DNA from: Xestospongia bergquistia
Taxonomy: Eukaryota; Porifera; Demospongiae; Haplosclerida; Petrosiidae
Reading direction: 5' to 3'
Assembly (NCBI GenBank): GCA_963965975.1
Contig: OZ014421.1
Coordinates: 1,493,001 to 1,557,000 of the forward strand
DNA length: 64,000 nucleotides
Below are positions 1-64,000 of the stretch, one piece after another. The position numbers and the translations under genes were made by a program. A model generated the notes under the pieces. That model was not told the DNA's origin, did not search any database, and saw only the letters and a list, made by a program, of their open reading frames with translations. Within the stretch, counting starts at the first letter, position 1, and every line of letters starts with the position of its first letter.

Positions 1-550
1 CCCCAGATCTATTCGCAAGTGAAAGTAGGTCTGGTCACATGAATTGACTTTTATGTTCCCAGTAAAGAATGTGGCACTGGTGTTGGTATGCAATTAGAAG
101 TAATGTGATATATGAATATTATTAAATTGAAGTGTGGAGATATGCAAACATTGTCTTTAAAATTGATGAAGTTCCTAAAGAATTTGGATTTACTCTCTAA
201 GAAAAACAAAAAAAATTACAAAAAGCTTGTCTATTTTTTGTGAAGCTTTTGTTGTTGCATTTCAAGTTTCTAGCACATCTATTACTATGGAGTATAGACA
301 GGAATATTCATTGCTCTTGTTTCTTATAATAACATGATATTTGGATTTATTGCTTAAGTCAGAGCAACAGGAGTATCAGATTTCTTGAAGAGTAGCCATG
401 CATACACTTTCACACCTGCTTAAATTTAATAATATTCATATTTCATACTACCTCTAATTTCATACCAGCACTCATGCCACATTCTTTACTGGGAACACAA
501 AAGTCAACTAGTATGACCAGACCTACTTTTGCTTGCGAGTAGGTTTGGGG
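1..550. mobile_element. Foldback/MITE-like element with ~90-bp inverted arms
   Basis: Bases 1-90 and 461-550 are imperfect inverted copies of each other. The left arm begins CCCCAGATCTATTCGC; the reverse complement of the right arm begins CCCCAAACCTACTCGC, and matching continues for about 90 bp through an AGTAAAGAATGTGGCA block. The ~370-bp interior is AT-rich with no convincing ORF. This is the shape of a non-autonomous DNA transposon. The left end coincides with the window edge, so the true terminus and target-site duplication cannot be judged. Confidence 0.7.
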
Positions 551-2234
551 ATGAGACTATAGTTCTTCTACATGAGATAGCAAGGGAAACAGATGATGAG
601 GTATAAAATAGTGTTTGTGGTCTATTTGATAATGGATATGGTTTTTAGTTATTGGACTGAGAAAAGTTTGAAGTGGTATGTGGTGGTGGTGTAGTAGTTG
701 AGAGTAATTGATATACTGGAAGACAATAAGGCACCAGCAACAATCTTATTTTAGAGATATCACACAGACAGTAAAGGTATATCACACTGTAGGTGACACT
801 TGAGAACCTTGGACACTCTTTAGTATAGAGGTGTTCTTAAAGTAGAGGTTCTATAATACACTAAAGCATTAGCATGGGACTAGAACAAGTATCACAAATA
901 TAGAAGGTATCCCTTTAAGGAATCTTGGCTATTAAGAGCATCAGTAAATGTATTTCCTTCAACCTATAATCTGGGAATGTCCCTGAGCAACAAATAAAAT
1001 TTGGCTTACAAAAAGTTTACTTAGATTTTTGGTCAAAGTAAGATGATTGGTCCACCCACTAATCATGCCCAATCTAGGTTAGTACTTGTTGACTAGAGCC
1101 CACTTTCAAGTATTTTTAACCCTTTTATGGCTCTCATATATTGAGCTCCATTATTGAACAATGGATTATTACATGATGTATTTAAACTAGGAACTCCACC
1201 ATTAGTAATCTAAAGCTAATAAAATTGAAAGAGTAAATACAGCTAAACCCCTTTCATATAAATTTTAATTAAGTTAGTGATTATCAACATCATTGTTATT
1301 ATTTAATATTACTGACTTTTCTTTTATCGGAAATTATTTGATCCTATTGTTGCCAATTGGAAGTCACAGTTTCAAGGGAAATAAAGAGACAAACGAGCTG
1401 TTTTATAATAATTATTTTATTATTATATTACTTTATAATTGTAATAATCTATTGTTATAACATTCATTATTATTATTGATTGTTTGTTAATATTATTTAT
1501 TACAAAGACATTGTATTTAATTGTATTTTAAAATAAAAATGATATGACCAGTAACGTAATTAAAATGTCACACATTAGTTACCATGACAACAAGTGTCAA
1601 ATAAACTTTATTATTGGGTCTCATAAATCAGTCCTTCATACTTTAAATAACAAGTGAGTATCCTGTCTTATAATTCTATGTAACATGTATATGAGTTGTC
1701 ACTACTGTGTCTATTGTGTTTATTGCAGTATTGTATAGGTAGCCCCTCCCATAACTTCTAATGACACTGTTGAATTTAATCTCTACTACTGGTAGTGCTA
1801 CTAATGTATCTCTTATAACAGTAAATGATTGATATATAATGACTGACTGACACCATTTATTGTGGACTTACAAGGACAAACCCATTCACTATATTGCTAA
1901 TATATATTTACAAAATTAGACCACACAAATGGTGTCATAATAACAGAAATTTAATTTGTTGTTATTAGAATTCTTATGAAAAGTATCATAATTATTGTAA
2001 TAGTAGACTATACATTGATATGTTTTGAAGGTATTCTTCTAATATGACCACTAACCATAAAGTTATGATAATAACACCAATTTCTTATAGATGCTATAGT
2101 AACATCTTGTAAGTTAGAAATGGTGGTCTAGAATTAGAATAGTTCACTTACATCCGTTTTATACCAAACTATATGAATTACTATGGTATTCACAAGTACT
2201 GATATCAATTAATTAACATACATTATTCCTATCT
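551..2234. other. Intergenic, AT-rich; no gene recognised
   Basis: No long ORF or recognisable coding exon on either strand. A stretch near 780-890 (GGACACTC, CTAAAGCATTAGCATGGGAC, CTAGAACAAGT) resembles the minisatellite unit at 57453-57674 and the ODF3-like introns, so a dispersed repeat is present. The rest is A/T-rich with short homopolymers, presumably 5' flank of the gene at 2333. Confidence 0.5.
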
Positions 2235-2244
2235 TATAAAAAGG
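2235..2244 (+). promoter_or_regulatory. Candidate TATA box of the beta-helix membrane protein gene
   Basis: TATAAAAAGG lies 89 bp upstream of the ATG at 2333 and is followed by a pyrimidine-rich stretch (TCTTCTTTGTTCTTC) that could hold the transcription start. Position and sequence fit a core promoter; nothing else supports it. Confidence 0.4.
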
Positions 2245-2332
2245 CTTCGATTATACAACTTATTTATCTTCTTTGTTCTTCAGTTTGAATCTATTGTTCT
2301 TCTGATCTTTCACTGTTAAATTTGCTGTCATC

Positions 2333-5300
2333 ATGAGCTGGTGTCATATCTATTATATAACATCAGTTATACTGTATATCTACAGTGGATATGTTACTGC
2401 TTCTGAGTATTATGTCTCTGCAGCTCCTAATGGAGTACCTTGTCGTCGTACTCGCCTACCTTGTCACAAACTCTCCCACTATACTGATGACTATACATCT
2501 TACTTCACTGATGACACAATTTTTTACTTCCTAGAGGGAACTCATATTTTACAAGGTACATTGGAGATCAGTGGTGTAAGTAATATAACTCTACAGGGAC
2601 TGGGTCATATAGAACAAGGCTTTCATGAGACAGTTATGCAATCTACCTCAATAATAAGGTTAAATGGTTACAACAGTAGTTATATACTATTTACTTATAG
2701 CACAGATATTGTATTGAAATTGTTAACAATAGCAAACTATGGATTTAATTTAAATCCAAATTTTATTGATAGCTTAATCTTTGGTGAGATCAATAATTTC
2801 ACATTGGAATGGGTATCAGTCCAGAATGGCTCTGGTAAAGGACTCGTTATTTTCAATGCTTTTGATGTGTTGATCACTAATTGCAATTTTGCTAATAATG
2901 GATATCCTAATAGTGTTGTAGCCAATGCACATATTTCCTATGATGACCAGACTAAAAGAATGTCCAAAATTAATATTGTGAAATCGAATTTTACACTGGG
3001 CTTTGGAACTGGCTTGATTTTGTTATATCATATTAATAACGAAATTGAAGTTGAGGTAATCATTGAAAATAGTGAGTTTTCACATAATAATGGTCAGTAT
3101 GCAGGAGGAGTGTACATTATACTCAATTCTGGAAGTGGTAGTATTGCATTTAGTAATTGTACTATATACAACAATTCCTATTGGAATGAAGGAGGAGGTG
3201 GAGTTTACATTTATTTGCAAAATGGAAATGGTAGTATTGAGTTTAGTAATAGCACTATATACAACAATACTGCTCAGTATGGAGGAGGAGTGTACAGTTA
3301 TTTATATAATGGAAGTGGTAGTATTGAGTTTAGTAACTGCAATATTTATAACAATACTGCATACTATGGATCAGGAGTGTTCATTATTACTTTACTCTCT
3401 GCTTCAAAGGTTAGGGTTTTTTTTACAAATGTTTCATTTCATTTCAATAAAGTATCAAAGATGCTTAACAAATATCAATCTGCTATGTTACTTATGAATA
3501 TTGAAAATGTTCTTTTGGACCAAATTGATATTAGTAATCATAACACAACTGGTTTAGTAAGTATCAATAGCCCAATAATGTTTGATGGACATAGTACATT
3601 TGTAAACAATTCTGGCATTTATGGTGGAGGCATTGCTTTATATGGACTCTCCCAAATATTGCTAAATCAGAACACAAACATATCATTTGTCAATAATCAT
3701 GCTAGTGAGTCAGGTGGTGGAATCTTTGTATCAAAAGTTGTTAATACCATTGACCATACATTTTGTACCTTTAACATTTTTTCTTATTATAATAATGGTT
3801 TTAAGCCAATGTTATATTTTGTCAACAACACAGCTGATATATCTGGTGATGTATTGTATGGAGGTGAAATATCTGATTGTGTGAACTTTGACTTTGATCA
3901 CCAATTTCATTACCCTCAACAAACAGGTCTATCAGTAGTGTCATCAAATCCTATCCAAGTGTGTTTTTGTGAATCAAACATACAAAATTGCTCTATTACA
4001 AACTTCAATATAACTGCAATACCTGGAATTAATGTCAATATATCACTAGCTACTGTTGGTAATAAAGATGGCTTAACAAAGGGTGTAATAAAATTGACAA
4101 CATCAGATAATTCATCATCTACTGTACAAACTGGCAATACTAGACTAAATGCAACTTGTACCAATGTAACCTTCAAGATAACAGCAAACCCTTCATTGAA
4201 CACATCAAAAGTCTATGTAACACTTGAAGGTTTACTCAGTGGACTTTCACCTGATGACTATGCTAAAGACATTGAAGTTAGCATTGAGTCCTGTCCAATT
4301 GGGTTTCCATTACTAAATGATGCTTGCAGTTGTAGACCTGAACTAAATACATCTTCAATAACGTGTGATATTAACACTCAAATTATAACTAGAAATGGTG
4401 ATATGTGGATTGGTTATAAAAATGACTCAGACTGTCTTATTGTTTATTCTCTTTGCCCCTTTGATTACTGCAACAATGGAAAAATTTATTTTAATATCAC
4501 CTCTCCTAATCCACAGTGTCTTTACAATCGATCTGGCATACTCTGTGGACAATGTAGTGATGGTCTTAGTCTCATGTTAGGTTCGAATTATTGTGGACAA
4601 TGTACTAATAACTACATAGCTCTTATCATTCCATTTGCTGTGGCTGGTATAGCACTGATAGCTTTTATCATTACTTTAAACCTAACTGTGTCTGTGGGTA
4701 CAATCAATGGACTTATATTCTATGCTAATGTTGTCAAAATATATGAACCCATCTTCTTTCCCAATGGTCCTGTGAAAGTTCTTAGTCAATTTATTTCCTG
4801 GCTCAATCTTGATCTGGGTATTGAGACTTGTTTCTTTGATGGTATGGATTCTTGCAGTAAGATGTGGCTACAGTTTATCTTTCCAGGCTATGTTTGGTTT
4901 CTACTAATACTCATTATAATATCATCACAATATTCCAGCAAAATGGTTCGACTTGTGGGTTCACATGCAGTTCCAGTACTAGCCACTATGATCCTTCTCT
5001 CTTATACCAAACTGATACGTACTGTCTTCCAAGCCCTTTATTTTGTCAATATTCAGTGTAATGGTAATAATAATGTGACATTATTGAGGTGGTATATTGA
5101 TGCTAATGTCCAATATGTAGGAGGTTATTGTCATCTACCATTGTTCCTGTTCTCACTGGCTGTACTCATTTTACTTATTATTCCATACACCTTCTACCTT
5201 CTTACTATACCATTATTTGAAGGACCTTTATCAAAATACATGCGTTGCTGCCAAAAGTATATGAAGGCTTTCTTTGATGCATATGGAGGTCCATATAAGG

Positions 5301-5830
5301 ACAAGTGTCGTTTTTGGACTGGATTTTTACTACTAGTTCGTGTTGTCTTAGCACTAGTTGTGTCTCTAGATACTGAGACTACTATAAGTTTGGATGTGTT
5401 AACATCTCTCTTATTTGTTATTATATCAATGTACTTCCTTTTGACAGGAATATATCGACGTTTACCTTTGGCTTGTCTAGAGATGTCTTTTTTTCTTAAT
5501 CTCATGATTATAGCTTATGTGAATGCACAAACCTACAAAACATCAAATTCAAGGCAAGTGTTAAGTGTTGCTTTAGTATCAGTATCATTTATAGTATTCT
5601 GTGGTATTATCTTCTATCATGTTTGGGATCATCTGTCTAAATCTTATTTGAAACAACCATTTGCAAAAATCAAGAGGGTATTTAAAAAACCTCCACCAAA
5701 TCCTATTACTGAAGATGCAGAAGTTCCTTTAATGTGTCCTGGATCCCCTGCTTTAATATGTGAAACTAGTTCGGTGACTGTAGTATCAGTAGTAATGAGA
5801 CGAGAGTCACTACTGGATGATGATGACTAA
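2333..5830 (+). CDS. Secreted-type beta-helix protein with cysteine-rich stalk and ~8 C-terminal membrane segments
   Basis: A 1165-aa single-exon ORF. Residues 1-24 look like a signal peptide (hydrophobic ITSVILYIYSGYVTA). Residues ~30-520 hold irregular beta-helix repeats with many N-x-S/T sites and recurring GGGVY / IYNN motifs, as in pectate-lyase-like or Pmp-type right-handed helices; three very similar ~30-aa repeats lie at DNA ~3090-3390. Residues ~645-757 are cysteine-rich, ending in a CGQC...GLSLMLGSNYCGQC-like block just before the first of about eight hydrophobic segments (roughly 761-786, 844-866, 880-905, 936-962, 995-1013, 1020-1042, 1045-1065, 1075-1098). The C-terminal tail is short and ends DDDD. 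The likely topology is an extracellular glycosylated beta-helix on a polytopic anchor. I recognise the general architecture but not a named family; receptor, adhesion or transport roles are all open. Lack of introns beside intron-rich neighbours suggests an old retrocopy or a naturally intronless family. The start is chosen as the first ATG before the signal peptide, behind a TATA-like box. Confidence 0.9.
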   Translation: MSWCHIYYITSVILYIYSGYVTASEYYVSAAPNGVPCRRTRLPCHKLSHYTDDYTSYFTDDTIFYFLEGTHILQGTLEISGVSNITLQGLGHIEQGFHETVMQSTSIIRLNGYNSSYILFTYSTDIVLKLLTIANYGFNLNPNFIDSLIFGEINNFTLEWVSVQNGSGKGLVIFNAFDVLITNCNFANNGYPNSVVANAHISYDDQTKRMSKINIVKSNFTLGFGTGLILLYHINNEIEVEVIIENSEFSHNNGQYAGGVYIILNSGSGSIAFSNCTIYNNSYWNEGGGGVYIYLQNGNGSIEFSNSTIYNNTAQYGGGVYSYLYNGSGSIEFSNCNIYNNTAYYGSGVFIITLLSASKVRVFFTNVSFHFNKVSKMLNKYQSAMLLMNIENVLLDQIDISNHNTTGLVSINSPIMFDGHSTFVNNSGIYGGGIALYGLSQILLNQNTNISFVNNHASESGGGIFVSKVVNTIDHTFCTFNIFSYYNNGFKPMLYFVNNTADISGDVLYGGEISDCVNFDFDHQFHYPQQTGLSVVSSNPIQVCFCESNIQNCSITNFNITAIPGINVNISLATVGNKDGLTKGVIKLTTSDNSSSTVQTGNTRLNATCTNVTFKITANPSLNTSKVYVTLEGLLSGLSPDDYAKDIEVSIESCPIGFPLLNDACSCRPELNTSSITCDINTQIITRNGDMWIGYKNDSDCLIVYSLCPFDYCNNGKIYFNITSPNPQCLYNRSGILCGQCSDGLSLMLGSNYCGQCTNNYIALIIPFAVAGIALIAFIITLNLTVSVGTINGLIFYANVVKIYEPIFFPNGPVKVLSQFISWLNLDLGIETCFFDGMDSCSKMWLQFIFPGYVWFLLILIIISSQYSSKMVRLVGSHAVPVLATMILLSYTKLIRTVFQALYFVNIQCNGNNNVTLLRWYIDANVQYVGGYCHLPLFLFSLAVLILLIIPYTFYLLTIPLFEGPLSKYMRCCQKYMKAFFDAYGGPYKDKCRFWTGFLLLVRVVLALVVSLDTETTISLDVLTSLLFVIISMYFLLTGIYRRLPLACLEMSFFLNLMIIAYVNAQTYKTSNSRQVLSVALVSVSFIVFCGIIFYHVWDHLSKSYLKQPFAKIKRVFKKPPPNPITEDAEVPLMCPGSPALICETSSVTVVSVVMRRESLLDDDD

Positions 5831-6319
5831 TGCTTGATTTCTCGAAATATAATACAATTGTTTGAATTCTATCTTATAAAACTGATTTATATAACCTTAC
5901 TTTTGATATGTAGTTAACAGTATTAGCTTTATATGCAATGTAAATTATGTACTACTAAACTTACTGTTCATTTTTGTTACTGCTGTTGTTTTTGTTATTG
6001 AGTATTAATTAAATGTACATTTTATATTATAACTAATTTATACTGTTATAAGTACAAGTACTATCTAGTGACATATCAGTTGACAGTACAGTTACAACTA
6101 GTGTACTGGTCACCTCATACTCTACACAATATGTACTATCATAGAAAGTGTGACAATGTTTATTAGCTTTGGGGTATTATTTGAGTATTAACAGGAGCCC
6201 ACAGGCTCACAAAGGAGGAAGGAGCGTATGACTATGTATTGTAGGATTGAGGAAAAACATCTTTTGTAAACGACCATATAAATAAATGTGTAATTACATT
6301 CATAGAGCATTTGTCAGTA
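5831..6319. other. 3' flank of the beta-helix gene; no further gene seen
   Basis: AT-rich with stops in all frames. Possible polyadenylation signals (AATAAA-like, e.g. at 6281) are present. Nothing else recognised. Confidence 0.4.
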
Positions 6320-7436
6320 ACATTCCAATAAAATATTTCAATTAAAATACTCCAATAATAACAATCTCGTCTATACCTGCTTAATAGCAACTGGACCTTT
6401 CAAAAATGACTTTGGTTTGTTCTGTTCTGTGTTAGAATGGCTGCAACCAGTCCAGGTATGACTGAATATTTTGTTGAATATTGAATGTGCTAACCACATG
6501 TCATGTCATGACAATCACTCTATCTACATGTATGTAAAGTACTTCCTCATTATATCTGCTAAACATTAATGGTAGCAATCATTAATGAGTTATGTCACAG
6601 TCAAGAAATTTATAAATGTAAACCATTTATCTCTGTTAATGCAACAAATATTTAATCGTGTTTTTCTGTATATCAATGATAGTGCTTTATTTTTATCATT
6701 TCTTGTTTATAGTTCAAATAACAACATTAGTTTATATCTCTCACTGTAATGTGTAATGATGACTAGTAGTCTGTACAAGATTTAATAAATAATCTGATAT
6801 CAACTGAAGAATATCAACTTAAACTACAACAGAAAAGACGAGAGAAGTCTTCTGGGAGGCATGGACAACTGGAACATACTGTCCAATCTCCTCAACTCTC
6901 ACAACCATTTTCTTGATCACGTCATGTGTTAAAAGAGAAGACTCAATATACAATAACTTGAGACTACTAGATTAGTTCGCAATTAAGAGCTGATATACCA
7001 AATTGTTATCTTATTATGGAGTTGTTACTGCTAGATTGTCACCTAGACATTGTTTTAATATAAGTGTTTTTGTTGAAGTCACATTTTTCTGTCTTCCAGG
7101 GACTATAAATGATAATGTGAAAGAAGTTAAAAAAGTGAGTTCATGATAAATGTATTATTTAAATTGTTGTTTTAAGTTAAGCATTAATTATGTTAAATGT
7201 AAATTTATTAGATGTGATAATTTTGACATTTGGTGTTCACTGTATTGCTTATTGAAAGTCTTTTTCACTATAATTATTGTCCTATTATCTGATGTTGTGC
7301 AAAAATCAAACCCTTCTAGTGAAAAATGACTTTGCTTTGTTATATTCAATGTCATGCTGCTATTATGATCAATGACGTACATATCATGGTGGTGGGTGCA
7401 TGTGACAAATATATTTAAATTCTTGGGAAAGGACAC
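6320..7436 (+). pseudogene. Mosaic relic of a Kelch-kinase gene and of the death-domain gene
   Basis: Assembled from pieces with recognisable parents in the window. Bases ~6330-6475 repeat the 5' end of gene A, including its 19-nt first coding exon (ATG at 6437, matching 7794). Bases 6483-6741 repeat part of gene A intron 3 (8992-9243). Bases ~6750-6930 are a degenerate start of the coiled-coil exon (an EEYQLKLQQKR-like stretch, now with stops). Bases ~7060-7330 match 15362-15642, the intron and small exon of the death-domain gene. Bases ~7347-7420 match gene A exon 4 (9754-9825), now with stops. No open gene can be assembled. I infer remains of an earlier copy removed by unequal exchange. 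Confidence 0.65.
6483..6741. repeat. Direct repeat of gene A intron-3 segment (second copy 8992-9243)
   Basis: About 250 bp beginning GAATGTGCTAACCACATGTC and ending near CTTGTTTATAGTTCAAAT is nearly identical at 6483-6741 and 8992-9243, with a few substitutions. Both copies are on the plus strand about 2.5 kb apart, so they could support slippage or unequal exchange. Confidence 0.75.
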
Positions 7437-7793
7437 ATGCTTTATATTAGTACAAAGAATATGACAACAATTTGTCTTCAGTTTTTAGAAATGTATGTAT
7501 ATCAACATTTCAACAAAAATTGAATGGAAATCCTCAAATCATAACTCTAAAATACAATTTTATGTGATTGCTATTCCACTCATTTTTTATTAAAATGTTG
7601 CCTTGGGTAATTATGTAACTTTCATTTGTAAACCCATTCATGTGGAAGCCAACTTGAGTAACCTACTCTTGTGGAAATATTCCTATCAAAACATTTCAAT
7701 AAAATACTCCAATAATAACAATCTTGTCTATACCTGCTTAAAATCAACTGGACCTTTCAAAAATGACTTTGGTTTGTTCTGTTCTGTGTTAGA

Positions 7794-10700
7794 ATGGCTG
7801 CAACCAGTCCAGGTATGACTGAATATTTTAATCAGTTATCCAATTGCTATTGTGCGTTAGGTTATTATGTACCTAAAAAGAGGTCAAGTCACTCCACACA
7901 TATAGTAGGTGACTACCTCTACATGTGGGGTGGTGATATAGATGGTCTCCCTATAGCACATGATACCGAATACAAACAGAGGATGACCTCTGTTATTGAG
8001 GTATTTCACTTTACATCTGGTATGTGGGAACAACAACCTACCATTGGGAAACCTCCATTGGGTGTTTGGGGCTATGCATCTACAGTTATTGGTAAAAGGA
8101 TCTACTACTTTGGAGGGTATTGCAGTCATGACAATTGTCGTCATAATAGTCTCAACTCATTAACAACTGACTCATTTACTTGGAGTGAGCTGTTTCCTAC
8201 AAATTCAAATATGGGTCCGATGATGAAATCATCTAGTGAAATGATACCTCTTAAATTCAATGATGAGGATAATTTACTGGTTTTTGGTGGCATTGGTATA
8301 CGTCCTGCCTTTCCACAACATGGTGCTCAATATAATGATAAGGGAATAATAGGTAGATATGTTCGAACCAATGAACACCACTACTATCAGTTATCCAGTG
8401 GTAAGAAGATTAATATATCATCATATTAATATACTTATACATCAAGTACTATTTTATTACCAGTTGTATTTCAGGTAATTGGATTGTACCAGATATAATT
8501 GGAAAAGGGCCACCTCCTTGTTATATCTTCACTCTCACAAAACTACCTAACAATAGAGCTATGTTATTTGGTGGTTTAACTCCTAATGGTCCTGATAACA
8601 CAGTGTTTATAGCAAAATGTATGAAGACTGCAGTGGTGAGTACAATATGTAATAAGTTGAAATATTTAGTAATTGTATAATATTATGGACAAATTATGTT
8701 TATTGTTTTGAAATTGTTGAACAACATGAAGTTATATTGGAATGTCATTACAAATAACAAATTTAGGAACTATTTACTAATGACTTAATAATCTCATTGT
8801 ACATTACTTTAGTTAATTTAGAGTTTATAGAAATAAAAGAAATGTTTTTATCGACAAAGTTTGTTTGGTATTAGTAGTATTAGTAACAGAGATAATCATC
8901 TTTACAATTGTAGTAATAGATGTAACAATTGTTAGTTTGTCTGATCAAATGTAGTATGACCAAATATGGTGAAAGTATTTGTACATTCACTGAATGTGCT
9001 AACCACATGTCATGTCATGACAATCACTCTATCTACATGTATGTAAAGTACTTCCTCATTATATCTGCTAAACATTAATGGTAGCAATCATTAATGAGTT
9101 ATGTCACAGTCAAGAAATTTATAAATGTAAACCATTTATCTCTGTTAATGCAACAAATATTTAATCATGTTTTTCTGTATATCAATGATAGTGCTTTATT
9201 TTTATCATTTCTTGTTTATAGTTCAAATGGCAACATTAGTTTATATGATATGTTATTAAAATAAGAGTTCCATATACTAATATACTAATCAGTCACAACC
9301 CAGTCTGTTAAATTATCAAACAAAACACTTGTAGTTTGAGAAATTCCATAAATAGTTGAGGTTACCATCATGCAGGTAATACTAAAACTTACAACTGGAA
9401 CTTTGCTTGAAACTCTTGTAAAACCTTGAAATATTGTTTACTAGTTAATATACTTTGTGCTATAGCAGAAGACTCAGAATAATTCTAGAAGCTTTAATTA
9501 TTCATAATTGTATATTTAAATGATGCCATTGATTATAAGACACCCTCTAATAGTAAGTGTTTCAGTTATTGATTAATAGTGATACAGATATTGCAGCTAT
9601 TATTCAAAAAATCTAGTTTACTAAAAGCATTCAAACTAATCAAATTACTACTACATTAAATGTGAATGATGTTAACTTGAGTATTTCATACTCAGCATTG
9701 GCAGATGTTTCGTCAACCACTTCAAAAGCCAATGAATTGGCCTCTATGTACACAATGTCATGCTGCTATTATGATCGATGACGTACATATCATTGTGGTG
9801 GGTGGACGTGACAAATACTCTAGTAATATTGCTGATAGCTGGTTATTTAACAGTGATACGACAACATGGACAAAGGTTAGTTACTATAATATAGTCATCC
9901 TGTGATCTAACTCTAACACAAAGTGGACTTAATGTCTATGATCTACCTACAGCATTCATAACACATACATTAGGTACTTATTGTACATTAATTTTTTAAA
10001 GCCTTGTAATAGGACAAGTTTATCTAGTTCATACTGTGTCTAGAACACATCTACTACTGGTGTTACGTATACAATGCTAGTTATTATAATGTCATATAAT
10101 ACACTATATTCCATCTTATATAGCTCACTCTATCACATTCAATGACTCGGCACTGCCTCTCAGTTTGGAATGTGTCACCTACCACTGTATGGATAGTTCA
10201 ATTTGGTGGATATAGATACCCAAGTAAACTCAATGATACTACTGTTATAGAGCTCAGTAAGTTCTGTCTATGAGCTGTTGTATAGTAATATATGCATTAT
10301 CAGTTTTATCATAGTATGATATAGAAGCAAGACACACTAGCTGTTTGCATTAGAACTTAGTCTCATGAATCATTACCATTGAAACATACTGATCTCTCAC
10401 TGTAGTATATAATAATAACCAATGGTCTGTAGGAGATGTAATAACTTCTACTGAAGAATATCAAATTAAGCTACTGCAGAAGAGACATGAGATATCTGTA
10501 CAATATTCTAGGAGATATGATCAACCTCAAATAAGTGTACAGTCTGGTATAGATTTTCAGCATTCTTCTTTGATACATGAACAGTTGCAACAGAAAGACA
10601 GAGATATCCAATGTTTAAAACTACAACTTGAAGTGACAAGCAAAGAGCTACACGATACAAAACAACAGCAGATAGATGTGACAAGGCCCCTTCAGGAAGA

Positions 10701-11744
10701 TCTCCAGACCAAAAAAAGACAAGTACAACAACTACTTCAAGAACTTGAAGAGAAACAAGAAACTGAAGCTATGCTCAAAAGTGAAAATGAAAGTAAAGAA
10801 AGATTACTTGAACAACTGCTACAAGAGCAGGAAGGGAGGGAACAACAACAGCTACAGGGTAGTCAAGAAAAAGACAGGATGCTTCACCAAGAGGTCCAGC
10901 AGTTGACTGTTGCTCTTCAACAAACACAGAAAGCTAATGCCACACTTCAACAACAAGTTCAACATTTACAAGATCAGTCTCATTGGGTAGTCAGGAGGGA
11001 AGAGATAATGATGACTATGGAAGTCCTTGGTAAGGGAGGTTGGGGAGAAGTCAAGGTGGCTAAATTTCGTGGCTTTAGAGTAGCTGCCAAATGTCTTCAT
11101 GAAATTTTCCTGTCACCATACAATATATCAGTTTTTTCACGAGAAATGGAGATTGCTTCTCAAGTACGTCATCCAAATCTCCTTCAGTTCATTGGAGCCA
11201 CTCGAGTGGGCACTCCTATCATTCTCTCAGAATTAATGCCAACTAGTCTTCGTAAAGAAATTGAGAAATATCCACTAACACATACTCAAGTTATTAGGAT
11301 TGCCCAAGACATATCTGCTGCTTTAAACTATCTTCATCTCTGGCAACCAGACCCTATACTACATCGTGATGTTAGTAGTCCTAATGTCCTCTTGAACCAT
11401 TTGGTAATGGAATATGGAAGGCTAAACTGTCTGATTATGGTTCAGCTAACCCTGTTCAAAGTATCTCAGCTAACAGTGTAGCTCCAGGTAATCCTTTCTA
11501 TTCAGCACCAGAAGCACAATTTCCAGACCAACATTCTCCAGCAATGGATGTCTTTAGTTTTGGTGTCCTACTTATGGAGATGGTCCTATGTCAACCTCCT
11601 GGTTTTAAAACAGCAGACAAATTGGCTCAATCAGAGACTATCCAGTGGCCAGTTATGAAACATCTTGTTCAAAGGTGTATCTCCCGTGAGATTCAAGTTC
11701 GTCCATCTATTGCTCAAGTACTCATTGACCTAGAAGACATGTAG
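7794..11744 (+). CDS. Kelch propeller-coiled coil-TKL kinase, copy A (1-nt frameshift in kinase)
   Basis: The most divergent of the Kelch-kinases. Exons: 7794-7812, 7861-8400, 8475-8635, 9696-9875, 10124-10256, 10406-11744, all with GT-AG borders and compatible phases; the start is MAATSPG, then YYVPKKR. Exons 2-5 give six Kelch blades; exon 6 gives a Gln-rich coiled coil and a kinase with GKGGWGEV loop, AAK lysine, HRDVS catalytic loop, SDYG and SAPEA. About base 11392, after NVLL, one nucleotide is missing compared with the paralogues; the reading moves out of frame and stops at 11481, although the correct frame resumes (KLSDYGSANP, then MDVFSFGVLL) and runs to the stop at 11744. Either a young lesion or a sequence error. 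If real, the product keeps the propeller and coiled coil but lacks the activation segment and C-lobe. Its promoter and first exon are duplicated upstream at ~6330-6475. Confidence 0.75.
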
Positions 11745-12690
11745 TTTAGACAATAATTATAATACTTGTTAGTAGTTCTTTCAGAATAATCTTCCTATAA
11801 TATGCTATGATAATATGCATTATTAATTAGTATTATTATATTCTGTTGTGCTATTACTACTACGTGCAACTATAATTAATTCTTAAGTATTAAGTGCATT
11901 TCCATATATGGATATTATGAATATTACAAGAAGAATCTTTTTTTGAACACTTTGTAATTTATTCACTTATTCACTTTATAATAACAATATACTATAATAA
12001 GCTGCTCTTTAATGGTTTCATCTCCTTCATAATGAAGTTGAAAAAAATGAAGGGACACTATCCTTATGTACATTTCTCAATACTATTACATCCACTATAG
12101 ACAGTTGAACAATCCTTACTAATCTAGAGAGGTTCAAATTCTATAACAAGCTATACTATCAGTAACTAGTTAATAAGTGTAAGTGTATCATATAGTGTGT
12201 AGTTCAATAATAACCTAACTATAACATCAAATTCTAGTGTTTGTGAGTATACTTGTAATATAAAAGATTGTCATATCTATTACACAAACACATACCAAGT
12301 CTCCATGTGCTAATGTCATGATAAACAGTTGTTTTCTATTTTTATTATAACATGTTAACATGTATATGTACATGTACTATAACATGTTATATTGTGCATG
12401 TGTATATAAGAACTAATTGTTATGACCAGTAGTTTGATTAGGAGGCTAACCTTACATATACATTACTGATAGGATGATATATGATATGTACATGTACAAC
12501 TGTTCTGAATTATTCCTGCATTGAATGATACATACTGATATACGACATACGTACAATATATTTGCTTTGTTCCTTAATAGTCAGTCATAAAGGACAACCT
12601 ACTATTGGTAATACTTAATAAATAAATCATCAAAATAATTGAAAATGTATCATTGTGACATTATGGACATGGATACAATAGACTTGAAAA
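11745..12690. other. Intergenic after copy A; AT-rich, no gene seen
   Basis: No supported ORF. Around 12345-12420 there are short palindromic AACATGTTA / TGTACATGTAC motifs. From about 12700 the sequence becomes recognisable as intron 3 of a Kelch-kinase relic. Confidence 0.4.
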
Positions 12691-12861
12691 GAACTGTTGT
12701 TGTTCATTATTGAAATAGATGCCTCAGATGTTATTCAAGAAAATATAATAGCTAAATAAAAATCCACATAAACTATAAAATAAACAATATTTTTTTTCAT
12801 ATTTCCCCTTACACAGTATTAATTATTATATAATATGTTTATTTGAGTATTTTCTACCCAC

Positions 12862-13026
12862 CATTGGGAGAAGATAAATAAACCACTTCCCAAATCAGTG
12901 AATTGGCCTCAGAAAAGATGGCATCATGCTGCCACTCTAATCAGTGACCTAAATGTGATGGTGGTTGGTGGATCTGTTATATCTGACAGCTGGTTATTTA
13001 ACATTGATACAAAGACATGGACAAAG
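12862..13026 (+). pseudogene. Orphan Kelch blade-5 exon (relic copy A')
   Basis: 165 nt, open, homologous to exon 4 of the Kelch-kinases: WEKINKPLPKSVNWPQ, then KRWHHAATLISD, VMVVGGSVISDSWLFN and a canonical GTTAGT donor. The acceptor upstream has changed from CCCAG to CCCAC, so it could not splice normally. Preceding sequence (~12700-12860) and following sequence (to ~13435) match Kelch-kinase introns 3 and 4. No exon 5 or 6 follows; the next thing is the element at 13440-13656. Confidence 0.75.
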
Positions 13027-13439
13027 GTTAGTTACTTCTTATTCTGTGATCTAACTTTATCATAAAGTGAATAAATGTCTATAATCCTTAGTTTGAGGAG
13101 ATGTAATAAAGAGTAATAGTTTGAACTTTGAAAATAACCCTCATTTATAGTTAAACTTATGATTAATAATATTTATTGTTTTTTTATGACCCTGATTTTA
13201 TGCTAAAATCTTGACACTATAGTCTGATATCATTTATGATATTATAGATGTATTTGATTATTTTATAGTCATAATTCAGGTATTAAAGACTGTACATAAA
13301 CACTTATGTTCATGTTTAAAGTCAGTTCATACAAAGTTATAGTCTACTACTAGAGTACATATATCCACTGATATGTTACAAGTATAATGACTAGTTTTGT
13401 TGTAATATCATAACATCATTATTATAATATCATATGTTT

Positions 13440-13656
13440 CCTGATTTGCAAAAGAGACCACTTCTGTCAAAACATTTGTGACCTGATTCGTGAAAAATAA
13501 ATTGTTCAAACATCTCCAAAAAACAGTTTTGTATACATACAGTTATTATATATGCATAACTATTCTATATATATATACAAAACTGTTTTTAGTATTTTTT
13601 ATCACCAATCAGGTCACAAATGTTTTGACAGAAATGGTCCGTTTTTGCAAATCAGG
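13440..13656. mobile_element. Foldback MITE at a deletion junction
   Basis: 217 bp with inverted arms of about 80 bp: it starts CCTGATTTGCAAAAGAGACC and the reverse complement of its end starts CCTGATTTGCAAAAACGGACC, with shared blocks TGTCAAAACATTTGTGACC and AAAAACAGTTTTGTATA. The left flank is Kelch-kinase intron 4. The right flank is the 3' flank normally found downstream of the kinase stop. The ~1.5 kb that should lie between (exons 5 and 6) is absent. Confidence 0.75.
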
Positions 13657-13692
13657 TCACACACATATTAACAATATAAAATATAATGTTAT

Positions 13693-14230
13693 TTATATAC
13701 TATATGGTGGATATCTTAATGTACAGATGTCTATATTAGGATGATAGTGAGCTGGTCCTGGAGTAGATTCTGTTGTTAAAGATAATGCTGACTTGATGTT
13801 TTGTTGTGAGATGGTAAATGTGATATAGTGTAAGAAGGATAAGATGTCAGTGTAATATTAGTGGCCTCTAGTGTGTTATAACTGTTAGGAGCTGGTTGAA
13901 TAGTTGAGCCTATTAGAAAATATAAGATCATATTTAAATGGAACATCTATATAATGAACACTATGGAAGTCTAGTGTGACAGTCTGAACCTTAAGCCACA
14001 TGCTTAATGTTTAAGGTTTAGTGATAGGATCAGTATTAAAATATGGTGATCTCAGACTGTCACACTGTACTTCTTTAGGACAATGTCATTAGTAGAAGTA
14101 TGTCCTCAATATAAAGGTCACTAAAGTATTACTAGTATGGGCCTAGAACAAGAGTCCTAAACTTCAGACTTATAATTTATTCCAATTTTTATTACCAAGA
14201 GGTAGAGTTGTTTTAATTCTCATAGGATAA
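13693..14230 (-). pseudogene. ODF3-like gene, 3' relic (exons 7, 6, part of 5)
   Basis: On the minus strand: exon 5 remnant (14196-~14230), exon 6 (13793-13909, 117 nt) and exon 7 (13693-13769, 77 nt). They carry the last SHIPPO-type repeats, including STPGPAHYHPNIDICTLR, then YPPYSI and stop. Exon 5 is cut where it abuts a plus-strand fragment of Kelch-kinase coiled coil at ~14231; exons 1-4 are absent. Intron 5 contains the 94-bp hairpin at 13973-14066 seen in every ODF3-like copy. Confidence 0.65.
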
Positions 14231-14340
14231 GATAGAGAAAGAGCTCTTCAAGAGGACCTTCAAACAAAAGAAAGACAACTACATTGAGAGCTTCAAGAGA
14301 AACAACTAACACAATGTGAGAAATTAAACACAATCCTCAA
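14231..14340 (+). pseudogene. Kelch-kinase coiled-coil exon fragment
   Basis: A plus-strand stretch reading ERALQEDLQTKERQLH, stop, ELQEKQLTQ, clearly the start of the Gln-rich coiled coil of exon 6, fused directly to the ODF3-like exon 5 remnant. It contains a nonsense codon and has no kinase after it. Confidence 0.65.
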
Positions 14341-15012
14341 TGTAATATTACTATTATAAACACTAAATCAAATAGGTTACAAGTATGTTATAGGTTGTAT
14401 GGATTGCTTCATTTTATAAGTGACAAGATCAAATGAATTCATAAAATATTAATTATTTCAGGAATCTTATTTTTTCTAAAGAGTACAACTACATGTTAGC
14501 CAAATTTAAATTTTATTTTATTTTATTTTTAAAATGCTTGGACTATGTAAGATGTTATAATGTTTCAGACAGTTAGTAGTTTATTCCTATAATTATGAAG
14601 TTATATTTAACTATTTGCCTTTTAATCATAATAACATCTTAACAAGTGATTTTCTAGTCATCGGTAATAATTGTTTAAAACTTTGCTGAAATATTAACAT
14701 TTCTTTCATTACTTAGAATTGTATTATGTTTTTATATTATTCAGATTCAGAGCAATCTAAAAATGAAAGCAAAGAACAAAAGAGCTCAGTAAATTTACAC
14801 CTGGATTTGGGATGAATAAAAATGGTCTATAATAATAGTATATATGATTGTTGAATTGGATTATATCCTGTAATGATTATTTACTATCATGTGCAGCATG
14901 CAACCTCCCTCTAATATTAAATACTACAATATTTTAACATTATAGCATTTATATATATGTGTGTGTGTGTTGTAAACTCTACAAATTATTATGGTTATTT
15001 TTTCTATTATAG

Positions 15013-16110
15013 TGCCAACTAAATTTATTTTTCCCATTTTAATTGTCATGTTCCTTGTAGCAATAAGTATCTATAATAGTAAGTTATCTATAAATCTAAT
15101 ACTATGATACATAATATATACTTCATATTGTTAGTTATCCATTCATAATAATTTATTATGTACAAAATGTCTCTTTTAACTTTTAACATGAAGTTATGCA
15201 TTCATCTCTAAAAGTTAATGTTTTCTGTGATCTGTATGTTCCTAAACAATAACCATATTATATCATCCATATATATTGTACCAGTAAGGATATTATTTTT
15301 TACATTAAAACATGTATTACACTAAAATGTTTATTACACACACATTTCTTGATAACATTGGCATTAATATAAGTGTTTTTGTTGAAGTCACATTTTTTGT
15401 CTTCCAGGGACTATAAATGATAAGAATGTAAAAGAAGTTGAAAAAAGTGAGTTCATGATAAATTTATTATTTAAATTGTTGTTTTAAGTTAAGCATTAAT
15501 TATGTTAAATGTAAATTTATTAGATGTGATAATTTTGACATTATACATTTGGTGTTCACTGTATTGCTTAGTGAAAGTGTTTTTCAGTATAATTATTGTC
15601 CTATTATCTGATGTTGTGCAAAAATCAGACCCTTCTAGTGAAGTTGTGTAACATAATCCTTATCTAAATGAATACCATATAAGGTATTAGGAAGTTTTTT
15701 TGAAGGCCTATAACAATAGGTGCCAATTGTAATTTAAAGTAACATTCTTTTTACAATTTGTTTTCACACACTTCTATAAAGGAATAATATTTTCAATGGA
15801 CAAAATTGATAATCCATCAGAGTACGCTTCTTGTCATCAAATAAAGAGCCATAATGAAGTTGTTCTGGTGCTTAAAGATAAGATATCAAGCCCGAAGATA
15901 TTTGCATCATGTCTGAACATGTCTAAGGTTGAAGCTGATATTGCTCAAAAAGACAACCTTCGTGTAAATGAAGTTCTAATAGACATTCTAAAATCATGGT
16001 ATGAAAGTCATGTTGAAGATCCTTGTTGGGAATACATAGTTGAAGCATTAAAATGTGTAGGTAAAAATCATTTGGCTAATGATGTTTATAAAATATGTTG
16101 TCTAGACTAG
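15013..16110 (+). CDS. Membrane protein with cytoplasmic death-like domain (3' exons; 5' end unresolved)
   Basis: Three exons join in frame: 15013-15078 (PTKFIFPILIVMFLVAISIY, a clean membrane helix), 15408-15446 (TINDKNVKEVEK) and 15782-16110. The last encodes ~100 aa with the pattern of a death-fold domain: LNMSKVEADIAQKD, then LIDILKSWYESHVEDPCWEY, then IVEALKCVGKNHLANDVYKI, ending CCLD and stop at 16110. Death domains are adaptor modules in apoptosis and innate immunity; here the context suggests a short membrane-tethered signalling protein. The exon(s) with a start codon were not found; a candidate near 14745-14790 does not keep the phase. An alternative start is the in-frame ATG at 15796, giving a soluble 104-aa death-domain protein. 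Part of this gene is duplicated in the relic at 7060-7330. Domain call is by eye. Confidence 0.5.
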
Positions 16111-16800
16111 TTTTTCCTTCTTATTTTGTTTGTGATTTATTTTGTTATAGGACACATGATAATAATTTTTGTTTTTTTTTTGTATTATAGTTATTATAAT
16201 ATTGTTGGATTCATACTTTTTTGTATGACATAATGTGTAATGGTATCATTTGTATAAAAGACAATTTTTTGAAATGCACCACCAATCTGATTTCATTACA
16301 CAGTTTAGCTAAATTGTAAACTATAATTTAAACACTTGTATGTGTTTGAGAAATTCACTTAAGATATAGTAATGCTCATTTTTTTATGAATTTAGTTTGC
16401 TTTTTAACTTTTGAATATCAACGTTCATCAAATAAAGCACATTATTACATAACTATATAAACTAATACATATATTCATAACCAAATGTTTAATGGAACAC
16501 TAGCTGGGATAATTTGACCAGAAACGTTTAAAAAATTATGTTAGATTTTGAAGGTAAAGTTAAAAGGTTTATGTCCTCTTTGTGGCCATTGACCAAACAA
16601 TGTTGGGACTTGATCTTGAACCATTCCAGTGATTAGAAAGAAATGTGTCAATGTTGTGGATATCAGTGATAATTGAATCTATAAAAATTGCAAACAAAAA
16701 TAATGTTAATACAAAAAATTAACATTAGAAGTAATTGTTTTGTTATGTATGTCATAATAAAATGTAGATATTAGTTTACTAAATATAATATATTCTTTCT
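16111..16800. other. Intergenic; no gene seen
   Basis: AT-rich, with poly-T runs and stops in all frames. From 16798 (TTCTTTCTTAG) it becomes a remnant of an exon of the coiled-coil gene (compare 58687-58750). Confidence 0.4.
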
Positions 16801-16969
16801 TAGTGAATTAGGTCGTATTAAAACATTAGATACTGAACAATTATTTTAGAGAGATTTTGATATTGAAGGAAGTTCAACATCTTAATATTGTGATGTAAGT
16901 GAAAGTGTCTATTGTGAAGTGAATGGAATGTGATTTACTTACACTAATAGAATGACTAGAAATAATGTC

Positions 16970-17013
<44 letters not shown>

Positions 17014-17542
17014 CAGACTTGAGGAGATAATTCATCAAGATTCCAAGTTCTATTTTGTTGTTGAATTCATTAGTATGGATTTAAAGAAATATCTTGATAC
17101 TATTCCATCTGGACAGTATATTGATCCAGTATTATTAAAGGTAATGATCACAGTAGTAATGGATACATAGTTTGATAGATGGATGCATGGATTGACAAAT
17201 GGATAGATGGATCAATAGATCAAATGTATTAATGGACAAACATATAAATGAATGGATAAATGAAAGTACATATAGATGACCAATCTACAATGACCATACA
17301 TTATATTAGTTATATTTATTGTAAATGTTCTATTGTTAATAATATTATATTTACTTCATTATTTCTTATATTAATAGAGTTATACTTACCAGATCCTTAA
17401 AGGTACAGTTTTCTGTCATTGTCGACGCATTATTCATCGTGACCTGACTTTGGACTTGGACGAGCCTTTGGTATACCAGTTTGTGTGTACACCCATGAGG
17501 TCTGTCTCTGCCTTTCTCTATCTCTGTCTCTCTGTCTGTCTT

Positions 17543-17577
<35 letters not shown>

Positions 17578-18118
17578 TATACTGACCCATTTTTAAATTA
17601 CACAGGTAGTAACACTGTGGTACAGGGCCCCTGAAGTCTTACTTGGTTCAGCACGATATTCTTGTCCCATTGATGTATGGAGTATAGCTTGTATATTTGC
17701 TGAAATGTCTAATAAAAAACCTCTGTTTCAAGGAGACTCTGAAATTGATCAACTTTTCCGAATTTTCAGGTTTATCAAACAGTTTGTTAAACTGGTTTAA
17801 CTAGTTCCACTGTAGGATTTTGGGTACACCTAATGATACAACATGGCCTAATGTAACTGAACTACCAAATTTTAAACCAAATTTCCCTAAATGGATTGGA
17901 AAGACAATAAAACAAGTTTGTCCTCGACTTGATGCAGCAGGTTGTGACCTGTTAATGGTAAGTTATTGTTTAGTGATCCTTTCTAATTCTAGTGTCTTTA
18001 ATATCAGCAAATGTTGGTTTATAGTCCTGGGAAGAGAATGTCAGCAAAGACTGCTATACAACATTCTTATTTCAGTGATTTAGACAAGTCAGGTCTACCA
18101 GATACAGTACAGTCTTAA
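16801..18118 (+). pseudogene. CDK1 (cdc2)-like kinase, relic copy 1, fused to a coiled-coil exon fragment
   Basis: Bases 16804-16846 are the start of a coiled-coil-gene exon (ELGRIKTLDTEQ) run directly into the end of CDK1 exon 2 (16848-16894, [15 protein letters not shown]), so CDK1 exon 1, intron 1 and most of exon 2 are gone. Then exon 3 (17017-17140, [17 protein letters not shown]), exon 4 (17378-~17500), exon 5 (17606-17769, [19 protein letters not shown]), exon 6 (17816-17957) and exon 7 (18008-18118, ending SGLPDTVQS). Exon 4 has lost 49 nt just after HRDL, removing KPQN through the start of DFG and shifting frame. Exons 3, 5, 6 and 7 are clean. Not a working kinase: no ATP site, no intact catalytic loop. 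Confidence 0.8.
16976..17010. repeat. (CT)n microsatellite at a CDK1 3' splice site
   Basis: An uninterrupted CT repeat immediately before ATACAG of CDK1 exon 3. Equivalent tracts of different length occur at 31971-31993, 40434-40478, 49255-49299 and ~59474-59515. They double as the polypyrimidine tract. Confidence 0.8.
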
Positions 18119-18321
18119 GAACATATTATAACATTAATATTTTATGTATCATTAACTGTATACTGTATTAACACACACTAATACATCTGAATGAAATAAC
18201 TTATAATAAATAAAATAACTTGTATAGTCTAAGATTACTTGTTTTATTAAGTAACTTGTAAGTATTCAATTAAAATAACTGAGAGTTCATTATTGAGGGC
18301 GTGTCTAATTTGAAAGAAAAG

Positions 18322-21300
18322 CTGGCTACATCTAGATCAGGTTTGACTACATTATTATAATAGTTATCTATTGTTATGTGTGTGTGTGTCATGTTCTACA
18401 GATTATTATGTACCTACAAAGAGGTCATATCACTCCACACATATAGTGAGTGACTACCTCTACATGTGGGGTGGTGCTATAGTTGGTCTCCCTAAGGTAC
18501 ATAATAATAAAGTCAAACGGAAGATGATCTCTGTTATTGAGTTATTCCACTTACCAACTGGTAGGTGGGAACAACGACCTACTAATGGAAAACCTCCACT
18601 GGGTGTCATTGGCTATGCCTCCACTGTTATCAGTAAAACGATCTACTATTTTGGAGGCTATTGTAATCATGACCAGTGTCATCACAATAGTCTCAACTCA
18701 TTAATAACAGATTCACTTACATGGAATGAACTGTTCTCAATTAATCCAAGTATGGGACCAATGATGAAGTCACACTGTGGGATGATATCACTTACATTCA
18801 ATAAAGTAGATTATCTACTGGTAGTTGGTGGTATTGGTCCACGTCCTACCTCTCCACAATCTGGTGCTCAGTATAGTAATAAGGGAACATTTGGTGGTAA
18901 TGTTCGTACTAATGAACACCACTATTATCAGTTATCCAGTGGTAAGAAGATCAATATATCATGTTATCAATACATTATATATCAAGTACAATTTTATAAC
19001 TGTTTGTATTGCAGGTCACTGGATAGTACCAGTAATTACTGGAGAATGTCCACCTCCTTGTGATAGCTTCACTCTTACATCACTACCTAATAACAGAGCT
19101 CTGTTATTTGGTGGTTATACTCCTAATGGTACTATTAACACTGTTTATATTGCTCAGTGTACAAAGACTGCAGTGGTGAGTACAATATGTATTAAGTTAA
19201 AGTATTTAGTTAATGTATAATATTGTGGAGTAATCAAGTTTGAAGTTTGATATTATTAAACGAACTAAATTTATAGTATATAATGTCTTTATATTATTAT
19301 TAGGAACTGTTTTATTAATAAACAAGTGATTTATTGTTTGTTAATATTTCTTTAATCAACTTAGAGGTTATATTGATAACTGAAACATTCCTATATAGTG
19401 ATACCATATTTCATTGACTAAATGTCACTCTTGAATAGTAGCCTCCCTTTTTGTATATCAGTGAAATTGATGATGAGCTTGAATAAATGATACAATGACT
19501 GCTTAACAAAATTGTCTATTGATAATTTATAATTGATTATTAATATTAATATTATATATATAATAATAATATATATAATATTATATTAATTAATATTAAG
19601 TTGTTCTGTTAAGTGAAAAAGACAAAAAAAGATAATTTTTATTTTTTAAAAATGTTTATTCAGTCAGGAAATAACTGTAGTTTCATAAAGTCTTTAAACA
19701 AATGAGTTCACAATGAGGTAATATTTGTTTAAATTTTCTGTCAATGCTTGATCTATCATTTACTAACTGATACACAAAGTTTAAAGCTATTGTTTATCAG
19801 GAATGTTCAGAATCACTTCTAACTTTAGAAACTTTAATAATTCACAATTATATTTTAAATAGTGACCTCAAATAGTAAATTTCCCTATTGTTGTTCAATA
19901 TTAAAATAGATGTTCCAGGTCTTATTAAAGGAAATATTGTAACTAAATTAAAATTGACATAAACTATAAAATGAACAATATTCTTAAACATTTCCCAGTA
20001 TACAGTATTAATTACTGCTATGTTAATTGTATAATATGTTAACTTGAATATTATCTACCTAGCACTGGAAGAAGATAAGCGAACCACTTCACAAATCAGT
20101 GAATTGGCCTCGGAGTAGATTACGTCATGCTACCACTATTATCAGTGACCTACATGTAATGATGGTGGGTGGATATCCTGTTGGTATTGCTGATGGCTGG
20201 TTATTTAACATTGATACAAAGACATGGACAAAGGTTAGTTACTAGTTATTATGTGAACTAACACTAACACAAAGTGAGTTAATGTCTATGATCTACAATA
20301 TGAGGAGATATAATAAAGTGTGACTATTTGAACTTTGACCTCTGAAAATAACCCTCATCTATAGAAATTTATAATTAATAATAGTTATTGTTTTAATGAC
20401 CTGGTTTTATACCTGTAGTCCTGACACTATAGTATGTTAACATTTATGATAGTATAGTCTATTGATATATCTGATTTGTTTATAGTTATAATTCAGTTAT
20501 TAAAGACTGTACATAAGTACATGTCATGTATGTCAACTCTACCAGTTCATACAAAGTTATAGTCTGTTACTAGAGTACATGTATCCACTGATGTTACATG
20601 TATAATGACTAGTTTTGTAGTAATATCATAACATCATTATTATAATGTCATATTATATACTATATTCCATCGTATAGCTCAATATACCAGACTCAGTGTC
20701 TAAGAGATGTAGCCACTCCCTCTCATTATGGAATGTGTCACATACCACTGTATGGGTAATACAATTTGGAGGATACTATGATACTGAACTCAATGACACT
20801 ACAGTGATAGAACTTAGTAAGTACTGTCTATTGATGATAGTATTTGTTATATAGTACACACACACATTATCAGTATTATCACAGTATGATATAGGAGTAT
20901 TGACACATTAACTGTTTATATTACAAACTAGTCTCATAACTCAATACTATTGTAACATACTATATCTCTCACTGTAGTATGTAATGATGACCAGTGGACT
21001 GTAGGAGATGTAATAACTAACCTGACATCTACTGAAGAATATCAACTTAAGCTACAACAGAAGAGACATGAACAATCTCAACTTACTGTCCAATCTCCTA
21101 CACGTCTTCAACCTTCATTTTCATCACATCAAGAATTACAACAGAAAGATAGAGAAATTAAATGTTTAACACTTGAAGTTACCAATAAAGAGCTACAAGA
21201 TACCAAACAACAGCAGATAGATACGACAAGAGCTCTTCAAGAGGACCTTGAAACAAAAGAAAGACAACTACATCAACTACGTCAAGAACTTCAAGAGAAA

Positions 21301-22356
21301 CAACAAACTCAAGCTAATCTTGTACGTGAGCACAGAAATAGAGAAAGGTTACTTCAACAACAGCTACAAGACCAAGAAGAGAGAGAGAGACGACAGTTAC
21401 AGGATAGTCAAGAGAGGGAAAGAGTACTACGTCAAGAGTGTGATGACCTTCACCAAGAACATGATGATTATCGTCAACAACATGATAATATTGAACAAGG
21501 TCTTCGTCAACAACTCCAAGAGTCAACTACTGCTCTTCGACAAACACGTCAAGCTAATGCCACTCTACAACAACAAGTTCAACAGTTACAACAACAGTCT
21601 CACTGGGTACTGAGGAAGGATGAGATTGAGATGACTGAGGAGATCCTTGGCAAAGGAGGTTGGGGAGAAGTCAAGGTGGCTAAATTTCGTGGCCTTAGAG
21701 TAGCTGCCAAATGTCTTTATGAAGTTATCTTGTCACCATATAACATATCAGTTTTTACACGAGAAATGGAGATTGCTGCTCGAGTACGTCATCCTAATCT
21801 CCTTCAGTTCATAGGAGCCACTAAAGTGGGTAGTCCTATCATCCTATCAGAACTAATGCCAACTAGTCTTCGCAAAGAGCTAGAAGCTGGTCCTCTACCC
21901 TATCATGCTGTTTTAGCTATCAGTCAAGATATAGCCTGTGGTCTCAACTATCTCCACCTCTTTAAACCAGACCCTATACTACATAGAGATGTCAGCACTG
22001 CTAATGTCCTTCTTCAGCCAATTAGTGGTGGGTGGAGAGCCAAGGTATCAGACTATGGTTCAGCTAATCTTCAACCAATGATTGGTCGTACAGTCAATCC
22101 AGGTAATCCAGTTTATTCTGCTCCAGAAGCTGGTGTACCAAGAGACCATTCTCCTGCAATGGATGTTTACAGTTATGGTGTTGTCTTGATTGAAATGATG
22201 ATCTGTCGTATTCCTGAGGTAGCTCAGAGACAACTTCATATTAACAGTATTAGACGACAAGCATTTAAAGCTCTTATTGAACGATGTTTGAAAGAGAATC
22301 GTAGAGAACGTCCGACAATGTCAGAGATCCTAACAGACTTCAATGAAACCATTTAA
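18322..22356 (+). CDS. Kelch propeller-coiled coil-TKL kinase, copy B (CTG at start position)
   Basis: Exons 18322-18340, 18402-18941, 19015-19175, 20063-20233, 20678-20816, 20978-22356; phases fit and all six are open, giving 803 codons with the stop. The first codon is CTG where D/E/F have ATG (CTG GCT ACA TCT). No in-frame ATG lies just upstream, so either a near-cognate CTG is used (A at -3 and G at +4 are favourable), another 5' exon exists, or the gene is silenced. Diversified propeller positions: KR-SY-HS and GG-A in blade 1, GV-IG in blade 2, C-DS-F and GG-Y in blade 4, R-LR-HA in blade 5, R-CS-HS in blade 6. The coiled coil is the long form (extra ~18 aa around CDDLHQEHDDY). Kinase motifs GKGGWGEV, AAK, HRDVS, SDYG, SAPEA are intact; the stretch after NVLL is QPISGGW. 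Confidence 0.8.
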
Positions 22357-22843
22357 TATATACTAGTGTGTGTTATAATTTTAGTAGTAAGGTTATTATA
22401 ATAGTTAGTTTAGTTATTGTACTATGTGTGATTATTATAATAATATTACCATATATGGACATTTTCCAGAGAAGTGAATGTATGAATTATAACTGGCATT
22501 TCTGCCCTTTCACTTAGAGAAGACAATGCTAGACTATATATAGAGAGTGTTCATAGAGAAAGTTTTATCTCAAATGTTGACTGACATACAGTTATATTAA
22601 CAATATAATGCTAGACTTCTTAATGTACAGATGTCTATATTAGGATGATAGTGAGCTGGTCCTGGAGTAGATTCTGTTAAATAGAACATTAATATTATAG
22701 TTAAGAAGGATAAGATGTCAGTGTAATATTAGTGGCCTCTAGTGTGTTATAACTGTTAGGAGCTGGTTGAATAGTTGAACCTATTAGAAGATATAAGATC
22801 ATACTTAAATGGAACATCTCTATAATGGACACTATGGAAGTCT

Positions 22844-22937
22844 AGTGTGACAGTCTGAACCTTAAGCCACATACTTAATGTTTAAGGTTTAGTGATAGGA
22901 TCAGTATTAAAATATGGTGATCTCAGACTGTCACACT
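22844..22937. repeat. 94-bp hairpin element in ODF3-like intron 5
   Basis: Perfect 15-bp terminal inverted repeats, AGTGTGACAGTCTGA and TCAGACTGTCACACT, enclose a ~64-bp interior. The same element sits at the homologous place in the other ODF3-like copies: 13973-14066, 29809-29902, 37776-37869, 46595-46688 and, by the 8,821-bp offset, 55416-55509. An old MITE-like insertion carried along by duplication, or a structured intronic RNA. Confidence 0.65.
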
Positions 22938-23341
22938 GTACTTCTTTAGGACAATGTCATTAGTAGAGGTGTGTCCTCAATATAAAGGTCATTAAAGTAT
23001 TATTAGTATGGGCCTAGAACAAGTGTCCTGAACTTCAGACTTATAATTTATTCCAATTTTTATTACCAAGAGGTAGAGTTGTTTTAATTCTCATAGAATA
23101 AGATGGTGCTGTCCTTGTAGTTAAAGATTGACGTCCAATTATATGAAGTATATTATAGGAACATGGAGTAGTATTCTAAAATTAAATAGATTTAATAAAA
23201 TTATAACTAAATTATATAAAAATTACTTGTTCCCTGTCCTGATTAGTTTGATAAATCCATAAATTTGTGGTCGTAATTGGAGGAGGTTTACCTGTTACCA
23301 TGACAACATTCTCAATTTAAACATAGTAATAAAGGACATAC

Positions 23342-23927
23342 TGTTAATATGATGAGTTGAACTGCATTCATTTGAATATCTTCTAGACCATACTTTACTA
23401 TAGAACTTTGAGTATGATTAGATGTAGCAATCCTTTCAATAAAACGATAAGCATTATCAGGACGTAAATCTCTTGCCCGCAGATTTGTATCAATTGCAAT
23501 ATAAAACTTTCCTAGTGACACTTTTGTCAAAGTGGACGTTTGAGGACATCTTGTGATGAAATAGTGCAAATCTTGGTAAAATCCATAATCAGGGACTCCT
23601 CTTAAATGCCACACCAAGGATTGTTCCTGGCCACTTAATACCTGACTGAAAACTTCAGCCAACAGCTCTTCATTAAGGCAATAGGCTTGTAGCTCCTAAG
23701 GAAATACAGTACCTACATGCAAATATAATTTATATAAAATGCAGTAAACAATAAACATACAATATATCTTTAGGACCAGGGTTTCTAACTCTTGGTATCC
23801 ATGTTTTACTTCTGTATAATGCAAGAGCTGGTCCACAAATTTTACTACTACCTCTTAAAGATGGTTGGGTTGGTGCTGTGATACGTTTCACTGTATCGTA
23901 CAAGCGCTTGGGACGTCCGACATTCAC
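23342..23927 (-). CDS. Unrecognised gene fragment inserted in the ODF3-like locus
   Basis: Two coding-looking minus-strand stretches. The upstream one (about 23927-23750) reads NVGRPKRLYDTVKRITAPTQ, then SLRGSSKICGPALALYRSKT and WIPRVRNPGPKDIL, followed by GTATGT. The second (23695-23342, after CCTTAG) reads ELQAYCLNEELLAEVFSQVL, then SGQEQSLVWHLRGVPDYGFY and so on to GLEDIQMNAVQL, where it runs into the last bases of ODF3-like exon 3 and that exon's donor. The phases of the two do not join cleanly by the obvious splice sites. I do not recognise the family. The segment appears nowhere else in the window. It may be a captured gene piece or part of a transposon. Confidence 0.4.
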
Positions 23928-23959
23928 ATGAGGATGGGCAAGCTGAAACTTTTCAAAAA

Positions 23960-24700
23960 GAATGTCTGGTACACTAGTACTTTAGTCTACACAATTTTCT
24001 GACTCTTGTAGCAAGTCAATGAAATCACCATATATGGGATCTAAGTAATAACATGTTAGCAAAGAGCAATTATACATTCAAATCACCTGATGGATCTTGC
24101 ACTTTCTTTGTCATGATAGCTTGATAATAGTTGAGGCCTATAGTGTAAAAAAATCAATTAAATAATGACACAAAGGGCACCACCCATTCCAATATGGCGA
24201 CTAGCACATATCACTACATGACCAGATAGCAAATCAACTCACACCAATTATCTCCTATTACCAGGTATACACCAGACATTAGTCTACAATACCATGATGT
24301 GAGAGAGAGGCTACACTGTTGTGTGTATTTCTGGAAAATGGGGGCAGCAGAGATGTAACCAGTCATATCTGGTTAACACATTTTCAGGAAAAAACAAAGA
24401 GCAACTTCACTACAGGGACATGTTAGTGTATCCACACTGACCTCAGACAAGTGACAGATAAATGACACACAAGCTCACCTCTACTCACTGTCTCACGTTA
24501 CCCACATGGCAGTGCAAAGCTAATTTTAACCACTAGTGTACCAAACAGATATTAATAAATGTTTTTCTACAGAAAGAGAAGATGGAGCTACATTATTGTG
24601 TTGCCTTTGTATTATATCTAGTATGTATATCAATTTATAGTACTAAGAGAATGGTTTTTTGAAAGTTCATTTTTCACATTGCAGACCCTAACTACAATGA
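23960..24700. other. Unique segment in the B unit; no gene resolved
   Basis: This belongs to the foreign insert plus unknown flank; it has no counterpart in other cassettes. Short GT/AG-bounded pieces exist on the minus strand but none gives a convincing protein. Confidence 0.35.
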
Positions 24701-24908
24701 CTACCTCATCTCTACAGAAACTTTCTTGCTCACTTACCGAGTCAGTTTTAAGACAATCCTTTGAGGTCTCTTCGCTGGTCGTCCATTAGAAGTCAGTGAA
24801 CACAATCTATCTCTAAAGAACTGATGCTCTTCCATTTCAGCCCCACCTAACTAAGACCACACCCCTAGATATTTTTAACTCTTTATGTACTGTGTGGTGT
24901 AACATCAG

Positions 24909-25019
24909 CAAATGTTGGTTTATAATCCTGGGAAGAGAATGTTAGCAAAGACTGCTATGCAACATCCTTATTTCAGTGATTTAGACAAGTCAGGTCTACC
25001 TGATACAGTATAGTCTTAA
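24909..25019 (+). pseudogene. CDK1-like exon 7 relic
   Basis: [20 protein letters not shown]...SGLPDTV homologous to the last CDK1 exon, with TAG replacing CAG three codons before the normal stop. It lies only ~75 bp beyond ODF3-like exon 1: the coiled-coil gene and CDK1 exons 1-6 have been deleted in this unit. Confidence 0.75.
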
Positions 25020-25229
25020 GAACATATTATAACATTAATATTTTATGTATCATTAACTGTATACTGTATTAACACACACTAATACATCTGAATGGAATAA
25101 CTTATAATAAATAAAATAACTTGTATAGTCTAAGATTACTTGTTTTATGATGGAACTTGTAAGTAGAGAGTTGTCCTCAATTATAATAACTGAAAGCTTA
25201 TTAAGGGTGTGTCTAATTTGAAAGAAAAG

Positions 25230-28200
25230 CTGGCTACGTCTAGATCAGGTTTGACTACATTATTATAATAGTTATCTATTGTTATGTGTGTGTGTGTCAT
25301 GTTCTACAGATTATTATGTACCAATAAAGAGGTTTTGTCACTCCACACATATAGTGGGTGACTACCTCTACATGTGGGGTGGTTATATAGATGGTCTCCC
25401 TAGAGTACATGATAATGAAGTCAAACGGAAGATGACCTCTGTTATTGAGTTATTTCACTTACCAACTGGTAGATGGGAACAACGACCTACTAATGGAAAA
25501 CCTCCACTGGGTGTCTATGGCTATGCCTCCACTGTTATCAGTAACAGGATCTACTATTTTGGAGGCTATTGTAATCATGGCCAGTGTCGTCACAATAGTC
25601 TCAACTCATTAATAACAGATTCACTTACATGGAATAAACTGTTCCCAACTAATCCAAGTATGAGTCCAATGATGAAGTCACACTGTGGGATGATATCACT
25701 TACATTCAATAAAGTGGATTATCTACTGGTAGTTGGTGGTATTGGTCCACGTCCTACCTCTCCACAATCTGGTGCCCAGTATAGTGATGTTTATGACAAT
25801 AATGTTCGTACTAATGAACACCACTATTATCAGTTATCCAGTGGTAAGAAGATCAATATATCATGTTATTAATACATTATATATCAAGTACAATTTTATA
25901 ACTGTTTGTATTTCAGGTCAGTGGATAATACCAGAAATTACTGGAGAATGTCCACCTCCTTGTCATAGCTTCACTCTTACATCACTACCTAATAACAGAG
26001 CTCTGTTATTTGGTGGTATGACTCCTAATGGTTCTATTAACACTGTGTATATTGCTCAGTGTACAAAGACTGCAGTGGTGAGTACAATATGTATTAAGTT
26101 AAAGTATTTAGTTACTGTATAATATTGTGGAGTAATCAAGTTTAAAGTTTGATATTATTAAATGAACTAAATTTATAGTATATAATGTCTTTATATTATT
26201 ATTAGGAACTGTTTTATTAATAAACAAGTGATTTATTGTTTGTTAATATTTCTTTAATCAACTTAGAGGTTATTTTGATAACTGAAACATTCCTTTAGTC
26301 AACTATATAGTGATACCATATTTCATTGGCTAAATGTCACTCTTGAATAGTAGCCTCCCTTTTTGTATATCAGTGAAATTGATGATGAGCTTGAATAAAT
26401 GATACAATGACTGCTTAACAAAATTGTCTATTGATAATTTATAATTGATTATTAATATTAATATTATATATATAATAATAATATGTAAAATATTATATTA
26501 ATTAATATTAAGTTGTTCTGTTAAGTGAAAAACGCAAAAAAAAGATAATTTTTATTTTTTAAAAATGTTTATTTAGTCAGGAAATAACTGTAGTTTGATA
26601 AAGTCCTTAAACAAATGAGTTCACAATGAGGTAATATTTGTTTAAAATTTCTGTCAATGCTTGATCTATCATTTACTAACTGATACACAAAGTTTAAAGC
26701 TATTGTTTATCAGGAATGTTCAGAATCACTTCTAACTCTAGAAACTTTAATAATTCACAATTATATTTTAAATAGTGACCTCAAATAGTAAATTTCCCTA
26801 TTGTTGTTCAATATTAAAATAGATGTCCCAGGTCTTATTAAAGGAAATATTGTAACTAAATTAAAATCCACATAAACTATAAAATGAAGAATATTCTTAA
26901 ACATTTCCCAGTATACAGTATTAATTACTGCTATGTTAATTGTATAATATGTTAACTTGAATATTATCTACCCAGCACTGGGAGAAGATAAGTGAACCAC
27001 TTCACAAATCAGTGAATTGGCCTAAGAGGAGATTTTATCATGCTACCATTATTATCGGTGACCTACATGTGATGATGGTGGGTGGATTTGGTACATATGA
27101 CAGCTGGTTTTTTAACATTGATACAAAGACATGGACAAAGGTTAGTTACTAGTTATCATGTGACCTAACACTAACACAAAGTGAGTTAATGTCTATGATC
27201 TACAATATGAGGAGATATAATAAAGTGTGACTATTTGAACTTTGACCTCTAAAAATAACCCTTATTTATAGAAAATGTATAATTAATAATAGTTATTGTT
27301 TTTATGACCTGGTTTTATACCTGTAGTCCTGACACTATAGTATGTTAACATTTATGATAGTATAGTCTATTGATATATCTGATTTGTTTATAGTTATAAT
27401 TCAGTTATTAAAGACTGGACATAAGTACTTATGTTCATGTTTTAAAATATTGTAACATGTCAACTCTACCAGTTCATACAAAGTTATAGTCTGTTACTAG
27501 AGTACATGTATCCACTGATGTTACATGTATACTGACTAGTTTTGTAGTAATATCATAACATCATTATTATAATGTCATATAGTACACTATATTCCATCTT
27601 ATAGCTCAATATACCAGAGTCAGTGACTATAAGATGGGACCACTCCCTCTCAGTATGGAATGTGTCACCTACCACTGTATGGGTAGTACAATTTGGAGGA
27701 TATTATAATGATAAACTCAATGTTACTACAGTGATAGAACTTAGTAAGTACTGTCTGTTGATGATAGTATTTGTTATATAGTACACACACACATTATCAG
27801 TATTATCATAGTATGATATAGGAGTATTGACACATTAACTGTTTATATTACAAACTAGTCTCATAACTCAATACTATTGTAACATACTATATCTCTCACT
27901 GTAGTATGTAATGATGACCAGTGGACTGTAGGAGATGTAATAACTAACCTGACATCTACTGAAGAATATCAACTTAAGCTACGACAGAAGAGACATGGAC
28001 AACCTCAACTTACTGTCCAATCTCCTACACATCTTCAACCTTCATCTTCATCTCGTCAAGAATTACAAGAGAAAGATAGAGAAATTCAACGTTTAACACA
28101 ACAACTTGAAGTTACCAACAAAGAGCTACAAGATACCAAACAACAGCAGATAGATAAGACAAGAGCTCTTCAAGAGGACCTTGAAACAAAAGAAAGACAA

Positions 28201-29234
28201 CTACATCAACTACATCAAGAACTTCAAGAAAAACAACAAACTCAAGCTAATCTTGAACGTGAGCAAAAAATAGAGAAAGGTTACTTCAACAACAACTACA
28301 AGATCAAGAAGAGAGAGAAAGACGACAGTTACAGGATAGTCAAGAGAGAGAAAGAGAATTATGTCAAGAGCGTGATGATTTTCGTCAACAATTTCAGGAC
28401 TCAACCTCTGCTCTTCAACAAACACGTCAAGCTAATACCACTCTACAACAACAAGTTCAATAGTTACAACAACAGTCTCGTTGGGTAGTGAAGAAGGAGG
28501 AGATTGAGATAACTGAGGAGATTCTTGGGAAAGGAGGCTGGGGAGAAGTCAAGGTGGCTAAATTTCGTGGCCTTAGAGTAGCTGCCAAATGTCTTCATGA
28601 AGTTATCCTATCACCATATAACATATCAGTTTTTACACGAGAAATGGAGATTGCTGCTCGAGTACGTCATCCAAATCTCCTCCAGTTCATAGGAGCCACT
28701 AAAGTGGATAGTCCTATCATCCTATCAGAACTAATGCCAACTAGTCTTCGCAAAGAGCTAGAAGCTGGTCCTCTACCCTATCATGCTGTTTTAGCTATTA
28801 GTCAAGATATAGCCTGTGGTCTCAACTATCTCCACCTCTTTAAACCAGACCCAATACTACATAGAGATGTCAGCACTGCTAATGTTCTTCTTACACATGG
28901 GCAGTTTGGGTGGAGAGCCAAGGTATCAGACTATGGTTCAGCTAATCTTCAACCAATGATTGGTCGTACAGTCAATCCAGGTAATCCAGTTTATTCTGCT
29001 CCAGAAGCTGGTGTACCAAGAGACCATTCTCCTGCAATGGATGTTTACAGTTATGGTGTTGTCTTGATTGAAATGATGATCTGTCGTATTCCTGAGGTAG
29101 CTCAGAGACAATTTCATATTAACAGTATTAGACGACAAGCATTTAAAGCTCTTATTGAACGATGTTTAAAAGAGAATCGTAGAGAACGTCCGACAATGTC
29201 AGAGATCCTAACATACTTCAATGAAACCATTTAA
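25230..29234 (+). pseudogene. Kelch propeller-coiled coil-TKL kinase, copy C (broken)
   Basis: Exons 25230-25248, 25310-25843, 25917-26077, 26976-27140, 27605-27743, 27905-29234. Exons 1-5 are open; exon 1 starts with CTG, not ATG. Exon 6 has lost one nucleotide near 28265 (GAGCAAAAAATAGAG against GAGCACAGAAATAGAG in E), shifting frame in the coiled coil, and carries TAG for CAG at 28461 in the kinase frame. The kinase itself (from 28488) is open and complete, with HRDVSTANVLL followed by THGQFGW as in E/F. Variable propeller residues: KR-FC-HS and GG-Y (blade 1), GV-YG (blade 2), C-HS-F and GG-M (blade 4), R-FY-HA and GG-FGTY (blade 5), R-WD-HS (blade 6). The Kelch half is intact, so a truncated propeller product remains possible. 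Confidence 0.8.
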
Positions 29235-29504
29235 TGGTATACTAGTGTGTGTTATAATTTAGTAGTAAGGTTATTATAATAGTTAGTTTAGTTATTGTAC
29301 TATGTGTGATTATTATAATAATATTACCATATATGGACATTTTGCAGAAAAGTGAATGTATGAATTATTAACTGACATTTCTGCCCTTTCACTTAGAGAA
29401 GGCAATACTAGACTATATATAGAGAGAGAGTGTTCATAGAGAAAGTTTTATCTCAAATGTTGACTAACATACAGTTATATTAACAATATAAAATATAATG
29501 TTAT

Positions 29505-30927
29505 TTATATAGTATATGCTGGACTTCTTAATGTACAGATGTCTATATTAGGATGATAGTGAGCTGGTCCTGGAGTAGATTCTGTTAAATAGAACATTAA
29601 TATTATAGTTGTTAAAGATAATGCTGACTTGATCTTTTGTTGTGAGATGGTAAATGTGATATAGTGTAAGAAGGATAAGATGTCAGTGTAATATTAGTGG
29701 CCTCTAGTGTGTTATAACTGTTAGGAACTGGTTGAATAGTTGAGCCTATTAGAAGATATAAGATCATACTTAAATGGAACATCTCTATAATGGACACTAT
29801 GGAAGTCTAGTGTGACAGTCTGAACCTTAAGCCACATACTTAATGTTTAAGGTTTAGTGATAGGATAAGTATTAAAATATGGTGATCTCAGACTGTCACA
29901 CTGTACTTCTTTAGGACAGTGTCATTAGTAGAGGTGTGTCCTCAATATAAAGGTCATTAAAGTATTATTAGTATGGGCCTAGAACAAATGTCCTGAACTT
30001 CATACTTATAATTTATTCCAATTTTTATTACCAAGAGGTAGAGTTGTTTTAATTCTCATAGAATAAGATGGTGCTGTCCTTGTAGTTAAAGATTGACGTC
30101 CAATTATATGAGGTATATTATAGGAACATGGAGTAGTATTCTAAAATTAAATAGATTTAATAAAATTATAACTAAATTATATAAAATTTACTTGTTCCCT
30201 GTCCTGATTAGTTTGATAAATCCATAAATTTGTGGTCGTAATTGGAGGGGTTTACCTGTTACCATGACAACATTATCAATTTAAACATAGTAATAAAGGA
30301 CATACTGTTAATATGATGGGTTGATATCCAACATAATGGACCTTTACTACTTAAAGAAGATGGTCGGACATCATAGGTACAGGGAGAAGGTGTTGCTATT
30401 TGTTCCAGAGAAAGAGGTGGCCGTGAGACCAAGCATTGTCTTAAACCTGAAATTATAATCCTCTCAAGACTTTTCACTATATTACTTACCAATACAATGA
30501 GATGTCTTTGGTTTTTCAATAGTATAAACAGTGGAGGAGTTGAGGTTACTATAGAGAATATTATTAACAATGACCTAATTAATTGAATCTTTTAATTTTA
30601 CTGCTAATAAATAAAAGTGAGAATTGTTGTTATTTAAAGATTGCTAGCGGACAAATAGTCGAATCTGATTGGTCGAGGGCTTGAAGTATATAAAGAACTG
30701 CGCTGGAATTTTTATCATTTCATGTCTAAGTTAGTTTGTAATAAGATGTTGTCCTTGTTGTCGTGAAACTAACTATGTCTACACTACAATGACTACCTCA
30801 TCTCTACAGAAACCTTCTCTCTCACTTACCGAGTCAGTTTTAAGACAATCCTTTGAGGTCTCTTAGCTGGTCGTCCATTAGGAGTTAGTCAACACAATCT
30901 ATCTCTAAAGAACTGATGCTCTTCCAT
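29505..30927 (-). pseudogene. ODF3-like (SHIPPO/STPG repeat) gene, copy C-D
   Basis: The exon map was worked out on this copy. Exon 1 30830-30927, exon 2 30490-30548, exon 3 30306-30446, exon 4 30192-30255, exon 5 30032-30140, exon 6 29629-29745, exon 7 29505-29581. In an undamaged version the exons total 666 nt (221 aa). SHIPPO-type repeats: TPSPCTYDVRPSSLSSKGP (exon 3), NTTPCSYNIPHIIGRQS (exon 5), PNSYNTLEATNITLTSYPSY (exon 6), STPGPAHYHPNIDI..LRSPAYTI (exon 7). Proteins with such PG-P-x-Y repeats (ODF3/CIMAP, STPG) bind axonemal microtubules of cilia and sperm. Lesions here: TGA at 30889-30891 in exon 1, and exon 4 is one nucleotide short (64, not 65). Confidence 0.75.
30668..30695 (+). 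promoter_or_regulatory. Candidate CCAAT + TATA promoter, plus strand, conserved in cassettes
   Basis: ATTGG (inverted CCAAT) at 30668-30672 and TATATAAAG at 30687-30695, inside a relatively GC-rich, conserved block (GCTAGCGGACAAATAGTC nearby). The block is repeated at about 38630-38660, 47450-47480 and 56270-56300. It lies inside intron 1 of the minus-strand ODF3-like gene and faces the coiled-coil gene. It could drive a plus-strand transcript antisense to ODF3-like exon 1. Confidence 0.35.
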
Positions 30928-31171
30928 TTTAGCCCCACCTAACTAAGACCACACCCCTAAATATTTTTAACTCTTTATGTACTGTGTGGTGTGGTAGCCT
31001 ACTCCTGGCTATTGTGAACTGGTAAGTACATTGTTTATACAATACTATAATTGGTAATGTATTTAATAAAATATTAATAAATTGTATCTAATAATGAACT
31101 GTATACAAATCTATTCTATAATTTAAATATTCTTTTCTAGTTAATAAAAGTTCCTGTTGTAGTCATTACTT

Positions 31172-31599
31172 ATGGACAAGACCACCTCACCTCTGTCTGT
31201 GACATATCTCTCACCTCCAGTAGGTCCTGTCACTAGAGGTGTTGTCCAGAAACAATCTAGTCCACGAACTACTAGCTTATTGGTGAGTGATGATGTCATT
31301 GTCATGTGACCTTTATTCTCTCCTGTATAGCTACCTACCTCTAACGCAGTACAGGATAAGATGACAAGTTTGAGAGAAGAGAACACAAAGTTAGTATCAC
31401 AAGGACAGCGTCTTGTCTCTGAACTAGAAAGCACTTCACATCAACTAGAATTAGCTAATGCTAAGGTATTTAATTAACTCTTAATCATAGGGGTTAGTGT
31501 TATTATCCTCGTCATTAGATTCACAGTTTAGAGAGTCGACTTAAGAAGTATTACATCAGTCAGCAGAAATTCAAAGAAGAAGCGCCAGTACTTACCTGA
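31172..31599 (+). CDS. Short coiled-coil protein, copy C-D (internally deleted version)
   Basis: A non-coding first exon probably ends at ~31021 (GAACTG|GTAAGT). Coding exons 31172-31282, 31331-31465 and 31519-31599 join in phase to a 108-aa protein beginning MDKTTSPLSVTYLSPPVGPV, with a coiled coil (MTSLREENTKLVSQGQRLVS, then ELESTSHQLELANAK, then HSLESRLKKYY) and ending EEAPVLT. The full-length relative at 56784-58988 has about 2 kb more of central exons. The probable TSS lies within ~100 bp of ODF3-like exon 1 on the other strand, so the two are head-to-head. Function unknown; the Pro-Pro-x-Gly N-terminus plus coiled coil would suit a cytoskeletal protein, but that is a guess. Confidence 0.55.
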
Positions 31600-31644
31600 G
31601 CAGGACCAAGTCTTAGAGAAGAAACTATTTTAAAAAGAGCAGTC

Positions 31645-32935
31645 ATGTCTATAGATGATTATACAAAGATTGAAAAGATTGGAGAAAGGACTTATGGCGT
31701 CGTTTACAAGGTAAGTCTTCTTTCACGCTATATTTCTTACTTGTTTTAAAGGCTAGACATAAAGCTACTGGTAAGCTTGTGGCCTTGAAGAAAATATGTC
31801 TTGAGAGCGAGGAAGAAGGTGTACCCAGTAAAGCTATTAGAGAGATTTCAATATTGAAGGAAGTTCAACATCCTAATGTTGTGACGTAAGTGAGAGTGTG
31901 AGTGTGTGAGTATTGTGAAGTGAACGGAATTTGGTTTATTAACTAATAGAATGGCTTGAAATAATATCAACTCTCTCTCTCTCTCTCTCTCTCATACAGA
32001 CTTGAGGAGATAATTCATCAAGATTCCAAGTTCTATCTTGTTTTTGAATTCATTAGTATGGATTTAAAGAAATATCTTGATACTATTCCATCTGGACAGT
32101 ATATTGATCCAGTATTATTAAAGGTAATGATCACATGGTTTGATAAATGGATACATAGATTGACAAATGAATAGATGGATCAATAGATAAATGGATTAAT
32201 GGACAAACATATAAATGAATGGATGTATTGTATGGATAAATGGATGAACATATGACCAATCTACAATGACCATACATTATAGTAGTTATATTTATTGTTC
32301 TATTATTAAACTGGCTGACTTTGGACTTGGACGAGTCTACGTACACACCCATGAGGTCTCTCTCTTTCTCACATACACACACACACACACACACACACTG
32401 ACCCATTTTTAAATTCCACATAGAGTAACACTGTTGTACAGGGCCCCTGAAGTCTAACTTGGTTCAGCACAATATTCTTGTCCCATTGATGTATGGAGTA
32501 TAGCTTGTATATTTGCTGAAATGTCTAATAAAAAACCTCTGTTTCAAGGAGACTCTGAAATTGATCAACTCTTCCAAATTTTCAGGTTTATCAAACAGGT
32601 TTTATAAACTGGTTTAACTAGTTCCACTGTAGGATTTTGGGTACACCTGATGATACAACATGGCCTAATGTAACTGAACTACCAAATTTTAAACCAAATT
32701 TCCCTAAATGGATTGGAAAGACAATAAATCAAGTTTGTCCTCGACTTGATGCAGCAGGTTGTGACCTGTTAATGGTAAGTTATTGTTCAATGATCCTTTT
32801 TAATTCTTGTGTCTTTAATATCAGCAAATGTTGGTTTATAATCCTGGGAAGAGAATGTCAGCAAAGACTGCTATGCAACATCCTTATTTCAGTGATTTAG
32901 ACAAGTCAGGTCTACCTGATACATTACAGTCTTAA
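31645..32935 (+). pseudogene. CDK1 (cdc2)-like kinase, relic copy C-D
   Basis: Exon 1 31645-31710 ([20 protein letters not shown]; the loop reads GER, not GEG), exon 2 31752-31885 (VALKK lysine; PSKAIRE in place of PSTAIRE), exon 3 32000-32123, exon 4 remnant ~32305-32355, exon 5 ~32425-32585, exon 6 32633-32774, exon 7 32825-32935. The exon 4 remnant begins at [10 protein letters not shown]: the whole HRDLKPQN catalytic loop is deleted and the end is shortened (VYVHTHE). Exon 5 has TAA for TTA in APEVLL and Leu for Trp in LWYRAP. Exons 1-3, 6 and 7 are open. A dead kinase at best. Confidence 0.8.
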
Positions 32936-33148
32936 GAACGTATTATAACATTAATATTTTATGTATCATTAACTGTATACTGTATTAACACACACTAATA
33001 CATCTGAATGGAATAAATTATAATAAATAAAATAACTTGTATAGTCTAAGATTACTTGTTTTATGATGGAACTTGTAAGTAGAGAGTTGTCCTCAATTAT
33101 AATAACTGAGAGCTCATTATTAAGGGCGTGTCTATATTGAAAGAAAAG

Positions 33149-36100
33149 ATGGCTACATCTAGATCAGGTTTGACTACATTATTATAATAGTTATCTATTG
33201 TTATGTGTGTGTGTGTCATGTTCTACAGATTATTATGTACCTACAAAGAGGTATGGTCACTCCACACATATAGTGGGTGACTACCTCTACATGTGGAGTG
33301 GTTATATAAATGGTCTCCCTAGAGTACATGATAATGAAGTCAAACAGAGGATGACCTCTGTTGTTGAATTATTTCACTTACCAACTGGTAGATGGGAACA
33401 ACGACCTACTAATGGAAAACCTCCACTGGGTGTCTATAATTATGCCTCAACTGTTATCAGTAAAAGGATCTACTATTTTGGAGGCTATTGTAATCATGAC
33501 AAGTGTCGTTACAATAGTCTCAACTCATTAATAACAGATTCACTTACATGGAATAAACTGTTCCCAACTAATCCAAGTATGGGTCCAATGATGAAGTCAC
33601 ACTGTGGAATGATATCACTTACATTCAATAAAGTAGATTATCTACTGGTAGTTGGTGGTATTGGTCCACGTCCCACCTCTCCTGGACCACAATCTGGTGC
33701 TCAGTATATTGATACTCCTAGTAATAATGTTCGTACTAATGAACACCACTATTATCAGTTATCCAGTGGTAAGAAGATCAATATATCATGTTATCAATAC
33801 ATTATATATCAAGTACAATTTTATAAATGTTTGTATTTCAGGTCAATGGATAATACCAGAAATTACTGGAGAATGTCCACCTCCTTGTAGTAGCTTCACC
33901 CTTACATCACTACCTAATAACAGAGCTCTGTTATTTGGTGGTAATACTCCTAATGGTTCTATTAACACTGTGTATATTGCTCAGTGTACAAAGACTGCAG
34001 TGGTGAGTACAATATGTATTAAGTTAAAGTATTTAGTTACTGTATAATATTGTGGAGTAATCAAGTTTAAAGTTTGATATTATTAAATGAACTAAATTTA
34101 TAGTATATAATGTCTTTATATTATTATTAGGAACTGTTTTATTAATAAACAAGTGATTTATTGTTTGTTAATATTTCTTTAATCAAGTTAGAGGTTATAT
34201 TGATAATTGAAACATTCCTTTAGTCAACTATATAGTGATACCATATTTCATTGACTAAATGTCACTCTTGAATAGTAGCCTCCCTTTTTGTATATCAGTG
34301 AAATTGATGATGAGCTTGAATAAATGATACAATGACTGCTTAACAAAATTGTCTATTGATAATTTATAATTGATTATTAATATTAATATTATATATATAA
34401 TAATAATATATATAATATTATATTAATTAATATTAAGTTGTTCTGTTAAGTGAAAAAGACAGAAAAAGATAATTTTTATTTTTTAAAAATGTTTATTCAG
34501 TCAGGAAATAACTGTAGTTTGATAAAGTCCTTAAACAAATGAGTTCACAATGAGCTAATATTTGTTTAAAATTTCTGTCAATGCTTGATCTATCATTTAC
34601 TAACTGATACACAAAGTTTAAAGCTATTCTTTATCAGGAGTGTTCAGAATCACTTCTAATTCTAGAAACTTTAATAATTCACAATTATATTTTAAATAGT
34701 GACCTCAAATAGTAAATTTCCCTATTGTTGTTCAATATTAAAATAGATGTCCCAGGTCTTATTAAAGGAAATATTGTAACTAAATTAAAATCCACATAAA
34801 CTATAAAATGAACAATATTCTTAAACATTTCCCAGTAATTGTATAATATGTTAACTTGAATATTATCTACCCAGCACTGGGAGAAGATAAGTGAACCACT
34901 TCACCAATCAGTGAATTGGCCTCAGAGTAGAGATTGTCATGCTACCAGTATTATCAGTGACCTACATGTGATGATAGTGGGTGGATATCCTACTAGTATT
35001 GCTGACAGCTGGTTATTTAACACAAGGACATGGACAAAGGTTAGTTACTAGTTATCATGTGACCTAACACTAACACAAAGTGAGTTAATGTCTATGATCT
35101 ACAGTATGAGGAGATATAATAAAGTGTGACTATTTGAACTTTGACCTCTGAAAATAACCCTCATCTATAGAAAATTTCTAATTAATAATAGTTATTGTTT
35201 TTATGACCTGGTTTTATACCTGTAGTCCTGACACTATAGTATGTTAACATTTATGATAGTATAGCCTATTGATAATTTGATATATCTGATTTGTTTATAG
35301 TTATAATTCAGTTATTAAAGACTGTACATAAGTACTTATGTTCATGTTTTAAAGTATTGTAACATGTCAACTCTACCAGTTCATACAAAGTTATAGTCTG
35401 TTACTAGAGTACATGTATCCACTGATGTTACATGTATAATGACTAGTTTTGTAGTAATATCATAACATCATTATTATAATGTCATATAGTACACTATATT
35501 CCATCTTATAGCTCAATATACCAGAGTCAGTGACTAAGAGAAGGAACCACTCCCTCTCATTATGGAATGTGTCACCTACCACTGTATGGGTAATACAATT
35601 TGGAGGATTTAGATACCCTGATGGTAAACTCAATGATACTACAGTGATAGAACTTAGTAAGTACTGTCTATTGATAGTATTTGTTATATAGTACGCACAC
35701 ACATTATCATTATTATCACAGTATGATATAGGAGTATTGACACATTAACTGTTTATATTACAAACTAGTCTCATAACTCAATACTATTGTAACATACTAT
35801 ATCTCTCACTGTAGTATGTAATAATGACCAGTGGACTGTAGGAGATGTAATAACTAACCTGACATCTACTGAAGAATATCAACTTAAGCTACAACAGAAG
35901 AGACATGGACAACCTCAACTTACTGTACAATCTCCTACACGTCTTCAACCTTCATCTTTATCACGTCAAGAATTACAAGAGAAAGATAGAGAAATTCAAC
36001 GTTTAACACGACAACTTGAAGTTACCAACAAAGAGCTACAAGTTACCAAACAACAGCAGATAGATATGACAAGAGCTCTTCAAGAGGACCTTCAAACAAA

Positions 36101-37199
36101 AGAAAGACAACTACATCAACTACGTCAAGAACTTCAAGAGAAACAACAAACTCAAGCTAATTTTGAACGTGAGCACAGAAATAGAGAAAGGTTACTTCAA
36201 CAACAGCTACAAGATCAAGAAGAGAGGGAAAGACAACAGTTACAGGATAGTCAAGAGAGAGAAAGAGTACTACGTCAAGAGTGTGATGACCTTCACCAAG
36301 AACATGATGATTATCGTCAACAACATGACAATATTGAACAAGGTCTTCATCAACAACTCCAAGAGTCAACTACAGCTCTTCAACAAACACGTCAAGCTAA
36401 TGCCACTCTTCAACAACAAGTTCAACAGTTACAACAACAGTCTCACTGGGTAGTGAGGAAGGAGGAGATTGAGATGACTGACGAAGTTCTTGGGAAAGGA
36501 GGTTGGGGAGAAGTCAAGGTGGCTAAATTTCGTGGCCTTAGAGTAGCTGCCAAATGTCTTCATGAAGTTATCCTATCACCATATAACATATCAGTTTTTA
36601 CACGAGAAATGGAGATTGCTGCTCGAGTACGTCATCCCAATCTCCTCCAGTTCATAGGAGCCACTAAAGTGGGTACTCCTATCATCCTATCAGAACTAAT
36701 GCCAACTAGTCTTCGAAAAGAGCTAGAAGCTGGTCCTCTACCCTATCATGCTGTTTTAGCTATCAGTCAAGATATAGCCTGTGGTCTCAACTATCTCCAC
36801 CTCTTTAAACCAGACCCAATACTACATAGAGATGTCAGCAGTGCTAACGTACTGTTACTGCCAATTGTTGGTGGGTGGAGAGCCAAGGTATCAGACTATG
36901 GTTCAGCTAATCTTCAACCAATGATTGGTCGTACAGTCAATCCAGGTAATCCAGTTTATTCTGCTCCAGAAGCTGGTGTACCAAAAGACCATTCTCCTGC
37001 AATGGATGTTTACAGTTATGGTGTTGTCTTGATTGAAATGATGATCTGTCGTATTCCTGAGGTAGCTCAGAGACAACTTTATATTAACAGTATTAGACGA
37101 CCAATGTTTAAAGCTCTTATTGAACAATGTTTGAAGGAGAATTATAGAGAACGTCCGACAATGTCAGAGATCATAACAGACTTCAATGAAACCATTTAA
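33149..37199 (+). CDS. Kelch propeller-coiled coil-TKL kinase, copy D (intact, reference copy)
   Basis: Exons 33149-33167, 33229-33768, 33842-34002, 34875-35039, 35512-35656, 35815-37199; all GT-AG with matching phases, 804 aa. ATG GCT ACA TCT starts the protein (MATSRSDYYVPTKR). Residues ~8-343 form six Kelch blades, each with a Gly-Gly doublet and Trp/Tyr positions; ~395-555 are a Gln/Glu/Arg-rich coiled coil; ~561-804 are a kinase of TKL/tyrosine-kinase-like type. Motifs: LGKGGWGEV (569-577), AAK lysine (590), HRD (681-683) with Asn in VSSANVLL, SDYG in place of DFG (Asp kept), SAPEA (726-730). It should be catalytically competent. No signal peptide or membrane segment: cytoplasmic. The design implies ligand binding by the propeller, oligomerisation by the coiled coil and kinase output. 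Variable residues: KR-YG-HS with SG-Y (blade 1 doublet is SG), GV-YN, C-SS-F with GG-N, R-DC-HA with GG-YPTS, R-RN-HS with GG-F. Confidence 0.9.
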
Positions 37200-37471
37200 T
37201 AATATACTAGTGTGTGTTATAATTTTAGTATATAGTAAGGTTATTATAATAGTTAGTTTAGTTATTGTACTATGTGTGATTATTATAATAATATTACCAT
37301 ATATGGACATTTTGCAGAGAAGTGAATGTATGAATTATAACTAACATTTCTGCCCTTTCACTTAGAGAAGACAATGCTAGACTATATATATAGAGAGAGT
37401 GTTCATAGAGAAAGTTTTATCTCAAATGTTGACTGACATAGTTATATTAACAATATAAAATATAATGTTAT

Positions 37472-38895
37472 TTATATAGTATATGCTGGACTTCTTAATG
37501 TACAGATGTCTATATTAGGATGATAGTGAGCTGGTCCTGGAGTAGATTCTGTTAAATAGAACATTAATATTATAGTTGTTAAAGATAATGCTGACTTGAT
37601 CTTTTGTTGTGAGATGGTAAATGTGATATAGTGTAAGAAGGATAAGATGTCAGTGTAATATTAGTGGCCTCTAGTGTGTTATAACTGTTAGGAGCTGGTT
37701 GAATAGTTGAGCCTATTAGAAGATATAAGATCATACTTAAATGGAACATCTCTATAATGGACACTATGGAAGTCTAGTGTAACAGTCTGAACCTTAAGCC
37801 ACATACTTAATGTTTAAGGTTTAGTGATAGGATCAGTATTAAAATATGGTGATCTCAGACTGTCATACTGTACTTATTTAGGACAATGTCATTAGTAGAG
37901 GTGTGTCCTCAATATAAAGGTCATTAAAGTATTATTAGTATGGGCCTTGAACAAGTGTCCTGAACTTCAGACTTATAATTTATTCCAATTTTTATTACAA
38001 AGAGGTAGAGTTGTTTTAATTCTCATAGAATAAGATGATGCTGTCCTTGTAGTTAAAGATTGACGTCCAATTATATGAGGTATATTATAGAACATGGAGT
38101 AGTATTCTAAAATTAAATAGATTTAACAAAATTATAACTAAATTATATAAAAATTACTTGTTCCCTGTCCTGATTAGTTTGATAAATCCATAAATTTGTG
38201 GTCGTAATTGGAGGGGGTTTACCTGTTACCATGACAACATTATCAATTTAAACATAGTAATAAAGGACATACTGTTAATATGATGGGTTGATATCCAACA
38301 TAATGGACCTTTACTACTTAAAGAAGATGGTCGGACATCATAGGTACAGGGAGAAGGTGTCGCTATTTGTTCCAGAGAAAGAGGTGGCCGTAAGACCAAG
38401 CATTGTCTTAAACCTGAAATTATAATCCTCTCAAGACTTTTCACTATATTACTTACCAATACAATGAGATGTCTTTGGTTTTTCAATAGTATAAAAAGTG
38501 GAGGAGTTGAGGTTACTATAGAGAATATTATTAACAATGATCTAATTAATTGAATCTATTAATTTTACTGCTAATAAATAAAAGCGCGAATTGTTGTTAT
38601 TTAAAGATTGCTAGCGGACAAATAGTCGAATCTGATTGGTCGAGGGCTTGAAGTATATAAAGAACTGCGCTGGAATTTTTATCATTTCTTGTCCAAGTTA
38701 GTTTGTAATAAGACGTTGTCCTTGTTGTTGTGAAACTAACTATGGTCTACACTACAATGACTACCTCATCTCTACAGAAACCTTCTCTCTCACTTACCAA
38801 GTCAGTTTTAAGACAATCTATTGAGGTCTCTTAGCTGGTCGTCCATTAGGAGTCAGTGAACACAATCTATCTCTAAAGAACTGATGCTCTTCCAT
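37472..38895 (-). pseudogene. ODF3-like gene, copy D-E
   Basis: Exon 1 38798-38895, exon 2 38457-38515, exon 3 38273-38413, exon 4 38158-38222, exon 5 37999-38106, exon 6 37596-37712, exon 7 37472-37548. Lesions: TAG at 38818-38820 in exon 1 (AGG in intact exons) and a 1-nt deletion in exon 5 (108 nt instead of 109, giving PCSIIY instead of PCSYNIP). The base before the exon 5 donor is T instead of G. All other exons and splice sites are normal. Confidence 0.75.
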
Positions 38896-39113
38896 TTCAG
38901 CCCCAACTAACTCTTTATGTACTGTGTGGTGTGGTAGCCTACTCCTGGCTATTGTGAACTGGTAAGTACATTGTTTATACAATACTATAATTGGTAATGT
39001 ATTTAATAAAATATTAATAAATTGTATCTAATAATGAACTGTATACAAATCTATTCTATAAAATTTAAATATTCTTTTCTAGTTAATAAAAGTTCCAGTT
39101 GTAGTCATTACTC

Positions 39114-39596
39114 ATGGACAAGACCACCTCACCTCTGTCTGAGACATACCTCTCACCTCCAGTAGGTCCTGTTACTAGAAGTGTTGTCCCAAGACAGTCT
39201 AGTCCACGAACTACTAGTTCATTGGTGAGTGATGATGTCATTGTCATGTGACCTTTATTCTCTCCTGTATAGCTACCTACCTCTAACACAGTACAGAATA
39301 AGATGACAAGTTTGAGAGAAGAGAACACAAAGTTAGTATCACAAGGACAGCGTCTTGTCTCTGAACTAGAAAGAACTTCACATCAACTAGAATTAGCTAA
39401 TGCTAAGGTATTTAATTAACTCTTAATCATAGGGGTATGTTGTTATTATCCTCGTCATTAGATTCATAATTTAGAGGTCAACTTAAGAAGTATTACATCA
39501 GTCAGCAGAAATTCAAAGAAGTGCCAGTACTTACTTGAGCAGGGCCAAGTCTTAGAGAAGAAACTATTTAAAAAGAGTAGTTATGTATATAGATGA
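39114..39596 (+). CDS. Short coiled-coil protein, copy E (frameshifted C-terminus)
   Basis: Coding exons 39114-39224, 39273-39407, 39462-39596. The first two match the C-D copy. The third has lost one nucleotide (GAGGTCAAC against GAGAGTCGAC), so instead of ending EEAPVLT it reads LEVNLRSITSVSRNSKKCQY, then LLEQGQVLEKKLFKKSSYVY and Arg, and stops at 39596, giving 126 aa. The new end overlaps the CDK1 relic's ATG (39583) by 14 nt in another frame. Whether the altered product is made is unknown. Confidence 0.45.
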
Positions 39597-40431
39597 TTAT
39601 ACAAAGATTGAAAAGATTGGAGAAGGGACTTATGGCGTCGTTTACAAGGTAAGTCTTCTTTCACGCTATATTTCTTACTTGTTTTAAAGGCTAGACATAG
39701 AGCTACTGGTAAGTTTGTGGCCTTGAAGAAAATACGTCTTGAGAGTAAGGAAGAAGGTGTACCCAGTACAGCTATTAGAGAGATTTTGATTTTGAAGGAA
39801 GTTCAACATTTTAATTAGGGTTTCATTTAGGGGGGGCAGGGGGGCATTTGCCCCCCCCCCCACCCTTGCTAGAGTCTCGCCCTTCCTTGGAAATTAGGTT
39901 AGCCATTTTTTTTCAAGGGGTAATTGGATGTAATGAATACAGAACTGAAACTTAACACAAGGAATATACAGCATAAGATAACCATAGGCTAAACACAAGG
40001 AGTGTGTACAGTTTTTAACCTAAACACCAATAGTCTATAGGTGTTAAATTACTCCTAAGTGCCTTATCACCACCAGTATAATTTGGTCTATAGGTGTTAA
40101 GTGTCTTATCAGCACAGAAATATGGTCATCTCATCATGTCATTTGAAAACCACAAATGGTCTGAAAATGTGCCAGAAGCGATCTCAAAAGGGTCTAAAAT
40201 TCAGAAATTTTCTGGGGACATGCCTCCAAACCACCCTAGAGGACGTTCTGTTGCGCACAATCCTTTCGCCCCCCTAAATTTTCTCGAAGTATTATTTTGC
40301 CCTCCCTTGTCCTTTTTTCTAAATGAAACCCTGCTAATGCTGTGACGTAAGTGAGAGTGTGAGTGTGTGTGAGTATTGTGAAGTAAACGGAATGTGGTTT
40401 ATTCACTAATAGAATGGCTCGAAATAATCTC

Positions 40432-40481
<50 letters not shown>

Positions 40482-40729
40482 CTCTCTCTCTCTTTCTCTC
40501 TCATACAGACTTGAGGAGATAATTCATCAAGATTCTAAGTTCTATCTTGTTTTTGAATTCATTAGTATAGATTTAAAGAAATATCTTGACACTATTCCAT
40601 CTGGACATTATATTGATCCAGTATTATTAAATGGATGAACATATGACCAATCTACAATGACCATACATTATAGTAGTTATATTTATTGTTCTATTATTAA
40701 ACTGGCTGACTTTGGACTTGGACTTTCTG

Positions 40730-40764
<35 letters not shown>

Positions 40765-41196
40765 TACACACTGACCCATTGTTAAATTCCACAGAGAGTA
40801 ACACTGTGGTACAGGGCCCCTGAAGTCTTACTTGGTACAGCATGATATTCTTGTCTCATTGATGTATGGAGTATAGCTTGTATATTTGCTGAAATGTCTA
40901 ATAAAAAATCTCTGTTTCAAGGAGACTCTGAAATTGATCAACTCTTCTGAACTACCAAATTTCCCTAAATGGATTGGAAAGACAATAAAACAAGTTTGTC
41001 CTCGACTTGATGCAGCAGGTTGTGTCCTGTTAATGGTAAGTTATTGTTCAATGATCCTTTTTAATTCTAGTGTCTTTAATATCAGCAAATGTTAGTTTAT
41101 AATCCTGGGAAGAGAATGTCAGCAAAGACTGCTATACAACATCCTTATTTCAGTGATTTAGACAAGTCAGGTCTACCTGATACAGTACAGTCTTAA
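39583..41196 (+). pseudogene. CDK1 (cdc2)-like kinase, relic copy E, split by a MITE
   Basis: Exon 1 39583-39648 ([20 protein letters not shown], canonical GEGTYG). Exon 2 starts at 39690 and has canonical PSTAIRE ([20 protein letters not shown]) but is cut after QHFN by the element 39816-40333. Exon 3 (from 40509) has lost its donor and runs into TGGATGA. Exon 4 survives only as KLADFGLGL at ~40700. Exon 5 (from ~40797) has a frame change and is fused, by deletion, into exon 6 (LPNFPKWIGKTIKQVC, to 41035). Exon 7 41086-41196 is clean. Confidence 0.8.
39816..40333. mobile_element. 518-bp MITE-like element inserted in CDK1 exon 2 (copy E)
   Basis: Terminal inverted repeats (T/C)AGGGTTTCATTTAG and CTAAATGAAACCCTG. 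The flanks TTAAT (39811-39815) and CTAAT (40334-40338) look like a 5-bp duplication of the CTAAT found once in the uninterrupted copy (31872-31876). The interior has G- and C-runs (GGGGGGGCAGGGGGGC, CCCCCCCCCC) near the left end. An 83-codon ORF (40094-40345) reads through the right end and is not credible as a transposase. Confidence 0.75.
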
Positions 41197-41227
41197 GAAC
41201 ATATTATAACATTAATATTTTATGTAT

Positions 41228-41809
41228 TAGTGTTGTTTTAGTATGGTAAATTAGTTTTAGTTTTAGTTATAGTTTTTCTACTCTTTTTACTTTAAGTTTT
41301 AGTTTTAGTTATAGTAATGCAATTGAAAACAATTTTAGTTATAGTTATTGTTATCAATTCTAAATTGTATTTTAGTTTTAGTTATAGTTCTCGTCACCAA
41401 ATTCTTTTAGTTTTAGTTTTAGTTATTGTAAAAAATCATCATAATTAATTATCATAATACCAATGAAATAACTCAAATGTAAGTAATGTTAACGCTCAAA
41501 AGAACCAGTAAATGAGTTATCAGCCATTTTGTTAATGGTACATGTGAACAAAAGCCCCACCTACTTTAAGAAGTCACACCTCTGCTGAATACTGTAATAG
41601 TTTTGGTTAATACTGTACAATTTTAGTTTTAGTTTTAGTTAATGTCAGTCACAATTACAGTTATAGTTTTAGTTATAGTTAGACACCAGTAGTTTTAGTT
41701 TTAGTTATTGTTATAAGCACTATGGAGTTTGAATTTTAGTTTTAGTATAGGAAAAGTGCCTTACTAAAATATGTTTTAGTTTTATTTATTGTTAACTAAA
41801 ACAACACTA
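41228..41809. mobile_element. 582-bp hAT-type MITE with TTTTAG-rich interior (copy E)
   Basis: Perfect 15-bp terminal inverted repeats TAGTGTTGTTTTAGT / ACTAAAACAACACTA and a perfect 8-bp target duplication TTATGTAT (41220-41227, 41810-41817), matching the single TTATGTAT in other cassettes downstream of CDK1. The length of the duplication fits the hAT superfamily. The interior is largely degenerate TTTTAGTTTTAGTTATAG repeats; no ORF. Confidence 0.85.
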
Positions 41810-41989
41810 TTATGTATCATTAACTGTATACTGTATTAACAAACACTAATATGGAATAACTTATAATAAATAAAATAACTTGTATAGTCTAAGATTACTT
41901 GTTTTATGATGGAACTTGTAAGTAGAGAGTTGTCCTCAATTATAATAACAGAGCTTATTATTAAGGGCGTGTCTAATTTGAAAGAAAAG

Positions 41990-44900
41990 ATGGCTACATC
42001 TAGATCAGGTTTGACTACATTATTATAATAGATATCTATTGTTATGTGTGTGTGTGTCATGTTCTACAGATTATTATGTACCTACAAAGAGGTATGGTAA
42101 CTCCACACATATAGTGGGTGACTACCTCTACATGTGGGGTGGTGATATGAATGGTCTCCCTATAGTACATGATAATGAAGTCAAACGGAAGATGACCTCT
42201 GTTATTGAGGTATTTCACTTACCAACTGGTAGATGGGAACAACGACCTACTAATGGAAAACCTCCACTGGGTGTCTGGGCCTATGCCTCCACTGTTATCA
42301 GTAACAGGATCTACTATTTTGGAGGCTATTGTAATCATGACCAGTGTCGTTACAATAGTCTTAACTCATTAATAACAGATTCACTTACATGGAATGAACT
42401 GTTCCCAACTAATCCAAGTACTGGTCCAATGATGAAGTCAAGCTGTAGGATGATATCACTTACATTCAATAAAGTGGATTATCTACTGGTAGTTGGTGGT
42501 ATTGGTCCACGTCCTACCTCTCCACAATCTGGTGCTCAGTATAGTGATAAGGGAACATTTCGTGGTAATGTTCGTACTAATGAACACCACTATTATCAGT
42601 TATCCAGTGGTAAGAAGATCAATATATCATGTTATTAATACATTATATATCAAGTACAATTTTATAACTGTTTGTATTTCAGGTCAGTGGATAATACCAG
42701 AAATTACTGGAGAATGTCCACCTCCTTGTAGTAGCTTCACTCTTACATCACTACCTAATAACAGAGCTCTGTTATTTGGTGGTAGGACTCCTAATGGTGA
42801 TATTAACACTGTGTATATTGCTCAGTGTACAAAGACTGCAGTGGTGAGTACAATATGTATAAAGTTAAAGTATTTAGTTACTGTATAATATTGTGGAGTA
42901 ATCAAGTTTAAAGTTTGATATTATTAAATGAACTAAATTTATAGTATATAATGTCTTTATAATTATTATTATTAGGAACTGTTTTATTAATAAACAAGTG
43001 ATTTATTGTTTGTTAATATTTCTTTAATCAACTTAGAGGTTATATTGATAACTGAAACATTCCTTTAGTCAACTATATAGTGATATCATATTTCATTGAC
43101 TAAATGTCACTCTTGAATAGTAGCCTACCTTTTTGTATATCAGTAAAATTGATGATGAGCTTGAATAAATGATACAATGACTGCTTAACAAAATTGTCTA
43201 TTGATAATTTATAATTGATTATTAATATTAATATTATATATATAATAATAATATATATAATATTATATTAATTAATATTAAGTTGTTCTGTTAAGTGAAA
43301 AAGACAAAAAAAGATAATTTTTATTTTTTAAAAATGTTTATTCAGTCAGGAAATAACTGTAGTTTCATAAATGTCCTTAAACAAATGAGTTCACAATGAG
43401 GTAATATTTGTTTAAAATTTCTGTCAATGTTTGATCTATCATTTACTAACTGATACACAAAGTTTAAAGCTATTGTTTATCAGGAATGTTCAGAATCACT
43501 TCTAACTTTAGAAACTTTAATAATTCACAATTATATTTTAAATAGTGACCTCAAATAGTAAATTTTCCTATTGTTGTTCAATATTAAAATAGATGTCCCA
43601 GGTCTTATTAAAGGAAATATTGTAACTAAATTAAAATCCACATAAACTATAAAATGAACAATATTCTTAAACATTTCCCAGTATACAGTATTAATTACTG
43701 CTATGTTAATTGTATAATATGTTAACTTGAATATTATCTACCCAGCACTGGGAGAAGATAAGTGAACCACTTCACAAATCAGTGAATTGGCCTCAAAGTA
43801 GATGTGATCATGCTACTACTATTATCAGTGACCTACATGTGATGATGGTGGGTGGAATTGGTAATACTATTGGTGACAGCTGGTTATTTAACATTGATAC
43901 AAAGACATGGACAAAGGTTAGTTACTAGTTATCATGTGACCTAACACTAACACAAAGTGAGTTAATGTCTATGATCTACAATATGAGGAGATATAATAAA
44001 GTGTGACTATTTGAACTTTGACCTCTGAAAATAACACTAATCTATAGAAAATTTCTAATTAATAATAGTTATTGTTTTTATGACCTGGTTTTATACCTGT
44101 AGTCCTGACACTATAGTATGTTAACATTTATGATAGTATAGTCTATTGATATATCTGATTTGTTTATAGTTATAATTCAGTTATTAAAGACTGTACATAA
44201 GTACTTATGTTCATGTTTTAAAGTATCGTAACATGTCAACTCTACCAGTTCATACAAAGTTATAGTCTGTTACTAGAGTACATGTATCCACTGATGTTAC
44301 ATGTATAATGACTAGTTTTGTAGTAATATCATAACATCATTATTATAATGTCATATAGTACACTATATTCCATCTTATAGCTCAACATACCAGAGTCAGT
44401 GACTAAGAGAAGGGGCCACTCCCTCTCATTATGGAATGTGTCACCTACCACTGTATGGGTAATACAATTTGGAGGACTTAGATACCCTGATGGTAAACTC
44501 AATGATACTAAAGTGATAGAACTTAGTAAGTACTGTCTATTAAATGATAGAATTTGTTATATAGTACACACACACACATTATCAGTATTATCATAGTATG
44601 ATATAGGAGTATTGACACACTAACTCTTTATATTACAAACTAGTCTCATAACTCAATACTATTGTAACATACTATATCTCTCACTGTAGTATGTAATAAT
44701 GACCAGTGGACTGTAGGAGATGTAATAACTAACCTGACATCTACTGAAGAATATCAACTTAAGCTACAACAGAAGAGACATGGACAATCTCAACTTACTG
44801 TCCAATCTCCTACACGTCTTCAACCTTCATCTTCATCACGTCAAGAATTACAAGAGAAAGATAGAGAAATTCAACGTTTAACACGACAACTTGAAGTTAC

Positions 44901-46020
44901 CAACAAAGAGCTACAAGATACCAAACAACAGCAGATAGATATGACAAGAGCTCTTCAAGAGGACCTTCAAAGAAAAGAAAGACAACTACATCAACTACAT
45001 CAAGAACTTCAAGAGAAACAACAAACTCAAGCTAATCTTGAACGTGAGCACAGAAATAGAGAAAGGTTACTTCAACAACAACTACAAGATCAAGAAGAGA
45101 GAGAAAGACGACAGTTACAGGATAGTCAAGAGAGAGAAAGAGAATTATGTCAAGAACGTGATGATTTTCGTCAACAATTTCAGGACTCAACCTCTGCTCT
45201 TCAACAAACACGTCAAGCTAATGCCACTCTACAACAACAAGTTCAACAGTTACAACAACAGTCTCATTGGGTAGTGAAGAAGGAGGAGATTGAGATAACT
45301 GAGGAGATTCTTGGGAAAGGAGGCTGGGGAGAAGTCAAGGTGGCTAAATTTCGTGGCCTTAGAGTAGCTGCCAAATGTCTTCATGAAGTTATCCTGTCAC
45401 CATATAACATATCAGTTTTTACACGAGAAATGGAGATTGCTGCTCGAGTACGTCATCCAAATCTCCTCCACTTCATAGGAGCCACTAAAGTGGGTAGTCC
45501 TATCATCCTCTCAGAACTAATGCCAACTAGTCTTCGCAAAGAGCTAGAAGCTGGTCCTCTACCCTATCATGCTGTTTTAGCTATTAGTCAAGATATAGCC
45601 TGTGGTCTCAACTATCTCCACCTCTTTAAACCAGACCCTATACTACATAGAGATGTCAGCACTGCTAATGTTCTTCTTACACATGGGCAGTTTGGGTGGA
45701 GAGCCAAGGTATCAGACTATGGTTCAGCTAATCTTCAACCAATGATTGGTCGTACAGTCAATCCAGGTAATCCAGTTTATTCTGCTCCAGAAGCTGGTGT
45801 ACCAAGAGACCATTCTCCTGCAATGGATGTTTACAGTTATGGTGTTGTCTTGATTGAAATGATGATCTGTCGTATTCCTGAGGTAGCTCAGAGACAACTT
45901 CATATTAACAGTATTAGACGACAAGCATTTAAAGCTCTTATTGAACGATGTTTGAAAGAGAATCGTAGAGAACGTCCGACAATGTCAGAGATCATAACAT
46001 ACTTCAATGAAACCATTTAA
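41990..46020 (+). CDS. Kelch propeller-coiled coil-TKL kinase, copy E (intact)
   Basis: Exons 41990-42008, 42070-42609, 42683-42843, 43746-43916, 44381-44525, 44690-46020; 788 aa, ATG start as in D. Variable residues: KR-YG-NS (Asn replacing the blade 1 His) with GG-D, GV-WA, KS-SCR, C-SS-F with GG-R and PNG-D, R-CD-HA with GG-IGNT, R-RG-HS with GG-L. The coiled coil is the short form, 54 nt less than D (ELCQERDDFRQQFQD). The linker after NVLL is THGQFGW. Kinase motifs intact; unique His at NLL-H-FIGATK (codon 45469-45471), Gln in all other copies, close to the alphaC/beta4 region. Lies within the 8,821-bp duplication. Confidence 0.9.
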
Positions 46021-46290
46021 TAGTATACTAGTGTGTGTTATAATTTTAGTAGTAAGGTTATTATAATAGTTAGTTTAGTTATTGTACTATGTGTGATTAT
46101 TATAATAATATTACCATATATGGACATTTTCCAGAGAAGTGAATGTATGAATTATAACTGACATTTCTGCTTTTTCACTTAGAGATGTCAATGCTAGACT
46201 ATATATATAGAGAGAGTGTTCATAGAGAAAGTTTTATCTCAAATGTTGACTGACATACAGTTATATTAACAATATAAAATATAATGTTAT

Positions 46291-47715
46291 TTATATAGTA
46301 TATGCTGGACTTCTTAATGTACAGATGTCTATATTAGGATGATAGTGAGCTGGTCCTGGAGTAGATTCTGTTAAATAGAACATTAATATTATAGTTGTTA
46401 AAGATAATGCTGACTTGATCTTTTGTTGTGAGATGGTAAATGTGATATAGTGTAAGAAGGATAAGATGTCAGTGTAATATTAGTGGCCTCTAGTGTGTTA
46501 TAACTGTTAGGAGCTGGTTGAATAGTTGAGCCTATTAGAAGATATAAGATCATACTTAAATGGAACATCTCTATAATGGACACTATGGAAGTCTAGTGTG
46601 ACAGTCTGAACCTTAAGCCACGTACTTAATGTTTAAGGTTTAGCGATAGGATCAGTATTAAAATATGGTGATCTCAGACTGTCATACTGTACTTCTTTAG
46701 GACAATGTCATTAGTAGAGGTGTGTCCTCAATATAAAGGTCATTAAAGTATTATTAGTATGGGCCTAGAACAAGTGTCCTGAACTTCAGACTTATAATTT
46801 ATTCCAATTTTTATTACCAAGAGGTAGAGTTGTTTTAATTCTCATAGAATAAGATGGTGCTGTCCTTGTAGTTAAAGATTGATGTCCAATTATATGAGGT
46901 ATATTATAGGAACATGGAGTAGTATTCTAAAATTAAATAGATTTAATAAAATTATAACTAAATTATATAAAAATTACTTGTTCCCTGTCCTGATTAGATT
47001 GATAAATCCATAAATTTGTGGTCGTAATTGGAGGGGGTTTACTTGTTACCATGACAACATTATCAATTTAAACATAGTAATAAAGGACATACTGTTAATA
47101 TGATGGGTTGATATTCGACATAATGGACCTTTACTACTTAAAGAAGATGGTCGGACATCATAGGTACAGGGAGAAGGTGTTGCTATTTGTTCCAGAGAAA
47201 GAGGCGGCCGTGAGACCAAGCATTGTCTTAAACCTGAAATTATAATCCTCTCAAGACTTTTCACTATATTACTTACCAATACAATGAGATGTCTTTGGTT
47301 TTTCAATAGTATAAAAAGTGGAGGAGTTGAGGTTACTATAGAGAATATTATTAACAATGATCTAATTAATTGAATCTATTAATTTTACTGCTAATAAATA
47401 AAAGCGCGAATTGTTGTTATTTAAAGATTGCTAGCGGACAAATAGTCGAATCTGATTGGTCGAGGGCTTGAAGTATATAAAGAACTGCGCTGGAATTTTT
47501 ATCATTTCTTGTCCAAGTTAGTTTGTAATAAGACGTTGTCCTTGTTGTTGTGAAACTAACTATGGTCTACACTACAATGACTACCTCATCTCTACAGAAA
47601 CCTTCTCTCTCACTTACCAAGTCAGTTTTAAGACAATCTATTGAGGTCTCTTAGCTGGTCGTCCATTAGGAGTCAGTGAACACAATCTATCTCTAAAGAA
47701 CTGATGCTCTTCCAT
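46291..47715 (-). pseudogene. ODF3-like gene, copy E-F
   Basis: Exon 1 47618-47715, exon 2 47277-47335, exon 3 47093-47233, exon 4 46978-47042, exon 5 46818-46926, exon 6 46415-46531, exon 7 46291-46367; all lengths as in the 666-nt model. Lesions: TAG at 47638-47640 in exon 1, and the exon 4 acceptor is AA instead of AG (plus strand TTTACTTGTTACC against TTTACCTGTTACC). Using the AG one base later would lose one nucleotide and shift frame. Exon 3 has Arg for Trp in GPLC-W-IST. Confidence 0.75.
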
Positions 47716-47933
47716 TTCAGCCCCAACTAACTCTTTATGTACTGTGTGGTGTGGTAGCCTACTCCTGGCTATTGTGAACTGGTAAGTACATTGTTTATAC
47801 AATACTATAATTGGTAATGTATTTAATAAAATATTAATAAATTGTATCTAATAATGAACTGTATACAAATCTATTCTATAAAATTTAAATATTCTTTTCT
47901 AGTTAATAAAAGTTCCAGTTGTAGTCATTACTC

Positions 47934-48416
47934 ATGGACAAGACCACCTCACCTCTGTCTGAGACATACCTCTCACCTCCAGTAGGTCCTGTTACTAGAA
48001 GTGTTGTCCCAAGACAGTCTAGTCCACGAACTACTAGTTCATTGGTGAGTGATGATGTCATTGTCATGTGACCTTTATTCTCTCCTGTATAGCTACCTAC
48101 CTCTAACACAGTACAGAATAAGATGACAAGTTTGAGAGAAGAGAACACAAAGTTAGTATCACAAGGACAGCGTCTTGTCTCTGAACTAGAAAGAACTTCA
48201 CATCAACTAGAATTAGCTAATGCTAAGGTATTTAATTAACTCTTAATCATAGGGGTATGTTGTTATTATCCTCGTCATTAGATTCATAATTTAGAGGTCA
48301 ACTTAAGAAGTATTACATCAGTCAGCAGAAATTCAAAGAAGTGCCAGTACTTACTTGAGCAGGGCCAAGTCTTAGAGAAGAAACTATTTAAAAAGAGTAG
48401 TTATGTATATAGATGA
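47934..48416 (+). CDS. Short coiled-coil protein, copy F (identical to copy E)
   Basis: Exons 47934-48044, 48093-48227, 48282-48416, at offset 8820 from copy E, with the same 1-nt deletion in the last exon and the same overlap with the CDK1 relic start at 48403. No difference from copy E seen. Confidence 0.45.
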
Positions 48417-49252
48417 TTATACAAAGATTGAAAAGATTGGAGAAGGGACTTATGGCGTCGTTTACAAGGTAAGTCTTCTTTCACGCTATATTTCTTACTT
48501 GTTTTAAAGGCTAGACATAGAGCTACTGGTAAGTTTGTGGCCTTGAAGAAAATACGTCTTGAGAGTAAGGAAGAAGGTGTACCCAGTACAGCTATTAGAG
48601 AGATTTTGATTTTGAAGGAAGTTCAACATTTTAATTAGGGTTTCATTTAGGGGGGGCAGGGGGGCATTTGCCCCCCCCCCCCACCCTTGCTAGAGTCTCG
48701 CCCTTCCTTGGAAATTAGGTTAGCCATTTTTTTTCAAGGGGTAATTGGATGTAATGAATACAGAACTGAAACTTAACACAAGGAATATACAGCATAAGAT
48801 AACCATAGGCTAAACACAAGGAGTGTGTACAGTTTTTAACCTAAACACCAATAGTCTATAGGTGTTAAATTACTCCTAAGTGCCTTATCACCACCAGTAT
48901 AATTTGGTCTATAGGTGTTAAGTGTCTTATCAGCACAGAAATATGGTCATCTCATCATGTCATTTGAAAACCACAAATGGTCTGAAAATGTGCCAGAAGC
49001 GATCTCAAAAGGGTCTAAAATTCAGAAATTTTCTGGGGACATGCCTCCAAACCACCCTAGAGGACGTTCTGTTGCGCACAATCCTTTCGCCCCCCTAAAT
49101 TTTCTCGAAGTATTATTTTGCCCTCCCTTGTCCTTTTTTCTAAATGAAACCCTGCTAATGCTGTGACGTAAGTGAGAGTGTGAGTGTGTGTGAGTATTGT
49201 GAAGTAAACGGAATGTGGTTTATTCACTAATAGAATGGCTCGAAATAATCTC

Positions 49253-49302
<50 letters not shown>

Positions 49303-49550
49303 CTCTCTCTCTCTTTCTCTCTCATACAGACTTGAGGAGATAATTCATCAAGATTCTAAGTTCTATCTTGTTTTTGAATTCATTAGTATAGATTTAAAGA
49401 AATATCTTGACACTATTCCATCTGGACATTATATTGATCCAGTATTATTAAATGGATGAACATATGACCAATCTACAATGACCATACATTATAGTAGTTA
49501 TATTTATTGTTCTATTATTAAACTGGCTGACTTTGGACTTGGACTTTCTG

Positions 49551-49585
<35 letters not shown>

Positions 49586-50017
49586 TACACACTGACCCAT
49601 TGTTAAATTCCACAGAGAGTAACACTGTGGTACAGGGCCCCTGAAGTCTTACTTGGTACAGCATGATATTCTTGTCTCATTGATGTATGGAGTATAGCTT
49701 GTATATTTGCTGAAATGTCTAATAAAAAATCTCTGTTTCAAGGAGACTCTGAAATTGATCAACTCTTCTGAACTACCAAATTTCCCTAAATGGATTGGAA
49801 AGACAATAAAACAAGTTTGTCCTCGACTTGATGCAGCAGGTTGTGTCCTGTTAATGGTAAGTTATTGTTCAATGATCCTTTTTAATTCTAGTGTCTTTAA
49901 TATCAGCAAATGTTAGTTTATAATCCTGGGAAGAGAATGTCAGCAAAGACTGCTATACAACATCCTTATTTCAGTGATTTAGACAAGTCAGGTCTACCTG
50001 ATACAGTACAGTCTTAA
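48403..50017 (+). pseudogene. CDK1 (cdc2)-like kinase, relic copy F
   Basis: Same structure and lesions as copy E (MITE in the PSTAIRE exon, lost exon 3 donor, truncated exon 4, exon 5/6 fusion, clean exon 7 at 49907-50017). The only difference seen is one extra C in the MITE homopolymer. Confidence 0.8.
48636..49154. mobile_element. MITE-like element in CDK1 exon 2 (copy F)
   Basis: Second copy of the 39816-40333 element, 519 bp, identical apart from one additional C in the C-run. Present through segmental duplication, not a second insertion: flanks are identical too. Confidence 0.75.
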
Positions 50018-50048
50018 GAACATATTATAACATTAATATTTTATGTAT

Positions 50049-50630
50049 TAGTGTTGTTTTAGTATGGTAAATTAGTTTTAGTTTTAGTTATAGTTTTTCT
50101 ACTCTTTTTACTTTAAGTTTTAGTTTTAGTTATAGTAATGCAATTGAAAACAATTTTAGTTATAGTTATTGTTATCAATTCTAAATTGTATTTTAGTTTT
50201 AGTTATAGTTCTCGTCACCAAATTCTTTTAGTTTTAGTTTTAGTTATTGTAAAAAATCATCATAATTAATTATCATAATACCAATGAAATAACTCAAATG
50301 TAAGTAATGTTAACGCTCAAAAGAACCAGTAAATGAGTTATCAGCCATTTTGTTAATGGTACATGTGAACAAAAGCCCCACCTACTTTAAGAAGTCACAC
50401 CTCTGCTGAATACTGTAATAGTTTTGGTTAATACTGTACAATTTTAGTTTTAGTTTTAGTTAATGTCAGTCACAATTACAGTTATAGTTTTAGTTATAGT
50501 TAGACACCAGTAGTTTTAGTTTTAGTTATTGTTATAAGCACTATGGAGTTTGAATTTTAGTTTTAGTATAGGAAAAGTGCCTTACTAAAATATGTTTTAG
50601 TTTTATTTATTGTTAACTAAAACAACACTA
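50049..50630. mobile_element. hAT-type MITE (copy F)
   Basis: Second copy of 41228-41809 at offset 8821, with the same TTATGTAT duplications (50041-50048 and 50631-50638) and terminal repeats. Confidence 0.85.
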
Positions 50631-50810
50631 TTATGTATCATTAACTGTATACTGTATTAACAAACACTAATATGGAATAACTTATAATAAATAAAATAAC
50701 TTGTATAGTCTAAGATTACTTGTTTTATGATGGAACTTGTAAGTAGAGAGTTGTCCTCAATTATAATAACAGAGCTTATTATTAAGGGCGTGTCTAATTT
50801 GAAAGAAAAG

Positions 50811-53800
50811 ATGGCTACATCTAGATCAGGTTTGACTACATTATTATAATAGATATCTATTGTTATGTGTGTGTGTGTCATGTTCTACAGATTATTATGT
50901 ACCTACAAAGAGGTATGGTAACTCCACACATATAGTGGGTGACTACCTCTACATGTGGGGTGGTGATATGAATGGTCTCCCTATAGTACATGATAATGAA
51001 GTCAAACGGAAGATGACCTCTGTTATTGAGGTATTTCACTTACCAACTGGTAGATGGGAACAACGACCTACTAATGGAAAACCTCCACTGGGTGTCTGGG
51101 CCTATGCCTCCACTGTTATCAGTAACAGGATCTACTATTTTGGAGGCTATTGTAATCATGACCAGTGTCGTTACAATAGTCTTAACTCATTAATAACAGA
51201 TTCACTTACATGGAATGAACTGTTCCCAACTAATCCAAGTACTGGTCCAATGATGAAGTCAAGCTGTAGGATGATATCACTTACATTCAATAAAGTGGAT
51301 TATCTACTGGTAGTTGGTGGTATTGGTCCACGTCCTACCTCTCCACAATCTGGTGCTCAGTATAGTGATAAGGGAACATTTCGTGGTAATGTTCGTACTA
51401 ATGAACACCACTATTATCAGTTATCCAGTGGTAAGAAGATCAATATATCATGTTATTAATACATTATATATCAAGTACAATTTTATAACTGTTTGTATTT
51501 CAGGTCAGTGGATAATACCAGAAATTACTGGAGAATGTCCACCTCCTTGTAGTAGCTTCACTCTTACATCACTACCTAATAACAGAGCTCTGTTATTTGG
51601 TGGTAGGACTCCTAATGGTGATATTAACACTGTGTATATTGCTCAGTGTACAAAGACTGCAGTGGTGAGTACAATATGTATAAAGTTAAAGTATTTAGTT
51701 ACTGTATAATATTGTGGAGTAATCAAGTTTAAAGTTTGATATTATTAAATGAACTAAATTTATAGTATATAATGTCTTTATAATTATTATTATTAGGAAC
51801 TGTTTTATTAATAAACAAGTGATTTATTGTTTGTTAATATTTCTTTAATCAACTTAGAGGTTATATTGATAACTGAAACATTCCTTTAGTCAACTATATA
51901 GTGATATCATATTTCATTGACTAAATGTCACTCTTGAATAGTAGCCTACCTTTTTGTATATCAGTAAAATTGATGATGAGCTTGAATAAATGATACAATG
52001 ACTGCTTAACAAAATTGTCTATTGATAATTTATAATTGATTATTAATATTAATATTATATATATAATAATAATATATATAATATTATATTAATTAATATT
52101 AAGTTGTTCTGTTAAGTGAAAAAGACAAAAAAAGATAATTTTTATTTTTTAAAAATGTTTATTCAGTCAGGAAATAACTGTAGTTTCATAAATGTCCTTA
52201 AACAAATGAGTTCACAATGAGGTAATATTTGTTTAAAATTTCTGTCAATGTTTGATCTATCATTTACTAACTGATACACAAAGTTTAAAGCTATTGTTTA
52301 TCAGGAATGTTCAGAATCACTTCTAACTTTAGAAACTTTAATAATTCACAATTATATTTTAAATAGTGACCTCAAATAGTAAATTTTCCTATTGTTGTTC
52401 AATATTAAAATAGATGTCCCAGGTCTTATTAAAGGAAATATTGTAACTAAATTAAAATCCACATAAACTATAAAATGAACAATATTCTTAAACATTTCCC
52501 AGTATACAGTATTAATTACTGCTATGTTAATTGTATAATATGTTAACTTGAATATTATCTACCCAGCACTGGGAGAAGATAAGTGAACCACTTCACAAAT
52601 CAGTGAATTGGCCTCAAAGTAGATGTGATCATGCTACTACTATTATCAGTGACCTACATGTGATGATGGTGGGTGGAATTGGTAATACTATTGGTGACAG
52701 CTGGTTATTTAACATTGATACAAAGACATGGACAAAGGTTAGTTACTAGTTATCATGTGACCTAACACTAACACAAAGTGAGTTAATGTCTATGATCTAC
52801 AATATGAGGAGATATAATAAAGTGTGACTATTTGAACTTTGACCTCTGAAAATAACACTAATCTATAGAAAATTTCTAATTAATAATAGTTATTGTTTTT
52901 ATGACCTGGTTTTATACCTGTAGTCCTGACACTATAGTATGTTAACATTTATGATAGTATAGTCTATTGATATATCTGATTTGTTTATAGTTATAATTCA
53001 GTTATTAAAGACTGTACATAAGTACTTATGTTCATGTTTTAAAGTATCGTAACATGTCAACTCTACCAGTTCATACAAAGTTATAGTCTGTTACTAGAGT
53101 ACATGTATCCACTGATGTTACATGTATAATGACTAGTTTTGTAGTAATATCATAACATCATTATTATAATGTCATATAGTACACTATATTCCATCTTATA
53201 GCTCAACATACCAGAGTCAGTGACTAAGAGAAGGGGCCACTCCCTCTCATTATGGAATGTGTCACCTACCACTGTATGGGTAATACAATTTGGAGGACTT
53301 AGATACCCTGATGGTAAACTCAATGATACTAAAGTGATAGAACTTAGTAAGTACTGTCTATTAAATGATAGAATTTGTTATATAGTACACACACACACAT
53401 TATCAGTATTATCATAGTATGATATAGGAGTATTGACACACTAACTCTTTATATTACAAACTAGTCTCATAACTCAATACTATTGTAACATACTATATCT
53501 CTCACTGTAGTATGTAATAATGACCAGTGGACTGTAGGAGATGTAATAACTAACCTGACATCTACTGAAGAATATCAACTTAAGCTACAACAGAAGAGAC
53601 ATGGACAATCTCAACTTACTGTCCAATCTCCTACACGTCTTCAACCTTCATCTTCATCACGTCAAGAATTACAAGAGAAAGATAGAGAAATTCAACGTTT
53701 AACACGACAACTTGAAGTTACCAACAAAGAGCTACAAGATACCAAACAACAGCAGATAGATATGACAAGAGCTCTTCAAGAGGACCTTCAAAGAAAAGAA

Positions 53801-54841
53801 AGACAACTACATCAACTACATCAAGAACTTCAAGAGAAACAACAAACTCAAGCTAATCTTGAACGTGAGCACAGAAATAGAGAAAGGTTACTTCAACAAC
53901 AACTACAAGATCAAGAAGAGAGAGAAAGACGACAGTTACAGGATAGTCAAGAGAGAGAAAGAGAATTATGTCAAGAACGTGATGATTTTCGTCAACAATT
54001 TCAGGACTCAACCTCTGCTCTTCAACAAACACGTCAAGCTAATGCCACTCTACAACAACAAGTTCAACAGTTACAACAACAGTCTCATTGGGTAGTGAAG
54101 AAGGAGGAGATTGAGATAACTGAGGAGATTCTTGGGAAAGGAGGCTGGGGAGAAGTCAAGGTGGCTAAATTTCGTGGCCTTAGAGTAGCTGCCAAATGTC
54201 TTCATGAAGTTATCCTGTCACCATATAACATATCAGTTTTTACACGAGAAATGGAGATTGCTGCTCGAGTACGTCATCCAAATCTCCTCCAGTTCATAGG
54301 AGCCACTAAAGTGGGTAGTCCTATCATCCTCTCAGAACTAATGCCAACTAGTCTTCGCAAAGAGCTAGAAGCTGGTCCTCTACCCTATCATGCTGTTTTA
54401 GCTATTAGTCAAGATATAGCCTGTGGTCTCAACTATCTCCACCTCTTTAAACCAGACCCTATACTACATAGAGATGTCAGCACTGCTAATGTTCTTCTTA
54501 CACATGGGCAGTTTGGGTGGAGAGCCAAGGTATCAGACTATGGTTCAGCTAATCTTCAACCAATGATTGGTCGTACAGTCAATCCAGGTAATCCAGTTTA
54601 TTCTGCTCCAGAAGCTGGTGTACCAAGAGACCATTCTCCTGCAATGGATGTTTACAGTTATGGTGTTGTCTTGATTGAAATGATGATCTGTCGTATTCCT
54701 GAGGTAGCTCAGAGACAACTTCATATTAACAGTATTAGACGACAAGCATTTAAAGCTCTTATTGAACGATGTTTGAAAGAGAATCGTAGAGAACGTCCGA
54801 CAATGTCAGAGATCATAACATACTTCAATGAAACCATTTAA
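50811..54841 (+). CDS. Kelch propeller-coiled coil-TKL kinase, copy F (intact)
   Basis: Exons 50811-50829, 50891-51430, 51504-51664, 52567-52737, 53202-53346, 53511-54841; 788 aa. Identical to copy E except Gln for His at NLL-Q-FIGATK (54290-54292), which restores the family residue. Whether E and F are two genes or one gene assembled twice cannot be decided from the sequence alone. Confidence 0.9.
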
Positions 54842-55111
54842 TAGTATACTAGTGTGTGTTATAATTTTAGTAGTAAGGTTATTATAATAGTTAGTTTAGT
54901 TATTGTACTATGTGTGATTATTATAATAATATTACCATATATGGACATTTTCCAGAGAAGTGAATGTATGAATTATAACTGACATTTCTGCTTTTTCACT
55001 TAGAGATGTCAATGCTAGACTATATATATAGAGAGAGTGTTCATAGAGAAAGTTTTATCTCAAATGTTGACTGACATACAGTTATATTAACAATATAAAA
55101 TATAATGTTAT

Positions 55112-56537
55112 TTATATAGTATATGCTGGACTTCTTAATGTACAGATGTCTATATTAGGATGATAGTGAGCTGGTCCTGGAGTAGATTCTGTTAAATAGA
55201 ACATTAATATTATAGTTGTTAAAGATAATGCTGACTTGATCTTTTGTTGTGAGATGGTAAATGTGATATAGTGTAAGAAGGATAAGATGTCAGTGTAATA
55301 TTAGTGGCCTCTAGTGTGTTATAACTGTTAGGAGCTGGTTGAATAGTTGAGCCTATTAGAAGATATAAGATCATACTTAAATGGAACATCTCTATAATGG
55401 ACACTATGGAAGTCTAGTGTGACAGTCTGAACCTTAAGCCACGTACTTAATGTTTAAGGTTTAGCGATAGGATCAGTATTAAAATATGGTGATCTCAGAC
55501 TGTCATACTGTACTTCTTTAGGACAATGTCATTAGTAGAGGTGTGTCCTCAATATAAAGGTCATTAAAGTATTATTAGTATGGGCCTAGAACAAGTGTCC
55601 TGAACTTCAGACTTATAATTTATTCCAATTTTTATTACCAAGAGGTAGAGTTGTTTTAATTCTCATAGAATAAGATGGTGCTGTCCTTGTAGTTAAAGAT
55701 TGATGTCCAATTATATGAGGTATATTATAGGAACATGGAGTAGTATTCTAAAATTAAATAGATTTAATAAAATTATAACTAAATTATATAAAAATTACTT
55801 GTTCCCTGTCCTGATTAGATTGATAAATCCATAAATTTGTGGTCGTAATTGGAGGGGGTTTACTTGTTACCATGACAACATTATCAATTTAAACATAGTA
55901 ATAAAGGACATACTGTTAATATGATGGGTTGATATTCGACATAATGGACCTTTACTACTTAAAGAAGATGGTCGGACATCATAGGTACAGGGAGAAGGTG
56001 TTGCTATTTGTTCCAGAGAAAGAGGCGGCCGTGAGACCAAGCATTGTCTTAAACCTGAAATTATAATCCTCTCAAGACTTTTCACTATATTACTTACCAA
56101 TACAATGAGATGTCTTTGGTTTTTCAATAGTATAAAAAGTGGAGGAGTTGAGGTTACTATAGAGAATATTATTAACAATGATCTAATTAATTGAATCTAT
56201 TAATTTTACTGCTAATAAATAAAAGCGCGAATTGTTGTTATTTAAAGATTGCTAGCGGACAAATAGTCGAATCTGATTGGTCGAGGGCTTGAAGTATATA
56301 AAGAACTGCGCTGGAATTTTTATCATTTCTTGTCCAAGTTAGTTTGTAATAAAGATGTGGTCATTGTTGCTGTGAAACTAACTATGGTCTACACTACAAT
56401 GACTACCTCATCTCTACAGAAACTTTCTTGCTCACTTACCGAGTCAGTTTTAAGACAATCCTTTGAGGTCTCTTAGCTGGTCGTCCATTAGGAGTCAGTG
56501 AACACAATCTATCTCTAAAGAACTGATGCTCTTCCAT
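55112..56537 (-). pseudogene. ODF3-like gene, copy F-G (single splice-site lesion)
   Basis: The best-preserved ODF3-like copy. Exon 1 56440-56537 (no nonsense codon; MEEHQFFRDRLCSLTPNGRP), exon 2 56098-56156, exon 3 55914-56054, exon 4 55799-55863, exon 5 55639-55747, exon 6 55236-55352, exon 7 55112-55188. All exons have the expected lengths and are open. The exon 4 acceptor is AA instead of AG, as in copy E-F. Skipping exon 4 or using the next AG shifts frame, so a normal product is unlikely. The left boundary of the perfect duplication falls in intron 1 (56351), which explains why exon 1 differs from copy E-F while exons 2-7 are identical. Confidence 0.7.
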
Positions 56538-56783
56538 TTCAGCCCTATCTAACTAAGACCACACCCCTAGATATTTTAAACTCTTTGGGTACTGTGTGGT
56601 GTGGTAGCCTACTCCTGGCTATTGTGAACTGGTAAGTACATTGTTTATACAATACTATAATTGGTAATGTATTTAATAAAATATTAATAAATTGTATCTA
56701 ATAATGAACTGTATACAAATCTATTCTATAAAATTTAAATATTCTTTTCTAGTTAATAAAAGTTCCAGTTGTAGTCATTACTC

Positions 56784-58988
56784 ATGGACAAGACCACCTC
56801 ACCTCTGTCTGTGACATATCTCTCACCTCCAGTAGGTCCTGTTACTAGAGGTGTTGTCCCAAGACAGTCTAGTCCACGAACTACTAGTTCATTGGTGAGT
56901 GATGATGTCATTGTCATGTGACCTTTATTCTCTCCTGTATAGCTACCTACCTCTAACACAGTACAAGATAAGATGACAAGTTTGAGAGAAGAGAACACAA
57001 AGTTAGTATCACAAGGCAATGTCTTGTCTCTGAACTAGAAAGCACTTCACATCAACTAGAATTAGCTAATGCTAAGGTATTTAATTAACTCTTAATCATA
57101 GGAGTTAGTGTTATTATCCTTGTCATTAGATTCATAATTTAGAGGGTCGACTTAAAAAGTCAGACTCAATCACACCTCAAACGACACCCTCAAGTACCTT
57201 CAAATCAACTTCAACTGAGAGAAGAGAGAGACAAGAATGGAGTACTCGTCAGAAAGTCTTACAAGATCAGTTATTAGATGTACAGGAAGAATGCAGGTAT
57301 TATAATGTTATATTAGTATTACCATGTATGGTTATGTTGATGTGTGTAGGCGATTAAGAGATGCTTGTGTTGAAGCTAAACAAAGAACAAACAAGAGAGC
57401 AGATGTACCAGACAGAGTAAGTTATACTTGTAATTAGGACACTCACTATATTAGGACACTTGTTCTAGTCCCATGTTAATACTTTAGTGTATTATACAAC
57501 CTCTATATTGAGGACACTTGTTCTAGTCCTATACTAATACTTTAGTGTATTATATAACCTCTATATTAGGACACTTGTTCTAGTCCCATGTTAATACTTT
57601 AGTGTATTATACAACCTCTATATTGAGGACACTTGTTCTAGTCCCATGTTAATACTTATAACCTCTACATTGAGGATATCTCCATGTTCCAAGCCCCCAA
57701 AGTGTCTACTACTATAGTTCATATATTGATAGTCAGTGATGCTATTTATATACAACTCTAGACCACTATATGATGACTATATTATACCACCAAGATCTGA
57801 GACTATCATTAGTTACATCTTCCAATAAAACCTCACTATTAAGGACATCCCTTGTAAATTGAACTAGCACTGATAAGCCTCTTTAAAGAAAGAATGCCCC
57901 TTTAATTAAGATAATTAGTTAGAATTTACTGTATAATTTTAATAATTTATTTTATTGATATTATTTCTTTTAGCCTTTGTCATCACAAAGTTGTAGAGGA
58001 TTTCCATCAACTAGTATTAGCACTTACACTAGACATTCTAATAAAACTGAAAATATTCTCTCCAATTATAAAGCTGTTAGTGGAAGCAAAAGTGCTTACA
58101 GCTCTCTCTTATCAAAACCAATCCTCACTGGTGGAAATAGCTACCCTCGTGAAACAGGTCTAGACCGGTCATTATCAGGTAGTAATACCAGTTTGTCCAG
58201 TGTTAAGTCTGCTAGAGAACCTCTCACATTTTCCACACGTAGTACATTCAGTTCTGCCTACTCCAGTGTCCTTGATAGTACTGGATCTAGTTCAGCTGTA
58301 GAATTGGAGAGAGCAAAAATAAAGATCAGAAAATTAGAAAAAGAGGTCAGTTAGTGCATTTATTAGAGTTGTCATGTGACTTCCTCCTCTTATCATGTGA
58401 CTAATTTTGTCTTACTTAAAGCAATTACATAATTGTCACATGACATCCATCTCTTTTCATTTGTATTAGGTAACTGTTTTAGAACAGCAACTACAAGAGA
58501 AAACAAAACTATCAGAAACTCACGTTGAGGACCTGACACAACTGAGGTCCTTACTAGCACAAGAGAAAGCCACTCATGCTATCAGTTCCCATCAAGCACA
58601 AGAGAAGGCAGCAAGGTATAATATAGTCATGTTTATCTATTGATAATGTTTTTTTAGTTTCCTAAATATAATATATTCTTTCTTAGTGAATTAGGTCGTA
58701 TTAAAGCATTACATACTGAACAATGTAATGATTTGGAGACACAGTTACATCGTCTTAAAAGTGACAAGGTAAAGTTAGATGAAGAAAACTCCAAACTTAG
58801 AACGTCACTTAAAGGTAACTATTATTTCTCTATAATTGTATATGTAATGGATGTTTCTGGTAGGGAGTCAGAGTGAGGCTAAGCTACTTTCAGATAATGT
58901 ATCAAAGTTATTTGCACAGTTAGATGGTGAGTGATGATGTCATTGTCATGTGACCTTTATTCTCTCCTGTATAGCTACCTACCTCTAA
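56784..58988 (+). CDS. Coiled-coil protein, long version (copy F-G)
   Basis: A non-coding exon probably ends at 56631. Coding exons: 56784-56894 (MDKTTSPLSV...), 56943-57076, 57130-57296 (IHNLEGRLKKSDSITPQ...QEECR), 57350-57416 (RLRDACVEAKQRTNKRADVP), 57974-58345 (Ser-rich: SSQSCRGFPSTSISTYTRHS...), 58470-58615, 58687-58814, 58864-58926, then 58975-58988. Coiled coils cover the 3' half (VTVLEQQLQEKTKLSETHVE and following). Exon 56943-57076 is 134 nt, not 135, and its frameshift hits TAG; skipping it keeps phase and gives a 355-aa protein ending AQLDATYL. The next exon (58975-59109) is a good coiled coil in another phase, so the original protein may have been longer. Function not recognised; a centrosomal/ciliary coiled-coil protein is possible given its head-to-head ODF3-like neighbour, but that is inference. 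Confidence 0.5.
57453..57674. repeat. Minisatellite, four units of 57-58 bp
   Basis: Units start at 57453, 57511, 57568 and 57626 with AGGACACTTGTTCTAGTCC and continue CATGTTAATACTTTAGTGTA, then CAACCTCTATATTG. It lies in an intron of the coiled-coil gene. Related single units occur inverted in the ODF3-like introns (e.g. 29938-29995) and near 780-890. Confidence 0.85.
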
Positions 58989-59250
58989 CACAGTACAGGA
59001 TAAGATGACAAGTTTGAGAGAAGAGAACACAAAGTTAGTATCACAAGGACAACGTCTTGTCTCTGAACTAGAAAGCACTTCACATCAACTAGAATTAGTT
59101 AATGCTAAGGTATTTAATTAACTCTTAATCATAGGGGTTAGTGTTATTATCCTTGTCATTAGATTCACAGTTTAGAGAGTCGACTTAAGAAGTATTACAT
59201 CAGTCAGCAGAAATTCAAAGAAGAAGCGCCAGTACTTACCTGAGCAGGCC
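58927..59250 (+). repeat. Second copy of coiled-coil gene exon 3 region (first copy 56895-57145)
   Basis: GTGAGTGATGATGTCATTGT, the following intron, the exon CTACCTACCTCTAAC...GCTAAG and the next intron are repeated 2,032 bp apart in the long coiled-coil gene. This second copy keeps the full 135-nt exon and is followed by HSLESRLKKYYISQQKFKEE...VLT and stop as in the short copies. The short copies at 31172, 39114 and 47934 have only one such segment, as expected if exchange between the two removed the central exons. Confidence 0.7.
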
Positions 59251-59286
59251 AAGTCTTAGAGAAGAAACTATTTAAAAAGAGTAGTC

Positions 59287-60605
59287 ATGTCTATAGATGA
59301 TTATACAAAGATTGAAAAGATTGGAGAAAGGACTTATGGTGTCGTTTACAAGATAAGTCTTCTTTCACGCTATATTTCTTACTTGTTTTAAAGTGTGAGT
59401 GTGTGTGTGAGTATTGTGAAGTGAATGGAATGTGGTTTATTCACTAATAGAATGGCTCGAAATAATCTCAACTCTCTCTTCTCTCTTTCATACTCTCTTT
59501 CTCTCTCTCTCTCTTGTGCAGACTTGAGGAGATAATTCATCAAGATTCCAAGTTCTATCTTGTTTTTGAATTCATGAGTATGGATTTAAAGAAATATCTT
59601 GACACTATTCCATCTGGACAGTATATTGATCCAGTATTATTAAAGGTAACAATCACAGTAATAATGGATATATGGTTTGATAAATGGATACATGGATCAA
59701 TAGATCAAATGTATTAATGGACAAACATATAAATGATTATATGGATGTATAGATAGGTGACCAATCTACAATGACCATACATTATAGTAGTTATATTTAT
59801 TGTAAATGTTCTATTGTTAGTAATATTATATTTACTTCATTATTTCTTATATTAATAGAGTTATATTTATCAGATCCTCAAAGGTACAGTTTTCTGTCAT
59901 TGTCGACGTATTATTCATCGTGACTTAAAACCACAAAATCTGTTAATTGATGCTAAAGGAGCTATTAAACTGGCTGACTTTGGACTTGGACGAGCCTTTG
60001 GTATACCAGTTTATGCATATACCCATGAGGTCTCTCTCTTTGCCTCTCTCTCTCTCTCTCTCTCATGCTGACCCATTGTTAAATTACACAGGTAGTAACA
60101 CTGTGGTACAGGGCCCCTGAAGTCTTACTTGGTTCAGCACGATGTTGTTGTCCCATTGATGTATGGAGTATAGCTTGTATATTTGCTGAAATGTCTAATA
60201 AAAAACCTCTGTTTCAAGGAAACTCTGAAATTGATCAACTCTTCCGAATTTTCACGTTTATTAAACAGGTTTTATAAACTGGTTTAACTAGTTCTACTGT
60301 AGGATTTTGGGTACACCTAATGATACAACATGGCCTAATGTAACTGAACTACCAAATTTTAAACCAAATTTCCCTAAATGGATTGGAAAGACAATAAAAC
60401 AAGTTTGTCCTCGACTTGATGCAGCAGGTTGTGACCAGTTAATGGTAAGTTATTGTTCAATGATCCTTTTTAATTCTAGTGTCTTTAATATCAGCAAATG
60501 TTGGTTTATAATCCTGGGAAGAGAATGTCTGCAAAGACTGCTATGCAACATCCTTATTTCAGTGATTTAGACAAGTCAGGTCTACCTGATACAGTACAGT
60601 CTTAA
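59287..60605 (+). pseudogene. CDK1 (cdc2)-like kinase, copy F-G, lacking exon 2
   Basis: The most complete CDK1 catalytic half in the window. Exon 1 59287-59352 (GERTYG), whose donor is AT instead of GT; exon 2 (ATP lysine, PSTAIRE helix) is missing; exon 3 59522-59645; exon 4 59859-60029 with full [20 protein letters not shown] and [18 protein letters not shown]; exon 5 60092-60255 ([20 protein letters not shown]); exon 6 60303-60444; exon 7 60495-60605 ending SGLPDTVQS. Exons 3-7 join in phase and are open. DFGLG-R-A and the T-loop Thr-His-Glu typical of CDK1 are present. Without exon 2 it cannot bind cyclin or ATP normally. Confidence 0.8.
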
Positions 60606-60819
60606 GAACATATTATAACATTAATATTTTATGTATCATTAACTGTATACTGTATTAAGACACACTAATACATCTGAATGGAATAACTTATAACAAATAA
60701 AATAACTTGTATAGTCTAAGATTACTTGTTTTATGATGGAACTTGTTAAGTAGAGAGTTGTCTTCAATTATAATAGCTGAGAGCTCATTATTAAGGGCGT
60801 GTCTATTTTGAAAGAAAAG

Positions 60820-63800
60820 CTGGCTGCGTCTAGATCAGGTTTGACTACATCATTATAATAGTTATCTATTGTTATGTGTGTGTGTGTCATGTTCTACAGA
60901 TTATTATGTACCTACAAAGAGGTATAGTCACTCCACACATATAGTGGGTGACTACCTCTACATGTGGGGTGGTGATATGAATGGTCTCCCTAGAATGCAT
61001 GACAATGAAGTCAAACGGAAAATGACCTCTGTTATTGAATTATTTCACTTACCAACTGGTAAATGGGAACAACGACCTACTAATGGAAAACCTCCACTGG
61101 GTGTCTGGGGTTATGCCTCAACTGTTATCAGCAAGAGGATCTACTATTTTGGAGGCTACTGTAATCATGATGATTGCCGTTACAATAGTCTTAACTCATT
61201 AATAACAGATTCACTGACATGGAATGAACTGTTCCCAACTAATCCAAGTATGGGTCCAATGATGAAGTCACAATGCGGAATGATATCACTTACATTCAAT
61301 AAAGTGGATTATCTACTGGTAGTTGGTGGATATGGTCTACGTCCCACCTCTCTACAATCTGGTGCTCAGTATATTGATACTCCTAGTAATAATGTTCGTA
61401 CTAATGAACACCACTATTATCAGTTATCCAGTGGTAAGGAGATCAATATATCGTGTTATCAATACATTATATATCAAGTACAATTTTATAACTGTTTGTA
61501 TTTCAGGTCAGTGGATAGTACCAGAAATCAGTGGAGAATGTCCACCTCCTTGTAGTCACTTCACTCTTACATCACTACCTAATAATAGAGCTCTGTTATT
61601 TGGTGGTAGTACTCCTAATGGTTTTATTAACACTGTGTATATTTCTCAGTGTACAAAGACTGCAGTGGTGAGTACAATATGTATTAAGTTAAAGTATTTA
61701 GTTACTGTATAATATTGTGGAGTAATCAAGTTTAAAGTTTGATATTATTAAATGAACTAAATTTATAGTATATAATGTCTTTATATTATTATTAGGAACT
61801 GTTTTATTAATAAACAAGTGATTTATTGTTTGTTAATATTTCTTTAATCAACTTAGAGGTTATTTTGATAACTGAAACATTCCTTTAGTCAACTATATAG
61901 TTGACTAAAGGATAGTAGCTTGAATAGTAGCTTGAATAAATGATACAATGACTGCTTATCAAAATTGTCTATTGATAATTTATAATTGATTATTAATATT
62001 AATATTATATATATAATAATAATATGTATAATATTATATTAATTAATATTAAGTTGTTCTGTTAAGTGAAAAACACAAAAAAAGATTTTTTTAAAAAAGT
62101 CAGGAAATAACTGTAGTTTCATAAAGTCCTTAAACAAATGAGTTCACAATGAGATAATATTTGTTTAAAATTTTTTTTCAATGCTTGATCTATCATTTAC
62201 TAACTGATTGACAAAGTTTAAAGCTATTGTTTATCAGGAATGTTCAGAATCACTTCTAACTCTAGAAACTTTAATAATTCACAATTATATTTTAAATAGT
62301 GACCTCAAATAGTAAATTTTCCTATTGTTGTTCAATATTAAAATAGATGTCCCAGGTCTTATTAAAGGAAATATTGTAACTAAATTAAAATCCACATAAA
62401 CTATAAAATGAACAATATTCTTAAACATTTCCCAGTATACAGTATTAATTACTGCTATGTTAATTATATAATATGTTAACTTGAATATTATCTACCTAGC
62501 ACTGGGAGAAGATAAGTGAACCACTTCACAAATCAGTGAATTGGCCTCAGAGTAGATGTTATCATGCTACCACTATTATCAGTGACCTACATGTGATGAT
62601 GGTAGGTGAATGTTATATTGCTGACAGCTGGTTATTTAACATTGATACAAAGACATGGACAAAGGTTAGTTACTAGTTATCATGTGACCTAACACTAACA
62701 CTAAGTGAGTTAATGTCTATGATCTACAATATGAGGAGATATAATAAAGTGTGACTATTTAAACTTTGACCTCTGAAAATAGCCCTCATCTATAAAAAAT
62801 TTATAATTAATAATAGTTATTGTTTTTATGACCTGATTTTATACCTGTAGTCCTGACACTATAGTATGTTAAAATTTATGATAGTATAGTCTATTGATAT
62901 ATCTGATTTGTTTATAGTTATAATTCAGTTATTAAAGACTGTACATAAGTACTTATGTTCATGTTTTAAAGTATTGTAACATGTCAACTCTACCAGTTCA
63001 TACAAAGTTATAGTCTGTTACTAGAGTACATGTATCCACTGATGTTACATGTATAATGACTAGTTTTGTAGTAATATCATAACATCATTATTATAATGTC
63101 ATATAGTACACTATATTCCATCTTATAGCTCAATATACCAGAGTCAGTGAATAAGAGAAGAAGACATTCCCTCTCATTATGGAATGTGTCACCTACCATT
63201 GTATGGGTAGTACAATTTGGAGGATATTGTAATGGTAAACTCAATGATACTACAGTGATAGAACTTAGTAAGTACTGTCTATTGATGATAGTATTTGTTA
63301 TATAGTACACACACACATTATCATTATTATCACAGTATGATATAGGAGTATTGACACATTAACTGTTTATATTACAAACTAGTCTCATAACTCAATACTA
63401 TTGTAACATACTATATCTCTCACTGTAGTATGTAATGATGACCAGTGGACTGTAGGAGATGTAATAACTAACCTGACATCTACTGAAGAATATCAACTTA
63501 AGCTACAACAGAAGAGACAAGGACAATCTCAACTTACTGTCCAATCTCCTACACGTCTTCAACCTTCATCTTCATCACGTCAAGAATTAGATAGAGAAAT
63601 TCAACATTTAACACGACAACTTGAAGTTACCAACAAAGAGCTACAAGATACCAAACAACAGCAGATAGATATGACAAGAGCTCTTCAAGAGGACCTTGAA
63701 ACAAAAGAAAGACAACTACATCAACTACATCAAGAACTTCAAGAGAAACAACAAACTCAAGCTAATCTTGAACATGAGCACAGAAATAGAGAAAGGTTAC

Positions 63801-64000
63801 TTCAACAACAACTACAAGATCAAGAAGAGAGAGAAAGAGGACAGTTACAGGATAGTCAAGAGAGGGAAAGAGTACTATGTCAAGAACGTGATAATTTTCG
63901 TCAACAATTTCAGGACTCAACCACTGCTCTTCAACAAACACGTCAAGCTAATGCCACTCTTCAACAACAAGTTCAACAGTTACAACAACAGTCTCACTGG
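60820..64000 (+). CDS. Kelch propeller-coiled coil-TKL kinase, copy G (runs off window; CTG start)
   Basis: Exons 60820-60838, 60900-61433, 61507-61667, 62500-62664, 63129-63267, and exon 6 from 63429 to the window end; the kinase lies beyond. Open throughout. The first codon is CTG (CTG GCT GCG TCT). Variable residues: KR-YS-HS with GG-D, GV-WG, KS-QC-G with GG-YG-LRP, C-SH-F with GG-S and PNG-F, R-CY-HA, R-RR-HS with GG-YC. In blade 5 the Gly-Gly is changed to Gly-Glu (VMMVGECYIADSW), a possible structural defect. The coiled coil is the short form and lacks the QEK of EL-QEK-DRE, i.e. ELDREIQ. Confidence 0.85.
61881..61912. repeat. 32-bp perfect palindrome in copy G intron 3
   Basis: TCCTTTAGTCAACTAT followed directly by its exact reverse complement. 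In the other copies the left half is followed by AGTGATACCATATTTC; in G about 80 bp are missing and the left half has been mirrored, suggesting a template-switch event. Confidence 0.85.

Follow-up and report, generated by a model that had tools for sequence, protein, structure and literature searches.

Positive selection on the D-A and B-C loops of a kelch-propeller kinase family in a sponge genome

A 64,000-nucleotide stretch of the Xestospongia bergquistia genome, here called the window, holds seven copies (A to G) of a six-exon gene encoding a six-blade kelch propeller, a coiled coil, and a TKL-type kinase. A preliminary description of this DNA claimed that the copies vary at the ligand-facing positions of the propeller while the rest is nearly constant, and proposed diversifying selection on a recognition surface with constant kinase output. 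The locus raises the questions of whether the variable residues share one face, whether selection has changed them, and what such a family of kinases might recognize.

Anatomy and size of the gene family

The copies in the window, all on the + strand, are as follows.

7794..11754, + strand: copy A, whole (splice sites lifted from E, open reading frame, translation)
7794-7812, 7861-8400, 8475-8635, 9696-9875, 10124-10256, + strand: kelch exons of copy A (splice sites lifted from E)
From 10406, + strand: coiled-coil/kinase exon of copy A; the frame ends at 11481, past HRD, so that the kinase is truncated (open reading frame, translation)
12694..13435, + strand: relic of another copy, comprising exon 4 (blade 5) and adjoining introns, variable pair WH (blastn self-match, translation)
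18322..22356, + strand: copy B, open frame of 802 aa (splice-site lift, translation); exons 18322-18340 (begins CTG), 18402-18941, 19015-19175, 20063-20233, 20678-20816, 20978-22356
25230..29234, + strand: copy C, coiled-coil part of exon 6 frame-broken, kinase frame open (splice-site lift, open reading frame); exons 25230-25248, 25310-25843, 25917-26077, 26976-27140, 27605-27743, 27905-29234
33149..37199, + strand: copy D, open frame of 804 aa (splice-site lift, translation); exons 33149-33167, 33229-33768, 33842-34002, 34875-35039, 35512-35656, 35815-37199
41990..46020, + strand: copy E, the reference, open frame of 788 aa; exons 41990-42008, 42070-42609, 42683-42843, 43746-43916, 44381-44525, 44690-46020
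50811..54841, + strand: copy F, a recent tandem duplicate of E at an offset of 8821, with identical exon-2 DNA (blastn self-match); exons 50811-50829, 50891-51430, 51504-51664, 52567-52737, 53202-53346, 53511-54841
60820..64000, + strand: copy G (locus L041), 779 aa, open to its end when traced beyond the window; exons 60820-60838, 60900-61433, 61507-61667, 62500-62664, 63129-63267, 63429 onward

In the whole genome there are at least 150 matches to the kelch exon. About 90 are close copies, with kelch exons 66 to 100% identical, and a kinase follows on the same strand in 87 of 91 close kelch-exon matches. Splice sites and anatomy are conserved between copies. Among 26 full-length copies examined, 21 keep an open frame throughout and contain HRD and APE motifs, and five (A, C, L040, L043, and L049) have a truncated, shifted, or disrupted frame; the output modules of A and C are broken. 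Exon 1 begins with CTG in 23 of 33 copies and with ATG in the other 10, most of the 33 having an in-frame stop upstream of this codon, and translation may initiate at CTG or there may be an unseen upstream exon.

Six blades were counted by motif and the GG doublet is present, as in six-blade kelch propellers, and Pfam PF24681 and PF13964 scored above cut-off on the exon-2 frame. The closest solved propellers are KLHDC3 (E 6.7e-17) and KLHDC2 (aligned over query 10-312, E 1.5e-14). KLHDC2 is not known to have a kinase. The exon-2 and exon-6 frames scanned gave no BTB match, only 11 residues preceding the blade-1 D-A loop, and no match to a NACHT or NB-ARC switch of the kind that marks NLR/STAND proteins; death, TIR, LysM, and LRR matches were likewise absent from the kelch-kinase frames scanned. 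Pattern scans of prokaryote genomes and viral contigs, which reach close relatives only, found none. As a separate observation, 94 NACHT matches in the genome scored above cut-off, and one cluster of them is on the same contig as the window. Integrin-beta matches mark the genome as that of an animal.

The best solved relatives of the kinase are TAK1, CTR1, IRAK4, and RAF, and it is through these nearest relatives that we place it in the TKL group. The Lys, HRD, DYG, and APE motifs occur in all 18 copies of the kinase alignment, which covers 18 of the 26 copies (A, C, F, L040, L043, L039, L042, and L050 are absent). The supposed constancy of the kinase output holds for these nearly invariant catalytic motifs but not for the domain at large, whose omega of 0.66 indicates milder constraint than a constant output would imply. 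In the coiled coil, 14 of 257 sites reached P>0.9 (2dlnL 15.7) in an indel-rich alignment. The statement that everything outside the variable residues is nearly constant is accordingly correct for the strands and opposite loops of the propeller, but the coiled coil and kinase differ between copies. Other coiled-coil kinases related to this module carry different fused domains in the same genome.

Variable residues and positive selection

The alignment bore out the residues first read from the window. In copies A/B/C/D/E/G, the D-A pairs are SS/SY/FC/YG/YG/YS in blade 1, WG/IG/YG/YN/WA/WG in blade 2, and YI/DS/HS/SS/SS/SH in blade 4; in B to G they are LR/FY/DC/CD/CY in blade 5 and CS/WD/RN/RG/RR in blade 6. 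The pair WH reported at 12862 appears in the translation of the exon-4 relic, which includes SVNWPQKRWHHAATLISDLNVMVVGGSV. The residue after GG is D/A/Y/Y/D/D in blade 1 and L/Y/M/N/R/S in blade 4, and that after PNG is P/T/S/S/D/F. At 33252-33257 the codons of copy D are TATGGT, against TCATAT in B, TTTTGT in C, and TATAGT in G, between flanks AAGAGG and CACTCC; in copy E the 3' flank is AACTCC. Variability extends past what had been described: blade 3 is also variable (columns 131, 151, 153, 162, and 173-175), four B-C loops contain selected sites (blades 2, 3, 5, and 6), three of them with indels as well (blades 3, 5, and 6), and position 98 (GG+6, blade 2) is a strong site. The main positions in copy E are listed here.

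42093..42098, + strand: blade 1 D-A pair, columns 15 and 16, Y-G (P=0.33 and 0.992); equivalent in copy D, 33252-33257, + strand
42276..42281, + strand: blade 2 D-A pair, columns 76 and 77, W-A (P=1.000 and 0.923)
42441..42443, + strand: blade 3 D-A residue, column 131, aligned with KLHDC2 Lys147 (P=0.999)
42501..42503, + strand: blade 3 GG+1, column 151, aligned with KLHDC2 Tyr163 (P=0.917)
42730..42735, + strand: blade 4 D-A pair, columns 206 and 207, S-S (P=0.955 and 0.969)
42784..42801, + strand: blade 4 B-C loop, GG+1 (column 224) and GG+6 (column 229), aligned with KLHDC2 Arg236 and Arg241 (P=0.963 and 0.917)
43803..43808, + strand: blade 5 D-A pair, columns 263 and 264, C-D, aligned with KLHDC2 Ser269 and Trp270 (P=0.993 and 0.997)
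43857..43874, + strand: blade 5 B-C loop, variable in length and sequence (column 281, GG+1, P=0.986)
44411..44416, + strand: blade 6 D-A pair, columns 314 and 315, R-G (P=0.697 and 0.992)

Site-wise dN/dS, estimated with a custom FUBAR-like script from 27 distinct copies (27, 27, 26, and 21 for exons 2 to 5; L023, which has an in-frame stop, was left out), placed 29 of 352 sites at P>0.9, with 2dlnL 56.6. Eight null simulations of exon-2 length each gave 0 to 2 of 189 sites at P>0.9 and 2dlnL of at most 0.6. The excess of nonsynonymous change predicted at 13 sites of the preliminary description was found in 20 copies from outside the window, where omega was 9.6 at these sites and 1.0 elsewhere (LRT against omega=1, 259, with one tree for all exons), although two of the 13, columns 15 and 314, stay below P 0.9 in the 27-copy analysis. 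At the five of these sites in exon 2, 49 non-window copies gave omega 9.6 versus 0.8. Exon 2 in 55 copies yielded 2dlnL 92 and 18 sites, of which 17 are in D-A or B-C loops and one (47) is in strand C. In two distant subfamilies, C5 and C1, which are 38-50% identical in protein, the 17 sites derived from the close copies had omega 1.71 in each (LRT against 1, 16.3 with 20 of 33 rows in C5 and 10.0 with 13 of 18 rows in C1); only these fixed-site tests were positive there, the whole-alignment test being nonsignificant (2dlnL -0.8 in C5, 3.0 in C1).

The expectation that the selected sites would be confined to one face was upheld for all 28 sites outside the N-terminus, with the face assigned by kelch topology. 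Sites at P>0.9 account for 28 of 142 codons in D-A and B-C loops and 0 of 199 in strands or A-B and C-D loops, the remaining site being at the start codon; with loop boundaries set by hand from kelch motifs, the difference is significant against all other codons (p 4e-12) and against the 0 of 42 A-B/C-D codons (p 0.0005). We take the pocket residues of KEAP1 to be equivalent to the variable positions of the kelch-kinases. In the KLHL20 kelch domain, the substrate-binding surface is shaped by the B-C and D-A loops (PMC6720452), the two loop classes that hold the selected sites here. Six of seven published KLHDC2 pocket residues (Lys147, Tyr163, Arg236, Arg241, Ser269, and Trp270) fall in columns with P>0.9, by equivalences taken by hand from the propeller alignment, and the seventh, Trp191, stands opposite a conserved Thr. 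As an E3 ligase receptor, KLHDC2 recognizes di-glycine C-ends (PMC11377542); the conserved C-degron pocket of such a receptor is not seen in the kelch-kinases, in which those six aligned positions vary between copies.

Recombination and alternative explanations

Diversity is 2.2-3.5% in introns and 5.8-9.3% in exons 2-5, about two to four times higher, and every segment rejects the trees of the other segments (AU p <=0.031); we therefore conclude that the copies recombine. Fifty distinct ten-site signatures occur among 55 copies, and variable sites show almost no dependence between blades, with association mainly among neighbors. The DNA flanking the genes is more diverse than the exons (0.16 upstream, 0.14 downstream).

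Such recombination invites the objection that wrong trees, a product of gene conversion, inflate the counts of change at variable codons. The exon trees do conflict strongly, the held-out test ran on a single tree, and separate trees for five exon-2 pieces reduced 2dlnL to 38 and the selected sites from 18 to 9 (8 of the 18 still >0.9 and 10 below, with one A-B site, exon-2 residue 78, at 0.93). However, four of the eight simulations used two conflicting trees and still produced no more than 2 of 189 sites, without any LRT signal, and the excess is confined to one topological loop class. Tree-free counts, made on a 17-site list picked post hoc (the held-out tests of 13 sites and of five exon-2 sites were not), indicate mostly replacement change: diversity is 0.49, 0.45, and 0.23 at bases 1, 2, and 3 of the variable codons and about 0.08 in 48 flanking codons, and in 170 of 190 copy pairs the introns differ by less than 4%, yet 40-44% nonsynonymous differences occur at the variable codons. 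We consider an artefact of this kind very improbable. Targeted hypermutation of these codons by a diversity-generating device, instead of or alongside selection, would fit the sharply focal change, the joint variation of adjacent variable codons, a base-3 diversity 2.7 times that of flanking codons, and pairwise synonymous differences about threefold those elsewhere. Some of the change at base 3 follows necessarily from replacements, because the codons for Trp, Leu, and Gln have G or A in third position; moreover, diversity at bases 1 and 2 is double that at base 3 and is close to background in flanking codons, and the synonymous rate estimate exceeds 1.1 in 7 of the 17 codons but is about 1 or less in 10. 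The variable residues are rich in Y, S, and D and poor in V, T, and K, a bias that selection explains. On this evidence hypermutation may contribute but is not the main cause, and as an explanation it seems to us slightly less credible still than the tree artefact.

Decay of tandem copies under relaxed constraint could be suspected from the five disrupted frames among 26, but the strands are constrained, and omega far above 1 at the sites together with the 21 open copies leads us to reject relaxed constraint or pseudogene drift, to which we give almost no weight. A more serious contender is that these are endogenous signaling kinases, each kelch face tuned to its own host protein or peptide, so that the variation reflects functional partition among paralogues and not non-self recognition. 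The closest solved relatives include degron and substrate receptors (PMC6720452, PMC11377542), and the coiled-coil kinase module resembles a general signaling part, because its relatives are fused to other domains in the genome. About 90 close copies, near-random combinations of residues between blades, and conflicting exon histories would not be expected under fixed ancient partners, and we hold this explanation to be unlikely.

A candidate recognition repertoire and its known counterparts

Anatomy, copy number, positive selection, its placement by kelch topology, conflicting exon trees, and the near-independence of blades are best read, we believe with good probability, as an intracellular recognition repertoire that is diversified combinatorially and feeds a common kinase output. 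The proteins are probably cytosolic receptor kinases in which the D-A and B-C loops of the propeller would bind a variable ligand, probably a peptide or the surface of a protein; binding would control the TKL-type kinase through the coiled coil, and the kinase would pass the signal out. On this reading, selection has changed the residues of the predicted ligand face repeatedly while holding the propeller frame and catalytic motifs, and recombination homogenizes introns and reshuffles both exons and blades, bringing selected residues into new combinations among copies. The ligands may be non-self (microbial or virus-derived) or allogeneic, which would imply an immune or self-recognition role; variation concentrated on a predicted binding face is known from receptors that tell self from non-self. 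More tentatively, and with doubt somewhat outweighing confidence, the family could be an unrecognized arm of animal innate or self-recognition: well over 100 germline-encoded intracellular kelch-propeller kinases, with contact residues shuffled among blades, exchangeable TKL modules, and an antibody-like variable head rich in Tyr, Ser, and Asp. We found no description of a sponge kelch-kinase family, or of comparable selection on kelch propellers, among the titles and abstract openings of the open-licence papers listed by our searches.

The nearest parallel is another intracellular family of propeller receptors, the HNWD (het-d/e/r) STAND proteins of Podospora anserina, in which two codon pairs per WD40 repeat are positively selected on the propeller interaction surface, with concerted evolution and codon-pair shuffling (PMC2873952). 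The kelch-kinases appear to share this pattern of few selected positions per repeat on one face, assigned here by topology only, together with recombination. As the cited text describes them, HNWD proteins combine WD40 repeats with a NACHT switch and a HET death effector, in place of kelch and kinase; their repeat number changes within a gene, whereas the kelch-kinases have a fixed six blades; and the nwd family has 10 genes (five hnwd and five others), compared with at least 150 kelch-exon matches. The NLR expansion of Amphimedon queenslandica, given as 135 genes, is likewise a large intracellular receptor family of an early animal (PMC6208332). The same source has kelch-motif genes, one in each of two result tables, that were down-regulated after microbial cues (PMC6208332). 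Unlike sponge NLRs, the kelch-kinases gave neither a NACHT nor an LRR match in the frames scanned, and the propeller is their variable part. KLHL20 and KEAP1 have a BTB domain and couple to Cul3, whereas the kelch-kinases have about 11 residues before the blade-1 D-A loop. IRAK4, CERK1, and TAK1, TKL receptor or adaptor kinases, are related in kinase domain sequence; the kelch-kinases differ in having a kelch sensor.

Early animals are thought to tell microbes and kin apart by means of germline receptors, and few of their variable recognition surfaces have been resolved to individual residues. For the kelch-kinases the residues are named, the structure of a relative with a defined pocket has been solved, and a kinase read-out is at hand; ligand discovery is therefore a direct experiment. 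If the proposed reading is true, animals, like fungi, would have turned propellers into diversified recognition heads, in their case with a kinase replacing the STAND switch.

Anatomy and distribution of the kelch-kinase genes

The window (C11:1493001-1557000), from a source genome of 146 Mb, holds seven plus-strand copies of one gene (A to G) and one relic. The six-exon reference model, copy E, yields a product of 788 aa; lifted onto each of 26 full-length genes, it gave internal GT/AG splice borders in all 26. In the predicted protein, 11 residues precede the six kelch blades; after the blades come a coiled coil, assigned by eye from an apparent heptad-like pattern rich in Gln, Glu, and Leu rather than with a prediction program, and then a kinase. 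Among solved structures, the sensor is related to KLHDC3 (6.7e-17) and KLHDC2 (1.5e-14, query 10-312), and the kinase to TAK1, CTR1, IRAK4, and RAF. B, D, E, F, and G are each preceded by a kinase fragment, named CDK-like by reading the sequence letters, and the tandem unit thus often includes a CDK-like piece along with the kelch kinase.

Features of the kelch-kinase array (window coordinates)
41990-42008, +, copy E, exon 1
42070-42609, +, copy E, exon 2
42683-42843, +, copy E, exon 3
43746-43916, +, copy E, exon 4
44381-44525, +, copy E, exon 5
44690-46020, +, copy E, exon 6
18322-18324, +, exon 1 first codon, example
41990-41992, +, exon 1 first codon, example
16934-18080, +, CDK-like kinase fragment upstream of B
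31674-32897, +, CDK-like kinase fragment upstream of D
39612-41193, +, CDK-like kinase fragment upstream of E
48432-49913, +, CDK-like kinase fragment upstream of F
59466-60567, +, CDK-like kinase fragment upstream of G

In 21 of the 26 full-length genes the reading frame runs uninterrupted to its end and includes HRD and APE motifs; frames are truncated or shifted in A, C, and loci L040 and L043, and L049 has a duplicated piece within exon 2. In L036 and L038 the coiled coil is much shortened (total 642-644 aa versus ~780) and the kinase frame is still open. Exon 1 begins with CTG in 23 of 33 copies and ATG in 10, with an in-frame stop upstream in most; the CTG codons possibly reflect a non-AUG start or a hidden upstream exon.

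The E exon 2 protein has at least 150 matches in the genome. For 91 at ~66% identity or more, a same-strand kinase lay 1-8 kb downstream in 87 among the kinase matches listed, a count in which one kinase may serve two kelch matches and the kinase set is part of at least 150 matches. Of the 91, 69 map between 1.3 and 2.3 Mb on contig C11, and a further 15 map to its part below 0.4 Mb. More distant kelch matches (38-50% identity) are mostly on contigs C5 and C1; all 15 C5 kinase matches listed have a same-strand kelch match within 5 kb upstream, as read by eye. Identical exon 2 sequences occur in opposite orientation (L040/L043, L044/L045, and L038/L039; C11 1.44-1.49 Mb, +, versus 1.93-1.96 Mb, -), suggesting an inverted segmental duplication. 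Kelch copies at C11 72-374 kb adjoin a cluster of nine NACHT matches (G000:C11:421146-473562), a domain with 94 matches over the cut-off in the genome. The window also contains a single 1165-aa frame (2333-5830, +), which apparently has several membrane spans and matches a right-handed beta-helix weakly, under the cut-off, and a tandem repeat (57446-57657; 58-bp unit, 3.7 copies).

Positive selection in the propeller loops

With 27 distinct copies, one tree per exon, and a FUBAR-like model, sites with beta>alpha were preferred (lnL -6084.8 versus -6113.1), and 29 of 352 sites were supported as positively selected at P>0.9. These comprised 9 of 59 codons in D-A loops and 19 of 83 in B-C loops, with none among the 199 in strands and A-B or C-D loops; the one remaining site, from the 11 codons of the N-terminus, was the variable start codon. 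For exon 2 in 55 of the 60 close copies, the whole-alignment statistic (2dlnL) was 92 with 18 sites, 17 in D-A or B-C loops and one in strand C. Cutting exon 2 into five pieces with separate trees lowered 2dlnL to 38 and left nine sites, of which eight were shared with the single-tree run and one fell in an A-B loop. In eight null simulations, half of them run with conflicting trees, 0-2 of 189 sites were called.

The preliminary description had proposed diversifying selection at 13 variable sites picked from A-G, and copies from outside the window bore this out: in 20 such copies omega was 9.6 at these sites versus 1.0 elsewhere (LRT 302, and 259 against omega=1, with one tree for all exons). 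The five of these sites in exon 2 also exceeded 1 in the distant subfamilies, with omega 1.65 in C5 (20 copies; LRT against 1, 4.9) and 3.87 in C1 (13 copies; 11.9), and the 17 sites derived from close copies gave 1.71 in both (16.3 and 10.0). Whole-alignment tests in these subfamilies were not significant (2dlnL -0.8 for 20 C5 copies and 3.0 for 13 C1 copies); the sites above 0.9, four in C5 and two in C1, were all in D-A or B-C loops. Per-site beta correlated between close copies and C5 (rho 0.46), close copies and C1 (0.36), and C5 and C1 (0.52), and beta minus alpha at 0.22-0.25 only.

Tree-free evidence came from the codons themselves. In a set of 17 variable codons, base 1 had a diversity of 0.49, base 2 of 0.45, and base 3 of 0.23, versus 0.08 at every base of 48 flanking codons, so that bases 1 and 2 lead and base 3 is also raised. 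Column 264 of the protein alignment uses TGT, TAT, GGT, GAT, and CGT only (26 copies). Among 20 copies, intron differences were below 6% in 190/190 pairs and below 4% in 170; in those 170, nonsynonymous differences reached 40-44% at variable codons and ~5% elsewhere. Pairwise synonymous differences in the 20 copies were ~0.20 at variable codons versus 0.06-0.075 elsewhere. Variable sites are enriched in Tyr (17% versus 5%), Ser, and Asp and depleted in Val, Thr, and Lys, a composition resembling that of antibody contact loops.

Recombination among copies and the kinase module

Among 19 copies, diversity was 2.2-3.5% in introns, 5.8-9.3% in exons 2-5, and 6.9% in exon 6, the reverse of the usual order; gene flanks were 16% and 14% diverse. 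Exons 2, 3, 4, and 5 and the kinase each rejected the other four trees in the AU test (16 copies, p<=0.031), and in the KH test on these copies exon 3 failed to reject two trees, that of exon 4 (0.06) and that of exon 5 (0.08). The exon 2 DNA of L038 matches that of L039 exactly, yet the downstream kinases of the two are 91% and 66% identical, respectively, to that of E. Among 45 pairs of ten exon 2 variable sites, z exceeded 3 just at 8-9, 69-70, 144-146, and 25-91; across exons 2-5 in 25 copies it did so in 3 of 83 between-exon and 5 of 37 within-exon pairs. The ten-site signatures numbered 50 among 55 copies, versus an average of 11 (maximum 21 in 500 draws) for ten random strand or A-B/C-D sites.

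The kinase had an omega of 0.66, with P>0.9 at 2 of 251 sites and 27 constrained (15 copies), and the coiled coil 0.93, with P>0.9 at 14 of 257 (14 copies). The catalytic motifs hardly vary across 18 copies, in which DYG takes the place of DFG. Related kinases occur in frames with other domains, so the output module seems reusable: in L111 (C8:7283900-7289700), one open 1871-aa frame combines LRR, Roc, COR, kinase, and LRRK2-type propeller domains, after which comes another kinase, this one of the kelch-kinase type; in L114 (C13:735000-737500), PARP14-type KH matches that are weak and under the cut-off lie ahead of a coiled-coil kinase belonging to this class.

A candidate recognition face

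Judging from topology and homology, the selected residues would lie on one face of the propeller. In KLHL20, B-C and D-A loops form the substrate surface (PMC6720452), and the contact residues named for KLHDC2 are Lys147, Tyr163, Trp191, Arg236, Arg241, Ser269, and Trp270 (PMC11377542). In an alignment read by hand, six of these correspond to columns 131 (Lys147), 151 (Tyr163), 224 (Arg236), 229 (Arg241), 263 (Ser269), and 264 (Trp270), all P>0.9 here, whereas a conserved Thr occupies the position of Trp191. In manner, the fungal HNWD family is the closest analogue: there, codon pairs on the propeller surface show positive selection, together with concerted evolution and shuffling (PMC2873952).

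We propose that a ligand would dock at the propeller mouth, that the coiled coil would then oligomerize or free the kinase, and that the kinase would pass the signal on; the anatomy and the selection alone in this scheme are observed. The main rival reading is that the copies are receptors for specialized endogenous partners. We favor the reading in which the propeller repertoire recognizes non-self or allogeneic ligands.
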